A stretch of 64,000 bases of DNA, taken from positions 119,510 through 183,509 of the forward strand of contig NCSJ02000047.1 of assembly GCA_002812745.2 (NCBI GenBank). Reading direction: 5' to 3'. Both the position numbers and the translations under genes were made by a program. Source of the DNA: Scytalidium lignicola. Lineage: Eukaryota; Ascomycota; Leotiomycetes. Shown piece after piece: positions 1 to 64,000 of this stretch. A model generated the notes under the pieces. That model searched no databases and was not told the DNA's origin. It saw nothing but the letters and a program-made list of their open reading frames with translations. Numbering within the stretch: the first letter of the stretch is position 1; each line of letters begins with the position of its first letter.

Positions 1-991
1 GCATCCGGGACATTGCGAACGTGCGGTACGATAGATGCTCTTGAATTTTGGAGTTAACATGGAGATTCTGCAGGTGGGGTGGATTCTGATTTGACTAACG
101 CCGAAGAATGAGAGAAGATAACAGGAGCTTTTGATATATCAAGCGTCTGATGCATCACAGCTTCACTTGTATGGGAGAGATCAATAATCCTATGTAACAT
201 GTGAGCGCTAATATTGAAAATGTTACTTTGTTCAAGAAAATTAGGATAATCTGACATTCCAATTCTGTTTAGTTCATGAATCATTTCTTTGCCTTGGATA
301 GACAATCCCCCATGTGCCGGTGAAATAGAAGTCTATTGGATTTATCAGCTCCTATCTTGGCATCTGATGCTGAGCCGGACGTACAGCACTATCGGCGTAC
401 AAATTATTCTTGCTATGTGCCAATGTCACATACCGAACTCCGAGTTGATGGTAAAGCCGTAGAATGCTTGGGCTGTTGGCTATCTGGTGTAGCCCTTCGA
501 CTCCGATTAGACTCGCGAATTTGCCTGCCTTGAATAATTGCATGATATCGGACGCTTTTTTCACAAGACCCATGTGCTCTGAATATAGATCAACTAATCG
601 ATGAACTAGATCAATTTGCTGCATCGTATCTCGTAATATCTCCAAGTGTGCTTCATTGTCGCTGAAATCATCGGATTCAGGGCTAAAGGATTCATCAGAT
701 GGTGCCGATTTTGACGAGCCATGAATCTTGAACTCGCCAGTCTACGTATACGCTCCAAAAAGCTCCTCCAGATTTCCCTTGCCTTAGTCGCTTTAGATCA
801 ACGTGACCTACCAGATCTTTGTCTGATCTAAAGCGCTCGTCCAATTGGTTATCGTAAAATCCGCGGATAAGATGGGGCCAATCATTGTGGCCATCTTCAT
901 ATCAAGTCAGCCTGCTCCAGATTTTCAATGATTGCTAGATACACGTGCCAATTAAAGGGACTGCTCCCAAAATCTCTAACGCCTTTTCCAT
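1..991 (-). CDS. gliJ: GliJ/SirJ-like membrane dipeptidase, 3' end outside window
   Basis: Zinc-dependent membrane-dipeptidase family (peptidase M19). In ETP pathways this enzyme removes glycine from the bis-glutathione adduct. Exons read by phase and homology are 991-949, 894-738, 682-385, 332-256, 189-100 and 39-1 (continues left). Family signatures lie in order: the N-terminal metal motif GHNDWP, a GGAFWSVY block, GVEGLHQI with the bridging Glu, [10 protein letters not shown], and IIDLSHTSE followed by SHSSA. Introns 1 and 2 (948-895 and 737-683) start with GC instead of GT (GCACGT, GCGAGT); only these borders keep the conserved GHND and FWSVYVxCP blocks in frame. Intron 4 (255-190, 66 nt) has no stop and is a multiple of three, so it could be mistaken for coding. 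It is divergent from the MFS gene. Family assignment is strong; the GliJ role is inferred from the cluster. Confidence 0.85.
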
Positions 992-1745
992 GGGAATCTG
1001 TCAGCTGAAGCAGGATATTGAAAGAGCGTGTATATATTTAGATTAGTTGGCTAGGCAGATCCTCCCCAATGCAGGTGGTGTTTGGAATAGGGCCGCCAAA
1101 TTTAATCTTCCAAGCAAGGTAGAACAATTGTTTTTCAATCTATCTGCTGAGATAGTTTAAATGAGACTAAACCAAATGCTTGATCTCATAGCCATAAAAA
1201 GACGAGCAAATCGGACGAGGCACAGATAAAGCACTACGGTACTGCTGGTTTTATCCGCACACCATGCATGTAATCGCTCAATAAAGGTCGAATCTAAACC
1301 TAAATACACTCCGAGCTTACTTAAATATACTCCACAGTTTTGCTGGCGTCAGAACAACCCTCTTGGGTACCTAATCTCAAATATCACCATTTTTGAACTA
1401 GGTCGCCGCATTAACCGATATAGCGTGCCAGCAAAATGGCCCACAGCACAGTGTAGTGCTGACAGCATACATGGAACAGTGTTACATTTTCTTGTTAGTT
1501 CAAAGTAAATAGATTTGAAGTTATATGAATGTCTGGTTTGCATTAGGTTTGGCCTGCAATAAGTGACCGACAAGTCTCCGAAAATAAACCCTGTCTGTTT
1601 ATCAAGTTATCCGTCAAGGTTGATATAAGGACAACACGGGATCAAAAGTATTTCACAGTCGGCCTGTAAAAGTAATCATTATTATATTATTGAACTTTGA
1701 ATTGAACTTTGAATAAATCTTTGTGCAGAAGCAAGAATCTCTGCC
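992..1745. promoter_or_regulatory. Divergent intergenic region, dipeptidase / MFS transporter
   Basis: AT-rich spacer of about 750 bp between two divergent cluster genes, so it should hold both promoters. No coding signal is convincing. A perfect 12-bp tandem duplication (TGAACTTTGAAT twice, 1691-1714) ends 31 bp before the MFS start codon. Confidence 0.5.
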
Positions 1746-3529
1746 ATGGCGCCAACTCGAGGGCAATTGGTCCCTCCCTATCATCTGGGCGAACGACTAA
1801 GTACCAAAATGGACATGAACTTGATCCTTCTAGCCACAACACTTGTTAATTTCCTAGATCTCTTTCAGCTCTCGGCGGTTCTTTTTGCACTTCCAGATAT
1901 CCAGAAAGCACTGGGCTTTGTCTCTGAAGACATCAATTGGGTGTTGGTAGTTTACAACATCACCTTTGCCGCATTTCTCTTGATAGGAGGCCAGCTGGGA
2001 CAGAGAATAGGATTAGCAAAGACCTTTATTGCGGGGACAGCAATACTTACTGTGTCTAATGTTATCAATACAGCTGCGCCAAACAAAGCTTCTCTGATAG
2101 CAGGCCGTGCAATATCTGGGATTGGAGCAGGATTGACGGTAAGTGGATTCTGAGAGCAGCCTGGCAGATGCTATTTTTCATGTCTGAATGTCAAATTTAT
2201 CATAGGCACCTAATGGACTTGCAATCCTAAGCAAGACGTTTCCAGATGGTAGTTCACGCAACGCAGCGTTGGCTATCTATACAGCGTGCGCTCCTTTAGG
2301 ATCCACGATTGGAACTGTGGTCGGATCTCTCTTAGCGTGTATTTATTCATCCATTCCTCTCTTTCTAATATTTTAGCACATTTACTGATCAGTGGTAGCT
2401 TCACCGGCGGGTTGGAGGTCTATATTCTGGGTATGCCTCATTCTAACAGGATTGGCAACAGTTTTGGCCTGTGCCCTCCTCCCCCGTGATTCGAAGGGTA
2501 GTGACGTGCCAATCGACATACTAGGGTGTGGGGTGTTCACTATTGGAATTGCCCTACTGGTGTACGGTCTCAATGATAGCTCTAGGAGTGGCTGGACTTC
2601 GGCATCGGTGCTCGTTGGCGTGATCCTCGGTACGTGTATGTTGGCTACGTTTGTGTTTGTCGAGACTAAAGTGACCAACCCGGCCGTCCCCCGATATGTC
2701 TGGAAATCTGGAACATTTCTCCTCATGATGGTAGCTGTATTTGCATTTGGTGGCAGCTTTAGTTCCTGGTTCTTTATTACCACACAGCTGTGTGTAAATT
2801 TATTAGGTTATACCCCGGTGCTTACTGCAGTATATTTCTTGGTATGTATCTTACTCTATCGGTTACCATATCACTCAGTGCCTGTCAATTGCCATGTTTA
2901 AAACTAAATTTGACTAACGTTTCTTATGAAAATAGCCAGGTGCCTTCTCCGCAATTGTAAGTGGCGCTATGGCAGCTCCAATGGTCGGGTTCATCGGAGA
3001 AAAGGGAACACTTGTCATAGGTCTGGGAGTGACAGCCGCTGGTGCTGTGGCCTGGGCGTTTGCAACACCTGAACGTGCTGGTGGAACTGGCCATGGAGGT
3101 GGATATTGGTTCTCCATAGTAGCCACTATCATATTTGTTTGTGGTAGCCCGGTTGCGATGGTCCCAGCTCAAAGTATCCTACTTCGGGAAGTCAAAACAG
3201 GTAACCATGCGGTAGCAGGTGCATTATTCAACACTGCTTATCAGGTCGGTGCAAGTGTTTTGCTCGCAGGAGCTAATGCTTTGATGAATGGGCAGAGGAG
3301 TTCCGCCAGGAACACTATGATTATAGCCATGGAGGGTTACCGTAATGCCTTTTGGCTATTGACTGGCATTCTTGGAGGAGGAGCAATAGTCATAGCTACT
3401 TGCTACTGGCCTCCGAAAGTCGAGCAGAAGGACCGACCGAAGGAAGACGCACAGTCAGAGGAGCCATCACCGATGGTACAAGGCTCGCAAGACTGGATCG
3501 CGCAGGACTCAAGTTCACACATTGTCTGA
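1746..3529 (+). CDS. MFS transporter, probable ETP exporter (GliA-like role)
   Basis: Major facilitator superfamily protein of about 520 aa from four exons: 1746-2138, 2206-2338, 2399-2841 and 2936-3529. The first membrane helix starts near residue 25 after a short hydrophilic N-terminus. The region DINWVLVVYNITFAAF...GGQLGQRIG followed by GRAISGIGAGLT matches the drug:H+ antiporter layout (helices 2-4 with the loop 2/3 motif). The later half is strongly hydrophobic and the C-terminal tail is acidic and hydrophilic. Introns 1 and 3 have good GTAAGT/GTATGT donors. The intron 2 border (2339-2398) is my best choice because it keeps phase and the GWRSIFW block. By position it should export the metabolite and protect the producer, as GliA does. 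Length and loop pattern suggest a 14-helix DHA2-like protein, which I did not verify. Confidence 0.88.
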
Positions 3530-4038
3530 TATTTGTTACGCTTGTTTTTAAGGCTGTTCTAATTCCAGTTTGATTCTCATGGCATTTTGGTGCGGCTGAT
3601 CTCTGTCAAATGTAGCGATTAATGCAGTACATAAGATACACCACAATGTAGTTAATTGACTATTCTATTTAGCTGCAGGTTAAAATCAGCCTACCTCATT
3701 ATTGATATTTGCAAAAACATTATATTTTAAAACATAGCCTTTCGGAAATATTGTTGGAGAATTATCTGGGTTGTACGGTCGATTACGTACGGTGGCGATA
3801 TTAACTACTGATCAAACTGTATGGCCATGGAGTGCTAAGTTCAACTAACTAATTAGAAGGTAGGGTACGGTAGAATAAAGGAGAGAGAGAGGGAGGCCTG
3901 TATATTGCAGCTACTGCAGCTACTACCATATATATATGTGACCACGTGATATCCCTACCACAATATGAGCCGATTTATCAACTCTATTGATATACTTCGT
4001 GGAACCGATCTCTCAGATGAACCTTCAATATATATCCA
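3530..4038. other. Convergent intergenic spacer
   Basis: About 500 bp between the 3' ends of the MFS and first methyltransferase genes. It is AT-rich with a short GA-rich stretch near 3880-3897 and a TA repeat near 3930. No gene seen. Confidence 0.6.
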
Positions 4039-4949
4039 TTAAGATGAAGTAGGCTTTCGTGCCCAGGCAAGGTGATAATAATACACATTTCCCACGGTGC
4101 GTAGCTCCACTTCTAGTTTCTCTCGGAGCTCATCAAATTCCTGGCTAGTTGCTTGCCCTGGCTTATCTATGATGCATTGATTAACGTTAGTATGGGATCA
4201 CTCTTCAAGTGCCTCGACGACCTACCAGCCAACATCATTTTCATGCCTTCTAGGAGATGAAGCAGAATCACCACTGCTCTGTCTCCTTGCTCCTTATCTT
4301 CCGCTGCAGCTCCTACCTTGATTGTCTGGATATCCTGGTGGATATCTACGGCACCAGCCTCTTTCAACCATGGGAGCAAGAAAGATCCCGGATTGGGCTG
4401 GTTTCCTATAGCAGCCCAGGCATTGACCATCATGTCTCGGAATTTCATAAACGCCTGATGATCAGGGCCTTCTTGAATTGAAAGCATGTTTCCCTCATGA
4501 AGCTCAATAAATCCACCGGGCTTTACACATGCAAAAAGCAGCTTGACAGCTTCCTGGGCAGTGTCATCAGAACCGACAGTTAGAACGAAACGTTGATGTA
4601 CGACGTCAAAGCTCTCTTGAAAGTCAGCCGGCCAGGGGTCGAAGATCGAATGAGTGGAAAAGTGCACATTGGAAGGCCGTAGCTCTTCAGGAACAAAGTG
4701 TTGTGGAGCTATATCAGTTCCAAAAAGTGCTGTAGAGGGCGGAACCGACTTCGCGAGATCGATCAACCAAGTCCCCTCTGCAGTGGCGGAGTCTAAGATA
4801 CGAAGATTCGGTTCCATTAAATCTATCGGGCAATAGAGAAGTTTTCCATGCATCGCTGTCTTGACTAGATCATGTTGGGTACGTAGACGGTCGTACTCGC
4901 CTTGATGACGAGGGCCGCGATATGTATCCCGTGCCACAGTTTCTGCCAT
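4039..4949 (-). CDS. SAM-dependent methyltransferase, GliN-like (copy 1)
   Basis: Class I SAM methyltransferase of about 283 aa in two exons, 4949-4226 and 4166-4039, with a good GTAGGT donor. The N-terminal TYRGPRHQGEYDRLR block, the SAM-binding motif LRILDSATAEGTWL, an acidic FGTDIAP strand end, FDVVHQRFVL and VKPGGFIELHE are typical of the UMTA/GliN group of fungal secondary-metabolite methyltransferases. In gliotoxin, GliN N-methylates the amide nitrogen, so N-methylation is likely here but O-methylation cannot be excluded. The start codon at 4949 gives the expected N-terminus. It faces the glutathione transferase across 302 bp. The last exon (WARKPTSS then stop) is short but in phase and natural for the family. 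Confidence 0.87.
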
Positions 4950-5251
4950 TTTAAGAGCGATGGTGAAAGAAACTCAAGTATCAAAAATTTAAATAATCAT
5001 TTCCGTTAAGATAGAGACAAAATTAGGTTTGTAAGGCTGGGTCTCCTTTTATGTAGTTGGCCGTGATGCAGTTCTGGGAGTAAGTGTCTCGGCGACTACT
5101 TTTTTTTATTTTACCAACCGCGTTAATATATTTATTCGCCGCACTCAATATAATATCCCGCACCATCTTTACTCTCCCAGCAGAACTTGAAGTGTTCAGA
5201 GTATTGTCAGAAAAAGGGCTTATAGCGTATTCCGATAACCAATTTCTTAAG
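4950..5251. promoter_or_regulatory. Shared divergent promoter, methyltransferase 1 / GST
   Basis: 302 bp between two divergent start codons, so both promoters must overlap here. Nothing specific was recognised beyond AT-rich stretches. Confidence 0.5.
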
Positions 5252-6152
5252 ATGTCTCTGTCCACTGAACACCTGTCAATTCGCCCGCTCATCCCTGAGG
5301 ACAAACTCGTCCTCTATGTTAAGAAAGGTAGGGAGCATCAGTGTTTTTGTTCAATACTAGTAGGGGGCCGCTAATACATGTTACTCTAATCACCATTTAA
5401 ACATATTGGTTTCCAGTCCCTTGTTGATTGTGTTTGTAGCTCAACTGTATCGCTAACGATCTGCAGCCAGCCCAACATCGACAGCGAACTCCGTGAAACC
5501 GCTGATGCTGATTGAAGCGCTGGAAATCCCTCACAATATTCACATCATCACATCGACTAGTAATGAAAAATGGTTCCATTCTGTAAATCCCTACAAAATG
5601 GTCCCTGCTATGGAGGATAGCCAGATCTATGAGATGAATGGCCTGTCACAGAGACTGAACATCTTTGATAGCTCTGCTTGTTTGACATATCTGGCGGAAA
5701 GGTACGACACAAATGGTATCTATAGGGGGAAGGATCTCTGTGAACGGACAGTCATTATGAACTGGCTGATGTCCTATACTGCTGGGCTGGGCGCAACTGG
5801 GAAAATATGGCTCTTGATGAAATCACCCAAGGAAGTGGATATAGGGGAGTCTTTATCAGTGCTACTCAAATACATTAAGGCGGAATACAACTTCCTGGAG
5901 ACTCGACTGAACGAGCCTGGTCAGAAGTTTGTTGCTTTGCCAGATAGACCGACCATCGCGGATTTTGCCATCTTGCCCCTGGCAAATGAGACAATCGCGG
6001 TATCAGCCAAACTCGACTTTAATGAGTGGCCGAAGTTGAAAGCGTGGAGTGAGAGGGTTAGCGCGCTCCCACCGGTGGCGAGGGCATTGCATAGAATTGC
6101 TCGGTTTGGTTTGTCCGAGGAGGAGCTCGCCCTTCTAGATAACAAGAACTAA
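5252..6152 (+). CDS. gliG: Glutathione S-transferase, GliG-like
   Basis: GST-family protein of about 253 aa in two exons, 5252-5327 and 5467-6152 (intron 5328-5466, donor GTAGGG, acceptor CTGCAG). The thioredoxin-fold half starts LVLYVKK, continues with SVKPLMLIEALEIPHNIH and has the NPYKMVPAMED segment with the cis-proline. The helical C-terminal half has the conserved DRPTIADFAILPL motif. In gliotoxin biosynthesis the GliG transferase adds two glutathiones to the oxidised diketopiperazine; this is the sulfur source. The cluster context makes that role likely here. The start at 5252 is the only ATG that keeps the beta-1 strand in frame. The intron is long (139 nt) compared with its neighbours. 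Confidence 0.9.
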
Positions 6153-6271
6153 AGTTGTTAAATCCAGAATAGTTGGCATTTGGAGATTATATAATTTAGA
6201 TAAGTCAAATAATGTCGCGAATGTTCTAGATAATAAATATTCACCGGAACCATAATTAAACATTAACCTTC

Positions 6272-8095
6272 CTACGGTATTGGCCGTAGGCTGATTCGAA
6301 GGTCAGATATGGGAACCCATATGTTCCTACTCGATTTTTGATTCATATCCTTCCTCAGCTCGGTTTCTGACAACATTATCTCATAACCTTTAAGCAGCTG
6401 GTAGACAAACTGCTTGAGCATAGTTTCAGCAAAATGCTTTCCAAGACACCTCCTTGATCCAAACCCGAAGGTAAATAGATTGTAGCGAAGCTTGTTATGA
6501 CCAGTGTCAGCGATGCATCTCATTTGGGGGTGTTCTTCCTCACCTCCGTAGGGGACAGATGTTGCAGTCGGTAAGGTTTGAAATCCAGACTGTCATTGCC
6601 CCAGAACTCGATATTGTGGTTGATTGACAATGTGTCCACAACGACACTTGTCTATTTTAAAAGTAAGAAAATTTGTCTGAAAATGAACTCAGTAACTAAC
6701 ATTCGGAGGGATTGTGTATCCTCCTAAGACCTTCGTCTGCGGTGAACTTTCCGGGATCGTAAATACTGTTAGTGTTTGGTCAGTGATTTTGGGGCCGTAG
6801 ACATGACAAATTAACAACATACTCGTGAAAGGCCGAAGTCGTGCTGATTCTAAGAAACTGAAATGTAATAGGGTATCTTTCCTGCCACAAAACTCTACAA
6901 AGTTCTCAGAACTGTTGGCAATTTCCTTCCGAATCTGATGTTGTACACCAACATCTTTGGCAAGAAAAACGACTAGCCATCCGAGAACATGTGTCGACAC
7001 GTCTAGATTAGCAAACAATATTTCACTCATGGTCTGTATCATCTGTGGGCAAGATATTAGAATCATCCAAGAGAGTACGAGTTTGTAGGGAGCCAAACCT
7101 CCTTTTTTGAAACTCTTCCATCCTCCACAGCTTTCCACACACTCACAATTGGTGGTAGTGGGTAGCAGAAACTTCGTGAGTTAATGATCCGCTCATTGAA
7201 CGTAGTCCAATCTGATTCAAATTGCTTGAACTGTCGATATGTTCTTGGTCTTAGCCATCGATATAGCTTGAATCGATATAATCCACCTAACAAGACATTT
7301 CCCATCAGTGCGAGGCTTCGCTGCCCCAGAGACCACAGCTCTTCCTTTTCAATCTCAGTCAAGGGTCCAAATATATACTCCGCAGTAGTCATGAAGGGGA
7401 ATCTAGCGGTGTTGGTGGCGTGCAGCTCAATATATTCTGCGTCTTTGGCTTCAAGCTGTTGCAAATACTTAGTCACGGCAAGTTCTAGCTGAGGTGAAAC
7501 CATTGAAACGGCACGATGAGTAAAGTATGGATCAAATTGGACCCGTGTTTGTTTCCAGCGTTTGCCGTTGATGAGGCCCATGCAGTCCCCAAGCAACTGA
7601 TGGAACAGCCACCCACCATTGCTAGAGGGGGATTTTGAGTGGACAGAAGAGTCAGTATAAAACGTCTTCACATCCTCAGGCTTTGTAAGAACACTGAGCT
7701 TTATCAATCAGTCGAAATCCTTTTGTGCTGGGATTTTGGCGAAATTTACTGGGGCACCTACATCTCAGGGATAAAGCCCGACCAGATTCGATAAACTGCA
7801 CCATACTTACGCCAATTCTCGCTGGACTCGCGACCACGCAGGAACTTATCTAAGCACTGCCCATCGACGGATTTCCATTGCGGACCTGAAATTAGCTGCC
7901 CTTGAATGTTCGAAATCGGATAGATCACATTTGTGATCTTGCCTCCGAGGAAGTATGAGCCTGTGAAAATTCCTTAATAGTGGATGGTTGTGAACTGACA
8001 ATACTATTGACAATAAGTTCTTTCTTTTGAAAAATACGCCAGGCTAGAATAATGGTAACCAGGATCAGAATATGGATGTTATTCAGTGAATCCAT
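6272..8095 (-). CDS. Cytochrome P450, GliC-like role
   Basis: Membrane-anchored P450 of about 517 aa in six exons: 8095-8005, 7960-7762, 7693-7099, 7042-6701, 6651-6544 and 6490-6272. It has an N-terminal hydrophobic anchor (IHILILVTIILAW), then VLTKPEDVKTFYTDSSVHSK, the I-helix region SEILFANLDVSTHV, the K-helix ExxR (FLESARLRP) and the heme loop FGFGSRRCLGKH with the cysteine ligand. All introns are in phase; the first is very short (44 nt). ETP P450s oxidise the diketopiperazine alpha carbons to create the electrophile attacked by glutathione, and this is the only P450 in the window. The I helix lacks the usual A/G-G-x-D/E-T-T pattern (NLDVSTHV), which also occurs in specialised fungal P450s. 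The C or F subtype cannot be told by eye. Confidence 0.86.
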
Positions 8096-8792
8096 TTCTT
8101 TTTGTTAATGCTGCTCGGCAGAATAGAATAAGATAAGAAATCTAACTAAGGAAAAGAGATGCACCACAAGATCCGTAGAGTTTTATTCCTATTCTGCCAA
8201 CCCCGACAATTTGTCTCCAAGGCCTGTCAGAAACTCTTACACACCGTACACTCCTCTATCTTGTCTAATGGATACTCTCCGAAGGATTTTGCAAGGTAGG
8301 TTTAGTCCGCCCCACCAGATTGAAAGACCTCATTAATTTAACCATCAAGGTTCTTCTCTTCCCTTTTCTGTGTAGTAACGATCCATGAGATAAATTTATT
8401 GCCACCCTGATAGTTCTCGGACAATAACCCGCGTAATTCTATTGAGTGGAAGAGTGGAATATAGTTATTGTCCCATAGCTCTGTGGGGGCCCGATGGACA
8501 AGTGATGCTTCTTCCCGGAATTCAATATAGTGAGTGATCGACCGGCCATACTTTGTTCTATAGCAGTACTGTGTCAGTACTGACGCCCTTAGTTATAATA
8601 TATGTTGTGCATATAACTCAACTTCGTATGAATAAGGCATTTGAATAGTTTTTATATAGAATTAGAATCAAGATTTACTCAATTCCCGTAAAGGCTTAAG
8701 TTAACCGAGACAATATATTTGTAGATACGCATAATTTATTATATAAACAACATCTCTCTACAAGTATCTATCTGAATGCTTTCATGTATATC
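8096..8792. other. Intergenic spacer, P450 5' side / prenyltransferase 3' end
   Basis: About 700 bp upstream of the P450 and downstream of the prenyltransferase. AT-rich; no gene recognised. It should contain the P450 promoter. Confidence 0.5.
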
Positions 8793-10273
8793 TTATTTAG
8801 ATCGAGATGGGTTATATACCTCAGGGTTAAAATAGGCCGTAACATTCCATTGATTACGATCGGAAGCCCAAGATATATAGGTATGGAACCCCAATCCAGT
8901 AACCAGCTGTCGATGCTTACTATTATATAACTGATAAGAAACTGGTAGTTTTACAGATAGAGGTAGAACGCACCATAATTTTTGGACCGAGTTGTAATAA
9001 GAGCCCGTTGTTAATTTCTTGCCCCTCCTCTCAAGATACTCAGAAAGACCTCGAGCAATCTGATCATCATTCTGCGCATAATGGCGAACAGGAAGATAGA
9101 CTTTAGTTTTAGGAATGGTGGCGCCACATTTCAGTTCAAAGTAGTAAAGAATGCCCCCTGTGCGATGGTCTTTTTCTGGGAGCGGATGATTGTCCATATG
9201 CTCATCCGAGCTCAAACCGAAGACTGAGTACCATAGTTCCCGGAGAGAGTCTTGCTCCTCAAAAGTCTTAGGGGCTCTTCCTCCTAAAGTTAACATTTCG
9301 ATCACGCTCTGCAATGTCGTTTCTCGGGATCGAACATAGATCTTCAGCCGAGATCGAAGAGGATCTAAGCAATCAATAGCCATTATTTCTACTGCGGGTT
9401 GGAGTTGTATAGGAAGCGTCTCAATAAAATCAACTAGCACATCAAATGAGGTGAGTAGAGCGTCGGCTGGCCCAAGAAGCTTCCGAATTGCGTCCTTGAT
9501 GATAGTAAAGTTTGAATTGCCCTCAGCTAAAGCCCTCCAGCTAGGCAAGTAATATTGCTTCACAACAATGTCCGTTTCCAGCAAGTCAAATGCTATGAAG
9601 ATTTGTGACTGAGGGATGTCCGTAGTCAACTCTTTTTTGTCGGGCAGATTTCGTGAGAGTAACAAGTGCTGGAAGTGTCTATGCAGGTATAAATCCATTT
9701 CTGGGGCCAAAGGAAGAGCCTCTCCGAGAAGCCGTATATTAGCAGCGGTATTAATAGGATCGACAGTCTGACCGGCACACTTGCCAATTGGCTCAACTGA
9801 ATATCGGACACTGGGGTTGATCTTGGATGAAGACCAACACCAACTGAGCTCGACTGGAGTATGGTCATCCGTCATGAAGCTCCTCCAAAGCTGAGGAGCT
9901 CCAGTTCCACGAGGATGAAAACCCAAAGATGGAGCAACAGACGTACAAAAGAAACCTTCATGAATTTTGCTTGAGTGCCTAGTGTAACCAGCCATGGCCA
10001 TCATTTCAGCTAACATCGTCCCGATTTCGTTGTTCCATAATAAGGAGTCATTGTATGATGATTGCGTGTCTATTTCTTGTGTAGACGAATTCTATGATCA
10101 CGGTCAATTTGTAAGCAGACTCATTCAGATCATGTATCCTACCTCATCATGACCTAAATTGAAAGTGCTTATTCCTTTCAGAAGTTGTTTACTATTAGAT
10201 ATGAGTCTCTTTGGCCGTATATTGAGGCATGTTACTGGGTAACCTACACGAAATTCATAAGTAGAAAAGCCAT
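8793..10273 (-). CDS. DMATS-type aromatic prenyltransferase
   Basis: ABBA-fold indole/aromatic prenyltransferase. The solid part is 10091-8793, with MTDDHTPVELSWCW (the conserved Glu that contacts the aromatic substrate), KVYLPVRHYAQNDDQIARG and LGFHTYISW (diphosphate-binding Lys/Arg/Tyr positions) and the usual C-terminus NVTAYFNPEVY. The first ATG of the continuous frame is 10016, but homologous sequence (LLWNNEIGTMLAEM) starts earlier. I therefore propose two small 5' exons, 10273-10248 and 10191-10143, for about 457 aa; these are phase-consistent but tentative. In the sirodesmin cluster the homologous enzyme SirD O-prenylates tyrosine before NRPS assembly; related enzymes prenylate tryptophan or a finished diketopiperazine. 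Substrate and timing are not visible here. Confidence 0.87.
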
Positions 10274-11030
10274 CGTGATACTTTCTTTGCCCACGCAACT
10301 TGGGTATATGGAGGCTGGAAATATACACTTGGAAACCAATCCAGTTTCCTTGTTAACTAATAAGGCTTTATTGCTCAGTTTTCGGGCCGGGAAGTCTCAA
10401 GGTATCGGTGCCCAGTGGACCCGAGTATAAAGACCTCGGAACGTTTGGCGACTAAGGAGCAAATAGGTCTACACGTTTCAGCGATAATTTGCTATTAGGT
10501 CTTGTAAATCAACTGATGGCTAAACCACCCAATGCACTATGCAATGTAGAACTAGCTGAGCATAGCATATCAACAGAGATCTTTAGTAACTGTGGTTATA
10601 TCAGTTCTGGACATATTATATATTATTAACACTTTTTTAAATTAATATAATACAAAGACTACTTTACGTTACGAATTTGAGACTTTAGTAATCAAATATT
10701 GTTTAATTGAGTAGATAGAACCATTCCCGTGTCAAATCAGTTCATATTTGTGATAATACAAAGATCTATATTAGATGTGAAATGTAAGCTCCAGCTGTAA
10801 CTCCGACTGTAGCTCCGGTTAGTAAAGACCTCTCTAATTCATATATTGGAATTATCCCTACAGGTTATGAACCCGGGGATTATCCCTACATTGCCCATTG
10901 AGGGAAAGCTCCCTACATCCTCGGCATGTAAATGCTTCAGACAAGCCCTGAACACTCTAGAAATTTTCCACTCCACTCATAGCCCAGATAATCCTGCCTG
11001 GCACTGCTAATACTAAACACAGTACTTGAA
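10274..11030. promoter_or_regulatory. Divergent intergenic region, prenyltransferase / C-S lyase
   Basis: About 750 bp, very AT-rich around 10610-10780. Two similar short blocks built around ATTATCCCTACA occur at 10851-10892. No gene seen. Confidence 0.45.
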
Positions 11031-12395
11031 ATGTTATCTTTACGGTGCAAGGAGAGAAATGAAACCCTCATTCCCAGTCTATTGAGTCAACATGATGCAG
11101 TTCTTGCAGGGGACGTGGACACTATCGATCTCAGTACTGCGGAAAACTGGTCGGTTAAGGATTCATTGCTCAATAGGTTACAAGATACATTGGATAGCTT
11201 GTCCGATGAGGTACGTTTTGCAAGATATCAAAATGTTAGGGTTTCATGATCATAACACGAAGAATAATACTTAGGATCTAGCCTATTCTTCTGGCATCGG
11301 TGGTTGCCTTAAAACGAGAAAGCTGATGTCGGAATTGCTCAACCATAATTTCCGTCCGGTTGAGAGCGTTACCGCTTCTCACATTGTCCTTGCAGCCGGA
11401 GGCAGCTTTGCCTTGACTGCTCTCATGGAACAGATATGTGATCCTGGGGATGGGATCCTAATCGCAACACCATACTGGGCAGGCCTTGACATCTCGATTA
11501 GCATCCACTGCCATGCCAGAATTATTCCAGTCAATGTGCCACTGGATAAGTTCTTCTGTTCTGAAAGTATTCAATACTATGAATCATCCCTGGATAATGC
11601 CTCTATCCCGATCAAAGCCATTCTAATCTGCAATCCGCACAATCCGTTGGGACAGTGCTACCCCAGAGAGACGATACAGGCCATGCAAGACTTTTGTAAG
11701 CGTAAACAGCTGCACTATATTTCGGACGAGGTATATGCTCTTTCGCTACACCAGCCTGCTCCTGGCGGCTTTGTTCCTTTTGTATCAGCGCTAGAGATAA
11801 AAAGCAAAGAAATTAGTGATCAAGTACATATAATATATAGTCTTAGCAAAGACTTTGGATGCAGCGGAATTCGTCTGGTGAGTAATGCATGTTAACTGTC
11901 CACAACTGAATTATGCAATCTCACTAACAACGACTATCGTAGGGGGCCCTTATTACTCAATCTAACAATGCTGTTCGACTCAGTGCAGCGTTGAGTGTCC
12001 ACAGTCAGGTCTCAACTTTGTCCACTTCTCTAGCAACTAAGAAAATCTTAACGCCAGATACCGTCCGGCAGATTAGCGAGAAACGAGGGCAAAAGTTGAA
12101 TGAAGCATACCAAGTAATTCGTTCTTTTCTGGAGAAGCACAACATGGAGTTTATTCCTGTATCCTACGGCATGTTTGTCTTTGCCAGAGTTTGCAAAATC
12201 AGCGACATCGATGCTGAGCAGAAGCTGTTGGGCTGCCTAAAGGCCAGAGGAGTATCGGTGTCGACGGGAACAAGTTACCATTTTCAAGAGCCTGGGTGGT
12301 TTCGAATTTGTTATGGAGTACCATTAGATCAGTTACATGAAGGTCTCAAAAGACTTGAATGTGGCGTGCAGGATTATCTATACAATGGAACGTAA
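11031..12395 (+). CDS. gliI: PLP-dependent aminotransferase-fold C-S lyase, GliI-like
   Basis: Fold-type I PLP enzyme of about 411 aa, related to ACC synthases, in three exons: 11031-11210, 11275-11877 and 11943-12395. Donors are GTACGT and GTGAGT. Visible features are AAGGSFALTALMEQI (cofactor phosphate region), ICNPHNPLGQ with the conserved Asn, ISDEVYALS with the Asp that pairs with the pyridine nitrogen, and SLSKDFGCSGIRLG with the Schiff-base lysine. The C-terminal part ends with FRICYGVP, the substrate-carboxylate Arg region. In gliotoxin the GliI enzyme cleaves the C-S bonds of the processed cysteine conjugate to give the epidithiol. Neighbouring GST and dipeptidase genes support the same role. 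On sequence alone it could be called ACC synthase-like. Confidence 0.88.
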
Positions 12396-12999
12396 TTCAA
12401 GGAGTCCTTGTGAAATCAAGGATTTTTTTCTTTTCTTGTATTATTCCTTCTCTTGCCAAATTGAACGCCCGTTTTGTTCTCACATTCGCTAATGGTATTT
12501 ATTCTGTTCCGCTGTGTGAAAAGCTTGTTCTGGCTATTAATTGTAATATTCACTCTGGCCGAATTATCCAAATTACACTATTTAAGTCATTTATTTATGT
12601 ACACTAATATGTTGAAGCAAGTGTTTCTAATACCAGGTAAGACCCAAGCCTCGTGCCTGGTAACGTTTAATGTTGGAGGATTAGACTCAGACGCAAAAAG
12701 AAAGATCAGATCCGGCCTAGCGCACGCGTCCGTCATAGATCTTCTTTATCCCTTCTCCCTCTCCCTTCTGCATTTTATATCAGCTACACGCCCCATGCGA
12801 GGCTGCAGGACAGCGAGATTACGACTCAGGCGGCTTCCCAACAATATCCCTTCAATTTAAACTCAAATATTACAATTATAAGTGAAGATCAATTTAGTTC
12901 AACATGAACTATTTCAAAGTAAATTTGAATTTATGAAGTTCTTTTGTATAAAATGTAAATAACAATTACTTAGTAGATTGTGACAGCAGTCCAAATCCT
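12396..12999. other. Convergent spacer between C-S lyase and NRPS 3' ends
   Basis: About 600 bp. The outer parts are AT-rich, while about 12640-12850 is clearly more GC-rich. TACCAGG (12631-12637) and CCTGGTA (12656-12662) form an inverted repeat with an 18-nt loop. No thiolation-domain motif (GGxS) was found on the minus strand, and the plus-strand open frame at 12474-12860 resembles nothing known. Confidence 0.5.
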
Positions 13000-15900
13000 C
13001 TACAGAAGAGACCATAATCTTCTAATTGTTTCTCCAATAGCACTGACTGTCGTTGGATCGACGAGGGATTCCATGTATTCTATCTCACAAGTCATACATT
13101 CCTCCTCCTCATTGAATTCGACTAGTAGCGGAAATTTGGCCCCGGTCGTTCTTACAGGGACATCTTCCACAGTGATCCCTGGGAGGGCAAACCCCTTTGC
13201 CACCGAATCCTCAATTCTGTTGTATACGACCATCACCTGGAAAAGCTCATCCTTGCCGGAAATACTGCGAATTTGCTTGAACGGGATGGAGTGAGCTAAC
13301 GCATCTCGGATCAATGTCCTCACGGAGCCAATCAGATCTGAAAAGTTATCCAAAGCCGTGGAAGATATCTTGATTCGCACCGGCAGTCGATCAAGAAAGA
13401 CGCCAAGGAAGTCTTCCGTGCCAGGTTCGGAACGATCAATGTGAGGTATTCCAATGGTTACATCGCAGATCCCTTGAACTTCTGCTAATGCCAATGCGAT
13501 GAGCGACACATATGTCTCCATGGATTCTGTTAGACGTTTATTTCTTTTCAATGAAAAATTATCAAAAGAACCAACATAGCTTCTTTGATTTTGAATCGAT
13601 TCAAATGGCAGATTCGGGAGGCTGGCCAAGTGATCCCGCCAGTACTGACAATTCGAGTCTTGCATAGGCGGCGGAAGTTGGTCAGACTTCCATTTCGCCC
13701 AAATTGCATAATTTGGCTTTAGGAATGTTGATTTTTCGGCATCTGGTGATCTCGCCTCCAAGATCTGAAGATACTCATGCTGAATTTTGAAAAAGAACAT
13801 TTTAATAGCTACTTTGTCTGTAATCGCATGATGTTGGACAAGCACGATGTCGACATGGTCAAGGTTTTGATCAAGGAGAATCCTGGTCAGAGGACCAACT
13901 GACAAATCGAATGGACGGTTGGCAAAACTGCTGGTATCGATATTGGATTGTTTGTTTCGTGTGACTTCACATGGATTACAAGATTGGAACCGTATAACCT
14001 GGTCGTCGATTATTCTAAAACAGCTTTGGAGTATTACCTCATGCGATATAACAGTGGCAATTGCTTTTTCAAGCGCCGTAATGTTCACATTACCATTCAG
14101 ACGCACTTTAGAAGCAACATTAAATGCCTGGGGAGAAGGCGACGATATTGACAACTTAACTAACTCTTCCTCCAGATGGGTTACAGCTGTATAGGGTGGT
14201 TGAATCATCTTCCAGGACAACTTGAATGAATATTCCTGAGACAGTTCTTCTTTGAGAAGATGTTTCGCAATTAGGTCGCTCAATACAGATAACTTGGTAT
14301 TCCAAATGAACAGCTTCAACGGTAATTTAGTATTCATCTTGCGGCAGACTATCTGTGCAAGTCTGATCTGTGAAATGGAACTTCCTCCAAGGACCAGAAA
14401 GTCTGATTCGGCCGTAATCTTCACGAGTTCAGATAGTCCGAGCGTCTCCTTCCAAGCTTCGGCCAGTAAACACTGGAGAGATGTGAGTGATGATCCTGGC
14501 CTCTGTTCTTCTACCGAGGGTGCATAGGACTGCAGTTTTTTGCGGTCGAGTTTCTGGTTAGGCATTGTGGGCAGACTCGGCAGAGCCATAATCGTCGAAG
14601 GGCACGCATATTCGGGCAACTTGTTTCGTAGAGCTACTTGAATGACCGAAATATCAATAGTTTCGGGTTCTACAAATGCTATAATGATGTCGCCGCTCAC
14701 AATGGCAGCTGCTCGGCGAACTTCGGGGCTGGCCATACAGATAACATTCTCAATCTCGTTCAACTCCACACGAAACCCCCTGACCTTGACTTGGTGGTCA
14801 AACCGCCCTAAAAATCGAGGCTCCATATCTTCCGTCCAGACTGCGCGGTCTCCTGTGCGATATATGCGGTATCCAGGCACAAATGGATCCGGCCCAAAGC
14901 GGGCCTGTGTTAATTGTTCCAAGTCAGGGCCAATATACCCGTTGGCAATTTGAATGCCGCTTAGGCAGATCTCCCCAGGCACCCCAATCGGAACTGGGTG
15001 GTTTTGTGGATCGAGGAGATAGACTCCAACACGAGGGATTGTTCGTCCTAGAGTGACCTCTTTCTGTGGCTGTAGTGGCTGGAACAAACAGCCAATGGTA
15101 CATTCGCATGGCCCGTAGGAGTTATAGACAGTTCGGGTGCCCGCCCAACGGTCTGCTAGAACCTGGGGCACAGCTTCACCAGCGAACAGAATGGTATCGA
15201 GGTTAGGGAAGTCGTCTGGGTCACAAACAGACAGAAACGACGGGGTAATCATTGTAGCGTGTACTCTTGGTAATTGAGTGAATGGATCGGCAGGATCAGC
15301 CAGGACAAGAGTTGCCCCGTAACATAGTGTTCCAAAGATCTCAGCCTGGTTGACATCAAATCCTGGCGAAAACATCTGCGCATGACGTCGACCTGGCCGA
15401 GCATCCATACGAGCAGGACCATACGATAGGTATGAAACCACCGATTGATGCTGTATGCAGACACCTTTGGGGATACCGGTGGAACCAGACGTGAAGGTAA
15501 TATATGCGGTATCTTCTGGCCTTGTTATTGTCCCTAGCCTGAGATTTTCTTGGTCGGTTGATTCGGCGAGGATTTGGTGCAGAGAGATGGTACTATGGAA
15601 AATATCTCGAAATCGGCCATGACAGTCTTCATTAGGGAAGATACACAGTCTCACTTTGGCAGTTTCCATCATGATCCGCATCCGATCAACTGGTAACTTC
15701 GTATCCAGTGGCACATAGGCAGCCCCTGCCTTTATTACAGCAAAGACGGAAATGAGCCAATCTATACTACGATCACTCAAGATGGCTACTGCCTCCCCTG
15801 GGCGGACGCATCCTGCAATCACGCCTGCTACATAGTTTCCCAATTGATCAAGTTCTTGGTATGTGATTGATCTTGTGAGAGACTCGATCGCCACAGTGTT

Positions 15901-18900
15901 CGGCCACTGATCAACGCCTATCTCGAAACTATCCTTGAGATTGGTGGGACCAACGTACGGGCTCATCAGAGTTGGCGAATTGGTGGTCAGGGAAAGGAAC
16001 TCGCAGGGCTCCAGCATTCGCTGACGCACTTCGGCTATAGTTTGACATTTGGTGTCAAGAAATGCAAGGAACAGATTTCGAAAGTGAACCATCATCCTCT
16101 GTATCACTGGCTTCGTGTATATCGTCCTATCAAACAAAGCTCGGAACTTGAGATGATCCTTCTTTCGTCGGATCAAGACGGTGAGACCGAATTCTGGATT
16201 ATCAGTCCGATCAAATTGCCACCCAGAAGAATCAAACCCAGGCAAATCATACTCCAGGAAGAGGATAGTCTGGAAAACCCTTGATTGGCTTCCAGGCATG
16301 ATGTCCTGCAATGCATCTGCAGCCGACCACTGGTGCGAGCTAATTTGGCGGATAAGTCTCTGAACATGAGCCAGGACTTCGACCTTTATCTTGAGGTTGG
16401 CCAAACTGATGGGAAACGGACAAGTATTCAATATTGGACCAACAATCTCGTTAATTCCCGGGAGTGGAAAGTTGCGTCCTGAAAAGACGGTCCCGAAGAC
16501 GAGCTGTTCTTGCGATGTGTATGAATGTAACAAGAGGGCCCAGGCAGCATGGAGCACTGCGGCCGATGTAGCTTTGTTCAAACTGCATATTTGCTCAATT
16601 TGGGACAAGGAAAGTCTTACATCAACCTCCGCGTCTCCGAATCCGTTGTCTGTCGCCATGTCGGTTGGTTTAATCAGACTCAGAGGTGGAGCGTCGGCGA
16701 CCTGGGACAGTGTATCTCTCCAGAACTTCCTTCCTTCAGTGACTGTCTGGTTGCAATATTGTGGTAATTGCTGTGAAAACTGCCAGAATTGCAGAGGATT
16801 TTGTGTCAACTTTCCGCCTCGCAGAAGTGTCTGAACTTCCTCGATGATGTTACCCATAGACCAACCATCTATGAGGCTATGATGAACGAGCCAGAGCAAA
16901 GAGGCCTTGGTGCCACCCTGACAAATAATTAATCGAAATTTGCTGTGCGGACGAAACACATTTGTATTTTCATCCTGTCTGGTGGATTTCAATAAACGAT
17001 CAGATTCATACTTTATGGTCATAGATAGCTCAGTATCTGACACCCAGATCTCTGCCCAGTTGTGGTGATAATCCTGACATATCTTCTGAACGCCACTCAT
17101 CAAGTCAAAAGATGTTCTAAAGATAGTATGTCTCTCTAAGACCGCTTTCCAAGCATTCTGAACCTGTTGATTGTAACCAGTTTCGGAATTCCAGGGAAAC
17201 ACGATGGACACCAACATATAGTTCGTTACAGGCTGGCGAATAGAGGAATGGATCATCCCTATTTGTGTCATAGTCATGGGTGCCGTTATTTCAAAATCAT
17301 CTTGGATCTCATTTTTCTGGATCTTCCTGATTCCCGAGTCTGGGACCCAGACACGTTCGAGCCGCTCAGAGAGAGCACTCAAAGGAATTGGTTCGAAGAT
17401 TTCTTGAAAATGAAGACTCTTCCCTCTCTGATACAAACTTGACAGAAGCTTTACTGCCAGTAGAGAATGTCCCCCTAGATCCCAAAAGCTCTGGTCCATG
17501 GAAACTGCCCCTTTTGGAAACGCTAATACCTCAGCAACTGCCTCCTGCAATATTGCCCTGTGAGTGCCTTCTACTGTACCAGTTCCCAAATACTCATATT
17601 GGTCCTTGAATGTATCTTTCAATCTTTTTATGTCCACCTTGCCATTTGACGTCTGAGGTAGCTCTGCGTATGCTACAATTTCATCTGGCACCGCGAACCT
17701 ATCGTACTTCTGGGATAGCTGTCGTCGTAACTCCATCACATCAACATGCTCCGGCGTGATTGTTGCCACAAGCTTGCCTTTGTACATGAACGCGGCTGCT
17801 GAGTGAATACCAGGATATGAGAGTAAGATTGGGAGAACGTCCATGTCGAGGTTGACAAGGTACCCGCGGTTCTTGACCATGCTATCTTCTCGACCACAAA
17901 ATACGAGCCCATCTACAGTCCTACGAGCTCGATCAAGTGTGCGATACAGTCGGCGGCCATGCCATGAAACAAATCTCTGAGCAGTTAAATGCTCGNTTTT
18001 TGTAATATCCAGAAGCCAGGCCTGGCCCGGCGATGTATATCTCTCCCTCGCTGGATTCCTCCAGATTTTCATTTAGAATCAGCAGTTGTGTATCGGCCAT
18101 TGGCGTGCCTAAGACAATTGGACATTCGGGTTGTAACTCAGCCATACTCACACAAACAGTAGCTTCGGTGGGCCCGTAGCAGTTGAAAACTCGTCGGTCT
18201 ATACTGCACCATTTTTGTACCAACCCTGGATTTGGAGATTCTCCGCCGATGAAAATGGATTTGATGGTCTGGTAGCGTTCTGGGTCCCCCAGAGATCCTA
18301 GAACAGAGGGCGTTGTAGGAAGAATGGTGCATTTCTGTGCATCATCTAGGACTTTGCCAGGCTCGGTCAAAATAAGCTCGCCGCCGTTGTAGAGGGTGCT
18401 GAAGATAGCACCCCAGGCAGCTGTAATCCGAGTTAGCATATGAATGTTTTTTTCTATCTCATGAAATTATTAGATCCTACTCACCGTCGAAAGCTAAGGA
18501 GAATAATAACAACACCTTATCTTCACTACTAACCCCCATGTTAAATGGCATTCCTTGGTCGTTCCCCTGCCGGACATAATTTTCAACACATCGGCGGGGT
18601 ATGACAACCCCCTTGGGAGCCCCCGTTGTACCGGAGGTAAAGATGATGTACAATGGTTCTTCAGCGTTCAGGATTCTGTCAATCTTCTCCATCACCAATC
18701 CGCTGTCTACCCGGCTCTCCGAAGTATTATAGACGTTACGAATGTCTTCTGTTTTAATCACTGGAAGAACGCCAGTCCCGAAATCGGTCTGTGTGGACAT
18801 AATCACGAGCTTTGGCTTGATTGTTTGCAAAACCGCATCAATTCTAGCCTGGCTCCAGGATTCGCCGTCCATGGGCACAAAGCATACTCCAAGTCGGAGC

Positions 18901-19130
18901 AGTGCTATAATAGATGCCACACTCTCCAGGCATCTTGAGAGAAAAATTGGGATTATATCTCCAGCACATACTCCACGCGAGTTGAACAAGGAAGCTAGAG
19001 AAAAGGAAGTCTCGTCGAGCTCTCTGTAAGTTAAGCACCTATCACCCTCTGAGCAGGCAACCGACTCGGGTCTCTCAAGTGCATGCCTCTTGCTCAGGGC
19101 AAATAACGACTGCAAATTGATTCCCTCCAT
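13000..19130 (-). CDS. gliP: Dimodular NRPS for a diketopiperazine, GliP/SirP-like (A-T-C-A-T-C)
   Basis: Nonribosomal peptide synthetase of about 2,021 aa. Exons are 19130-18485 and 18420-13000; the intron has GTGAGT and a GCTAAC branch site. Approximate domains are A1 1-490 (FTSGTTGAPKG; GYYK near 356), T1 with GGHS near 534, C1 590-1040 with HHSLIDG near 728, A2 1050-1500 (FTSGSTGIPKG, YNSYGPCECT, YRTGDR), T2 with LGGSS near 1562, and C2 to the end with HHAITDK near 1746. The N at 17996 beside a T run breaks the frame; without it the gene reads through, so I treat this as an assembly error, not a pseudogene. Two modules condense two amino acids and cyclise them. GliP and SirP end in a third T domain, but here the stop at 13000 follows C2 directly. 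Binding-pocket residues read by eye are A1 D-A-G-I-F-G-C-V-C and A2 D-V-A-I-L-A-S-I-G; substrates are not assigned. Confidence 0.92.
17996..17996. other. Ambiguous base at a homopolymer inside the NRPS A1 domain
   Basis: An N next to a run of six T shifts the frame between GYYK and the following RFVSWHGRR block. Removing the N makes the two exons a whole number of codons (6,066 nt). Confidence 0.85.
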
Positions 19131-19501
19131 GAAAGAGCTTGTGCGTTTGTTTGATGTTGCGTGTGCTGTCCTGCTTAAAAATTCCTGGATATCAATAGTG
19201 ACACCATTGGTTTTGAAGGAAAATGAAAGACAAACAGGGATTATGACTTGAGCTAGAATAATTCATGCGTGCTTTGAGTCTGTCTTCCATAGAGTCTATT
19301 TCGGCAAATATATATGCCCCGGCAAGCTTTGGTCCCCACTAGATGGACTCCTGCAACTATGCGCCATCTGGCTACACTGCGTCCTTAAATCTCTAGTCTT
19401 GAAATGTAAATGTAACTGCTTAGTGCATAAGTTATGGGCAACGATGCTAAAAAATGACATTTCTGACATCTGGGGCCCGAGGGGATAGCAATCATACCTA
19501 C

Positions 19502-19550
19502 AAATTATCTCCGTTTTATGAGAATGAAGGATTTTAAGTGGACAATATCC
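19502..19550 (+). repeat. Dispersed repeat, copy A
   Basis: AATTATCTCCGTTTTA-T-GAGAATGAAGG, a 12-bp insertion, then GACAATATCC. It matches 44585-44619 on the same strand with one substitution and the 12-bp gap. Probably a remnant of a small mobile or repeat family. Confidence 0.6.
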
Positions 19551-19676
19551 TTGTACATGTTCCGGCCGATAGACTAATATTTGTGTTATGGCCGATAGAC
19601 CAATATATGCGATAGCCTAATAGGTCAGCTTACTGTATTGGCGAATCGGCGTGCTGAAAGCCTAATATTGGTCGTT

Positions 19677-19694
19677 GATGATGATGATGATGAT
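19677..19694. repeat. (GAT)6 microsatellite
   Basis: Six perfect GAT units in the NRPS upstream region. Confidence 0.9.
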
Positions 19695-21082
19695 ATTTAT
19701 TTGCGTCCTAGCGGGTCAGGTTCGAGACTTGCTGCCCTGTGACTTCCTGAAAGTATGAGGACGTGCTAAGCTTAGGATTTATATACAAAGTACTATCTAA
19801 AAGAGAGCCAAAAACCACAAGGAGCGAAAAACTTTTCTTTATAGACAATCTGAAGTCTTTAATCTCACGATGTCATATTCAATAGCCTTATAAGTACGTT
19901 TATGTTAGAAATGCTTTCTTAAGTTTTCAAGAGCATTAATGACTTCTTATAATCGGTCAAGGTTCATCAGATATTTTGTGTTTATCGAAAGATGACGTGA
20001 TACGAAGGTGTAATACTAATATAGTAAGGGAAAATCTTTTCGGAGGGGATATACTCTCAAAATCTACTCTCAAAATCTAACAACACTCGGGCTAACCAGG
20101 ACGCAAACATTCATTAGCAAAGTTGTCGGCCGAGGCTCGAATTAAAGTTTCAGGCCTTGGTAAGGTTGTACTACTATATATGATTTTGAGAAAGCAAATT
20201 CAGTGATACTATATCCTTCTTGAATATGGTGTTGAATATAGTTCGAGCTTACAATCCATGGCTTGAATTTATGGACCGATAATTGTAATATGGTGAGATC
20301 GGGTCTACAGAGCCGTAAATGTAAGATCCGAGAACCGTTCTATTGATCCGTAAATGGCCTATAAATATGACTATACTTGCCCTCTGTACAGTATTTAATT
20401 CAGTAGTTATTTGCAATATATTCTATAGGAACTTATTACGATCGGTGCAATTGACCTGTGTAACAATCCTCATCTGTCCATTGTATCACTCATGCAATGC
20501 ACAGTTTAATTAAAACACTAGTTTTATTAACTCATGAATTCTTGAATAACTAAAACTGATTATGTATATAAGAGCTTAAGCATAATAGCAAACATACTAA
20601 TGTTAGTATAATTTTTTTCAAGTAGTACAATTCTCAAACCAAGGAAGGATAGAACTCATCTCTGTAAGTGCGGGATCATGATTGGCTGATATAGCATGAG
20701 CTAAGGGGGGAAATAGCATTTAGCCAATTCCCAGCATGTTCGGTGACTAAACTCTTACACTTATTACACTGCTGGATATTGGCCGATATAGAGTAAACGG
20801 CATTCGAAGAATTTAAGAAATATTGCTACAGCATATCAAGTTCCCATGTAGGTTTCTTTATTCAAGTATTTACTCTCCGTAGCCGGTACCTGGAAAGTAT
20901 TGTCGTTATCTCACTATACACAAAATAATGCCTGCCCTCGGCTCCATCAGTGATATGTATACCTTGTTAGACTGGTGTATTGTTAAACAATATTTAAGTT
21001 AATCACACCCCTCAAGACCGCTTTCAAATTGTTTCATCCTGTTGCTGAGTAGCAATCCCGTCTGATCAATTATACGGTGAAA

Positions 21083-22107
21083 ATGTCTGTTACCGCCCCT
21101 GCTGTGCTTTCTGAGCTACAAAAAGAGGATATCGGAAGTCGATATTTCCTACCTCGTAATGTTGAAGAGGCAGAGCGCATGCAAAACCAACATGAATGGC
21201 TGAAGGGATGTGCTAATGGATTGGTTCTGGCGCCAATTAATTTGGAACGTCGAGGAATGCGTGTCCTCGATTCCGCTACAGCAGATGGTGGGAACAAGTC
21301 CCCCCCATAAATCATTTACGTTGCTGAAAATCGAAAGGGTACTGGATACAGGATGCCAAATCCATCTTCCCAGAAGACACAGAATTTGTGGGTTTCGATA
21401 ATGCGTGAGTTCACTCGACCCCAGAAAAGGCTTACTGAACCATGGGCTGACAATCAGTTTGAAAAGTCCTGAGGGATATCCACCTCTCAGTCCCCCTTTA
21501 TCTATTGTCAAACAAGACTTAATTGAGGATTTTCCTGCGGAGTGGAGAAATAACTTCGATTTTGTGCATCAGCGCTTCGTCACTCCATTGTTCGCGACTG
21601 AGGAAGTTCCGCTGGTGCTTCGCAATCTTATCGGGTGTATGAAACCGGGAGGGTGGATTCAACTCGTCGAGATGGATTTCCAAACTCCTGTTTCTGAGCC
21701 CATCGAGTTGTGCCCAGCGGTCCAGACGGTTCATAAACTGACATCCTCAGTGGTATCTGATCCGCTTGCCGCTACAAAGCTGGCTGGACGATTAACTCAG
21801 GAAGGCCTAGTGAATGTGGGATACAAGACAGTCGACATGATAGCAGGTTCCTCTAACCCAGACCCCGTAGTAGGGGAACGAGGACTTCGCAACATGTTGT
21901 CTGTTCTGGCCTATTTCCAGTCGGTGTCCAGGTAAGGGTATCTTTCTTCTGAATTGGGACTGAACGCTAACGAGATGCAGCCCGGAAAAGTTAGGGATCA
22001 CCGCTGAGGAATGGAAAGAATTACCAAAGAAGTTTACTGAAGAGATGAAAGCCCATAAAGTCGCTCTGAGAGTGTACTTTGTTTGGGGCCAGAAGTCAGA
22101 AGCCTGA
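21083..22107 (+). CDS. SAM-dependent methyltransferase, GliN-like (copy 2)
   Basis: Second UMTA/GliN-type methyltransferase, about 290 aa, in four exons: 21083-21287, 21338-21404, 21458-21931 and 21981-22107. The N-terminal RYFLPRNVEEAERMQNQHEW block, GLVLAPINL, the SAM motif MRVLDSATADG, FVGFDNA, FDFVHQRFVT and MKPGGWIQLVEMDF follow the same order as copy 1 but differ a lot in sequence, so this is not a recent duplicate. The start at 21083 is preferred over a GTG two codons earlier. The last intron (21932-21980) has a clear GCTAAC branch point. Together with copy 1 it suggests two methylations, for example both amide nitrogens or one N and one O. Which enzyme does which cannot be seen. Confidence 0.86.
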
Positions 22108-22704
22108 TGAAACCCGGAATCAAGAATAAGAATTTGGTGGGCTTTCTATACGAGAGAGCTTTCCATGAGAAAATTAAATCACATTTAACCTTTGCATTAT
22201 ATATTATGGTATTAAGGACAGTTACTTTGTCCGTCTAGCTTGAAAACTGTCCAGCCTAGTCAGGGCGAGTGAAATTCAATCTGTGCTGTAATGTATCGAT
22301 CAACATATTCTTTAATGAAGTGCAAGGTTGCTTAGTAAAGCTTTGAATATACGTGATACTTGCAAATGTTCCCACTGGTCAGATTACGAATTTCGGTTCG
22401 CAGTACTCGTGTAACAAAGCTCCTACAAATATCTTGCTCATCTGCCCATCAAGGTATTGAACAAGGATCCAGATGACGCTTCCAGACCGCACATGACAAA
22501 CAAATCATTTGTGACAAAAGAACTAATGCATGTTAAACACGCCGGCGGAGACTATGAATCGGTTCATAAGATCTCAGAGCGGATCACAGCTCAAACCCCC
22601 CTCCCCTCTTTTTTATATTTCATTATCTTTGATCTTAAGTTATTTAACGCGTGAAGCATTGAAAGGCTAACCTCTAAAATCACAAATCAAAATCATCAAC
22701 CAAA
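22108..22704. promoter_or_regulatory. Intergenic, upstream of the GliT-like gene
   Basis: About 600 bp. It holds the 3' region of methyltransferase 2 and the promoter of the oxidase gene. Nothing else recognised; the open frame at 22457-22654 has no family resemblance. Confidence 0.5.
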
Positions 22705-23723
22705 ATGTCTAATTCAGCAGACGTCCTCATAATTGGTGCTGGTCCAGCTGGCCTCACGGCAGCCCTTACTCTAGCTCGCCAGCAACAGAGCTCGATCGTT
22801 TTCGATGAGGGGACCTACCGAAACGACCCAGCAGAGTATATGCACCTGATTCCTGGGTTCGATCACGTCAAACCTTCAGAATATAGAGATGCTGCGAAAA
22901 CCAACATTCTCTCTAACTACCAGCATGTCACTGTTCGGAAAGAGGCGGTTTCCAGCGTTCAAAAGGAGGCCTTGACTGGCACCTTCACACTTACTGATGA
23001 AGCAGGCGAGACCTGGAATGGTAAAAAATTGATATTGGCAAACGGGGTAGAGGATATTAGCCCATCTATTGATGGGTATGCCGAGTGCTGGGGGAAAGCA
23101 ATGTATGTGATCAACGATGCGTGTCTGCTGTGAACTGTCTGAAGTTGACTGACCGATTCAGATTCCATTGTCTCTTTTGCAAAGGGTACGAAGAACGAGG
23201 GAGTGCTTCCGCCGGTGTCCTCGCTATTGGCGGATTGTCTAAGGCCCCTTTGGCACTACACGTCGCCCGACAGGCATCCTCACTCAGCAACAGCGTAACA
23301 ATCTATACCAACGGCTCCGAAGATCTAGCCAAGGACATCACTGCCGGACTCGGAGCAGCTACTGCAATGAAAGTTGACTTTCGTAAAATAAAGCGTCTTT
23401 CCAAGGAGTCTGAAAAGTCGTCAATACGTCTCGAGTTCGAAGATGGGAGCAGCGTGGTCGAGGCTTTTCTGGCGCATACGCCAGACACCAAGCCTCGTGG
23501 GCCTTTTGCTGAGCAACTCGGATTGGAGCAGACGCCTAGTGGTGACATAAAAGCAGGGCCTCCATTCTACCAGACCAATGTTAAGGGAGCATTTGCAGCA
23601 GGCGACAACTGCGGGATGATGAAGAATGTACCTCATGCTATCTTTTCGGGTTCGTTGGCGGGGATGGGAGTCTCAATGCAGATAGTTGCTGAAACTTTAG
23701 GACAAGTGCCGTTATTTAACTAG
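22705..23723 (+). CDS. gliT: FAD/NADPH dithiol oxidase of thioredoxin-reductase fold, GliT-like
   Basis: About 319 aa in two exons, 22705-23102 and 23162-23723. The N-terminal FAD motif is VLIIGAGPAGLTAAL, the redox pair is CLFC (residues 136-139, formed right after the intron), and the C-terminal AAGDNCG motif binds the second FAD site. The NADPH half keeps VLAIGGLSKAP but has no obvious GxGxxA pattern. This fits GliT-type oxidases, which use oxygen instead of NADPH. They close the transannular disulfide and protect the producer. Length matches GliT and HlmI. This is the last recognisable gene of the cluster. Confidence 0.9.
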
Positions 23724-24556
23724 CTCACAACTCTATATAGTGAAGATCTCTATATAAAATTCGAAAACATTATGAAGGATTCAGTAATCCAAGTAATTCA
23801 AGTAATTCAAGCAATTCATCAGAATTAAGAAATCATATAACGAAAGATATTTCAAGTTGTGATGCTCACAAATGCTAAATTTATATGAAAATTAAATTCA
23901 GTATCATTATATGACCAAATAAAATTAACCATACCAATCAATCTCTTGTTACCATAATAATTTATATAGGGTCAGGGACGTAAAGGATTTTCTTGATGAG
24001 AACGTGTTGGTGAGCTAGTCACGTGGGGTTGCGATCAAATTTAGATTAGTCCTGATTAGGTAGTTGGAAGCGAAGCGTACTTGCATGGATAACAGTGAAT
24101 TGTGCCGAACTTCACCCATGCTGTGGGATAATTCAACATTTCAACGTTTTGGTTAAGTAACATTTGTCAGTTAGCAAATTGAATAATAAATATAGCAACT
24201 ACACAATTCGAAAACAAAAATTCAATTGACAACTCACATAGTAAGAATTCACTATTACAATTCATAGCCGGTATCTTTCTGTTAAAAAATGAATTCAGTA
24301 CCACAACTCACTTAACCAGCTACATATCATTCTCTGACACTTAATCAATTTTCTTCAGTTTTCCGGGTTTTTTATATTATGATTCTGAAATAACTCACTT
24401 TTTNGAAATCTGGTTTTCTACTTTCTGCTTTCTGCTTCAATTTCTACAAAAACAAATCAAACATCAGTTCCCGTGAGTTATATAAATTACTTTTATTTCA
24501 TGGTAATAACTGGATTTATCAATTAGGATATCTTTAACAAATCTTGCATTACGAAA
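23724..24556. other. AT-rich border region right of the cluster
   Basis: No gene seen. A 9-bp unit AAGTAATTC is repeated three times with one mismatch at 23791-23817. The region carries an N at 24405 after a T run. Confidence 0.55.
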
Positions 24557-25645
24557 ATGGATAAAAATATTACACGAAGAATAGTAACCTTCAAAAATCA
24601 ACATTTCACAAATATTGACGAAATAATGGCACACGAGAATACAATAGAAGAGGAAGTAAGATATGCAGTTCAAGCAAAAATATTAGAAGCAATAACGCGT
24701 TATTGAAACAAGTCAGATGATCTGACTGAGGAAATGGTGATCCATATGCATAACGCAGGCAGCTATCGGGCAAAACTGACAGAGGAGGAGTTAAATGATG
24801 TCTGGGCTGAGCACCTGAATCTGATCAAGAATATTAAGCTTCATCGAAACCGTTTTCGAGAAGCCTGCAATGCAGTCTTGAAATATTGGAATGATCCAGC
24901 AGCCATGCAATGGATTAAAGAGCTAGTGTCTTTGCCTGGAGCCCCCAATATCGAGTAACTTGGGAAAGCTTTTTCACGGCGAGTATAACAGGATGGCGTC
25001 AAAATATCCAATTCATTGATTGATCACCAGATGTTGTCGAATGTCTCGAAAAGTTCCCAAATTGTGGATCGACAAATTCAAGAACCACCAATATCACGAT
25101 GAATATAAATTCAACGATGGATCCGTATTTATCAACGCTCCGAGCGCCGCCTTTGCTGACGTATTTTTCACATGCCAACATGGAAAGCGAGGGGAAAAGT
25201 GCATAGTTGCAATACAGTGCAAATTACTCGACAAGACGGCAATGACCAAGAAGATCCTAAATGAAGAGTTGAAAAAAAANTTAATAAAGACGCTATGATA
25301 AAGTATCCTAATGCTTTTGAAGATTGCAGCGATATGCTCACCGTAATCCTAGTTACCGCCTCATACACCGATCATGATAACAAGGGAGAGCGCAGTGAGT
25401 TAACGGTGGCCGATGGACCTAAGACCCGAAAGAGGGCAAGGGAGGACGATAAGCCAAAAGAGGTTCAAAATCACATTGTCCTCGATCGCATACAACTCCA
25501 GAGATTCTTTCCACAGCCACTCCGCGACTAAGGTTCTCTCTACAACGATAGTCGAAGAGTCAGAAGAGGCCGAGCCAGAAGCTCAGTTGGAGAACATTGA
25601 GGACGGGAACGATAGCGATTTTAATCCAGACAACAATCATTAGGC
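24557..25645 (+). pseudogene. Broken ORF remnant, family not recognised
   Basis: Three plus-strand open pieces lie in line. The frame from 24557 to 24958 is interrupted by one TGA at about 24704. Another runs 25020-25298 and meets an N at 25280 after eight A. A third, at 25295-25531, has a shifted frame and ends in a basic/acidic stretch (KTRKRAREDDKPK). Middle parts such as DGSVFINAPSAAFADVF and CIVAIQCKL have normal protein character and remind me of the C-terminal part of large fungal Crinkler/RHS-like proteins, but this is a weak impression. Stops and frame changes suggest decay, although the N shows that at least one break could be an assembly error. No intron model joined the pieces convincingly. 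Confidence 0.4.
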
Positions 25646-26214
25646 GCTCATCAAGTTATCTTTTTGAGGATTAAGGGACATAGGTTCCAGTCGAGATTAG
25701 AACTGATCAGTTGGTTTTGATAGAATTTTAACGTCGTAAGACGAAGGACACGAAGGTCGTGGAAAGTTTTTGCTGTGACTTTAAAGCACAGAAGGATAAG
25801 TTTCCAAGGGTAGCTCAGTTTAGCTGTTCATTAGATAGACATGAACCAATTGATTTGTTACTTTTTGAACTCTTGTCCCCTCGAGGCCGCTTTGCGGGCG
25901 ATTTACGGATAACTAGGGAAAATATTTTTTNAGATAAGTCTCACTAGAAACTGACTTTCAGGCCGTTTGAAATCTAGTAAGCCTGAGCTTATTCCCTCTC
26001 CCCAATAACTTCATACAAAGGTAGAAGAACATAGATTTGCTTATACAATGCCAGAATTTCATAATTGCAACTACAATGTCATAAACGGTTTATTGGGATA
26101 TCCTGAAAATAATTCCTAAACTCAGATACTCGTGCTCATATTCCTCACTTTATAGTTGCAGGAATTGCCTCCATACAAGAAAATATTTCCAACGCATGAA
26201 ATCAAACCTCGGAA
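25646..26214. other. Intergenic, possible repeat or element debris
   Basis: No gene recognised. An open frame at 25759-25947 resembles nothing I know and has an N at 25931 beside a T run. Confidence 0.45.
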
Positions 26215-27870
26215 TCATACAGTCTCAATATAACGGCGCACCTCCCTATGGGAAAATGTTAGCAAATGATCGTAAAATTACCACTGGAGACAAGTCAGAG
26301 ATAACAACATACCAATCTGTAACAGCCTCATCCCACAACTTAATCTCATGCTCTCTTGTTCCTCCATAATGCTCTACAAAATCATCTCCAAACACCTCCC
26401 TAGCTACACTCTCCTTTCTCATAAACATGGCAGTAGCCTCCTTCAATGTCTTCGCCAACCTAACCCCCTTATCTGCTTCTCCACCCACTCCCTCGCTCTT
26501 CCCTAATGGTGGTAGCTTAAGCTCTAACTTATTCTCCACACCTCTCCACCCTAGTGCTAAAATGGCGGCCAGCACAAAGAAAGGATTTGTATCCGCACCA
26601 GGTACCCGAACTTCGAACCGTGTAGCACTAGGTTTTGAGGTTGGAGGAGCGATTAATCGGATTGAGGCGCCTCGATGCTCCAAACCCCAAGACACTGTGA
26701 CAGGCGCCCAGAAGTTCTCAACAAGACGTTTGTAGGAGTTGATTGTTGGGGCGAGAAGCGGCATGACGTCTGGCAAGCCTTCTAATAGACCAGCGAGAAA
26801 ATGTCTGCCTAAATCTGAAAGATTGGTAATATCTTCCCATTTTGCTTCCGTATCTGGCTTTTCACGGAAAAAGAGATTCTTTCCTTCTTTGTCCACAATT
26901 GAGATGTGCATGTGGCCACTGTTCCCTGGCAGTCCATGTCGAGGTTTTGCCATAAAGCAAGGCGTAATGCCATAGCTTGCCGCAACTGATTTCACGACAT
27001 ACCTGTTGAACTTTGAGTTAATCAAACATGACAGAAAAGATATAAGTGTTCTTACTTGAACAGCCCGGCTTTATCTGCCATCTGTCGAATCTCCCCAAAC
27101 GATAGTGCCGCTTCAAATACGCCAGGCCCACTTTCAGTATGCCATCCTTCTATAGAACAATTAAACTTCTCGCATGCCTCAAATATTTCATAGTAATAAT
27201 CTTTGTTATGTACCGTTCGTGTCAGGCTGTAACCAAACATGCCCTCAGTCAGCGATGGGAGCGCATCGACAGGATTCTGTCGGAGGAAGGTGGCGGTAGA
27301 GGAATTATTTCGTTCAGATATTGGCCCATTCGTATCATTCGATGGGGCTTTGAATTGGTAAAATTCGTATTCAGCTGCAAGGCGAGGTCTGGGTCAGTAC
27401 ACCACACCCCTCAGAAGTGGAACTGCCCATGACAAACCTCCAGCCATTGCACCAAGTCCATGCTTCTCCAACTTCTCCAGAGCAGTTTTCAATAGTCCTC
27501 GGGGGCAGACACTAATGGGCTGCTTGGTATCTGGGTCATAAAAGCTTACCAAAAAGAACGGCACGTCTGCTTCCCATGGAATCCTTCTGTAGGTGCTCAG
27601 ATCTGGCACAGCAATAATATCATGATACCCATTCTCCGCATTGCTAACCTTTAGCTCACGGAAGTATGTCATATCATGCATGTCCCACCCAAAGATCACC
27701 GAGCAGAATCCAAACCCTTCCTTCGCGATGCTGAGAAATTTCTTCTTCGAGACGAGTTTCCCACGGAGTTGACCGTCCACATCGACGCCAGCAAGCTTAA
27801 CTTTATTGTCATTTTTTAGGACCTCAGAGAGATTTTCCAATGTTACTTCTACCTCCTTGTCGTCCGACAT
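26215..27870 (-). CDS. Glutamine synthetase-family enzyme (GS I-like catalytic domain)
   Basis: About 490 aa in four exons: 27870-27438, 27374-27056, 27002-26313 and a 31-nt last exon 26245-26215. The start MSDDKEVEV is followed by VKLAGVDVDGQLRGKLVSKKKF, the beta-grasp domain; later GWHTESGPGVFEAAL holds metal-binding Glu residues, then FMAKPRHGLPGNSGHMHIS and the SIRLIAPP region. This group is longer than the fungal housekeeping synthetase (about 360 aa) and resembles FluG C-terminal or gamma-glutamyl-amine synthetases, so ammonia may not be the acceptor. The third intron leaves TG|G for a Trp, giving the family ending DWEVRRYIETV. It lies outside the ETP cluster by content; involvement is not suggested. 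Confidence 0.88.
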
Positions 27871-28944
27871 TCCGAGCCTCGTGTGAGCTGTGAGCGCGGG
27901 GGACGATTTGTCGCAGGAAAACTCTTCTGCTAGAAGACAGAGGTTCTTGCGAATGAAGGTTTGGAAAGTCAAAGCTGCGTATCGCAATTGGCAAGAATTG
28001 AGAAAGATACTGGTGGTGGAATGCTGATTGGAGTTCGAAGGGGGAAAGAGAAGGAGGGGCACGAGACCGTTGCTGCGGCGTGGTTGCGATAAGCAATTGA
28101 CGGCTTTGATAATTACTGCGGACGGAAGAGGAAGCGATGACGAGCAGCTTTGTTTGCAGCTCTCCCCTCCGTCCGCTAAAGGCAGCTAATTAGCACTCTT
28201 GGCTGGCAACCAGATTTATATTAAAGCCTCATCTCTCCATGGATCCAATTTTGCTTCTCCATCTTGGTTCCATCATCCACTCAATCATGGCCGATTGAAG
28301 CTAGCTCTGTTGCTATGGTTCGTTCCATCTCTCTCGATGGGCTCCCGACAGGCGCTCCCGACCAAGGTATCGTCCAGAGGATAGAGCAGTTTACAGGATA
28401 GATATGCCGTGTGAAGCCATCGATTCCATCAGAATGCTCCATCCGAATCATCAGACAAGTAATAATCAGGACATTATTCTCCGCAATCTCTTTCGGTATT
28501 TGTTCATGTCGCCCGCCATGGAGGATCCAGATAAGCCCAAGCCATTTGCTCAAGCTCCAGCAGATGCGTTATCAGTGCGACCCCGTTCTCGGGGCGCGGG
28601 GCAGAAAACGTGACACACCATTTTCTTGCCCTCCCCACCGTCTCTTAGCACTTTTGCTAAAAGCTCTCCTTGATATTCACTGTTTCTACTCAAACGATAT
28701 ATTTGTCACTTCAGAACAGTTTTTCACTCAATCTTCCTACAAGTTTTTCAAATCTATTTGCGCTCTCCTCGTTTTTGTGTCCAACAATATCAGCTTCACC
28801 AAGGCGGGTCCGAAAAACGGACGGAAACGGGCGGTGACGGACATCAGGTCTATATCTTATTAACTCGAGGAACCCTGTGTCAGTTAGAAGTCTAACTCTC
28901 AAAAAGTCGACTACTTCTTTACCTTATCTACTCTTAATTTCAAA
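27871..28944. promoter_or_regulatory. Divergent intergenic region, GS-family / SDR
   Basis: About 1.07 kb between divergent starts. Several open frames occur on both strands but none has recognisable family features. A pyrimidine-rich stretch lies just before the SDR start. Confidence 0.5.
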
Positions 28945-30305
28945 ATGGCGTCCTTAACCTCCAACATGGCTGCGGTCCAAACGATCAACAGCTTAGGAAT
29001 GGGACGTCTGCACAAGAAGAATGCCATCATTACTGGTGCAGCTGGGTGAGATACATTCCATATTCTTTTTCATCTCTTTTAGCACCTGATTGTTTTTTTT
29101 CCTCTTTGTTTTCTTACAATAAGACTCAAGCATTCTGGCATATATGTAGTTGTTTAGATCATGCCACCAAGTATCCCATTACAGAAACTGTTATGCATAC
29201 CTCTTTCATATCTGCTTATATGGCAATATCTCCGTATCTATCACATTCCTTGAGTGCAATGATATACGAGCCATTCTTCAGTGTTTCAAAAGATCCCCGC
29301 TTGTATTTGATTTTTAAAGGCGCTCCTGATTTGTACGGAAGATGTATACTCACAACTTGACACAGTGGCATAGGGCTAGAGACATCTATTCTCTTTGCCA
29401 AGGAGGGAGCCAACGTCCTGATGGCAGATATTTCTGGTCCAGCGCTCGAAAGAGCTGTTGCTAAGGTTAAGGAACTTGTTCCATCTGCCCACAAGCTTGA
29501 AATCAAAGTATGATGACCCGACGTCGAATCTTATGCATAAATACGTAGATAGGCTAATTTAAAATAAGGTATGTGATGTTTCGAAGGAATCTGATGTCAA
29601 AGCCATGGTCGACACCGTCGAAAGTTGGGGTGGAGTGGATGTTATGTTCAACAATGCTGGAATAATGCATGCTGACGATTCCGACGCCATCGATACACCC
29701 GAAAAGATCTGGGATTTGACTCAAGCCATTAATGTGAAAGGGGTTTGGTTCGGTTCTAAGCATGCCGTTATCTCCCTCCGCAAACATAAGAAGGCCAAAG
29801 GTTCAATCATTAACACCGCTTCAGTTGTAGCTCTTGTTGGCTCTGCGACACCACAACTAGCCTATACTGCTAGCAAAGGTGCAGTACTTGCAATGACTAG
29901 AGAGCTAGCTATTGTGCATGCTAGAGAAGGATTTAGATTCAACGCACTCTGTCCTGCGCCCCTCAATACACCACTTTTGCAAGACTGGTTGGGTGATGAC
30001 ATACCAAAGAGACAACGCCGAGAGATTCATTTCCCCATGGGGAGATTTGGAGAGGCCATTGAACAGGCCCATGCTGTGTTGTTCTTAGCTAGTGATGAGT
30101 CAAGCTTCGTTAACGGTCAAGTAAGTCTCCTTGTTGCTCAGTCTTGAGTCAGTTAATTAAAATGTATTAGGACTTCGTGGTCGATGGTGGAATGACCAAG
30201 GCTTATGTCACTCCTGAGGGACCAACTCTAGCTGCGCCAAAGAACAACGCTCTTTTGAGTGAGCAGGTCGATGCTATCCGTGGTACCGGAGTCCCCAAAG
30301 TTTAA
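28945..30305 (+). CDS. Short-chain dehydrogenase/reductase
   Basis: Classical SDR of about 309 aa in four exons: 28945-29045, 29366-29507, 29569-30120 and 30171-30305. The cofactor motif TGAAGGIG is split by the unusually long first intron (320 nt). Further motifs are NNAG, the active-site Ser (NTASVVALVGS) and YTASK with the Tyr and Lys, then the CPAPLNTPLL segment after the active site. An acidic residue at the end of beta-2 (MADIS) suggests NAD(H). About 40 residues precede the Rossmann fold. The substrate is unknown. Confidence 0.9.
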
Positions 30306-31401
30306 GATAGTGATGGTGCTTCATGTCGATTAGATCTTGATGATGTTTAAACATCCATGATTCCTTATAGATCATAAGACAGAGTATTGGTAGTCGCTTA
30401 CACTATATCCTAGAACTTAAACATACCAAGAATATCCATAGTTCTTTATTCCGAATCATGCACACGATTTTACGCTTTATTATAGTGACCTTAAAGTGAA
30501 TATTCTAAAGATATTAATCATTCACTAAGCCTCTCTCTAGAAGCTTTCCTGTATCTTCGCCTCCCCTGCAAAGAAACTACGATATGCAACAAATTAAGAA
30601 ATTAAGAAATCATGACAGAATTCACATATACTTAGAATTTTGTGATATGCATCAAAGAAGTTCTCGCGCAGCTGATTGAGAGAAACACCAGTAGTGGCTC
30701 CTTCTTCTCCAAGAGCTTATCCATAGAAAATTGTAACAAATGAAGAGTATATTCACTAGAGCCTCGAATGGGTTTCTTTAGCCTCAGCCAATCCGATATG
30801 AGCAAGAAAATGGAGCTAGAACCTGCTGGTGAATACGTGGGTACTCAACTCTCCCTTTGTCCTCGATTCTGTGTATGGGTATGTTGTGTTCTTTGTAACC
30901 TTGTATGACTATATATTGTTCAGTTTCTTTGTATCCTTGTGTTCAATTTTGTGCTATTGTAGATAAATTCAAGATAGTTGGTTGTCTAGATTCAAAAAAT
31001 ATTGCTCAGAAAAACAAGATGATTGTTTCTTTGTCTTTGTATTAACTCTATATTTCCATTATTGTGGCGAACAAATGAAAATGCAAAGTATTCGACATCT
31101 AGCCATCGAATACTGTTCTACATACTTTCTTTTATTTTCTAACTCGAAAGTTCTTTGTTGTTTCAATACCACTTGTTCACATCGAGTGACTGGAGGCTCC
31201 AAAAATGAACAATTTATAAATCAACAAGAATGCCAAAGCTATTTCAATATTAATTGTTCTGGTCTCCCGCACAATTTCGATTGAAATTTGAGACAACAAT
31301 GCCCATTTAAGGAGCCTGCCTCGACTTCAAATCCATCAATTTTTTCTTGCAAAGCTCCTAGCTATCTGCATTCTCATTATTGCTGAGGTTTACTCACCAA
31401 A
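30306..31401. other. Intergenic, no gene seen
   Basis: About 1.1 kb, AT-rich. An open frame at 30982-31284 lacks family resemblance. Confidence 0.5.
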
Positions 31402-32433
31402 ATGTGTCACTCGTGGATTAAGTTCTACAAAATCTGCAAACATACGAACAGCCATAGCGAGAAATGCAAAAAACATATCGGAGATCGCAAAGGATCAACT
31501 TCCTTTATCAACAATCTTCGTACCTGCAACCCAAAGAACGACAGTGTCAAAATCAACAAACTCTGCCCAGACTGCAGCAGTCACTGGAACTACTATGGTA
31601 TCAGTGATAAAGAAGCTGCCCAACTCATCCGCAAGTATCGTGTCGAGAAGGACTATCATGGTAGTGTGAGTCCGCATTCTTATCATTCCCAAAAAACTCC
31701 AGTCGTGATGGCGGACCTTGACGGTGCACCTAGTAGTCCTCAGGATGCAGTACAACGCGCAGCAGCGAGAGAGTTGGGTATGAGATTGCCAGACTTGAAC
31801 GAAACTGGAAAGAACGCAGAAAGTAGACGTTTCGACAAAAAGTTTCTTGAGCGTAAGAAAGATCTAAGTGGCTTCCTTCAAAAGTCAGAAGGACGCTTGA
31901 GACAACTTTTGCTGAATGAAAACCAGGTTCCGCGTAGCAGAAGAGCTGTAGAGGCTTCTGGAGTGACTTCACATCCACGAATTCAATATGATGAGGAAAC
32001 TCTGAAAAAGCTCGAGTCACGAAACAGTCTAAGTTCAACAGAGGAAACTTCCGAGAACAGGAATTTCGAACAAGCCCTCAACTCACCAGAACATGTGTCC
32101 CAAAGCTCTCACCTCGATTTACCGCCACCACTTTTTCAAAGACAACATACAAACGATGGCAACTCTATGAGTGGTCCTATCAACTCTTCAGGAAATAGCC
32201 ACCGTAGAGAGAGATCTGACCTGCAACGCCGTGATCACGCCTCAAAACCCCTGCCACCAAGACCTATCCCAGAGCCACTATCTCATCAACCTAGACATCC
32301 ATATCACGCTTTGAATCGCCTTCATCCTGTGCAGAACCGGGAAATGCTTCATAGTAATAAGGGTGATAAGAGAGATGAGGTAGATCTTGACCACTTCTTT
32401 CCCCCTGAAGCGTACAAACACTTAACAGCGTGA
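31402..32433 (+). CDS. Uncharacterised Cys/His-rich fungal protein
   Basis: Single-exon gene of 343 aa. The first 60 residues carry a Cys/His array (C2, H3, C12, H14, H18, C22, H25, C42, and CPDC at 55-58) that looks like a zinc-binding module; I have seen this style in small fungal hypothetical proteins but cannot name a domain. The remaining part is hydrophilic and probably disordered, with a charged stretch (KKFLERKKDLSGF) near residue 150 and a Pro-rich segment KPLPPRPIPEPL near 290. That segment contains PxxP motifs that could bind SH3 domains. No signal peptide or membrane segment. The good ATG context (CAAAATGTG) supports the start. Confidence 0.7.
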   Translation: MCHSWIKFYKICKHTNSHSEKCKKHIGDRKGSTSFINNLRTCNPKNDSVKINKLCPDCSSHWNYYGISDKEAAQLIRKYRVEKDYHGSVSPHSYHSQKTPVVMADLDGAPSSPQDAVQRAAARELGMRLPDLNETGKNAESRRFDKKFLERKKDLSGFLQKSEGRLRQLLLNENQVPRSRRAVEASGVTSHPRIQYDEETLKKLESRNSLSSTEETSENRNFEQALNSPEHVSQSSHLDLPPPLFQRQHTNDGNSMSGPINSSGNSHRRERSDLQRRDHASKPLPPRPIPEPLSHQPRHPYHALNRLHPVQNREMLHSNKGDKRDEVDLDHFFPPEAYKHLTA

Positions 32434-32651
32434 GCAGATCTCTTCTCACATTTTCCTTTCTTTTGCATAAACATCCAGTCTCTTAGATACATCTCAAATA
32501 TATTTTATACCCAACTATTAATCTTAATTCTAACATGCTTCTTCGTAATCGTGAGGCTCGCTAAATCAATAAATTAACTTAATATAACCACAGAAGTAAA
32601 ATCTTTCATTCTAATAACACCTCCACACACTTGTATCATACCAGTCCACCC

Positions 32652-33569
32652 TCAAGAGGTTTGTTTTGGCTTCCATAATAACCAGGAAAGTGAAATGACC
32701 ATTTTAATTCCAGCAGCTAGCCATAGAGAGGTGGACATGCGGGCTTTACTCTTGCTGATAAAACCGCCACAGATACCTCCAGTAAGAATCGCGATTGCGG
32801 CTGCGACTCTCCTATTTCTCTTTAAATTTTCCTTAAATGGCACGAGCATATTAACATCAGACATTAAGTCGCAGTACACACTCGTCAACACCGTGGTAGG
32901 AACCTCATTAAAGCCAAGTAGCCGTGACGCGACGATTTGTCCACCGGACTGGAATGCAAGAAACCCTATCGGTATGAGATCTTTAAAATGCGTGACGCTG
33001 CTGTCTTCAATGACAGTCCCAATTGGCTCTTGAACAACTCTCCCTTGAACCAGAGATGCTGCTATGATGATAAACACCGATTGGATGAAAAAAGACAGTG
33101 ACAATGTCCCACGTGCTTGCGCATTGATACGTCTTGTCTGTGCGAAGAAAAAACAGCCACACAGGAAAAAGAAGATGGATGTTAAAGATTTAAGCCATCC
33201 ATACGGCTCCCCAGGTGGTTGACCAGATGCACCTAGAGCCAAAAATATGGTGTTTCCTAAACTCACGGTCAGAATCCAGATAATAAAAATTTTTCAAGAT
33301 TACAATTATATCTTACCAGTCTGCATGCTCACGAAAGTATTCCAAGCATTGAATGCCGAACTGTCACACAGTCCTGAAACAAAGCAGCAGAAAATAACAG
33401 GGAAGTCCGCATAGTGGAGGCTGATATTCGTCTTCAAATGACTCAGCAGTCGTGAACTCGCACTTGGCCTAATAGTCTTCTTTGGCTCCCCATTAGGAGA
33501 GGCATCTTTATGAACTGGAAGAGTATCTGAAGGCATTGGATTACCCTCCTCTGCACGCATAGATGCCAT
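32652..33569 (-). CDS. DUF1275 (YoaK-like) membrane protein
   Basis: About 285 aa in two exons, 33569-33317 and 33256-32652. After a hydrophilic N-terminus of about 55 residues come FCCFVSGLCDSSAFN...FVSMQTGN, the hallmark opening of DUF1275, and about six hydrophobic segments. The family also occurs in bacteria; its function is unknown. The start at 33569 is the first true ATG of the open frame. The end is close to the convergent Cys/His-rich gene (218 bp). Confidence 0.85.
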
Positions 33570-34177
33570 TGAAAAAGAAGAAAGGGAACTAAAGTACAAG
33601 TAAGAAAAGAAACTAAGTGATAAAACTTTCTGACCAAAACCCCGATATCGCCCTTACATCCTAATTTGCCCTCACCGCCCTGAATGTCTGGCAGAAACTT
33701 GGCAATTCCGCCCGTTGCCTCGGGCGGAAGCCGTATCAGGTTAGTCTCCGTACTTGGTCCTTATCAATGTCATGCATGCCTGAGGTCTCAAAGAAAATTG
33801 CAGGGACCGCCGCTTACATTTCTTTAAAAATAATTTCAGCCCGATCGCCCCTCCCCTCTCCTTCCTACATCATCATCTTATGTCTTCTGCCACACGCGGC
33901 TGGGACCTGGAAAGCTTTTGTTCTTGTTGATTTAGTGTTCATTTTTGTTAGGTAAAAATTTTCACCCGGAATAGTTACGATCAGGACTTTTTTCCCTCGA
34001 CGGTTGAACACCACGTTCTCCAAAGACGAGTTCTGTTTGGTTGCACTTAGCACAATTTTTCTACCGATCTTATATTCCCACCACGATCGACCGTCGATTT
34101 CTAGGAGCAAAGAAATAATTCAGATACCCCTACTCGCTTTCGTTATATTTATTCTATAGAGCGTTGTGCGCTCGAGA
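33570..34177. promoter_or_regulatory. Divergent intergenic region, DUF1275 / EF3
   Basis: About 600 bp upstream of a gene expected to be highly expressed. It contains a C/T-rich stretch around 33836-33890. No gene seen. Confidence 0.5.
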
Positions 34178-37100
34178 ATGCCCCACCCCGTTTCGCCTCC
34201 CCGCGAACAACCCACCATGATTTCGAAATCCGAGACTCCCGCGCCAACACAGGCAGAGATGACTTCAATTTTAGATGCCGTCTTTAATGCGCCAACATCT
34301 GCTTCCTCGATTGACGCTTCATACGCTCTCTGTGAGACGCTGCTGAATTCTACCGGATTCCGAGGGATGAGAGACTATGGTATTATCGCCGAAATCAAGA
34401 AGGCTGCTGCTGATAAGAAGAGCGGCGCAAAGAGAGAGAGCGCTCAGAACTTACTTGGAGCACTCTTTGAACGATTCCCACCTCGCCAGAGGATTAGTGA
34501 GGTTATCCTTATGCTTGATGGCGGCCTAGTGCCATGCGCTCTCGATGCCCTAGCAGACAAAGGTGCTGTTGTGCGTGATGCAGCACAATATGGTCTTGAC
34601 TCCCTGTTCTCGAATCTCAGTGCCGAGGCTATGGTTGCTGGTCTCCTTCCTGTTCTGAGTGCATATCTTGCAAAACGATCTGGAAAGTGGCAGGGAACAG
34701 TCGGAGCCTATAAGTTGCTGCAGAAGATGGCCGATAAGGCGAAGCTGACTGCTGACGGTACCAAAGAGCAAGCAATCGAGAAGGATACTCTTCGTGATGC
34801 AATGGGAACCAAACTTGCTGGATTGATCCCGATTGTTGAGGCCGGTATGCACGATCTAAAGGCTGAGGTGGAGAAGCAAGCCGTTACTACCATGAACTCC
34901 TTAACAACTCTCCTTTCTAACGATGATGTTGCGCCGCGTATCCCGCTCTTGATTGATACGATGCAACACCCTTCTACCGAGACTCTCCAAAAAGCAATCC
35001 ATGCTCTTTCCCAGACAACATTCGTTGCTATTGTCACATCACCAGTCCTCGCTCTTCTTACACCTCTGCTTGAGCGATCTCTCAATACACCTACAACCGC
35101 GCAAGAAGTTTTGAGACAAACTGTAGTAGTTGTGGAGAACTTGACCAAGCTAGTTCACGACCCAGTTGAAGCTCGCACTTTCCTGCCCAAACTGAAACCT
35201 GGTGTTAAGGGTGTTCAAGACCGAGCCTCGTTGCCTGAAGTTCGGGAAATTGCAACCCGCGCTATCAATGTTATTGACATGGCTATGGGTGAAGATGACG
35301 GCAGTACGACAGAGGGAATAATTACCCCAATAACAGCCGATGATGTGGCAAAGGTTCTTGAGGCTGAGATCAAGAAGAATGGCGGTCTTGTTGGAGATCT
35401 TGATGTCTTCAAGTTGGCCAGACCATACATCTGTAGTATGGTAGCTGAAGATGCCACTCACAGACAAGTTGCACGGATCTCAGCACGAATAAGTCCCTAT
35501 TTGCAGCAGCTAATGCATGTACCTGAATCTGCAGAGACCGTTGGGGCTGCGGTGCAGCAGTTTTATTTGGAAGAAGATCATCGCAAGTACGGACAACCTA
35601 TCAAGGAGGATGATGGTGAAATTGAAATTGTCAACACTGATTTCTCATTGGCATACGGTGGTATGCTTTTGCTTTCGCATACCAATCTTCGCCTCTTAAA
35701 GGGGCACAGATACGGTCTATGCGGTCGTAATGGTGCTGGAAAGTCAACTCTCATGCGTAGTATCGCAAATGGAAAACTGGAAGGCTTCCCGAGCCAGGAT
35801 GTTCTTCGCACATGCTTTGTAGAGCATAACCAAGGCGAAGATGCGGATATTAGCATTCTTAAATTCGTAGCAAAGGATCCCGAAATTGCCAAGGAGGGCA
35901 TGGAGCGCATCTCCGAGGTTTTAGCAGAAGTTGGATTTACGGCTGGTCCTGAAGGTAGACAATCTGAGAAAGTTGGATCTTTGTCCGGTGGTTGGAAGAT
36001 GAAATTGGCTTTGGCAAGAGCTATGTTGATGAAAGCCGACGTTCTCCTGCTCGATGAACCTACCAATCACTTGGACGTCGCCAATGTCAAATGGTTACAG
36101 GAGTATCTCAAAACGCACACTGAGATTACTAGTTTGATCGTCAGTCACGACTCAGGCTTCCTAGATGAGGTCTGCACAGACATCTATCACTATGAGCCGA
36201 ACAAGAAGCTTGCATGTTATGCTGGGAATCTCGCCGAATTCGTTAAAAAGAGACCTGAAGCGAAAAGCTACTATACTTTATCTGCCTCCAACGTTCAATT
36301 TAAGTTCCCACCTCCAGGAATCCTCACGGGTGTGAAGTCAAACACTAGGGCTATTCTTCGAATGACGAACTGCTCCTATACCTATCCTGGATCATCCAAA
36401 CCATCACTTTATGATGTCTCATGCCAACTATCTCTCTCATCACGAACTGCCATCATTGGTGGCAATGGTGCAGGAAAATCTACTCTTATTAAGTTGCTCA
36501 CTGGCGAAACTATCCCTACTACTGGCAGGGTTGAGAAGCATCCCAATCTTCGGATTGGCTATATTAAGCAACATGCTTTGGAGCACGTCGAAATGCATTT
36601 AGAGAAAACGCCAAATCAATACCTCCAATGGCGATATGCCAATGGCGATGATCGAGAAGTTCACATGAAGCAAACACGTATTCTCTCCGAGGAAGATAAA
36701 CAGCAAATGGAGAAGATGGTTGATCTCGGAGATGGAATGGGAGCAAAAAAAATTGAAGCCATCATTGGTCGACAAAAGTGGAAGAAGAGTTTCCAGTATG
36801 AGATCAAATGGCTTAACATGCTACCAAAGTATAACTCTCAGATTTCCCGGGAAACATTGGTTGAGCTCGGCTTCACCAAGATGATCCAAGAGTTTGATGA
36901 TCACGAAGCATCCCGTGAAGGTCTTGGTTTCAGAGAGCTCTCACCAAAGGTCATCTCAAAGCACTTTGAGGATCTCGGTCTTGATCCAGAAATTGCCAAT
37001 CACAACGAAATCAGTGGTCTTTCTGGTGGTCAAAAAGTCAAAGTCGTCCTCGCTGGAGCCATGTGGAACAACCCCCATCTCCTCGTTCTCGATGAACCAA

Positions 37101-37596
37101 CTAACTTCTTGGACCGAGATTCTCTCGGTGGTCTGGCCGTTGCCATCCGTGACTTCAAGGGTGGTGTCGTTATGATATCCCATAACGAAGAATTTGTCGG
37201 CGCCCTCTGTCCGGAGCACTGGTACGTAGCTGATGGACGCGTCACGCACAAGGGCCATAGCGCCGTTGCCATGGATCGGTTCGAGGACAACTCCCGCCCA
37301 GGCAGTGGAATTAACAGCAGTGTTGCCAGCAGTGTAGTCAGCAGCGCCACTGCTAGTGCCGTCAACAGCGGCGTAGAAGACAACGGAGGAGAGAGCTTGA
37401 ACTTCAAGTCCAAGAAGAAGAAGAAGATGACAAAGAAGGAGGCGAAGGAACGTGAGGTTAGAAGGCGGTTGAGACATATTGAGTGGCTTAATTCTCCGAA
37501 AGGTACGATTCCCTTCCTACTTTAACTCATATACGCAAGATTATTAACGTTTTACCAGGCACTCCTCACCCAGCGGACACTGATGATGAGTCTTAA
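34178..37596 (+). CDS. TEF3: Translation elongation factor 3 (ABC-F ATPase)
   Basis: Fungal EF3, about 1,120 aa, in two exons: 34178-37502 and a 38-nt last exon 37559-37596. It is a ribosome-bound ATPase that helps E-site tRNA release and works with EF1A in the cytosol. The N-terminal third is HEAT-like helical repeats (residues 60-350). ABC domain 1 has the Walker A GRNGAGKST (near 514), signature LSGGW (near 600) and LLLDEPTNHLD. ABC domain 2 has GGNGAGKST (near 762), LSGGQ (near 947) and LVLDEPTNFLD, interrupted by the chromodomain-like insert around WKKSFQYEIKWL. The tail is lysine-rich (KSKKKKKMTKKEAKER). It is slightly longer than yeast EF3 (about 1,044 aa), partly from an N-terminal extension of about 35 residues; the next in-frame ATG is at 34217. 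Confidence 0.97.
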
Positions 37597-38161
37597 TGTA
37601 TTTTCTTTCTGTCTTTGAATGATGATATTGTTGAATTACTTTTTATGACGAAATGGGAGAGAAAAAACACACATGCCTGCATATATACCTTGAGGGACTT
37701 TTGAGATGAAAAATCAGGCAGGGTACATATTATATATAAAATCGATAGAACGTGAGGGTTTTACCTTTTTNCTTCTTGAGACTAAAAGAAAAAGATGGGC
37801 GTTTTTGTCTTCTTCTTGCATTTTATAGACTGGTTTGGCTTAGATTTTTCCTTTGGAGGCTATAATTCAGGGTTTTCTTCTTCTTTTGGGAGAGGGCTTT
37901 CCTTTGTGGTTACTTCTCCACATTGTTTGGAGATCAAATCCCCCGTTAGGGAATATAGAAATACAGATTCAATAAAAATGTGTAATCTGTTACCATTAGT
38001 CTTGAGGATTTTGATGCCATTGATTCTACTGTGCATGAATACATGCATGTAGCTCAACAATCAAATGTACAGTACAGGGCCCAGAATCCGCTATGCAATA
38101 AGGCATTCCTCATATCTCTTTCCTCACATAAAGTAAATTCATCTTTTCTCCCTGCCCTATT
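37597..38161. other. Convergent spacer, EF3 / carboxylesterase
   Basis: About 560 bp, 3' regions of two convergent genes. T-rich with an N at 37771. No gene recognised. Confidence 0.55.
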
Positions 38162-40068
38162 TTAATTATGCAAACTAATCCGTCCACCAGCAAGCTGTCC
38201 CGAAGCAGCAAGTAAATCAGCCCACTTCATCCCATCCAAGGCCTTCCACTGCCTAACCCGCCTTCGCGCCTCAAACTCTTCCTGATCCACGATTCCCACA
38301 CGTCCATACGGCCCAAATCCCATGCGCTCGTTACCATCCCACGGCGCCTCCCCACTCACGAACGTCACCCAACTATCTCGAATTGCCTTACTTACCTTCA
38401 TGGCAGCCTTGGTGAAACTTAGGTCGTAGTTACCCCATAGCAAGATCAGATCAAGAGCGTGGTGGCAGCGCGCGGATGATTGCCAAGGATTCGGTTCGTC
38501 GATCAGGTACCGGTACGTCTTGCGGCCCTGAGCACGACGGTTGACGGCCATCTGCTCGACTGGACGGGCGAAGCGCACGTCTTGGATGAAATCGAGGGCG
38601 CCTAGTGTAGTTGGGGTGGAGCGCGTGGGAGATATATTGTAGAGATGTTTCAGGAGGTCTGCTTGGTCTTTGGGGAGGTTATCTCCGAATGCTTTTGTGA
38701 TGAAGGCTGGACCTGCGGCTTCGACTCCATTACGCCAGATTACGGACTTTTTGTATTAGAATGTCAGTTGAGATGTTGGTTGGTGGAGAGTGAAGGGCAN
38801 TAAGAGAGAGAGAGAGAGAAAGGATGGGGGTAAAACAAACCTCATATTCGCAATCCCCAATAAGCATCTCCTCCACAACTGAATCGCGCTCGGTCCATCC
38901 GATTAAATCTGGCTCCTCTTGAATCCATAAAGTATTGATGTTTGAGTCCGCGAGCTGCGCCAATAGCATCTCAGATGGAGCGTCATCTAAGGACAATCCA
39001 TGTTTCTCTTGAATTGCCTTCCTTAACATAGCAATCATCCCATCTCCTCGAGCTTGGGGTAGAGGGAGAGAGAGGGATAAGGTTCCAGATTGCAGTATCG
39101 CGCGCTTTACAGAGGCACCGGTACTGATATGGGCGTGAACATAGATAGCACCAGCACTTTCTCCTGCGAGAGTTATGTTGTCCTATATTTTGGGGATTCT
39201 GAGTTAGCAGCGTATTTTATTAAAACGAAATCAAATTTACGGCATACCTTGTCACCACCAAAGCCCTCGATATGCTTTCTCACCCATTCGACAGCCAATC
39301 TCTGGTCTTTAAGTGCTAGATTCTTCTCGGTTTGATCTCCGAAACCGAAGATATTGAGTCTGTAGTTAAAGGTTACGATAATCATGGGCTTGTTCAACGT
39401 GACTGAATGAGCGACTAAGGAAGTCGGATCTAAAGTTGGTCAGTATGAGTGATACGACCTTTTTAAAACAGCTCTCTTACCTGAGCCTTTATGAGCAAGT
39501 GGTAGATAACTAACAACCTGCGAGCCTCCTAAGACGGTGGTTAGCCACATTTGACTTCCAAGCAAAGCTGATCATATACTCTATTTCAGAGCATAATTCA
39601 TTATTACCATAGATCCAAACCAACACAGGAAGTAGCCCTTTCCCACGCCCCTCTCCAGAAGGTGCCGAGACATTGAGATTTAAGCACTTGAACTCATCCT
39701 CTTCAAATCTCTGTGGCACTGGGGTCTCTCCAGGGAGATCCGGAATGCGCAGCATATGTTCCACCTCAACATAGTTCTGTGGGCATTGGGGACTGAATGA
39801 TTTCGCGGATTAGTATGGCATATCTTTCTACGCTCCACAACCCACCAACTAGGAGAATGTCAGATAGGTAATTGCACGCTACATACCCGAACTTAGAGCA
39901 ATCCAGCTTTTCATTGTTCCAGTCATCCACCAACTCGGACTTCCTGAACCGCTGTGCTATCTTGCCGTATGGGATGCCTCTGTAATGCGTAACGGGGATG
40001 CCATTGGACGTAGATTCCGTGCCGTGCAACTCGGCCTTCAATGTTGGATGCGTGAGGACGCTCGCCAT
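38162..40068 (-). CDS. Type-B carboxylesterase/lipase
   Basis: Alpha/beta hydrolase of the carboxylesterase type B family, about 507 aa, in six exons: 40068-39887, 39792-39608, 39528-39481, 39429-39248, 39182-38841 and 38746-38162. It has the early HYRGIPYG segment, the oxyanion-hole region WIYGGSQ, YRLNIFGF, the nucleophile elbow GESAGA and a C-terminal catalytic His candidate (CHHALDL). There is no signal peptide, so it is probably intracellular. The last intron (38840-38747) carries a GA-repeat and an N; it does not affect coding. The oxyanion loop is shorter than the usual GGGF. Substrate unknown. Confidence 0.87.
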
Positions 40069-41277
40069 GATACCTACTTTCCACCACGGCAAAACGCAAT
40101 TCGGCTTCAACGACAACGTAAGGGAGTGTAGTCTGACTCTCCGGCACAATCAATATATATCCACGAACTACCTCAAATTAGTGGAACGTTTTAAACTTAG
40201 TTAAACTGTCAACATAAGACCAAAAAAATTTTAAATCGAATGAAACCTCCTCTTTTTATCCGTATTTCCCTAGGTTCGAGAGAGACAGAGAGGCGCCCGC
40301 AAAGAGATACCTGTTTAGAATAGAGCGTACCTTAAAAGTACCTAATTACCCCACCAAGAGCTACCCTTAAACACTTCTATGTGGGGTCCCAGAAACAACC
40401 CGCTACAGCAGAGTCTATTCGTGACAAGCAATTAAAACAGTGAGAGAAGCAAAGAACTCATTTGATCTTTTCAAACCCAAAAAAAANCTAGGAATGATCA
40501 AAAGAGAGACCGAGAGAAGGAGAAGGACAGAATATCTACTTCCAACTTGAACAAATACTATGCACACATGTAAATTACAGTACGCTATCTACCTTAAAAA
40601 NCGCCCATCAGCGCCAGAAGAGGAAAATGCATTAGCTGTAACTAGAGAGTAATAAGTCATGCATTAAATTATAACTAGATAGTAATAACTAATTATTAAT
40701 TGTAACTAACTTAAATAGAGAGTAATAAGTGATCATTAATTATAACTAGAGAGTAAATAACTTGTACAGTACAGTACAGTACAGTATTGACTTCTCTTGT
40801 AAAGACGGATGATGTCTTTGCCGCAGAATCCCAGGCGCGGGACAAAAAAAAGGGCAAAATTGTGCATTTGGGTATTCACCGATCGATCGCGCGCACACAC
40901 CCCCTTCCTTGGTGCTTTCACCCCACCCCACCCCACCCCTCCCTTATGTCAGACGACTGAACAATGCGATGCGATGCGATGTTCATGCGACATAATTTAT
41001 CAAAAACACAATGTACATTGTTTGATTGTAGTTTTTACTGAACAAAGATCGCACATAAACGAGATGCGCCAAGCAACAATGTAGTGTAACGTTAACGACA
41101 CACAACATCAGATTCGTTGTTGGTATTCCATTTATCTTAGATACAGCTATTCGGAATTCTCATAAGAGAAACATTTTAGGAGAGCAAATTCTGTCAAGGA
41201 TATGTGATGACTTCTTCCCCTCCCTCCTACATTCATTTCAAACAAAAGCTTTCCAATCTCGTGACTCGTGATATAAT
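40069..41277. other. Intergenic with simple and tandem repeats
   Basis: About 1.2 kb. It carries Ns at 40487 and 40601, a degenerate tandem array (40635-40760), a (GTACA)n tract, CCCCA repeats near 40921-40939 and GCGAT repeats near 40966-40982. The small open frames here are low-complexity artefacts. Confidence 0.6.
40635..40760. repeat. Degenerate tandem repeat, unit roughly 40 bp
   Basis: The block TAACTAGAGAGTAATAAGT plus ATTAATTA-like sequence recurs about three to four times with changes, followed at once by four copies of a GTACA unit (about 40763-40786). Confidence 0.65.
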
Positions 41278-42965
41278 TTATGCGCTTCCATTCCCAATCT
41301 TCAACCCCTTAGCCTTAGCCAGAATCTCATTAACCTCCTTCTCGTGCGAGCTGAAGTTGTCTACCAGGTTATCCCACATCTTAGGTTCGTGTTCGTGCTT
41401 CTTCGGACTGGTCCACGCATAATTGGTAATAGTAAATGGTCGGGAGCTCTCGAACATGAAGGCAATGCTGCCCTTGGAGATTTGCATCTCGGGAGGTGGC
41501 TGCGCGCTCGCAGCCTTGAACTCTTCGTACGCCACACCATGAGGCACCATGCCGCACTCGAAGCTGATGGAGCCTGGCCGGAAAGCGTCGGAGCGTCCAC
41601 CGTACTCGCCGTAGATGAGACCCATCAGCTCGCTGGCTACGTTTCGGTGGTAGTAAGGTGGTCGGTAGGTGTGGCTGGCAACATCCCAGCGTGGAGAAAA
41701 GATCAAGAAGTCAGCGAGAGGAGCGGTAAGATCACGGGATTTGGCTGTCAAGATGCAGAAGATGGAAGGGTCGATATGGTCTACGGAGATGGATCCCACG
41801 TTGACAAACTTGGTTAGGTCATACTTGTATGGAACCTGCGAGGGGTGTGTTAGTTAGTGTTTAAATATATAGAAGTATATGAAGAAAACCTGGAGTGTGT
41901 AAGACTTACGTAGTTTCCATGCCATGCCACAACGTCAAATGGTGAATGACCTTGTGTACTCTTGAAAAATTTCCCTCCCAACTTATACACAATCTCCCAT
42001 CTCTCTTTCTTAATTTCATACTTAGCCTTGGGGTGCAGGAAATCTCTTGCGTTGGCCAAACCATTAGAACCAAGAGGTCCCAACTCAGGAAGCTCGAAGT
42101 TTGAACCCCAGACCTCCAAGATATAGCCTCTAACCGGTCCATCAGGAAGAGAAACTCGGAATCTCTGGCCCCGCTGAATGACGCAGATCTCACCCGGTTG
42201 CACGAAAAGCGGACCGAATTCAGTCTGAATATCTAGACTTCCTTGCTGTGGAACAATCATCCAGTCTCCGTCGGAGTTTACGAATGCTTTCTGCTCCATA
42301 CTGGTGTTTGCTAGGTATACATGGGTTGCAAGGCCTTCTCGGAGGGTTGGGTCACCAGATCCAGCCACTGTCTTGAGTCCAGAAATGAAGTCGACCTTGC
42401 CATCAGTTGGGATATCGAATGGCGACCAAGCCAATTGTGTTGGAGAGAGATGGACGCGGGGGTTAATTGGCATGAAGTTCGCTTCCGTATCTTTGTTGTC
42501 TGGTAAATCAGTCTGTTTACAGGATTTATGTTATTAATATAAACAAGGAAATTTTTGTATATTCAGAGTCCTAACTTACGAAGCCTTCGTGTGCTACAGC
42601 TGGTCGAGCACGATATAGCCATGCCTTCTTGTTGCTTGTGCGTGGAGCCACAAAGGCAGATCCCGTCATCTGCTCAGCGTAGAGACCGAAGCGCACACAT
42701 CTTGGGCTATTCTGTCCTTGGGGAATAGTCCCTGGAACTGCTTCTGACTCAAAACTGTTCCCAAATCCAGGCATATACTATAACCCCACTGTCAGCCACC
42801 TAAGATGCACCTTTTTTTNATTTTAAAAAAANTTAGAGATGCTTTACCTCATGCGGATCATTTTTTNCTCACGGCGAAGGATGGGATTTGGGCATCCTTC
42901 TGGGTCTCAGCCCAGTGGAAGATATTTTGGTAGTCATGCTTCTCAGCAGCTACTCCACCCGGCAT
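41278..42965 (-). CDS. hmgA: Homogentisate 1,2-dioxygenase
   Basis: About 491 aa in four exons: 42965-42848, 42777-42580, 42512-41910 and 41835-41278. It opens the aromatic ring of homogentisate to maleylacetoacetate in Phe/Tyr catabolism. Signatures are [31 protein letters not shown] and WLYRARP near the N-terminus. The C-terminal iron-site region has [18 protein letters not shown] (His and Glu ligands) and [11 protein letters not shown] (second His). An N at 42867 beside six A shifts exon 1; dropping it joins exon 1 to the rest. There are about 40 extra residues before the usual start. The familiar partners fumarylacetoacetase and maleylacetoacetate isomerase are not adjacent, so this may be a stand-alone or paralogous copy. 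Confidence 0.87.
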
Positions 42966-45900
42966 GTTGGAAGATGGTAATAGAAGAAAATAAACGTTGT
43001 TTTCAATGGTACACAGTCAACTACGGCTTTGAGCGGGAAAGGCAGGAGAAAGGAAAGGCAATGGGAGATGGCGTGAGATTTGAGGTATATGTAAGACGAG
43101 AAAAGAGAGAAAATAAAGAGATGAGGGAAGTCGAAAAGAAATATATTTCAGGGCAAGGTATTATTATTTGCTCTGGCGTAACGAGGAACAGCTCAGCTAC
43201 ACGTACCCACAGCGGGGAAGAACAACGCCACAGCCTAGTTGTAGAAGAAGCAGGGGAGCTTCGCGCATATCATCCGACCCTCCGCAGTGTCTGGACTCGG
43301 GAAAATCCCATCATCAAACGTCTTCCAAGCCCAAGCAGGCGCATCAAGGGCCTCTAGATGGAAACTTGAGGAAAACTGGCGTGTTCAATTGAAACTGGCC
43401 ATTCACCCCATACCATTTGCCGACTACTGGATGGGATCTCCCCGAGCTCTGATCATTGTTGTACCACAGTATCGTTTCAGTTCTTTTCGAGCATAGCATT
43501 ACGTTGTGTCCAAGTGCCGTGTGCCTTTCTCTTGCAGGTCAAGGTCAGTGCTGCAATCCGAGCAGAGCTGAGGTCTGGCAGCTGATGCTGACAGAGTCTT
43601 GACTAAAGGCATGGGTGATTGCATCTGTGTCTCCTCACGGCATCCTGACGCATCTTGAGATCTCAAAAAGTAAATTGGCATGATTGGCTAGGACAGGCTC
43701 CCGCGGGTGTACAAATGATGCACATTTGTTGTCCTGGCGAGGTACTGGTTTATGCGTTCGTTCTGGTATGTGCTGACTGGTCATTAATCAGTCAACAACT
43801 GGTTTATAGTTATAATTATAATTATTAACTCGTTATTAAAACTTGATACATGTACAGTAAAAATGAAGAGTTAAATTTGTAATATATAAAGTTTATAGAT
43901 AGTTACAGTTATTATATAAACTGGTGTTTGACTAGTTGATAATTAAGTCAGACCCGGTCAGACAAGCCAGTACATCATTACGACCCGGGCTTCCGTTCTC
44001 GTTGAAATTCCGAGCCCTTCGAGATCTTTGTGCTTATATCAGCAATAATACATCTCTCTAATGATGTATGTTTTGTTTGATATTTATCTGTGTAACGACT
44101 AAAATGGCAATAGCTAATGGCTAATAAACGCTGCTCTTTGAATTATTGTGGTGTGGTGGGGTAATATTCCTGCAGCGGCTTTCCCCACATAGCCGCCAAG
44201 CTCACACTGGTTTTATTGTGCTGTACCTTGCCTCTACTACAATACTCTAAAAAGTTTGAATCCAAAGAATAATATATTACTGTAGCATTTCAATTTCAAT
44301 TTCTATAAGGTGTAAGAACAAGGTATAGACAAGGAATAAAGATTCAAGCTGTTAGAAACAATAGTAAGCCGTAGGCGCGGAGAAGAGCGTGGTACATGAC
44401 GAGACATTGAAGCTCTGTTTTCCTTGAAAAGAATGTATCGTTCCTTATTTTCTCTGCCAAGCTTCCATTCTTCTCATTTTCTCATTTTTGTTGGGTTTAA
44501 TTGGTTGCACATTGTATTTCTGCGAAACCGGAAGAGCTCACTTGTATCACCTCGGACCCGTAAGCCATTTTGAACCACTTTTACAATTATCTCCGTTTTA
44601 GGAGAATGAAGGACAATATCCCTAAATATATAACTTTGGCCAGAGAGGCTTAAGCGACCAGGGATCCGAGGGAATAGAGCATGTTTGCGACTGCAGGTAC
44701 CATTACAAGTTGCATGGCCTCAGGGGTGCTTCTTTTCATCTGCAGGCAAAAGCCAACTACGTAACACAAAGATACGCAGATCTAATATACCAAAATCGGC
44801 CTTTGTGCAACATCGGTTCGACGTCGAATAGACCCTATCTCGCCTACATTTCTCCTCAATGAGCAGATCATTGCTGTTCAGAAAATGGGAGTGACTGTTT
44901 TTACTACTAAGAGCCTGTACTATGAAAATTATAGTCAAAGATCTTATGAACTTGGAAGGTTCTGCAGTGTTGTGCTCTCACAATGCTAGAATGTCCATGA
45001 TTGACTCTATCTCTCGGTCACTAGGATCTTACATTCTGTATTGCTTGCTTCACTACTGCTTTGTTGTTAAGAATAGAATCATAGCAGTCAAGGATAGCCG
45101 AAGGAGAAGAGAAGAGTATTGACGACTTTTAGTGAAGATCTTGAATTGGAGGCAGGGCAGTATTATTTGTTTCAGGGAGATACCCCCCGTGGCTCCCAGT
45201 CGAGTGCATCAATATAATTACACTAATCTTCGCTCCTTGTCCTCGAGATTTGGTACCTTTACTTATCCCCTTCTAGCTCTTTGCGCATAGCAATTATTTC
45301 TAAGCACAGTGTGGTGAGCTTGACAACGAGCCGAGGTAATCCATAAAATGGATCATCGTTTCCCGTCAAACAATTACTGGGCTGTATACTGGCAAGGTGT
45401 AAATGTACCCAACATGTTGCACTTAACAACCGTATATGGACATATCTAGTCTTATATATTTCTCTTCCCTCTTATAGGAAGGTAACCTCGTTATGCGTTA
45501 TGCCGAGCTCGGAGTCACAAATTCGGCAAGAAGTATTTTGTGACTAATCGTCGACTGTATATGAAGCCTAAAAGTTAAGGCTGAGATCAGTTCAAACTCA
45601 AATATGTGAAACTTGGTGTAAATAAAGCAACATGAGTCGTGCTTAGAAAAAAAAAATGCAAGGGACAAATGAATAACAGTATCCGCTGGACCTGGCGAGT
45701 GAGAGCGCGGCTCGCCTCGGCTAAAGCGAATGAAAGCCGCCCTCCAACGACGTCAGCGCCTGGTACCGGCGGCCGGACATCCTCGGCTCAAGCTCTCAAG
45801 CCAATCCCATGCGCGCTCGTCCTCATACAGCAACTCGTGGGCTCGAAAATATCCGCAAAAAATCCGCAGCTTCCTTTGTTTGTTGGCTTCCGGTCAGACG

Positions 45901-46045
45901 GAGTTCTTCTCATCTTAAAGGCCTTCTTTCATCATCCTCTCCTCCAAATTCTGTCTTGCTCCTGCGAATCTTCCGACGCTCAATCTCAAAATTAACTCTC
46001 CCCAGCTTATCACTACCCCACAGTCTACCCCGGTGGAGCTCCGCA
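42966..46045. other. Long gene-poor region
   Basis: About 3.1 kb. AT-rich in the middle (43800-43920), with no convincing coding region. Short frames at 43168-43392, 44720-44938 and 44922-45122 resemble nothing. It contains copy B of the dispersed repeat. The citrate synthase promoter and 5' leader should lie in the last 400-500 bp, which are more GC-rich. Confidence 0.55.
44585..44619 (+). repeat. Dispersed repeat, copy B
   Basis: Matches 19502-19550 with one substitution and without its 12-bp insertion. Both copies are in intergenic DNA and have a GAGGGRATAG-like block nearby. Confidence 0.6.
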
Positions 46046-47655
46046 ATGGCTATGAACGCAAGATCCGCCTCGCGGGCGTTGAGGACACTGCGAGTAAGTA
46101 GGCACATTTTTCTGTTTACCGCATCCAAGGTCCAATTGTTAATTGATTTTATCTACAGCCCGTCGCCGCTCGCCCAGTGGCAGTTCCTCTAGGTCGCGGC
46201 TATGCCACCGCCTCGGAGCCAGATCTCAAGACCACATTCAGGGAGACCATTCCCGAGAAGCGTGAGCTCCTGAAGAAGGTCAAGGCTTTGGGCGATAAGG
46301 TAATTGGAGAAGTCAAAGTTGAGAACACAATTGGCGGTATGAGGTACGTCGGCAAGAAATTCTCAGAAAAGAAGTGTTGTACAGTGCTGACCGCCTAATA
46401 GAGGGCTGAAGGCTATGGTCTGGGAAGGATCAGTTCTCGACGCAAACGAAGGCATTCGATTCCATGGACGCACAATCAAGGACTGCCAAAAGGAACTGCC
46501 CAAGGGCACAACCGGCACAGAGATGCTGCCAGAGGCCATGTTCTGGCTGCTGTTGACCGGCCAAGTCCCATCTACCAACCAGGTCCGACAGTTATCTCGC
46601 GAGCTAGCTGAGCAAGCTCAATTGCCAGAGTTCGTGAACAAGCTGCTCGACAACTTCCCCAAGTATCTCCACCCAATGACTCAATTCGCAATTGCCGTCT
46701 CCGCACTCAGCCACACCTCCCAATTCGCCAAAGCCTACGAGAAGGGTATCAACAAGGCCGACTACTGGGAAACTACCTTTGATGACAGCATCTCACTTCT
46801 TGCCAAATTGCCCACAATTGCTGCTAAGATCTACCAAAACTCCTACCGAGGAGGCGGAGCTCTCCCAGCAGAGGTTGATTTGAACCAAGATTGGTCGTAC
46901 AACTTTGCAGCCATGCTTGGAAAGGGAGGAAAAGAGAACGAGAACTTCCATGACCTTCTGAGACTTTACTTAGCTCTCCACGGTGACCATGAAGGTGGAA
47001 ATGTCTCCGCTCACGCCACGCACTTGGTTGGTAGCGCGCTCAGCGATCCATTCTTGAGTTATAGTGCTGGATTACAAGGTCTGGCTGGACCACTCCACGG
47101 GTAAGCTCCTTCATTTCTCTCTTGCACTACTCTTCGTACTGATATTTACATCTATTTAGCTTGGCCGCCCAAGAAGTCCTGCGATGGATCCTGCAAATGC
47201 AGGAACATGTCGGAGGCTCTTACACTGACAAAGACGTCGAAGACTACCTCTGGTCTACCCTGAAATCCGGCCGTGTCGTCCCTGGCTACGGCCACGCCGT
47301 CCTTCGCAAGCCCGACCCGCGATTCGAAGCCCTCATGGACTACGCCTCCTCCCGACCAGAAATCGCCAACGATCCCGTCTTCAAACTCGTCAAGAAGAAC
47401 TCAGAGATCGCGCCGGAGGTTCTCAAAGCCCATGGAAAGACTAAGAACCCGTTCCCTAACGTAGACTCCTCGAGCGGTGTTCTGTTCCATCACTATGGAT
47501 TCCACGAGACGCTGTATTATACTGCTACGTTTGGTGTTAGTCGAGGTTTGGGACCGTTGGCACAGTTGATCTGGGACAGAGCTTTGGGACTGCCAATTGA
47601 GCGACCAAAGAGCATTAACTTGCAAGGCTTGTTGAAGTTGGCTGGTGGTGCTTAA
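46046..47655 (+). CDS. CIT1: Citrate synthase, mitochondrial
   Basis: About 475 aa in four exons: 46046-46093, 46159-46343, 46402-47100 and 47160-47655. It condenses acetyl-CoA and oxaloacetate at the entry of the TCA cycle. The N-terminus ([16 protein letters not shown], then a small second part ending RGYATAS) is Arg/Ser/Ala-rich and lacks acids, as in a mitochondrial targeting peptide. The family blocks are [30 protein letters not shown] (catalytic His region), [15 protein letters not shown] (second His) and [12 protein letters not shown]. It has no C-terminal SKL, so it is not the peroxisomal form. All introns have standard borders. Confidence 0.96.
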
Positions 47656-48155
47656 ATGTATATAGGTATTTTCAAGCTTTACGTGTTCAAAATAAATCAA
47701 TCACCTCGTCCAGGTTAGTCTTTGCGTTGGCGAATTTTGGCAGGAACGGTTAGTCTCGGCTCCTGTACAGTACATGAAAGAGGTGTGTATGTGCTCACGC
47801 TGAGGAAGAAAAGAGTTTTGATCGGTATATGTCAGAAGTGTAATCTATTTTTAAACGGGTTGTTTTTTCCCCTGAAAATGGAAGCTTGATGATCTGTTGC
47901 ACTGATATCCGATATATGGTCGATATTTGCATCGCTGGGCCATATCGGTGGACGGACAGAAATACCTCGTCTCAAAAAACCGAACATAAAAACAGTCCAT
48001 CTGCATATGAATGTAGAATAACTCGCAATCAATATTCAGCTGACTAAATGTAATGAAAAAAGAAGCAAAAAATCATTTTAAAGAAAATAAAAATATATAA
48101 AAAATAAAGAAAGAGAGAAAAAGAAGAAGAAGAAGAAAAAANCACCTAAAAAGCT
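47656..48155. other. Intergenic, with purine tract
   Basis: About 500 bp. The last 90 bp (48055-48143) are an A/G-rich tract with (AAG)n and an N, just upstream of the next start codon. No gene seen. Confidence 0.6.
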
Positions 48156-49836
48156 ATGGGCATCATCCACTCCCTTCTAAGAGACACATACCTAAGCATC
48201 AAAGCAATACTCGCAACCATCCAAGACCTAAACACCACCTACGGAGCCCTCCTAAACCGTATCTCCTCAGACCCAGGGATCCCCGTCCAGAATCCCACCT
48301 CTTCCTTCTGGCTCGATAACCCCCCNGTTCCCAGACCTAGTGAACAAGCAGTCCAAAGTCCTCCCTCAGACTGCAGATGTAGTAATCATAGGATCCGGCA
48401 TCACAGGCGCCAGCGTGGCACGCACCATCCTGGAAGAAAGCGCCGTGATGGGCCTCACGACATTCAAAGTGGTGGTCTTTGAGGCGAGGGAATTAACTAG
48501 TGGAGCTACGGGTAGGAATGGAGGTCATATCAAGACCTCTCCGTATATGACCTTCTCACGGATGAAGGCTAGGTTTGGGGTGGAAAGAGCTAGGGACTTG
48601 GTGAGGTTTGAGATGAGGCATTTGCCTTTGTTGACGGGTATGGCTAAGGATGAGGGGATTGAGAAGGCGGAGGCAAGGAGGGTTGAGACGGTAGATTTGT
48701 TCTTTGATGGGGAGGCGTGGGAGAAGGCGAGGCAGATGGCTGAGGAGTTGGAGGATGGTATGCCGGATGTAGCTTCTGGGATGCATGTATGGTCTGCAGC
48801 TGAGGCACGGAAGGTAAGTTTTAAGTTCCCTTTTTGTAACAAAGAAGACTAGGTTATGTTCTTTTGCTTATTATCTCAGCGGTTTGGGGTCAGCGAACTC
48901 GTTTTGGGGGCAGTATCTTATGATTCAGGTGCTCTCTGGCCATATCGACTAGTCACCTCCGTCTTTCAAACCCTAATCACCAAATTTCCATCCAACCTCT
49001 CGATTGAGACCAAGACGGCTGTCGAAAAGATAAGCGTGACAGAAAATAGCCACACGCCATTCCTTGTGCAAACTTCTCGTGGCAATATCATAGCAAGCCA
49101 TGTGATTCACGCGACAAATGCACATGCCTCGAGTCTAATCCCCGGCCTCCGAGGCAAGCTCTTTCCAGTCCGAGGCCAAATGTCCGCTCAAAGACCCGGC
49201 GAACAATTCCCAAAGCTTGACGGGGAGCGGTCGTGGAGTTTTATCGGGAGGAAAGGATTCGAGTATATCACTCAACGTCCAGGTCTTCCAGATAGCGTAG
49301 ATGGTATGGGTGGAGAGCTCATGACAGGAGGCGGCTTGATGCAGTCTTCCGGCAAGGGTCTTGATGAGATTGGCATTTCAAGGGACGACGAGATTAGTTT
49401 TTACGCGGGCTCCCATCTTAATGGCGTTCTTCCAATGGCGTTCAGCACTGAGAACTGGGGACCTGACCATCCCTCCGGAAGGTTAAAGAAGATGTGGACG
49501 GGGAACATGGGGTGTACAGCAGATGGACTACCATTTGTTGGAAAGCTAGACTCGAGTCTAACCAAGCGCAAAGTCGGTGCTGCATATTTGTCCAAAACCC
49601 AGATATCAAGCCCTGCGGAATGGATCTCAGCTGGATATAATGGTGAAGGAATGGTTTACGCGTGGCTTTGTGGAGTTGCTGTGGCATTGATGGTCCTTGG
49701 ACTGGACAAGGTCAAGTGCAAGCCTTCTCCTGGAAGATTACCTGGCACAGTTGAGGAATGGCTACCGAATGAACTCATAGTCACGAATAAGAGGGTGGCT
49801 AGAGCAAATGTTAGTGAGCTTGCTGATGAGTTATAG
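48156..49836 (+). CDS. FAD-dependent oxidoreductase (DAO family)
   Basis: About 537 aa in two exons, 48156-48813 and 48880-49836. An N at 48326 after a C run breaks the frame near residue 57; without it the reading frame is continuous. A leader of about 70 residues precedes the FAD motif VVIIGSGITGASVA. The GATGRNGGH motif follows, then VIHATNAHASSLIPGLRGKLFPVRGQ, and the C-terminal WISAGYNGEGM block. This pattern is that of the D-amino-acid oxidase/glycine oxidase group common in fungi. The substrate is unknown and no membrane segment is evident. Confidence 0.87.
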
Positions 49837-49982
49837 GAACGGCTTTCATTAACAATGAGAGAAATTAAACTATACATCTCAAAATATGTATACAGCATCG
49901 TGACTAGGTCTCATGCCTTCTCCAGCTCTCTTTACTCATATCCTGTCGGATACTGTTGATTCGCATAATAATGTTTCAAGTG

Positions 49983-50944
49983 TCAATCAAAATTGAGCCT
50001 AGACCCCTTTTCAAATGGTTCAGAGGCATGGATTGGACCACAACACAAGCGCTTTTCATCCATTCGAGACCAAATCAAGTTGCGGTCAATGTAAGACCTA
50101 CCATCCCCTAGATTATACCATTGAGTTAAACTCAGGACTCTAATGCCTTGTTTAAGAACTTGATAATCAAACTTAAACTCTAGATGACAATGTGAACAAT
50201 CCTGAATGCCCCTGCATTCCTCCAACGATCCTTTGCAAAGCCGTCTGAAATGTATTGATCCACCTCCATTTTCTTCATTGCCAATTAAATCAAAGAAGTA
50301 TATGTGAGGGCAGATTCTGTAATACCAGCTTATTTTCTAATACATATCTGGAGTAAAAAGAGTCTTTTTTGGACATACATCTTGCCATTGACAATCTGGT
50401 GACAAAACTCTGAATCATGCCCGTAACAGCGTGACAGCCGTGCGAGGAGTTTAGAACAATCCAAACCTTGTCTATGGCGTTTCATGGCCATGTAGAACAC
50501 AGTAGGGCTCCAGTCTTTATGCAAAAACTCTTGAATCTCATCAGTGACGGACACCTTTGCACAAATCGGATACTTCAAGACACCCTTGCTACTAGGTACT
50601 TCCTTTATCATATGTAGTTTTAGACACTTGTAACAGGGGATGTAATCATCTAGATCTCTCTCCAGACTCTCCAGAAACTCCCACAATTGTGATGAATCGG
50701 TCTGTTGTTGTTTTAAGGCTCCCAAGCATTGTGATCCAAGGACCTAGGCAATTTTCCGACAAGTGAGATATAATAATGCCGTAGAGTGGGTTGGTAAATA
50801 GGTGATTATGTGTTGGATGATTTCTGCGGGAAGTGTATCCAAATTAAGCTTTGGAAAGGTTCCTGGAAGATCTTGGGGAGGATCTGCAAGACAGCTAGAT
50901 CCAGCTCCATGGTGAGAAGACCTGAGATTGAAATCTGGCATCAT
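49983..50944 (-). pseudogene. F-box protein with an in-frame stop
   Basis: Exons 50944-50379 and 50316-49983 would encode about 299 aa. The F-box lies near residues 36-66 (LDTLPAEIIQHIITYLP), the adaptor-binding motif of SCF ubiquitin ligases. The rest is the Cys-containing fungal F-box companion region (YIPCYKCLKLH, KQGIRVLSLTQWYNLGDGRSYIDRN). One TAG at 50744-50746 lies directly after CRKIA, while the same frame continues with homology-like sequence on both sides. No splice pair was found that would remove the codon. It is either a recent nonsense change or a sequence error; no N is nearby. Confidence 0.7.
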
Positions 50945-51381
50945 GAAGCATAATTTTTTTAGGTAAAGTTTTTAATATCGAAACGGTCTGTAGATATCAG
51001 TGCCTTTAAAATTTCGATTTGTCTGTTTAACCTGGGACGAAAAGGTTTATACATGAAATATTAAAAAGAAGAAAAGTAATCAATCTTAAGAAACAGTGAA
51101 ATTAGAAGTAGGTATAACATCAAATTGGGAAGGATACTGAGTTTAGTAAAATGCTCTAGATTTCAAAATTCGTATGTATTCCCCAATTACGATGAAGCAA
51201 CGCAATGTCCAAGATGAAAAAGGGGGTTCGGAATCACGTGTGTTTATCTTCCCCCGCCAATAGACTTTCGCCGAGGTGGTAGGTCGACAGGGGTGGAGCT
51301 CAACACAAAATCATAGGAAATTCAACCGGCCAGAATAGTCTCGACAAAGCCATTCTGCGTCTCAAGACAACGACCTCCAAA
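50945..51381. promoter_or_regulatory. Divergent intergenic region, F-box / TSC13-like
   Basis: About 440 bp, AT-rich on the F-box side, more GC-rich near 51230-51381. No gene seen. Confidence 0.5.
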
Positions 51382-52445
51382 ATGGCGCGATCTGAGCCAA
51401 TTACCCTCAAGGTCAGCAGTCGGTGTAGGTCTACTTTTCCGTATCTTGAAGATGTCAACCATTGACAAAATTCTCCAGCTCCAAAAAGGCCAATTAAGAA
51501 GCTGCCTACATCAGTAGAAGTTACGGACACGACAACTGTTCAAGATGTTAAGGTGATCCTTGCGAAACCAGGTCGCTGGGACCCGGAACGATTTGGCATA
51601 TACGGTGCAGACAATAAACTCCTCAAGGACCGGAAGGCTCGTATTAGTCAACTTGTCAAGGACGGACAAGAAATCGCCGTCAAAGATTTAGGTAAGTTAA
51701 ATATTCTGTAAGACGGTGTAAAGCTACAATTGTGCTGAGATCTCAATCTACAGGCCCTCAGATCCCCTGGAGAACAGTGTTCGTCATCGAATACTTCGGT
51801 CCAATCCTTATGCACACCAGCTTCCTGCTTCTTCGCCCTTACATCTACTCGAACTTGACGCCGCTCTCCCTCTCTCAGCAGTTATCAGCAGGGATGATTA
51901 TTCTACACTTCCTCAAGCGCGAATACGAAACCCTCTTTGTGCACAAGTTCTCGCTCAATAGCATGCCGGCGCGGAACATTTTCAAGAACTCAGCTCATTA
52001 CTGGATCCTCAGTGGGCTATGGATTGCATACTGGATTTGTGCTCCAAATTCGTACACGGCCCAATCTTCTCCTACGATCGACATGGTTAATATGGTTGGA
52101 ATCGCGCTGTATCTGTTTGGTGAAATCGCAAACGCACATACACACAGAATCCTGAGCAACCTACGATCACCTGGTGGGACGGAGAGAGGCATTCCACAGG
52201 GTCTGGGGTTCAACCTTGTTACGTGCCCCAATTACTTCTTTGAGATGCTCGCCTGGTTTGGGATAGCTATTGTGGCTAAGACCTGGGCCACTGCTGTTTT
52301 CTTGGTGGTTGCTTATGTGCAGATGCATATCTGGGCTGTCAAGAAAGAGAAGGCATATCGCAAGGAATTCCCCGACAAGTACAAGAAGAAGAAATATGTT
52401 ATCTTCCCCAGTCCGCTCGATCTAGTGAAATCTCTCACATCGTGA
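51382..52445 (+). CDS. TSC13: Very-long-chain enoyl-CoA reductase (TSC13/TECR)
   Basis: About 315 aa in three exons: 51382-51424, 51479-51691 and 51754-52445. It reduces trans-2-enoyl-CoA in the last step of the ER fatty-acid elongation cycle. The N-terminus is a ubiquitin-like fold (RPIKKLPTSVEVTD...ILAKPGRWDPERFGIY). Several membrane helices follow. The steroid 5-alpha-reductase domain has HFLKREYETLFVHKFS, GFNLVTCPNYFFEMLAW and the C-terminal lysine-rich end KEFPDKYKKKKYVIFPS. I chose the GTAGGT donor at 51425 for intron 1, since it alone keeps phase with the second exon. Confidence 0.93.
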
Positions 52446-53628
52446 AAGATGCGAATACAGCATGCGTCTTAATGATTACCAAGTCACTGGTGGAAGATAT
52501 GATGAGGAAATACTAGCGAGATAAAAGTTTCTTGGGAAGGAAGAAGGATTCGCTAGTTATGGAACACATTTTCACGCTTAAAGCAGATTGTATTGATATG
52601 GCAGATGAAGATCCACTGAGAACGGAGAGCATTTAAAAAATATCAAAATGTCAGCTGCTCAATCAACGTCAAGCAGAGAGGAAGAGAGAAGGAAAGTTCA
52701 CTCCATAATTTGCTACGATACTGCAACGAATCATGATAGAATGTTTGATGTCCTCACTTGCACTTGACCACTTGCGTGATATATTATCAGTCCTGGTCCG
52801 GATATTATTTTACTCAGAGATCTTCATCTTTCGTTGCTGCTTTTGGTTGCCAGGCTGATGGCTTTCATTTCGGGTCGGGTTTGCCGCATTTTGCAAATTC
52901 CATTTGTTTAATATCAGAAATCCAGGTTGCCGAAGCTCATGATTATTTGTCGCCGTCCGATATTCCAAGCCAGTCGAATTTGCTTTTAGTAACCAATTAC
53001 TACCTTTGATGCTTTTTTTTCTTCTTGCCCCATCACATGCGGTTATTGATGGACAGTGGAGAGCCGCGGCTCTTTGCAGGGGTGCCATTCCCCGCGAAAA
53101 GCGCCAACTCGTTCCTGCAGCATCCTGGCAAACACTCCAACTTCTTTCTCCCCAACTCCGTCCGAAGTCGCGTAGATCCCCCGGACTTGGTGACATATCC
53201 GGTAGGACGTCGTCGCTCCCTGGCTTCAACTCTGCAATCCCAATGGCTCGACGGCGCGGAGGCATCGAGACTACGACAGGGAGATGTTGAAGATGGCGAT
53301 GGTTATTGGTGTCTTCTAAAGTGTTGTTGTTTGCGGGGTTTATGGCCAGCAGCAATCCTCGGAACGATCTGGCGACGATGACACCTGAAAATCCGGTACC
53401 AATTTCATAATTCGTCCTATGTTGCCTCGTTCCTTGTCTATGGGAGGTATGGGTGAGGAGTAATATATATACAGTAACAATACCCGCTGCCTCCGCAGCT
53501 GCACCTAGCCCAGGCCGTTCTCTCTCCTCTTGCCAACCCAAGGAAAACTCCCTGCCATCAGCCCAAGCAAGCTAGTTCGATATCCCTCTATCATATCCTT
53601 CATCATTGGAGGTCTCCCAAAAATAAAA
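52446..53628. other. Intergenic, upstream of HsbA
   Basis: About 1.2 kb. A minus-strand open frame of 243 codons (52810-53541) exists but shows no conserved features and low-complexity composition; I do not call it a gene. Confidence 0.5.
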
Positions 53629-54141
53629 ATGCTTCTCAAGTTCCTGTCCCTTGCTCTCCTGGCAACGCCCATCCTTGCCGATGGTGCCGCAGTAGTAAAC
53701 GCCATCGATAGCATCACCAACAAGACACTCCAATTGAACACCACCGTAAGCTCCTGGCACGGCGACCTCCTCGGCGCGCTCCCCATCGTCACCCAGTCCA
53801 CCGAACTCCTCGCCGTCATAAACAGCGGCACCAAGACGGCCCAGAAATCAGCCAACTTCACGGTCATCGAGGTCATCACCATTGCCGGCGTGACGGAGAC
53901 TCTCGTGACGGATGTGCTCAGTGCACTAGACACCATCCAAGCGGCCAAACCTAAGTTCAGCAAGCTGTTGCTGGATCCAGCGATCCTGTTGAATCTGGTG
54001 CTGGAGAAGGAGGCCACGGATAAGTTCCAGGCTGCGGTTATTGCAAAGGTGCCGGCAGCATTGCAGTCGATTGCTGAGCAGCTGGTTGCGCCTGTTGACC
54101 CGGCATTCTCGTCTGCTATTACGGATTATGAAGGGCTTTGA
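53629..54141 (+). CDS. Secreted hydrophobic surface-binding protein (HsbA family)
   Basis: Single-exon gene of 170 aa. It starts with a signal peptide (MLLKFLSLALLATPILADG, cleavage likely near residue 17-19). The mature part is alpha-helical, rich in Ala, Val, Thr and Leu, has no cysteine and shows the HsbA pattern: VVNAIDSITNKTLQLN, SFW-like turn (VSSWHGDLLGALP), LDTIQAAKPKFSKL and a terminal AISDYxG-like element (SAITDYEGL). HsbA proteins adsorb to hydrophobic surfaces and can recruit cutinase-like enzymes. Two NxT glycosylation sites lie near residues 36-42. The codon frame is open upstream to 53530, but the ATG at 53629 is the one that starts the signal peptide. Confidence 0.9.
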   Translation: MLLKFLSLALLATPILADGAAVVNAIDSITNKTLQLNTTVSSWHGDLLGALPIVTQSTELLAVINSGTKTAQKSANFTVIEVITIAGVTETLVTDVLSALDTIQAAKPKFSKLLLDPAILLNLVLEKEATDKFQAAVIAKVPAALQSIAEQLVAPVDPAFSSAITDYEGL

Positions 54142-56041
54142 TTGATGTGGGTTTTATTTTTGGGATGGCTTAGGGGGGTGCTGAGAGGTTGAGGGGTTAA
54201 AAATTATATATATTAAAAAAAAANGAGCTGGAGCATGTTAGGTACTCTTTACCTCAATTATTTGGTGATCAGTGTGATTGCTAGCTAGCTCATGAATGAA
54301 TATAAATGTTATGACATGATGTCTTTTTTCTTTCTTTTCTGGCAGATGAGGAATTCTAATTGACATTGACACTGCTGAGTTTGTGTTCCCAACGATGTTA
54401 TTTGCAGGAGCAAGCCGTTTCATGTCCACCATTCGGCTTTCCTGTCCGTCTCTTATTGCATAATTATTTTATCATCTATAAGTCCGATGACCCGGATTAC
54501 TTACAAATAACCTAAATTATCTAAAACAGCTGAATAGACCGAAGAAAAGCCTTGATATAGACGAATAAGATATGCAAGCAGGGCCTTCTGTTACGTGCAA
54601 CAAGCTTTCCTTATGCTACACCTGTATTATTTTCAAAGTCAAGAGAAGTTCGCGAACCGTCAAACTACTACTGCACCCTAACTTTTTTTACGTCTGAGAC
54701 ATTTCTTGCTCTTTTGTCACTAGAGCAGACCCTAAATCTTTCCCTTGTGTCACTCTGCTGCAGTGCTAAAAAGCTAGCTCATGGCTGAGATTCCTCGGTA
54801 CGGGTACCACTGTTTGGAGAGGTTTGGTAGGGCTTCGGGAAGGTTCTAGGTGAACTAGCTTTGACCTTCTGATGTGTGAGATATTTCCTATTCTGGCCCG
54901 TCTTCTTTCTTTTTTGTCGGCGATTGAGAGATAAACTATTTACCGTACTTCTGGTAATTGTATTACGGGGTATGTGTTTGATACGGCAATTCTTTAATCG
55001 CAATTTTCTTCTTCTTCTTTGCTTTATTCAAACGTGCTTTTGAGCCTTGATAGTTTGGATTCGTAATGATTAATGTTTGCTTAAAAAGATAAAAAGAATC
55101 ATCGTCTTCCTAAATTGGTTATCGTGTCGCTCTTCTTTACCCCACCACTGACTACTCCGTAGAATCGGCAAACGTACTTCCACTCTTGGAAAGTCATCCA
55201 CTATGGCGGAGGTGATTGATGTTGTATCGGAACCCCTTTATCCGTGCAGGTTGAACTTAGCTGTGTGCGTAAGCAGCTACTGTGCGGTGCTGGACTGCGC
55301 TGTACAATTGGGGCAAGTAGCACTGCTGATCATATCTCCGCTGTGCCGTTCAATAACGAGAGACAGATATGGGAAATTGGTGATAGCAGTACTCGATAAA
55401 GAAGTATATAGCTTTAGATCGATAGAGATATCGAGCAGAAGAAGAAGAAGAAGAAAGAAGAAAGGAATCCTGCGAACACCTGTTCCTCTCTCTCTCCTCC
55501 CCCTCTGTTCCTAGTATTTTGACTGCAAAAAAGTAAAAAAGCTTGGCCGCAGGTCCAGTTCCAGCTCCAATCTTGAAACTGTTCCTCGGCAGCGCACCCC
55601 CCGGTGTGGGTGCATGCATGGGCCACAGGCCAGCCCGCTAGCCACCAGCCACCAGCCACTGGGAACGCAGCGCACGGGGTTTCAGGGGCTCAACCACGCT
55701 CAAAGGGAACAAAATAATCTGTGCACTCTCACGCTCCGATCAACCCCCCAAGCATCGAAGTCCACCGATCGAAAAAAATTCCCATTAATTATCTCCATTG
55801 ATCGATCGATTGACTACCACCCATCCACGTTTGAGGAAAGAGATAATACAACCCCAAATCTTTCTTCTTCTTTCCTTATGTATCGCCCTAATATAAGCTT
55901 GGCAACGATCCGATAGCTTGTTGGTCTTGCTGCTCAAGGCTGGAGAACGTACGTGCGTTACCTCGTTCCTTGTGTTTTCGAGGGAGCGACGACGACGACG
56001 ACCTCTCGACCTCGACCTCCAACTTCGATTGACTTGTCGAG
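54142..56041. promoter_or_regulatory. Long upstream region of the DOCK gene
   Basis: About 1.9 kb. The left part (54200-55150) is AT-rich with an N at 54224. The right part (55500-56041) is GC- and CT-rich, likely promoter and 5' leader, with a GAA tract at 55437-55464 and a CGA tract near 55987-56002. Short upstream frames overlap the leader, including one at 55953-56225 that runs past the DOCK start in another frame. Confidence 0.5.
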
Positions 56042-59000
56042 ATGCCCTGGCAAGCTCTACCTCGAATTGCTTTCGCTGTCGCAACCTATCCTTTCACCGC
56101 GTCCTTCCCCGAAGATCTACCTCTCGAACTCGGCGATGAGTTGTATATTATTGAGCAAGGCGGGAAGGATGGACAATGGCTGCGAGGTTACCTGGTTGCG
56201 CCGCCGAGTCTGCTGGCGGGCTTGACCTGCGTCAAAGGCCAGACGCTCGAGGCAAGGGTGTTTTCGGGTATATTCCCTCGAAGCTGCGTCGAAATCAGGG
56301 AGGTTCTGGGAGAGGCCGAAGAGGATCGCCTGGCTGCACCATCGGCACAAGATGACAATGCTGGAGTCAATGACCTTGCGAATGGTGCCCGTCCTATCCC
56401 CAGTCCCGGTCCTATATCACCTTCAGCACCAAAGCCTTTGCACATCAAGAAGGTCAATCAGATTGCGAGAATGAGCCAGAATATGAAGCCCGGCAGACTG
56501 CCAAATGGAAACTCGAATGGAAGCCCGAGGTCACTATCAGTTATGGCGACTCGCGTCCCAGGAACCATGCGACCTCCTGCTCCAGTCCCCATGCTGAAGA
56601 TTGGAGACGAGACACCAACGTCCGAATCAGAACCGTTGGTGGATGAGATTGCTTCCTGTCTGCGAGAGTGGCATTCAACAAATCTGCATGAGCTGCTGTT
56701 ATCAAGACGATATTCGGTGTTGGATAAAATGGCAGGGCTAGTTCGAACTTTGGATATGTCGCGGCGGCAGTTTCTGAACAATGTCTTGACGACTCATGAA
56801 TTGCAATTATTACGGGAAAAGACGGTATGGGATTTGGTTAGGGGGAATAAACTGTTCAACGGGGAGGTTATCGTGCGTGACCCCGCAGAAAGGGGTAGAA
56901 TTATGACTGGGGAGGATTCGGCGGTCGAGGTCACCAAGCTGCAGTCGATTATGAGCTTATTGGATGAGAAGCCTCACCCAACGCTTGAAAGCACGGCGTC
57001 TCTCTACCACCTCCTCGTCGATGTCAAGGCTTTCGTTGGCGCTTCTACGGAATCCACCACGTTGGATTTCTTCCTCGCTTCAAAGTCACCAGGATCACCT
57101 GCAAAAGCACTGTCAGAAAGCTATGTTGTGGAGGTCCCGGCCGGTGGTACTATGACGAGCATAGCCAAAACTGCTCCTATGCGGACTCTGTTTACGGACC
57201 TAGCCTCCGCCGATATTGGCGAATTACCAGCCGCCGACAGCGAGTTATACCTGATAGTTAAGGTCAGATCTACTCATCAAGTTGTTGCAACTAAACCTGG
57301 CTCTCGAGGCGGCAACGTCATTCGAGAGGAAGAATCTACTACGAGATCCGGGGAGAAAGAAAAGCCGCCATCATCTGGGGGCCTTGGAAAGGCTGGACGA
57401 AGAAGTCTTATGTGGGGTCGTGGAGCTCAACGGGCAGCATTCTCTAGAAATGCGCCTGCCACGTCTAAGCTTAATTCTGTTTCAGAAGTGCCTAACTCTC
57501 GTCGTGGCGAAAGTCGGGACGAACAACCCCCTAGCACTGCTGGATCAAGGGGCTACACATCTAACGGCCCCAAGCCAGGATCAATTAGTCAACAGGTGAC
57601 GCGGACCGTTGGGATTGGTGCTCTCAGGGTTAACAGCATTATGAAGCAAAATGAGGAAGTGGAGCAACTTGTGACTATTTGGTCTTCATCTCTCAAGCCA
57701 GATGAAAAACCCGAGCATGGCGAGGGGTGGGAAGATGTCATTAAAGATTTAATGGGGAGCCAAACTGGCAGATACGAGCGATCTCGTAGGGCAGAACGAC
57801 TGCAGATACATCTAAAAGCGTTTAATAGCATGGATGCTGATCAGTTGATCAAAGAAACCCCTACGATGCTGTCTGCTGTTTCAAAGACGAGCAAGATGGG
57901 GTTCTCTGGTGCACCAACCAAGCCCAGATCAGATATATATATTACCATGGGCGAGGCAGTGCTACCCCGTCACGCCTTACTTTCACGTGCTACTGGTGGA
58001 TCAACTCCATTGGCGTCCTCTCTCGCCGGCACAAATCTGCAGGTCACGATGGAGGTTCGCCATGCAACAGGAGAGCGGATGGAGAATTGTATATTTCCGT
58101 CGTCAAATAGTGAGGGAGTCAGCTCCTGGGAATCAACGGCAGCTGAGAGGGGAACGGGATGGAACCAAACTCTACGCCTGCACATTTCTCCAAGTGATGT
58201 GCCACGGAGCCACCTGGTAATGATATTGGCTGATGTACCCCACCACCCTTTTGCAATATGCCACATACCTTTATGGGACCAAGGAGCCTTTATACGAGAT
58301 GGTCAACACTCTTTGCTATGGTACAAATACGATGAGACGATTTCTTCACCGGATGCAGCAGGAAAGGGGGGGTATTTAAACGTCCCCTGGAGTGCAAGAG
58401 GGAAGGATGATACAGTCCGAGAGGAAGCTTTGACAGGACCACTCGCGACTCTCCAGCTACGGTCTTATCTTTGCAGCACTCGCTTCTCTCAGGATAAAGT
58501 CCTTTTGGGCCTACTGGGTTGGAAAGAACAGTCAAAGTCTGATGTCCAGGATCTCATAAAAAGACTGGTATTCGTGCCCGAGATTGAGATTGTGAAGCTT
58601 CTTAATGATGTCTTCGATGCTATTTTTGGCCTTATAGTTGAGAATGCCGGAAATGATGAGTTTGAGGATTTGTTATTCAGCGCACTTGTTACTGTTCTTG
58701 GGATCGTCCACGATAGACGATTTAACCTTGGTCCACTTGTGGATCATTACGCCGAAACAAAGTTTAATTATCCCTTTGCTACGCCGTGCTTAGTAAGATC
58801 TCTAACCAGACTCCTTGCCAAACCTTCAGATCCAGATACGTCACGGATGCTGAGAGCTACGTTTAAGATTGTGAGACACATTCTCAAATTCATTACTCAG
58901 GGTCGAGGACAACAGAAAGCTAAAGAAGCTGGAATTGGTATTACTAGCACATCTGCTTCATTTACGAAACAAGTTCGGTCCATTTTTAAAGCCCTGGATG

Positions 59001-62000
59001 GTTTAATGCGGAGTACTGCGCCGATTCTGGTTGGAAGTCAGACACTTGCGGTCCAGTACTTCCATACCTGGCTGCCTGAACTTACAGGGCTGCTTACTGC
59101 GGAGGAAATCGTTCATATAGCAATTGATTTTATGGATTCATGCTCGTTGGTTAAGGGCAAATTAATCCTGTATAAGTTGATCCTGATTATCAACTACTCC
59201 AAACTAGATCTATTTTCATCGCCTGAGCAGCGTGCTGCTTTAAGCACGAATACTGTTCGATGGATTGAGCCCCATTGGGGTAGCAATGGCGACTCTACCG
59301 AACAATGGAGAGACCAAGTACGGCTCTGTTGCTCGATATTAGCAACACAGATGGATGTTTTTGGTCCTCAAATTCCAGACTACATGCCAAAAATTATTGC
59401 CTCATATCTTGCAATACAAGCGGCCCCGAAACCTACAAAGACACGACTATCTTTACTTTTCCCAACAACTTACCCTTTTCCATCTAAGCCAATGTCTGGT
59501 GAGGCAGTCTTTGATGAAGCTCTGGTCGAACTTTCTGCCATTATATCAGTTATATCTACTTCATCACCTGGTATGCAGCTTGAACTAGCTAATGTGGAAC
59601 TTGCTACCCTTGTCGAGGATATATTACTTGTCCACCTGAATATTCTAGAATGCCACGCTTTCCCGGCGAATTGGCTGAGTGTTCACATATATCACCACAA
59701 ATCTACTATGAAGGCCCTTGAATATCTGGCTGGCATACTCTTGGAAACCTTCCTACCTGATCCAGACGATGCTGAGAGCTACAATACGGAATTGTGGAAA
59801 TGTTTCTTCTCGACGCTGCTTAAACTTGTTGGAAGCGACTCTCTTGCACTGGAGACCTTCCCAGAACAGAAGCGACGTGCTGTGTGGAAAATTGCGGGTG
59901 ATGTTCGTGAACAAGGTGCCGAGTTATTGAAGCGGACCTGGGAAGCTGTCGGGTGGGAAACAAGTCCAAGTGAGCGGCAGCGGTATGCATTGACAAAGAT
60001 GGGTGGATACCAAGTGCAATATGTTCCCGCTTTAGTTGGTCCAATTGTGGAGCTCTGTCTGAGTGTCCACGAAGGTCTTCGGCGTGTTGCTGTCGAGGTG
60101 CTCCAGACAATGATTGTTAGCGAATGGACATTGAGCGAGGATCTCTCTATTATACAAACGGAGATGATTGATTGCCTTGATAATCTATTCAAGTCAAAAC
60201 CATTGACAGAAAGCATCCTCCAGAAGCTTTTTATCAACGAACTGCTATATCTCTTTGAGCCCTTGGCTCAGATTCCGAATGACCCACTCTATGCTGCTAT
60301 CACGGAGCTGATTGCTACCATCGATGAATTCTTAGATCTGCTTGTTGCGGTCCACAGCACAGACGGAACAGGAGATTCTTCGAACATGATTCATCGATTG
60401 CGACTGATGGAATTCCTTCGAGACATGCAGAAGGAAGAAATCTTCATTCGATACGTCCATCAACTGGCACAGCTGCAAGAAGAAACCCGAAATCCTACTG
60501 GTGCTGGTCTTTCTCTGAAGTTACATGCCGACCTGTATGACTGGGATCCTACAACAATGGTTCCTCCCCTCAATGATCCGGTATTCCCAATTCAATCACA
60601 TTTCGAGCGTAAAGAGCGAATCTACTTTGACGTTATCAAATATTTTGAAGAGGGTGAAGCTTGGAGTAGTGCACTAGCTGTGTATAAAGAACTAGAAGCT
60701 CAGTACGAGGAGAATGTCTTTGATTTCCATAAGCTTGCCAGGACTCAGAGAGCAGTTGCCACGATATATGAGAAGATAAGTAGGAGTGAGAGAGTTACTC
60801 CCAAGTATTTCAGAGTGGTATACAGAGGGATGGGCTTTCCAACCAGTCTTCGTGACAAAGAATTCATATTTGAGGGCTCCCCGTCTGAAAGGCTTTCTGC
60901 CTTTACGGACCGGATGCAAGCGCAACATCCTTCTGCACAAGTTGTTACTTCCGGCGACATAGATGACGTTGAAGGCCAATTCTTGCAGATCTCACAGTTA
61001 AGTCCGCATCGGGACCTGGATCATCACGTCTTCCAGCGTGCCCGCGTACCGAATGCTGTGAGAGATTATCTTTTGTCAGCGAATCCTCAAGAATTCGCGG
61101 TAACTTCTCGTCGCAATACCTCAGGACCGGTTACAGAGCATAGTTCAGAGAAGATCATTTACACTACAGCATCGCAGTTCCCGACTATCTTACGAAGGAG
61201 TGAAATTGTGTCCATTGATCGGATTAAGTTATCTTCGATCCAAACTGCTTTGGAACGAGTAATCAGGAAGACTCAGGAGGTATCCGTGGTTGAAAAGAAG
61301 TTGCTCGATGGCGAAGAGGAAATGGTGTCTCTTATTATTGATGCCCTCAACATCTCGGTGAATCCAAACTCTGATTCGAGTGTTGCGAAATATCGCGAGC
61401 TTCTGCCAACTTCAGATACGGAGGAGGAAGATATGGTTGATGACGAACCTCTACCAATGCAGCTCACACCTCTTGAGAATGCGTTGAAGATGGCGCTTCT
61501 GGATCATGCTATCATGATCAGGCGTTGCCTGACCATGTTTATGAACTCGGACAATGAGCAGCTTCGGCAGAGTCAGCTCGGATTGGGACCATGTAAGTGA
61601 TAACAGAACTTATTTTTATGTTATATAAAAATCAGAAAGCTAACTAGCCTCTTCAGATTTTGAGCAAACTTTTGCTCCCGAGCTTGCTTTACTCTATAGT
61701 CCTCAGAATGGAAGCCCAACACCTGTCAATCAGTCGTGGACAATCCCATCGTCGGTACTGAACCAAGATACCTCACACTACTCTATCCCGCAATCCCGGC
61801 CTCATGGCTCGATGGATAGATCCAATGGGGATCGCCGAAGTCGTCTATCATTCTTGAAGAAGCAATCAATATCAGAAGTGAAAACGAACGGCTACGGTCG
61901 GGGGACGGGACAGAGTGATGCTGCTAGTAGTATTCGAAGTCCCGACAAAGATAATAGAAAGAGTTTCTTCACTGGTGGCAGGGGGAGAGCAGATACTCAG

Positions 62001-62216
62001 TCTGATCTCAGTGAGGCAAATGGTGATCGCGAGACGGAATCCCACAAAGATGGCTCCTACGCTCTAGACAGAAGGAGTAGTAGTTCGCAGCGACCCGATA
62101 CCGCCATTAGCGTCGGGAGTCGAGTTGGAAGTGTTCGAAAGAGGTTGAGTATTTTGAAGTTGGGGAAGAAGACTAGTAGACCGAGTGTGCTAGTTGCCAG
62201 CGTAGCTGAGGAATGA
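56042..62216 (+). CDS. DOCK-family Rho/Rac guanine nucleotide exchange factor
   Basis: Large protein of about 2,036 aa in two exons, 56042-61592 and 61657-62216 (intron with GTAAGT). It activates Rho-type GTPases and is the fungal counterpart of DOCK180/yeast Dck1. An SH3 domain is at about residues 10-85 (AVATYPFTASFPEDLPLELGD). A C2-like DHR1 domain lies around 625-810 (IYITMGEAVLPRH, ATGERMENC, HLVMILADVPHHPF). A long helical middle follows, then the catalytic DHR2 at about 1440-1830 (QEETRNPTGAGLSLKLHADLY, RVVYRGMGFP, FERKERIYFDVIKYFEEG). The C-terminal 200 residues are Ser/Arg-rich and disordered, with basic clusters. The start at 56042 puts the SH3 domain directly at the N-terminus. Confidence 0.94.
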
Positions 62217-63297
62217 GAACGTGCATTATGATTAACATTTGGCGGCGGAATCTATTTTTTCTTTGATTTGTGTTTTGTGTCTTTTTCTAAATTTAGGGGG
62301 GTGGATTAAACCTGTTTTAATCATCCGGCGATGCGGCGATGATATTTTTCGGTGTCGAGGAATCTCTCTCTTGTTTTCCCCCTATTTGTGAGCGGCATGG
62401 CGATGGATATCTCGGAACTCTTTTTTTTCTTGATTTTATTTTTTATTTTAATGTTCCCATGTTTTCCTAACGAATGGACTAGCGATACCTTCCTTTTTTN
62501 GATTATTCCTTTTTTTTTTTCAATACCCGGACCGCTTTTTTNATACTTTCATTTACCCTGGTTGTGTTATCAAATTTTCTTTTTNCTTTCTTATTTTTTC
62601 CTTCAGAGCTTATCCGAAGGCGGTATATATACTTTGTATAACAGCGATAGTTGTGTGGGTGTGCTATATAGGCGTCTCATATGAGGAAGGATTGAGATTG
62701 TACCGACTGCGAGGACCGCATTCTGTTTTACTTAGAGCAGTATAAAGATTAACTTGATAGAGTGCTGATGCGAATCAAAAAGCTTTTGAGGGGTTTCTTG
62801 CCTCCTTCATTCATCAATACTTAGACTTTTTAAATATACATGTGATACCTACCTGTTAGTTCTTCAATGGCTAATATTTGTAGCGGTTGGTTTTCAGTCT
62901 GTAGGGTGTATTTTATTTACTGCATGTAAAAGTGTGATATTTGTGCAGTGTTTCCTCCTTTCTGTGGTTGAGATCTAGCCCCCGATTTCAGGGGTTAGTT
63001 GTGGAACCTCGGCACTTGTACCTTGTAATACTTCCGCACTCGATATCACTTCTACATTCCAACTCACTCAACCAATCGACCGCCACAAAAGAAAGTATTT
63101 GAGACAAAGGGAAAGGAGAAAGTCATTATTAAGGATCCGAAGCTCGCCATCTACGACCAATTTCAAATTGTCTTCTCCACAAAATCTTGGCCAATCCCTA
63201 GAAATACCAACACCAACACCACCAACCTATACACCTCCCCCTCTTCCTCGCCCTACCCTTCCGATAGTCAAAAGAAAAAGAACAAAAAACACCCAAA
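62217..63297. other. Intergenic, T-rich with several Ns
   Basis: About 1.1 kb. The part at 62404-62610 is very T-rich with Ns at 62500, 62542 and 62585. The end (63060-63297) is C/A-rich, fitting the promoter or leader of the next gene. Confidence 0.55.
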
Positions 63298-64000
63298 ATG
63301 GCAGACTCCAAAACCCGAATAATAACCCACATGAACGCCGACCACCAAGAAAGCCTCTCCCTCTACCTCCGCCACTTCAACCACCTCCCCGCATCCTCCG
63401 CGCAGAACCCAACCCTCCAAGACCTCACCCTCTCCGAAATGACCATCTCCACCGGGGATGGCAAAACACACACCGTACCCTTCACTCCCCCGATGAAAAG
63501 CTGGGCCGATGCCAGAGTCCAAACAGTAGACATGGACACCGCGGCGAGGAAAGCTCTAGGCATCGCACCTATTGACCATGGTCCCGCTGCGAGTGGGAAC
63601 AGCAACAGCAATGGAAATGGAACAATAACAATAACAGAGTACATCCCCCCACGCTCACCACTGCACATTGGAATCGCACTCGCCTGCCTCACGGGCTACA
63701 TCGCCTTCGCGACGAAATCATACATCGTGCCCGGCACCGCGGTCTACGATCTGCTGCAGCGGTATTACCCTGGTGGAGCGGAGATGATGTTGTGGATTGC
63801 GAGGACGATTCAGTGGCCGGTTATTGTGCTGCATATCGCGGAGACGGCGTGGCTTGATTTGAGCAGGTTGCGGAGATATGGTGTAAGGAGGGGCAGTGGG
63901 CTTTGGTGGATGTGGGTGGGGAGTTGTTTGGTTGAGGGGTTTGGGGCGATGCAGAGGGTTGATGGGGCGGTTAGGAGGGAGGAGAGGAGGAGGAAGAGGG
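63298..64000 (+). CDS. DUF2470-domain membrane protein, 3' end outside window
   Basis: At least 234 aa, open to the right edge with no stop. The N-terminus TRIITHMNADHQESLSLYLRHF is the characteristic start of DUF2470, a split-barrel-like domain found in heme-related proteins. An Asn/Gly low-complexity stretch near residue 100 (SGNSNSNGNG) follows, then about three hydrophobic segments (IGIALACLTGYIAFATKS; WPVIVLHIAETAW). The fusion of DUF2470 to membrane helices is common in fungal hypothetical proteins. Function unknown. The Arg/Glu-rich segment at the edge (RREERRRKR) suggests the C-terminus is near. Confidence 0.82.
   Translation, partial: MADSKTRIITHMNADHQESLSLYLRHFNHLPASSAQNPTLQDLTLSEMTISTGDGKTHTVPFTPPMKSWADARVQTVDMDTAARKALGIAPIDHGPAASGNSNSNGNGTITITEYIPPRSPLHIGIALACLTGYIAFATKSYIVPGTAVYDLLQRYYPGGAEMMLWIARTIQWPVIVLHIAETAWLDLSRLRRYGVRRGSGLWWMWVGSCLVEGFGAMQRVDGAVRREERRRKR

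What the first reader, a model, noticed from the sequence alone, without database searches (positions are those of the whole stretch)
1..23723. ETP-type (epidithiodiketopiperazine) cluster with an embedded DMATS prenyltransferase
Ten adjacent genes match the gliotoxin/sirodesmin logic: NRPS, P450, GST, dipeptidase, C-S lyase, dithiol oxidase, exporter and two methyltransferases, plus an aromatic prenyltransferase. Families are read directly from motifs. The combined pathway is inference from the characterised gli and sir clusters. The product is probably a prenylated, methylated sulfur-bridged diketopiperazine; this gene set and order is not one I recognise.
Basis: partly seen in the sequence, partly recalled or inferred. 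Interest (0 to 1): 0.9.

Follow-up and report, generated by a model that had tools for sequence, protein, structure and literature searches.

The report
Clapurine-type sulfur toxin gene cluster
A mould's DNA carries a set of neighbouring genes that very probably makes a small sulfur-bridged defence molecule with a five-carbon tail; the same kind of gene set is already known from ergot fungi, so it is a new member of a known kind, useful mainly because it points to possible genes behind a family of compounds called thiosilvatins.

Summary
Window 1-23.7 kb, near the end of a Scytalidium lignicola contig, holds all ten families named. The cluster continues left of the window with a Zn2Cys6 regulator, a probable GliK-like gene and the rest of the dipeptidase: twelve genes, Z-K-J-A-N-G-C-D-I-P-MT2-T. 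The set is not new: it is the published Claviceps purpurea tcp (clapurine) set plus one methyltransferase, slightly reordered. The prenyltransferase has residues reported for tyrosine O-prenyltransferases, so O-prenyl-tyrosine is the likely building block. The NRPS reads A-T-C-A-T-C; GliP's third carrier domain was not found in it, in the other 30 sequences of its clade, or in 22 Claviceps-side ones. Its clade includes P. roqueforti, P. brevicompactum and T. virens, species reported to make thiosilvatins, so a thiosilvatin-like product (O-prenyl-Tyr-Gly, N-methylated) is my best guess. The second-residue code does not separate Gly from Ser, and listed producers also fall outside the clade. Nothing was shown chemically. 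The NRPS frame changes at an ambiguous base (17996), left unmended. Verdict: new member of a known kind, moderate interest.

The parts
1..903 (-). J: N-terminal part of an M19 (GliJ-like) dipeptidase; C-terminal part lies left of the window (L004:9556-9999 -)
   Evidence: Pfam PF01244 E 1.1e-23 and 8.5e-13 on two pieces, 2.7e-26 on the outside piece; N-terminal end by eye
1746..3526 (+). A: MFS exporter
   Evidence: PF07690 on three pieces, E 1e-12 (over the cut-off), 5.6e-7 and 1.4e-7 (below it)
4054..4949 (-). N: methyltransferase 1, GliN/TcpN type
   Evidence: Methyltransf_23/25; 71 relatives, some named N-methyltransferase tcpN (72% and 49%) or gliotoxin biosynthesis N-methyltransferase (51%) by their sources
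5252..6149 (+). G: glutathione S-transferase, GliG type
   Evidence: best solved relatives are GliG chains, E 2.4e-53; one weak other match in this genome, E 1.1e-5
6275..7808 (-). C: cytochrome P450, in the position of TcpC
   Evidence: PF00067 E 3.1e-9 and 0.0035 on two pieces, none on 7066-7707; FGFGSRRCLG; the depositor's model P0001 carries PF00067; GliC/SirC orthology not tested
8796..10016 (-). D: DMATS-fold aromatic prenyltransferase, SirD/TcpD (tyrosine O-prenyl) type
   Evidence: PF11991 E 1.2e-96; E81, F165, K330 at the FgaPT2 89/174/343 positions
11205..12392 (+). I: PLP-dependent C-S lyase (GliI/TcpI position)
   Evidence: PF00155 E 8.5e-26 and 2.7e-9; SLSK; start by eye
13003..19130 (-). 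P: dimodular NRPS A-T-C-A-T-C, no third carrier domain found; frame changes at ambiguous base 17996
   Evidence: Pfam domains on the pieces; no GGxS motif in three frames 3' of it; only its own two PP-binding matches listed for this contig
21083..22098 (+). MT2: second, divergent methyltransferase between P and T
   Evidence: 25% identical to MT1, E 3e-12; next match in the genome is MT1, E 4.1e-7
22705..23720 (+). T: dithiol oxidase, GliT type, CLFC
   Evidence: GliT 4ntc E 3.8e-32 on the first exon; CLFC at 23169-23180

Best explanation
A clapurine/thiosilvatin-type epidithiodiketopiperazine cluster of Scytalidium lignicola. D puts a dimethylallyl group on the tyrosine oxygen; P joins it with a small residue (glycine more likely than serine) and releases the cyclic dipeptide with its terminal C domain; C oxidises the ring, G adds glutathione, K, J and I trim it to free thiols, T closes the disulfide, N and perhaps MT2 methylate ring nitrogens (or MT2 methylates sulfur), A exports, Z regulates. 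Expected product: dithiosilvatin or its bis(methylthio) relatives. Shown here: gene families, set, order, prenyltransferase residues, NRPS domains, clade. Inferred: every reaction and the product.
For: Set Z, K, J, A, N, G, C, D, I, P, T (K by motif), the set reported for tcp, whose pathway joins O-prenyl-Tyr and Gly (PMC4938161, passages). DMATS and NRPS rows share a contig length in 22 cases, this one included, out of 120 DMATS rows compared with 72 NRPS rows, with matching divergence (Mantel r 0.87, p 0.0001). Tyr O-prenyltransferase residues met (rule from PMC11443524, passages). The NRPS clade (31 sequences, support 1.0) holds P. roqueforti, P. brevicompactum and T. virens, 3 of the 17 taxa listed as thiosilvatin producers (PMC6950259, sections); a fourth, P. 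crustosum, has an N relative at 73%.
Against: The second adenylation code, DVATLASIG, differs from DVATYIFIA of the Claviceps NRPS I take for TcpP (a Gly pathway) and equals that of 5 of 9 three-carrier NRPSs, two of them named SirP by their sources; SirP uses serine. Producers also fall outside the clade: F. chlamydosporum has only a 44% DMATS hit, and Sarocladium (listed: S. kiliense; sequenced: S. strictum) sits on the Claviceps side. The Phe and Lys residues stand in 119 and 118 of 120 aligned rows, so they mark the class, not this clade. Sequenced strains and producing strains are not the same. The NRPS may be truly frame-broken.
Confidence: 0.68

Rival explanations
1. A sirodesmin-branch pathway: O-prenyl-Tyr joined to serine (phomamide scaffold), giving a prenylated Tyr-Ser ETP.
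For: A2 code DVATLASIG is shared with 5 of 9 NRPSs that keep the third carrier domain, two of them (P0150, P0174) named SirP by their sources. SirP adds serine (PMC8191991, passages).
Against: By eye I saw no acetyltransferase or second P450 among the stop-to-stop pieces (no dedicated search); the clade includes three species reported to make Gly-derived thiosilvatins.
Confidence: 0.2
2. The cluster is no longer functional: the change of frame in the NRPS is real.
For: The frame changes at 17996 in the first module; a defective step has a precedent in Claviceps (TcpC, PMC4938161, passages).
Against: The base is an N in an Ion Torrent assembly with 17 single Ns in the window (PMC6256649); by eye I saw no other break, but exon joins were not tested.
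Confidence: 0.1
3. The prenyltransferase acts on an indole, giving a prenylated Trp ETP.
For: Pfam calls the family Trp_DMAT; the best solved relative is named Dimethylallyltryptophan synthase 1 (8day, E 1.6e-50).
Against: F at the position of FgaPT2 Lys174 and K at Gln343, the pattern reported for Tyr O-prenyltransferases (PMC11443524); it sits in the tcpD position; the NCBI tryptophan dimethylallyltransferase model scores far below its cut-off (129.6 against 740.75 bits).
Confidence: 0.04

Closest known systems
Claviceps purpurea tcp (clapurine) cluster
   Same: Z, N, J, K, A, G, C, D, I, P, T all present; one P450; G-C-D-I-P in the same order by gene code; the C. purpurea NRPS P0165, which I take for TcpP, also has two carrier domains only
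   Different: One extra methyltransferase between P and T; K and J swapped and N next to G; NRPS 43% identical; different A2 code
Uncharacterised clusters of Penicillium, Talaromyces, Aspergillus, Trichoderma, Paramyrothecium, Niveomyces
   Same: Same NRPS clade, 53-72% identical; DMATS and N relatives on contigs of the same length in part of them; antiSMASH labels a P. expansum cluster clapurines at 72% (PMC11766614, passages; that it is the same cluster is inferred)
   Different: In four gene models (P0132, P0135, P0141 of this clade and P0172 outside it) T is fused to the N-terminus of the NRPS, so T lies directly 5' of P on one strand; here T is on the other strand with MT2 between
Sirodesmin cluster (L. 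maculans)
   Same: SirD-type prenyltransferase and ETP core
   Different: sirH, sirB, sirE-type tailoring genes not seen here by eye; serine as second residue
Gliotoxin cluster (A. fumigatus)
   Same: Core G, C, I, J, K, N, P, T, Z, A logic
   Different: No prenyltransferase in gli (PMC4938161); GliP has a third carrier domain (PMC9030297)
Boydine cluster (Scedosporium apiospermum)
   Same: ETP core with an extra methyltransferase of unknown role (PMC12881047, passages)
   Different: Phe-Phe scaffold with a PKS; the word prenyl does not occur in the paper's text

Membership tests
ETP biosynthetic cluster | Dimodular NRPS | tested here: met
   A-T-C-A-T-C on the pieces
ETP biosynthetic cluster | GliG-type GST | tested here: met
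   E 2.4e-53 to GliG, next family 2.4e-11
ETP biosynthetic cluster | GliT-type dithiol oxidase with CxxC | tested here: met
   E 3.8e-32 to GliT, CLFC
ETP biosynthetic cluster | GliI-type C-S lyase | tested here: inconclusive
   PLP aminotransferase fold, nearest solved ACC synthases; no GliI reference at hand
ETP biosynthetic cluster | GliJ-type M19 dipeptidase | tested here: met
   PF01244 on three pieces
ETP biosynthetic cluster | GliK-type cyclotransferase | tested here: inconclusive
   recalled motif, and AIG2_2 at E 0.035
ETP biosynthetic cluster | GliC-type P450 | tested here: inconclusive
   P450 family met on two of three pieces; type not tested
ETP biosynthetic cluster | Sulfur-bridged diketopiperazine product | not testable with these tools
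   needs chemistry
Clapurine (tcp) type | SirD/TcpD-type tyrosine O-prenyltransferase | tested here: met
   residues E81, F165, K330; activity not tested
Clapurine (tcp) type | Same gene set and order | tested here: inconclusive
   set met plus one gene; order partly rearranged
Clapurine (tcp) type | Same A2 specificity code as the Claviceps NRPS | tested here: not met
   DVATLASIG against DVATYIFIA
GliP-type NRPS | Terminal third carrier domain | tested here: not met
   none found

The most novel reading that the evidence does not exclude
This clade of 31 related NRPSs marks the missing gene cluster for the thiosilvatins, known chemically since 1981, and its NRPSs (with the Claviceps-side ones) make and release diketopiperazines without the third carrier domain that GliP is reported to use, so that the terminal C domain alone suffices in this branch; the extra S. 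lignicola methyltransferase adds a second N-methyl or an S-methyl step.
Probability: 0.4. Interest if true: 0.55.

Novelty: new member of a known kind. Interest (0 to 1): 0.36.

Why it matters
It gives a concrete, testable gene candidate for a compound family reported from 17 taxa (PMC6950259), for which my paper searches listed no assigned cluster (open-licence papers only). It also offers natural NRPSs in which GliP's third carrier domain was not found, which bears on how fungal cyclodipeptides are released.

Tried and rejected
Rejected: 'unknown gene set' (it is the tcp set plus one gene). Rejected as first choice: a prenyl-indole product. Tried: finding a third carrier domain 3' of the NRPS or elsewhere in the contig; none listed. 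Tried: solved relatives of the methyltransferases; MT1 matched only 3mgg (E 4.8e-6), MT2 nothing better than E 0.061. Tried: NCBIfam (bacterial and archaeal models), of use only for the prenyltransferase. Tried: the paper on GliP's terminal domains; not held, so that point rests on a review (PMC11610984, passages). Tried: PMC10512393 (passages), which names saroclazine only in its reference list. Not done: the relatives' genomic context could not be fetched, so equal contig length stands in for linkage; a search of the genome for a second NRPS of this kind did not complete. The Mantel test does not separate joint inheritance from both genes following the species tree. first gave wrong prenyltransferase positions because the crystal chain is offset by six; one search corrects it.

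Rows dropped before counts: of the 120 listed NRPS relatives (of 3,227 found among 7,992 scored) I used P0121-P0193 (73, including S. lignicola's own model) and left out P0194-P0240 (47, by their source names partly bacterial, some fungal, among them P0196, named a gliotoxin/aspirochlorine synthetase). Of the 31 in the clade, 8 are metagenome rows and two (P0166, P0173) are fragments with one carrier match; of the 22 Claviceps-side ones 8 are metagenome rows. A missed last exon in such models would hide a third carrier domain. In one search I used 57 of 120 DMATS rows, 72 NRPS rows and 65 of 71 methyltransferase rows; 15 contig lengths held all three. One search used the 22 pairs.

On re-reading my calls I changed: two three-carrier NRPSs, not one, are named SirP; producers outside the clade are now told; statements made by eye are marked so.
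Full report
Where it is. The window is the last 64 kb of a 183,509-base contig of a 46.9 Mb genome. NCBI proteins on a contig of exactly that length, 95%, 100% and 99% identical to the DMATS, NRPS and methyltransferase 1, are named Scytalidium lignicola B7463_g3510, g3512 and g3508, so the source is that fungus. A draft genome of it was read by Ion Torrent (PMC6256649, whole text).

What is there. I fetched 30 kb to the left. The nearest 10 kb (L004) contain the rest of the dipeptidase, a gene with the motif YFAYGSNM that I read as GliK-like (motif recalled; Pfam only AIG2_2, E 0.035), and a Zn2Cys6 regulator gene. To the right follow a glutamine-synthetase domain (26249-27070 scanned) and a short-chain dehydrogenase (29563-30147), which I take as outside. 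The cluster is thus Z-K-J-A-N-G-C-D-I-P-MT2-T.

Is it an ETP cluster. The GST is GliG-like by a wide margin, the oxidase GliT-like with CLFC, the dipeptidase M19, the lyase a PLP enzyme of aminotransferase fold, the P450 recognised by Pfam in two of three pieces.

Known or not. Claviceps purpurea has a published cluster tcpZ, N, J, K, A, G, C, D, I, P, T (gene codes CPUR_02671 to 02681), with a sirD-like prenyltransferase gene, one P450, and a pathway from O-prenyl-tyrosine and glycine; its P450 is reported defective (PMC4938161, passages). The present cluster has a counterpart of each plus one more methyltransferase. So the set is known.

The prenyltransferase. Aligned to FgaPT2, it has Glu at 89, Phe at Lys174 and Lys at Gln343. 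PMC11443524 (passages) reports the Phe and Lys as shared by 4-O-dimethylallyl-L-tyrosine synthases. They stand in 119 and 118 of 120 aligned rows (the window and 119 relatives), so they mark the class rather than this clade.

Relatives. The searches found 151 DMATS relatives (120 listed), 3,227 NRPS relatives (120 listed) and 71 relatives of methyltransferase 1. Fifteen contig lengths also hold the N methyltransferase (on part of the rows). Where sources give locus tags, P, D and N follow in that order two to three numbers apart: Penicillium sp. IBT 16267x 004410, 004412, 004415; P. maclennaniae 007563, 007565, 007568; Talaromyces atroroseus 08292, 08294, 08297; P. taxi 006242, 006239, 006236. 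That fits I between P and D and C and G between D and N, as here, but is inference. In the NRPS tree the window's protein is sister to a metagenome sequence and lies with Paramyrothecium, Niveomyces and Trichoderma in a 31-member clade (support 1.0), the rest of which is Penicillium, Talaromyces, Aspergillus and unnamed rows; Botrytis, the one named Leotiomycete I recognise there, is far away. That is a patchy distribution; I did not test transfer against loss.

Product. The clade contains P. roqueforti, P. brevicompactum and T. virens, 3 of the 17 taxa listed as thiosilvatin producers (PMC6950259, sections); P. crustosum, also listed, appears in the methyltransferase search. Against a clean match, listed F. 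chlamydosporum has only a 44% DMATS hit, Sarocladium (S. kiliense listed, S. strictum sequenced) lies on the Claviceps side, and the other listed taxa did not appear under their names in these lists. Thiosilvatins are Tyr (or Phe) plus Gly, often O-prenylated and N- and S-methylated. Two methyltransferases here, against one in the tcp cluster whose clapurines lack N-methyl groups (PMC4938161), fits that, though MT2's role is a guess. The second adenylation code is DVATLASIG in 29 of 31 clade members (2 DVATFASIG); 15 of 22 Claviceps-side NRPSs have DVATYIFIA (6 DVATYIAIA, 1 with a gap); DVATLASIG also occurs in 5 of 9 three-carrier NRPSs, two of them called SirP by their sources, and in 3 of the 11 remaining ones. 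Codes were read by alignment to the window's motifs, with positions recalled from the PheA scheme, and I had no verified SirP or GliP reference. Glycine or serine therefore stays open.

The missing carrier domain. GliP ends in C-T3 and both domains are reported to serve cyclisation (review PMC11610984, passages; the primary paper is not held). Here the protein ends 37 residues after a conserved stretch of the last C domain, with two carrier domains, no GGxS motif in three frames downstream and only its own two PP-binding matches listed for the contig. By my own profile, 9 of 73 sequences have a third carrier domain; 0 of 31 in this clade and 0 of 22 on the Claviceps side do. Pfam agrees on four checked: three PP-binding stretches in P0150, two in the C. 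purpurea NRPS P0165, one each in P0123 and P0126. Limits: two of the 31 are fragments, 16 of the 53 are metagenome rows, and a missed last exon would hide the domain. The C. purpurea cluster makes diketopiperazines, and P0165, which I take for TcpP, is without the domain. PMC9030297 (passages) already notes GliP homologues lacking domains, so absence as such is not new.

What may be particular to S. lignicola. In four relatives' gene models the oxidase is fused to the N-terminus of the NRPS (P0132, P0135, P0141, P0172), so T lies directly beside P on the same strand. Here T is on the other strand and MT2 lies between. MT2's best match elsewhere in its own genome is methyltransferase 1 (E 4.1e-7). 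Whether relatives have an MT2 was not searched.

Weak points. No chemistry or expression; linkage in relatives rests on contig lengths and locus tags; the NRPS frame changes at base 17996, an N, and was left as it is; paper searches cover open-licence papers only, and the statement that no cluster has been assigned to thiosilvatins rests alone, of which I read listings and passages of a few papers.

Noticed in passing
window 17996: Single ambiguous base where the NRPS reading frame changes; one of 17 single Ns in the window.
   Followed up: partly
L002 (C217:27242-28321) and L003 (C271:6688-7794): Two further DMATS-family genes in the same genome, E 6.9e-67 and 9.3e-29; the latter shows one stop inside the match, which may be an intron.
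   Followed up: no
P0001 and P0024: Depositors' gene models fuse the DMATS with the neighbouring P450 in S. lignicola and Niveomyces, probably an annotation artefact of close tandem genes.
   Followed up: no
L004:2728-4222 -: Two overlapping open frames with single Ns left of the regulator gene; no Pfam hit.
   Followed up: partly
L006:632-2675 - (C421, left of the cluster): An integrase-like open frame, as of a retroelement, about 27-29 kb left of the window (read by eye).
   Followed up: no
L005:4704-6899 + and 2772-3653 +: A long open frame of a fungal transcription-factor type and an MFS-like frame, both read by eye, taken as outside the ETP cluster.
   Followed up: no
window 26249-27070 -: Glutamine-synthetase catalytic domain just right of the cluster.
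   Followed up: partly
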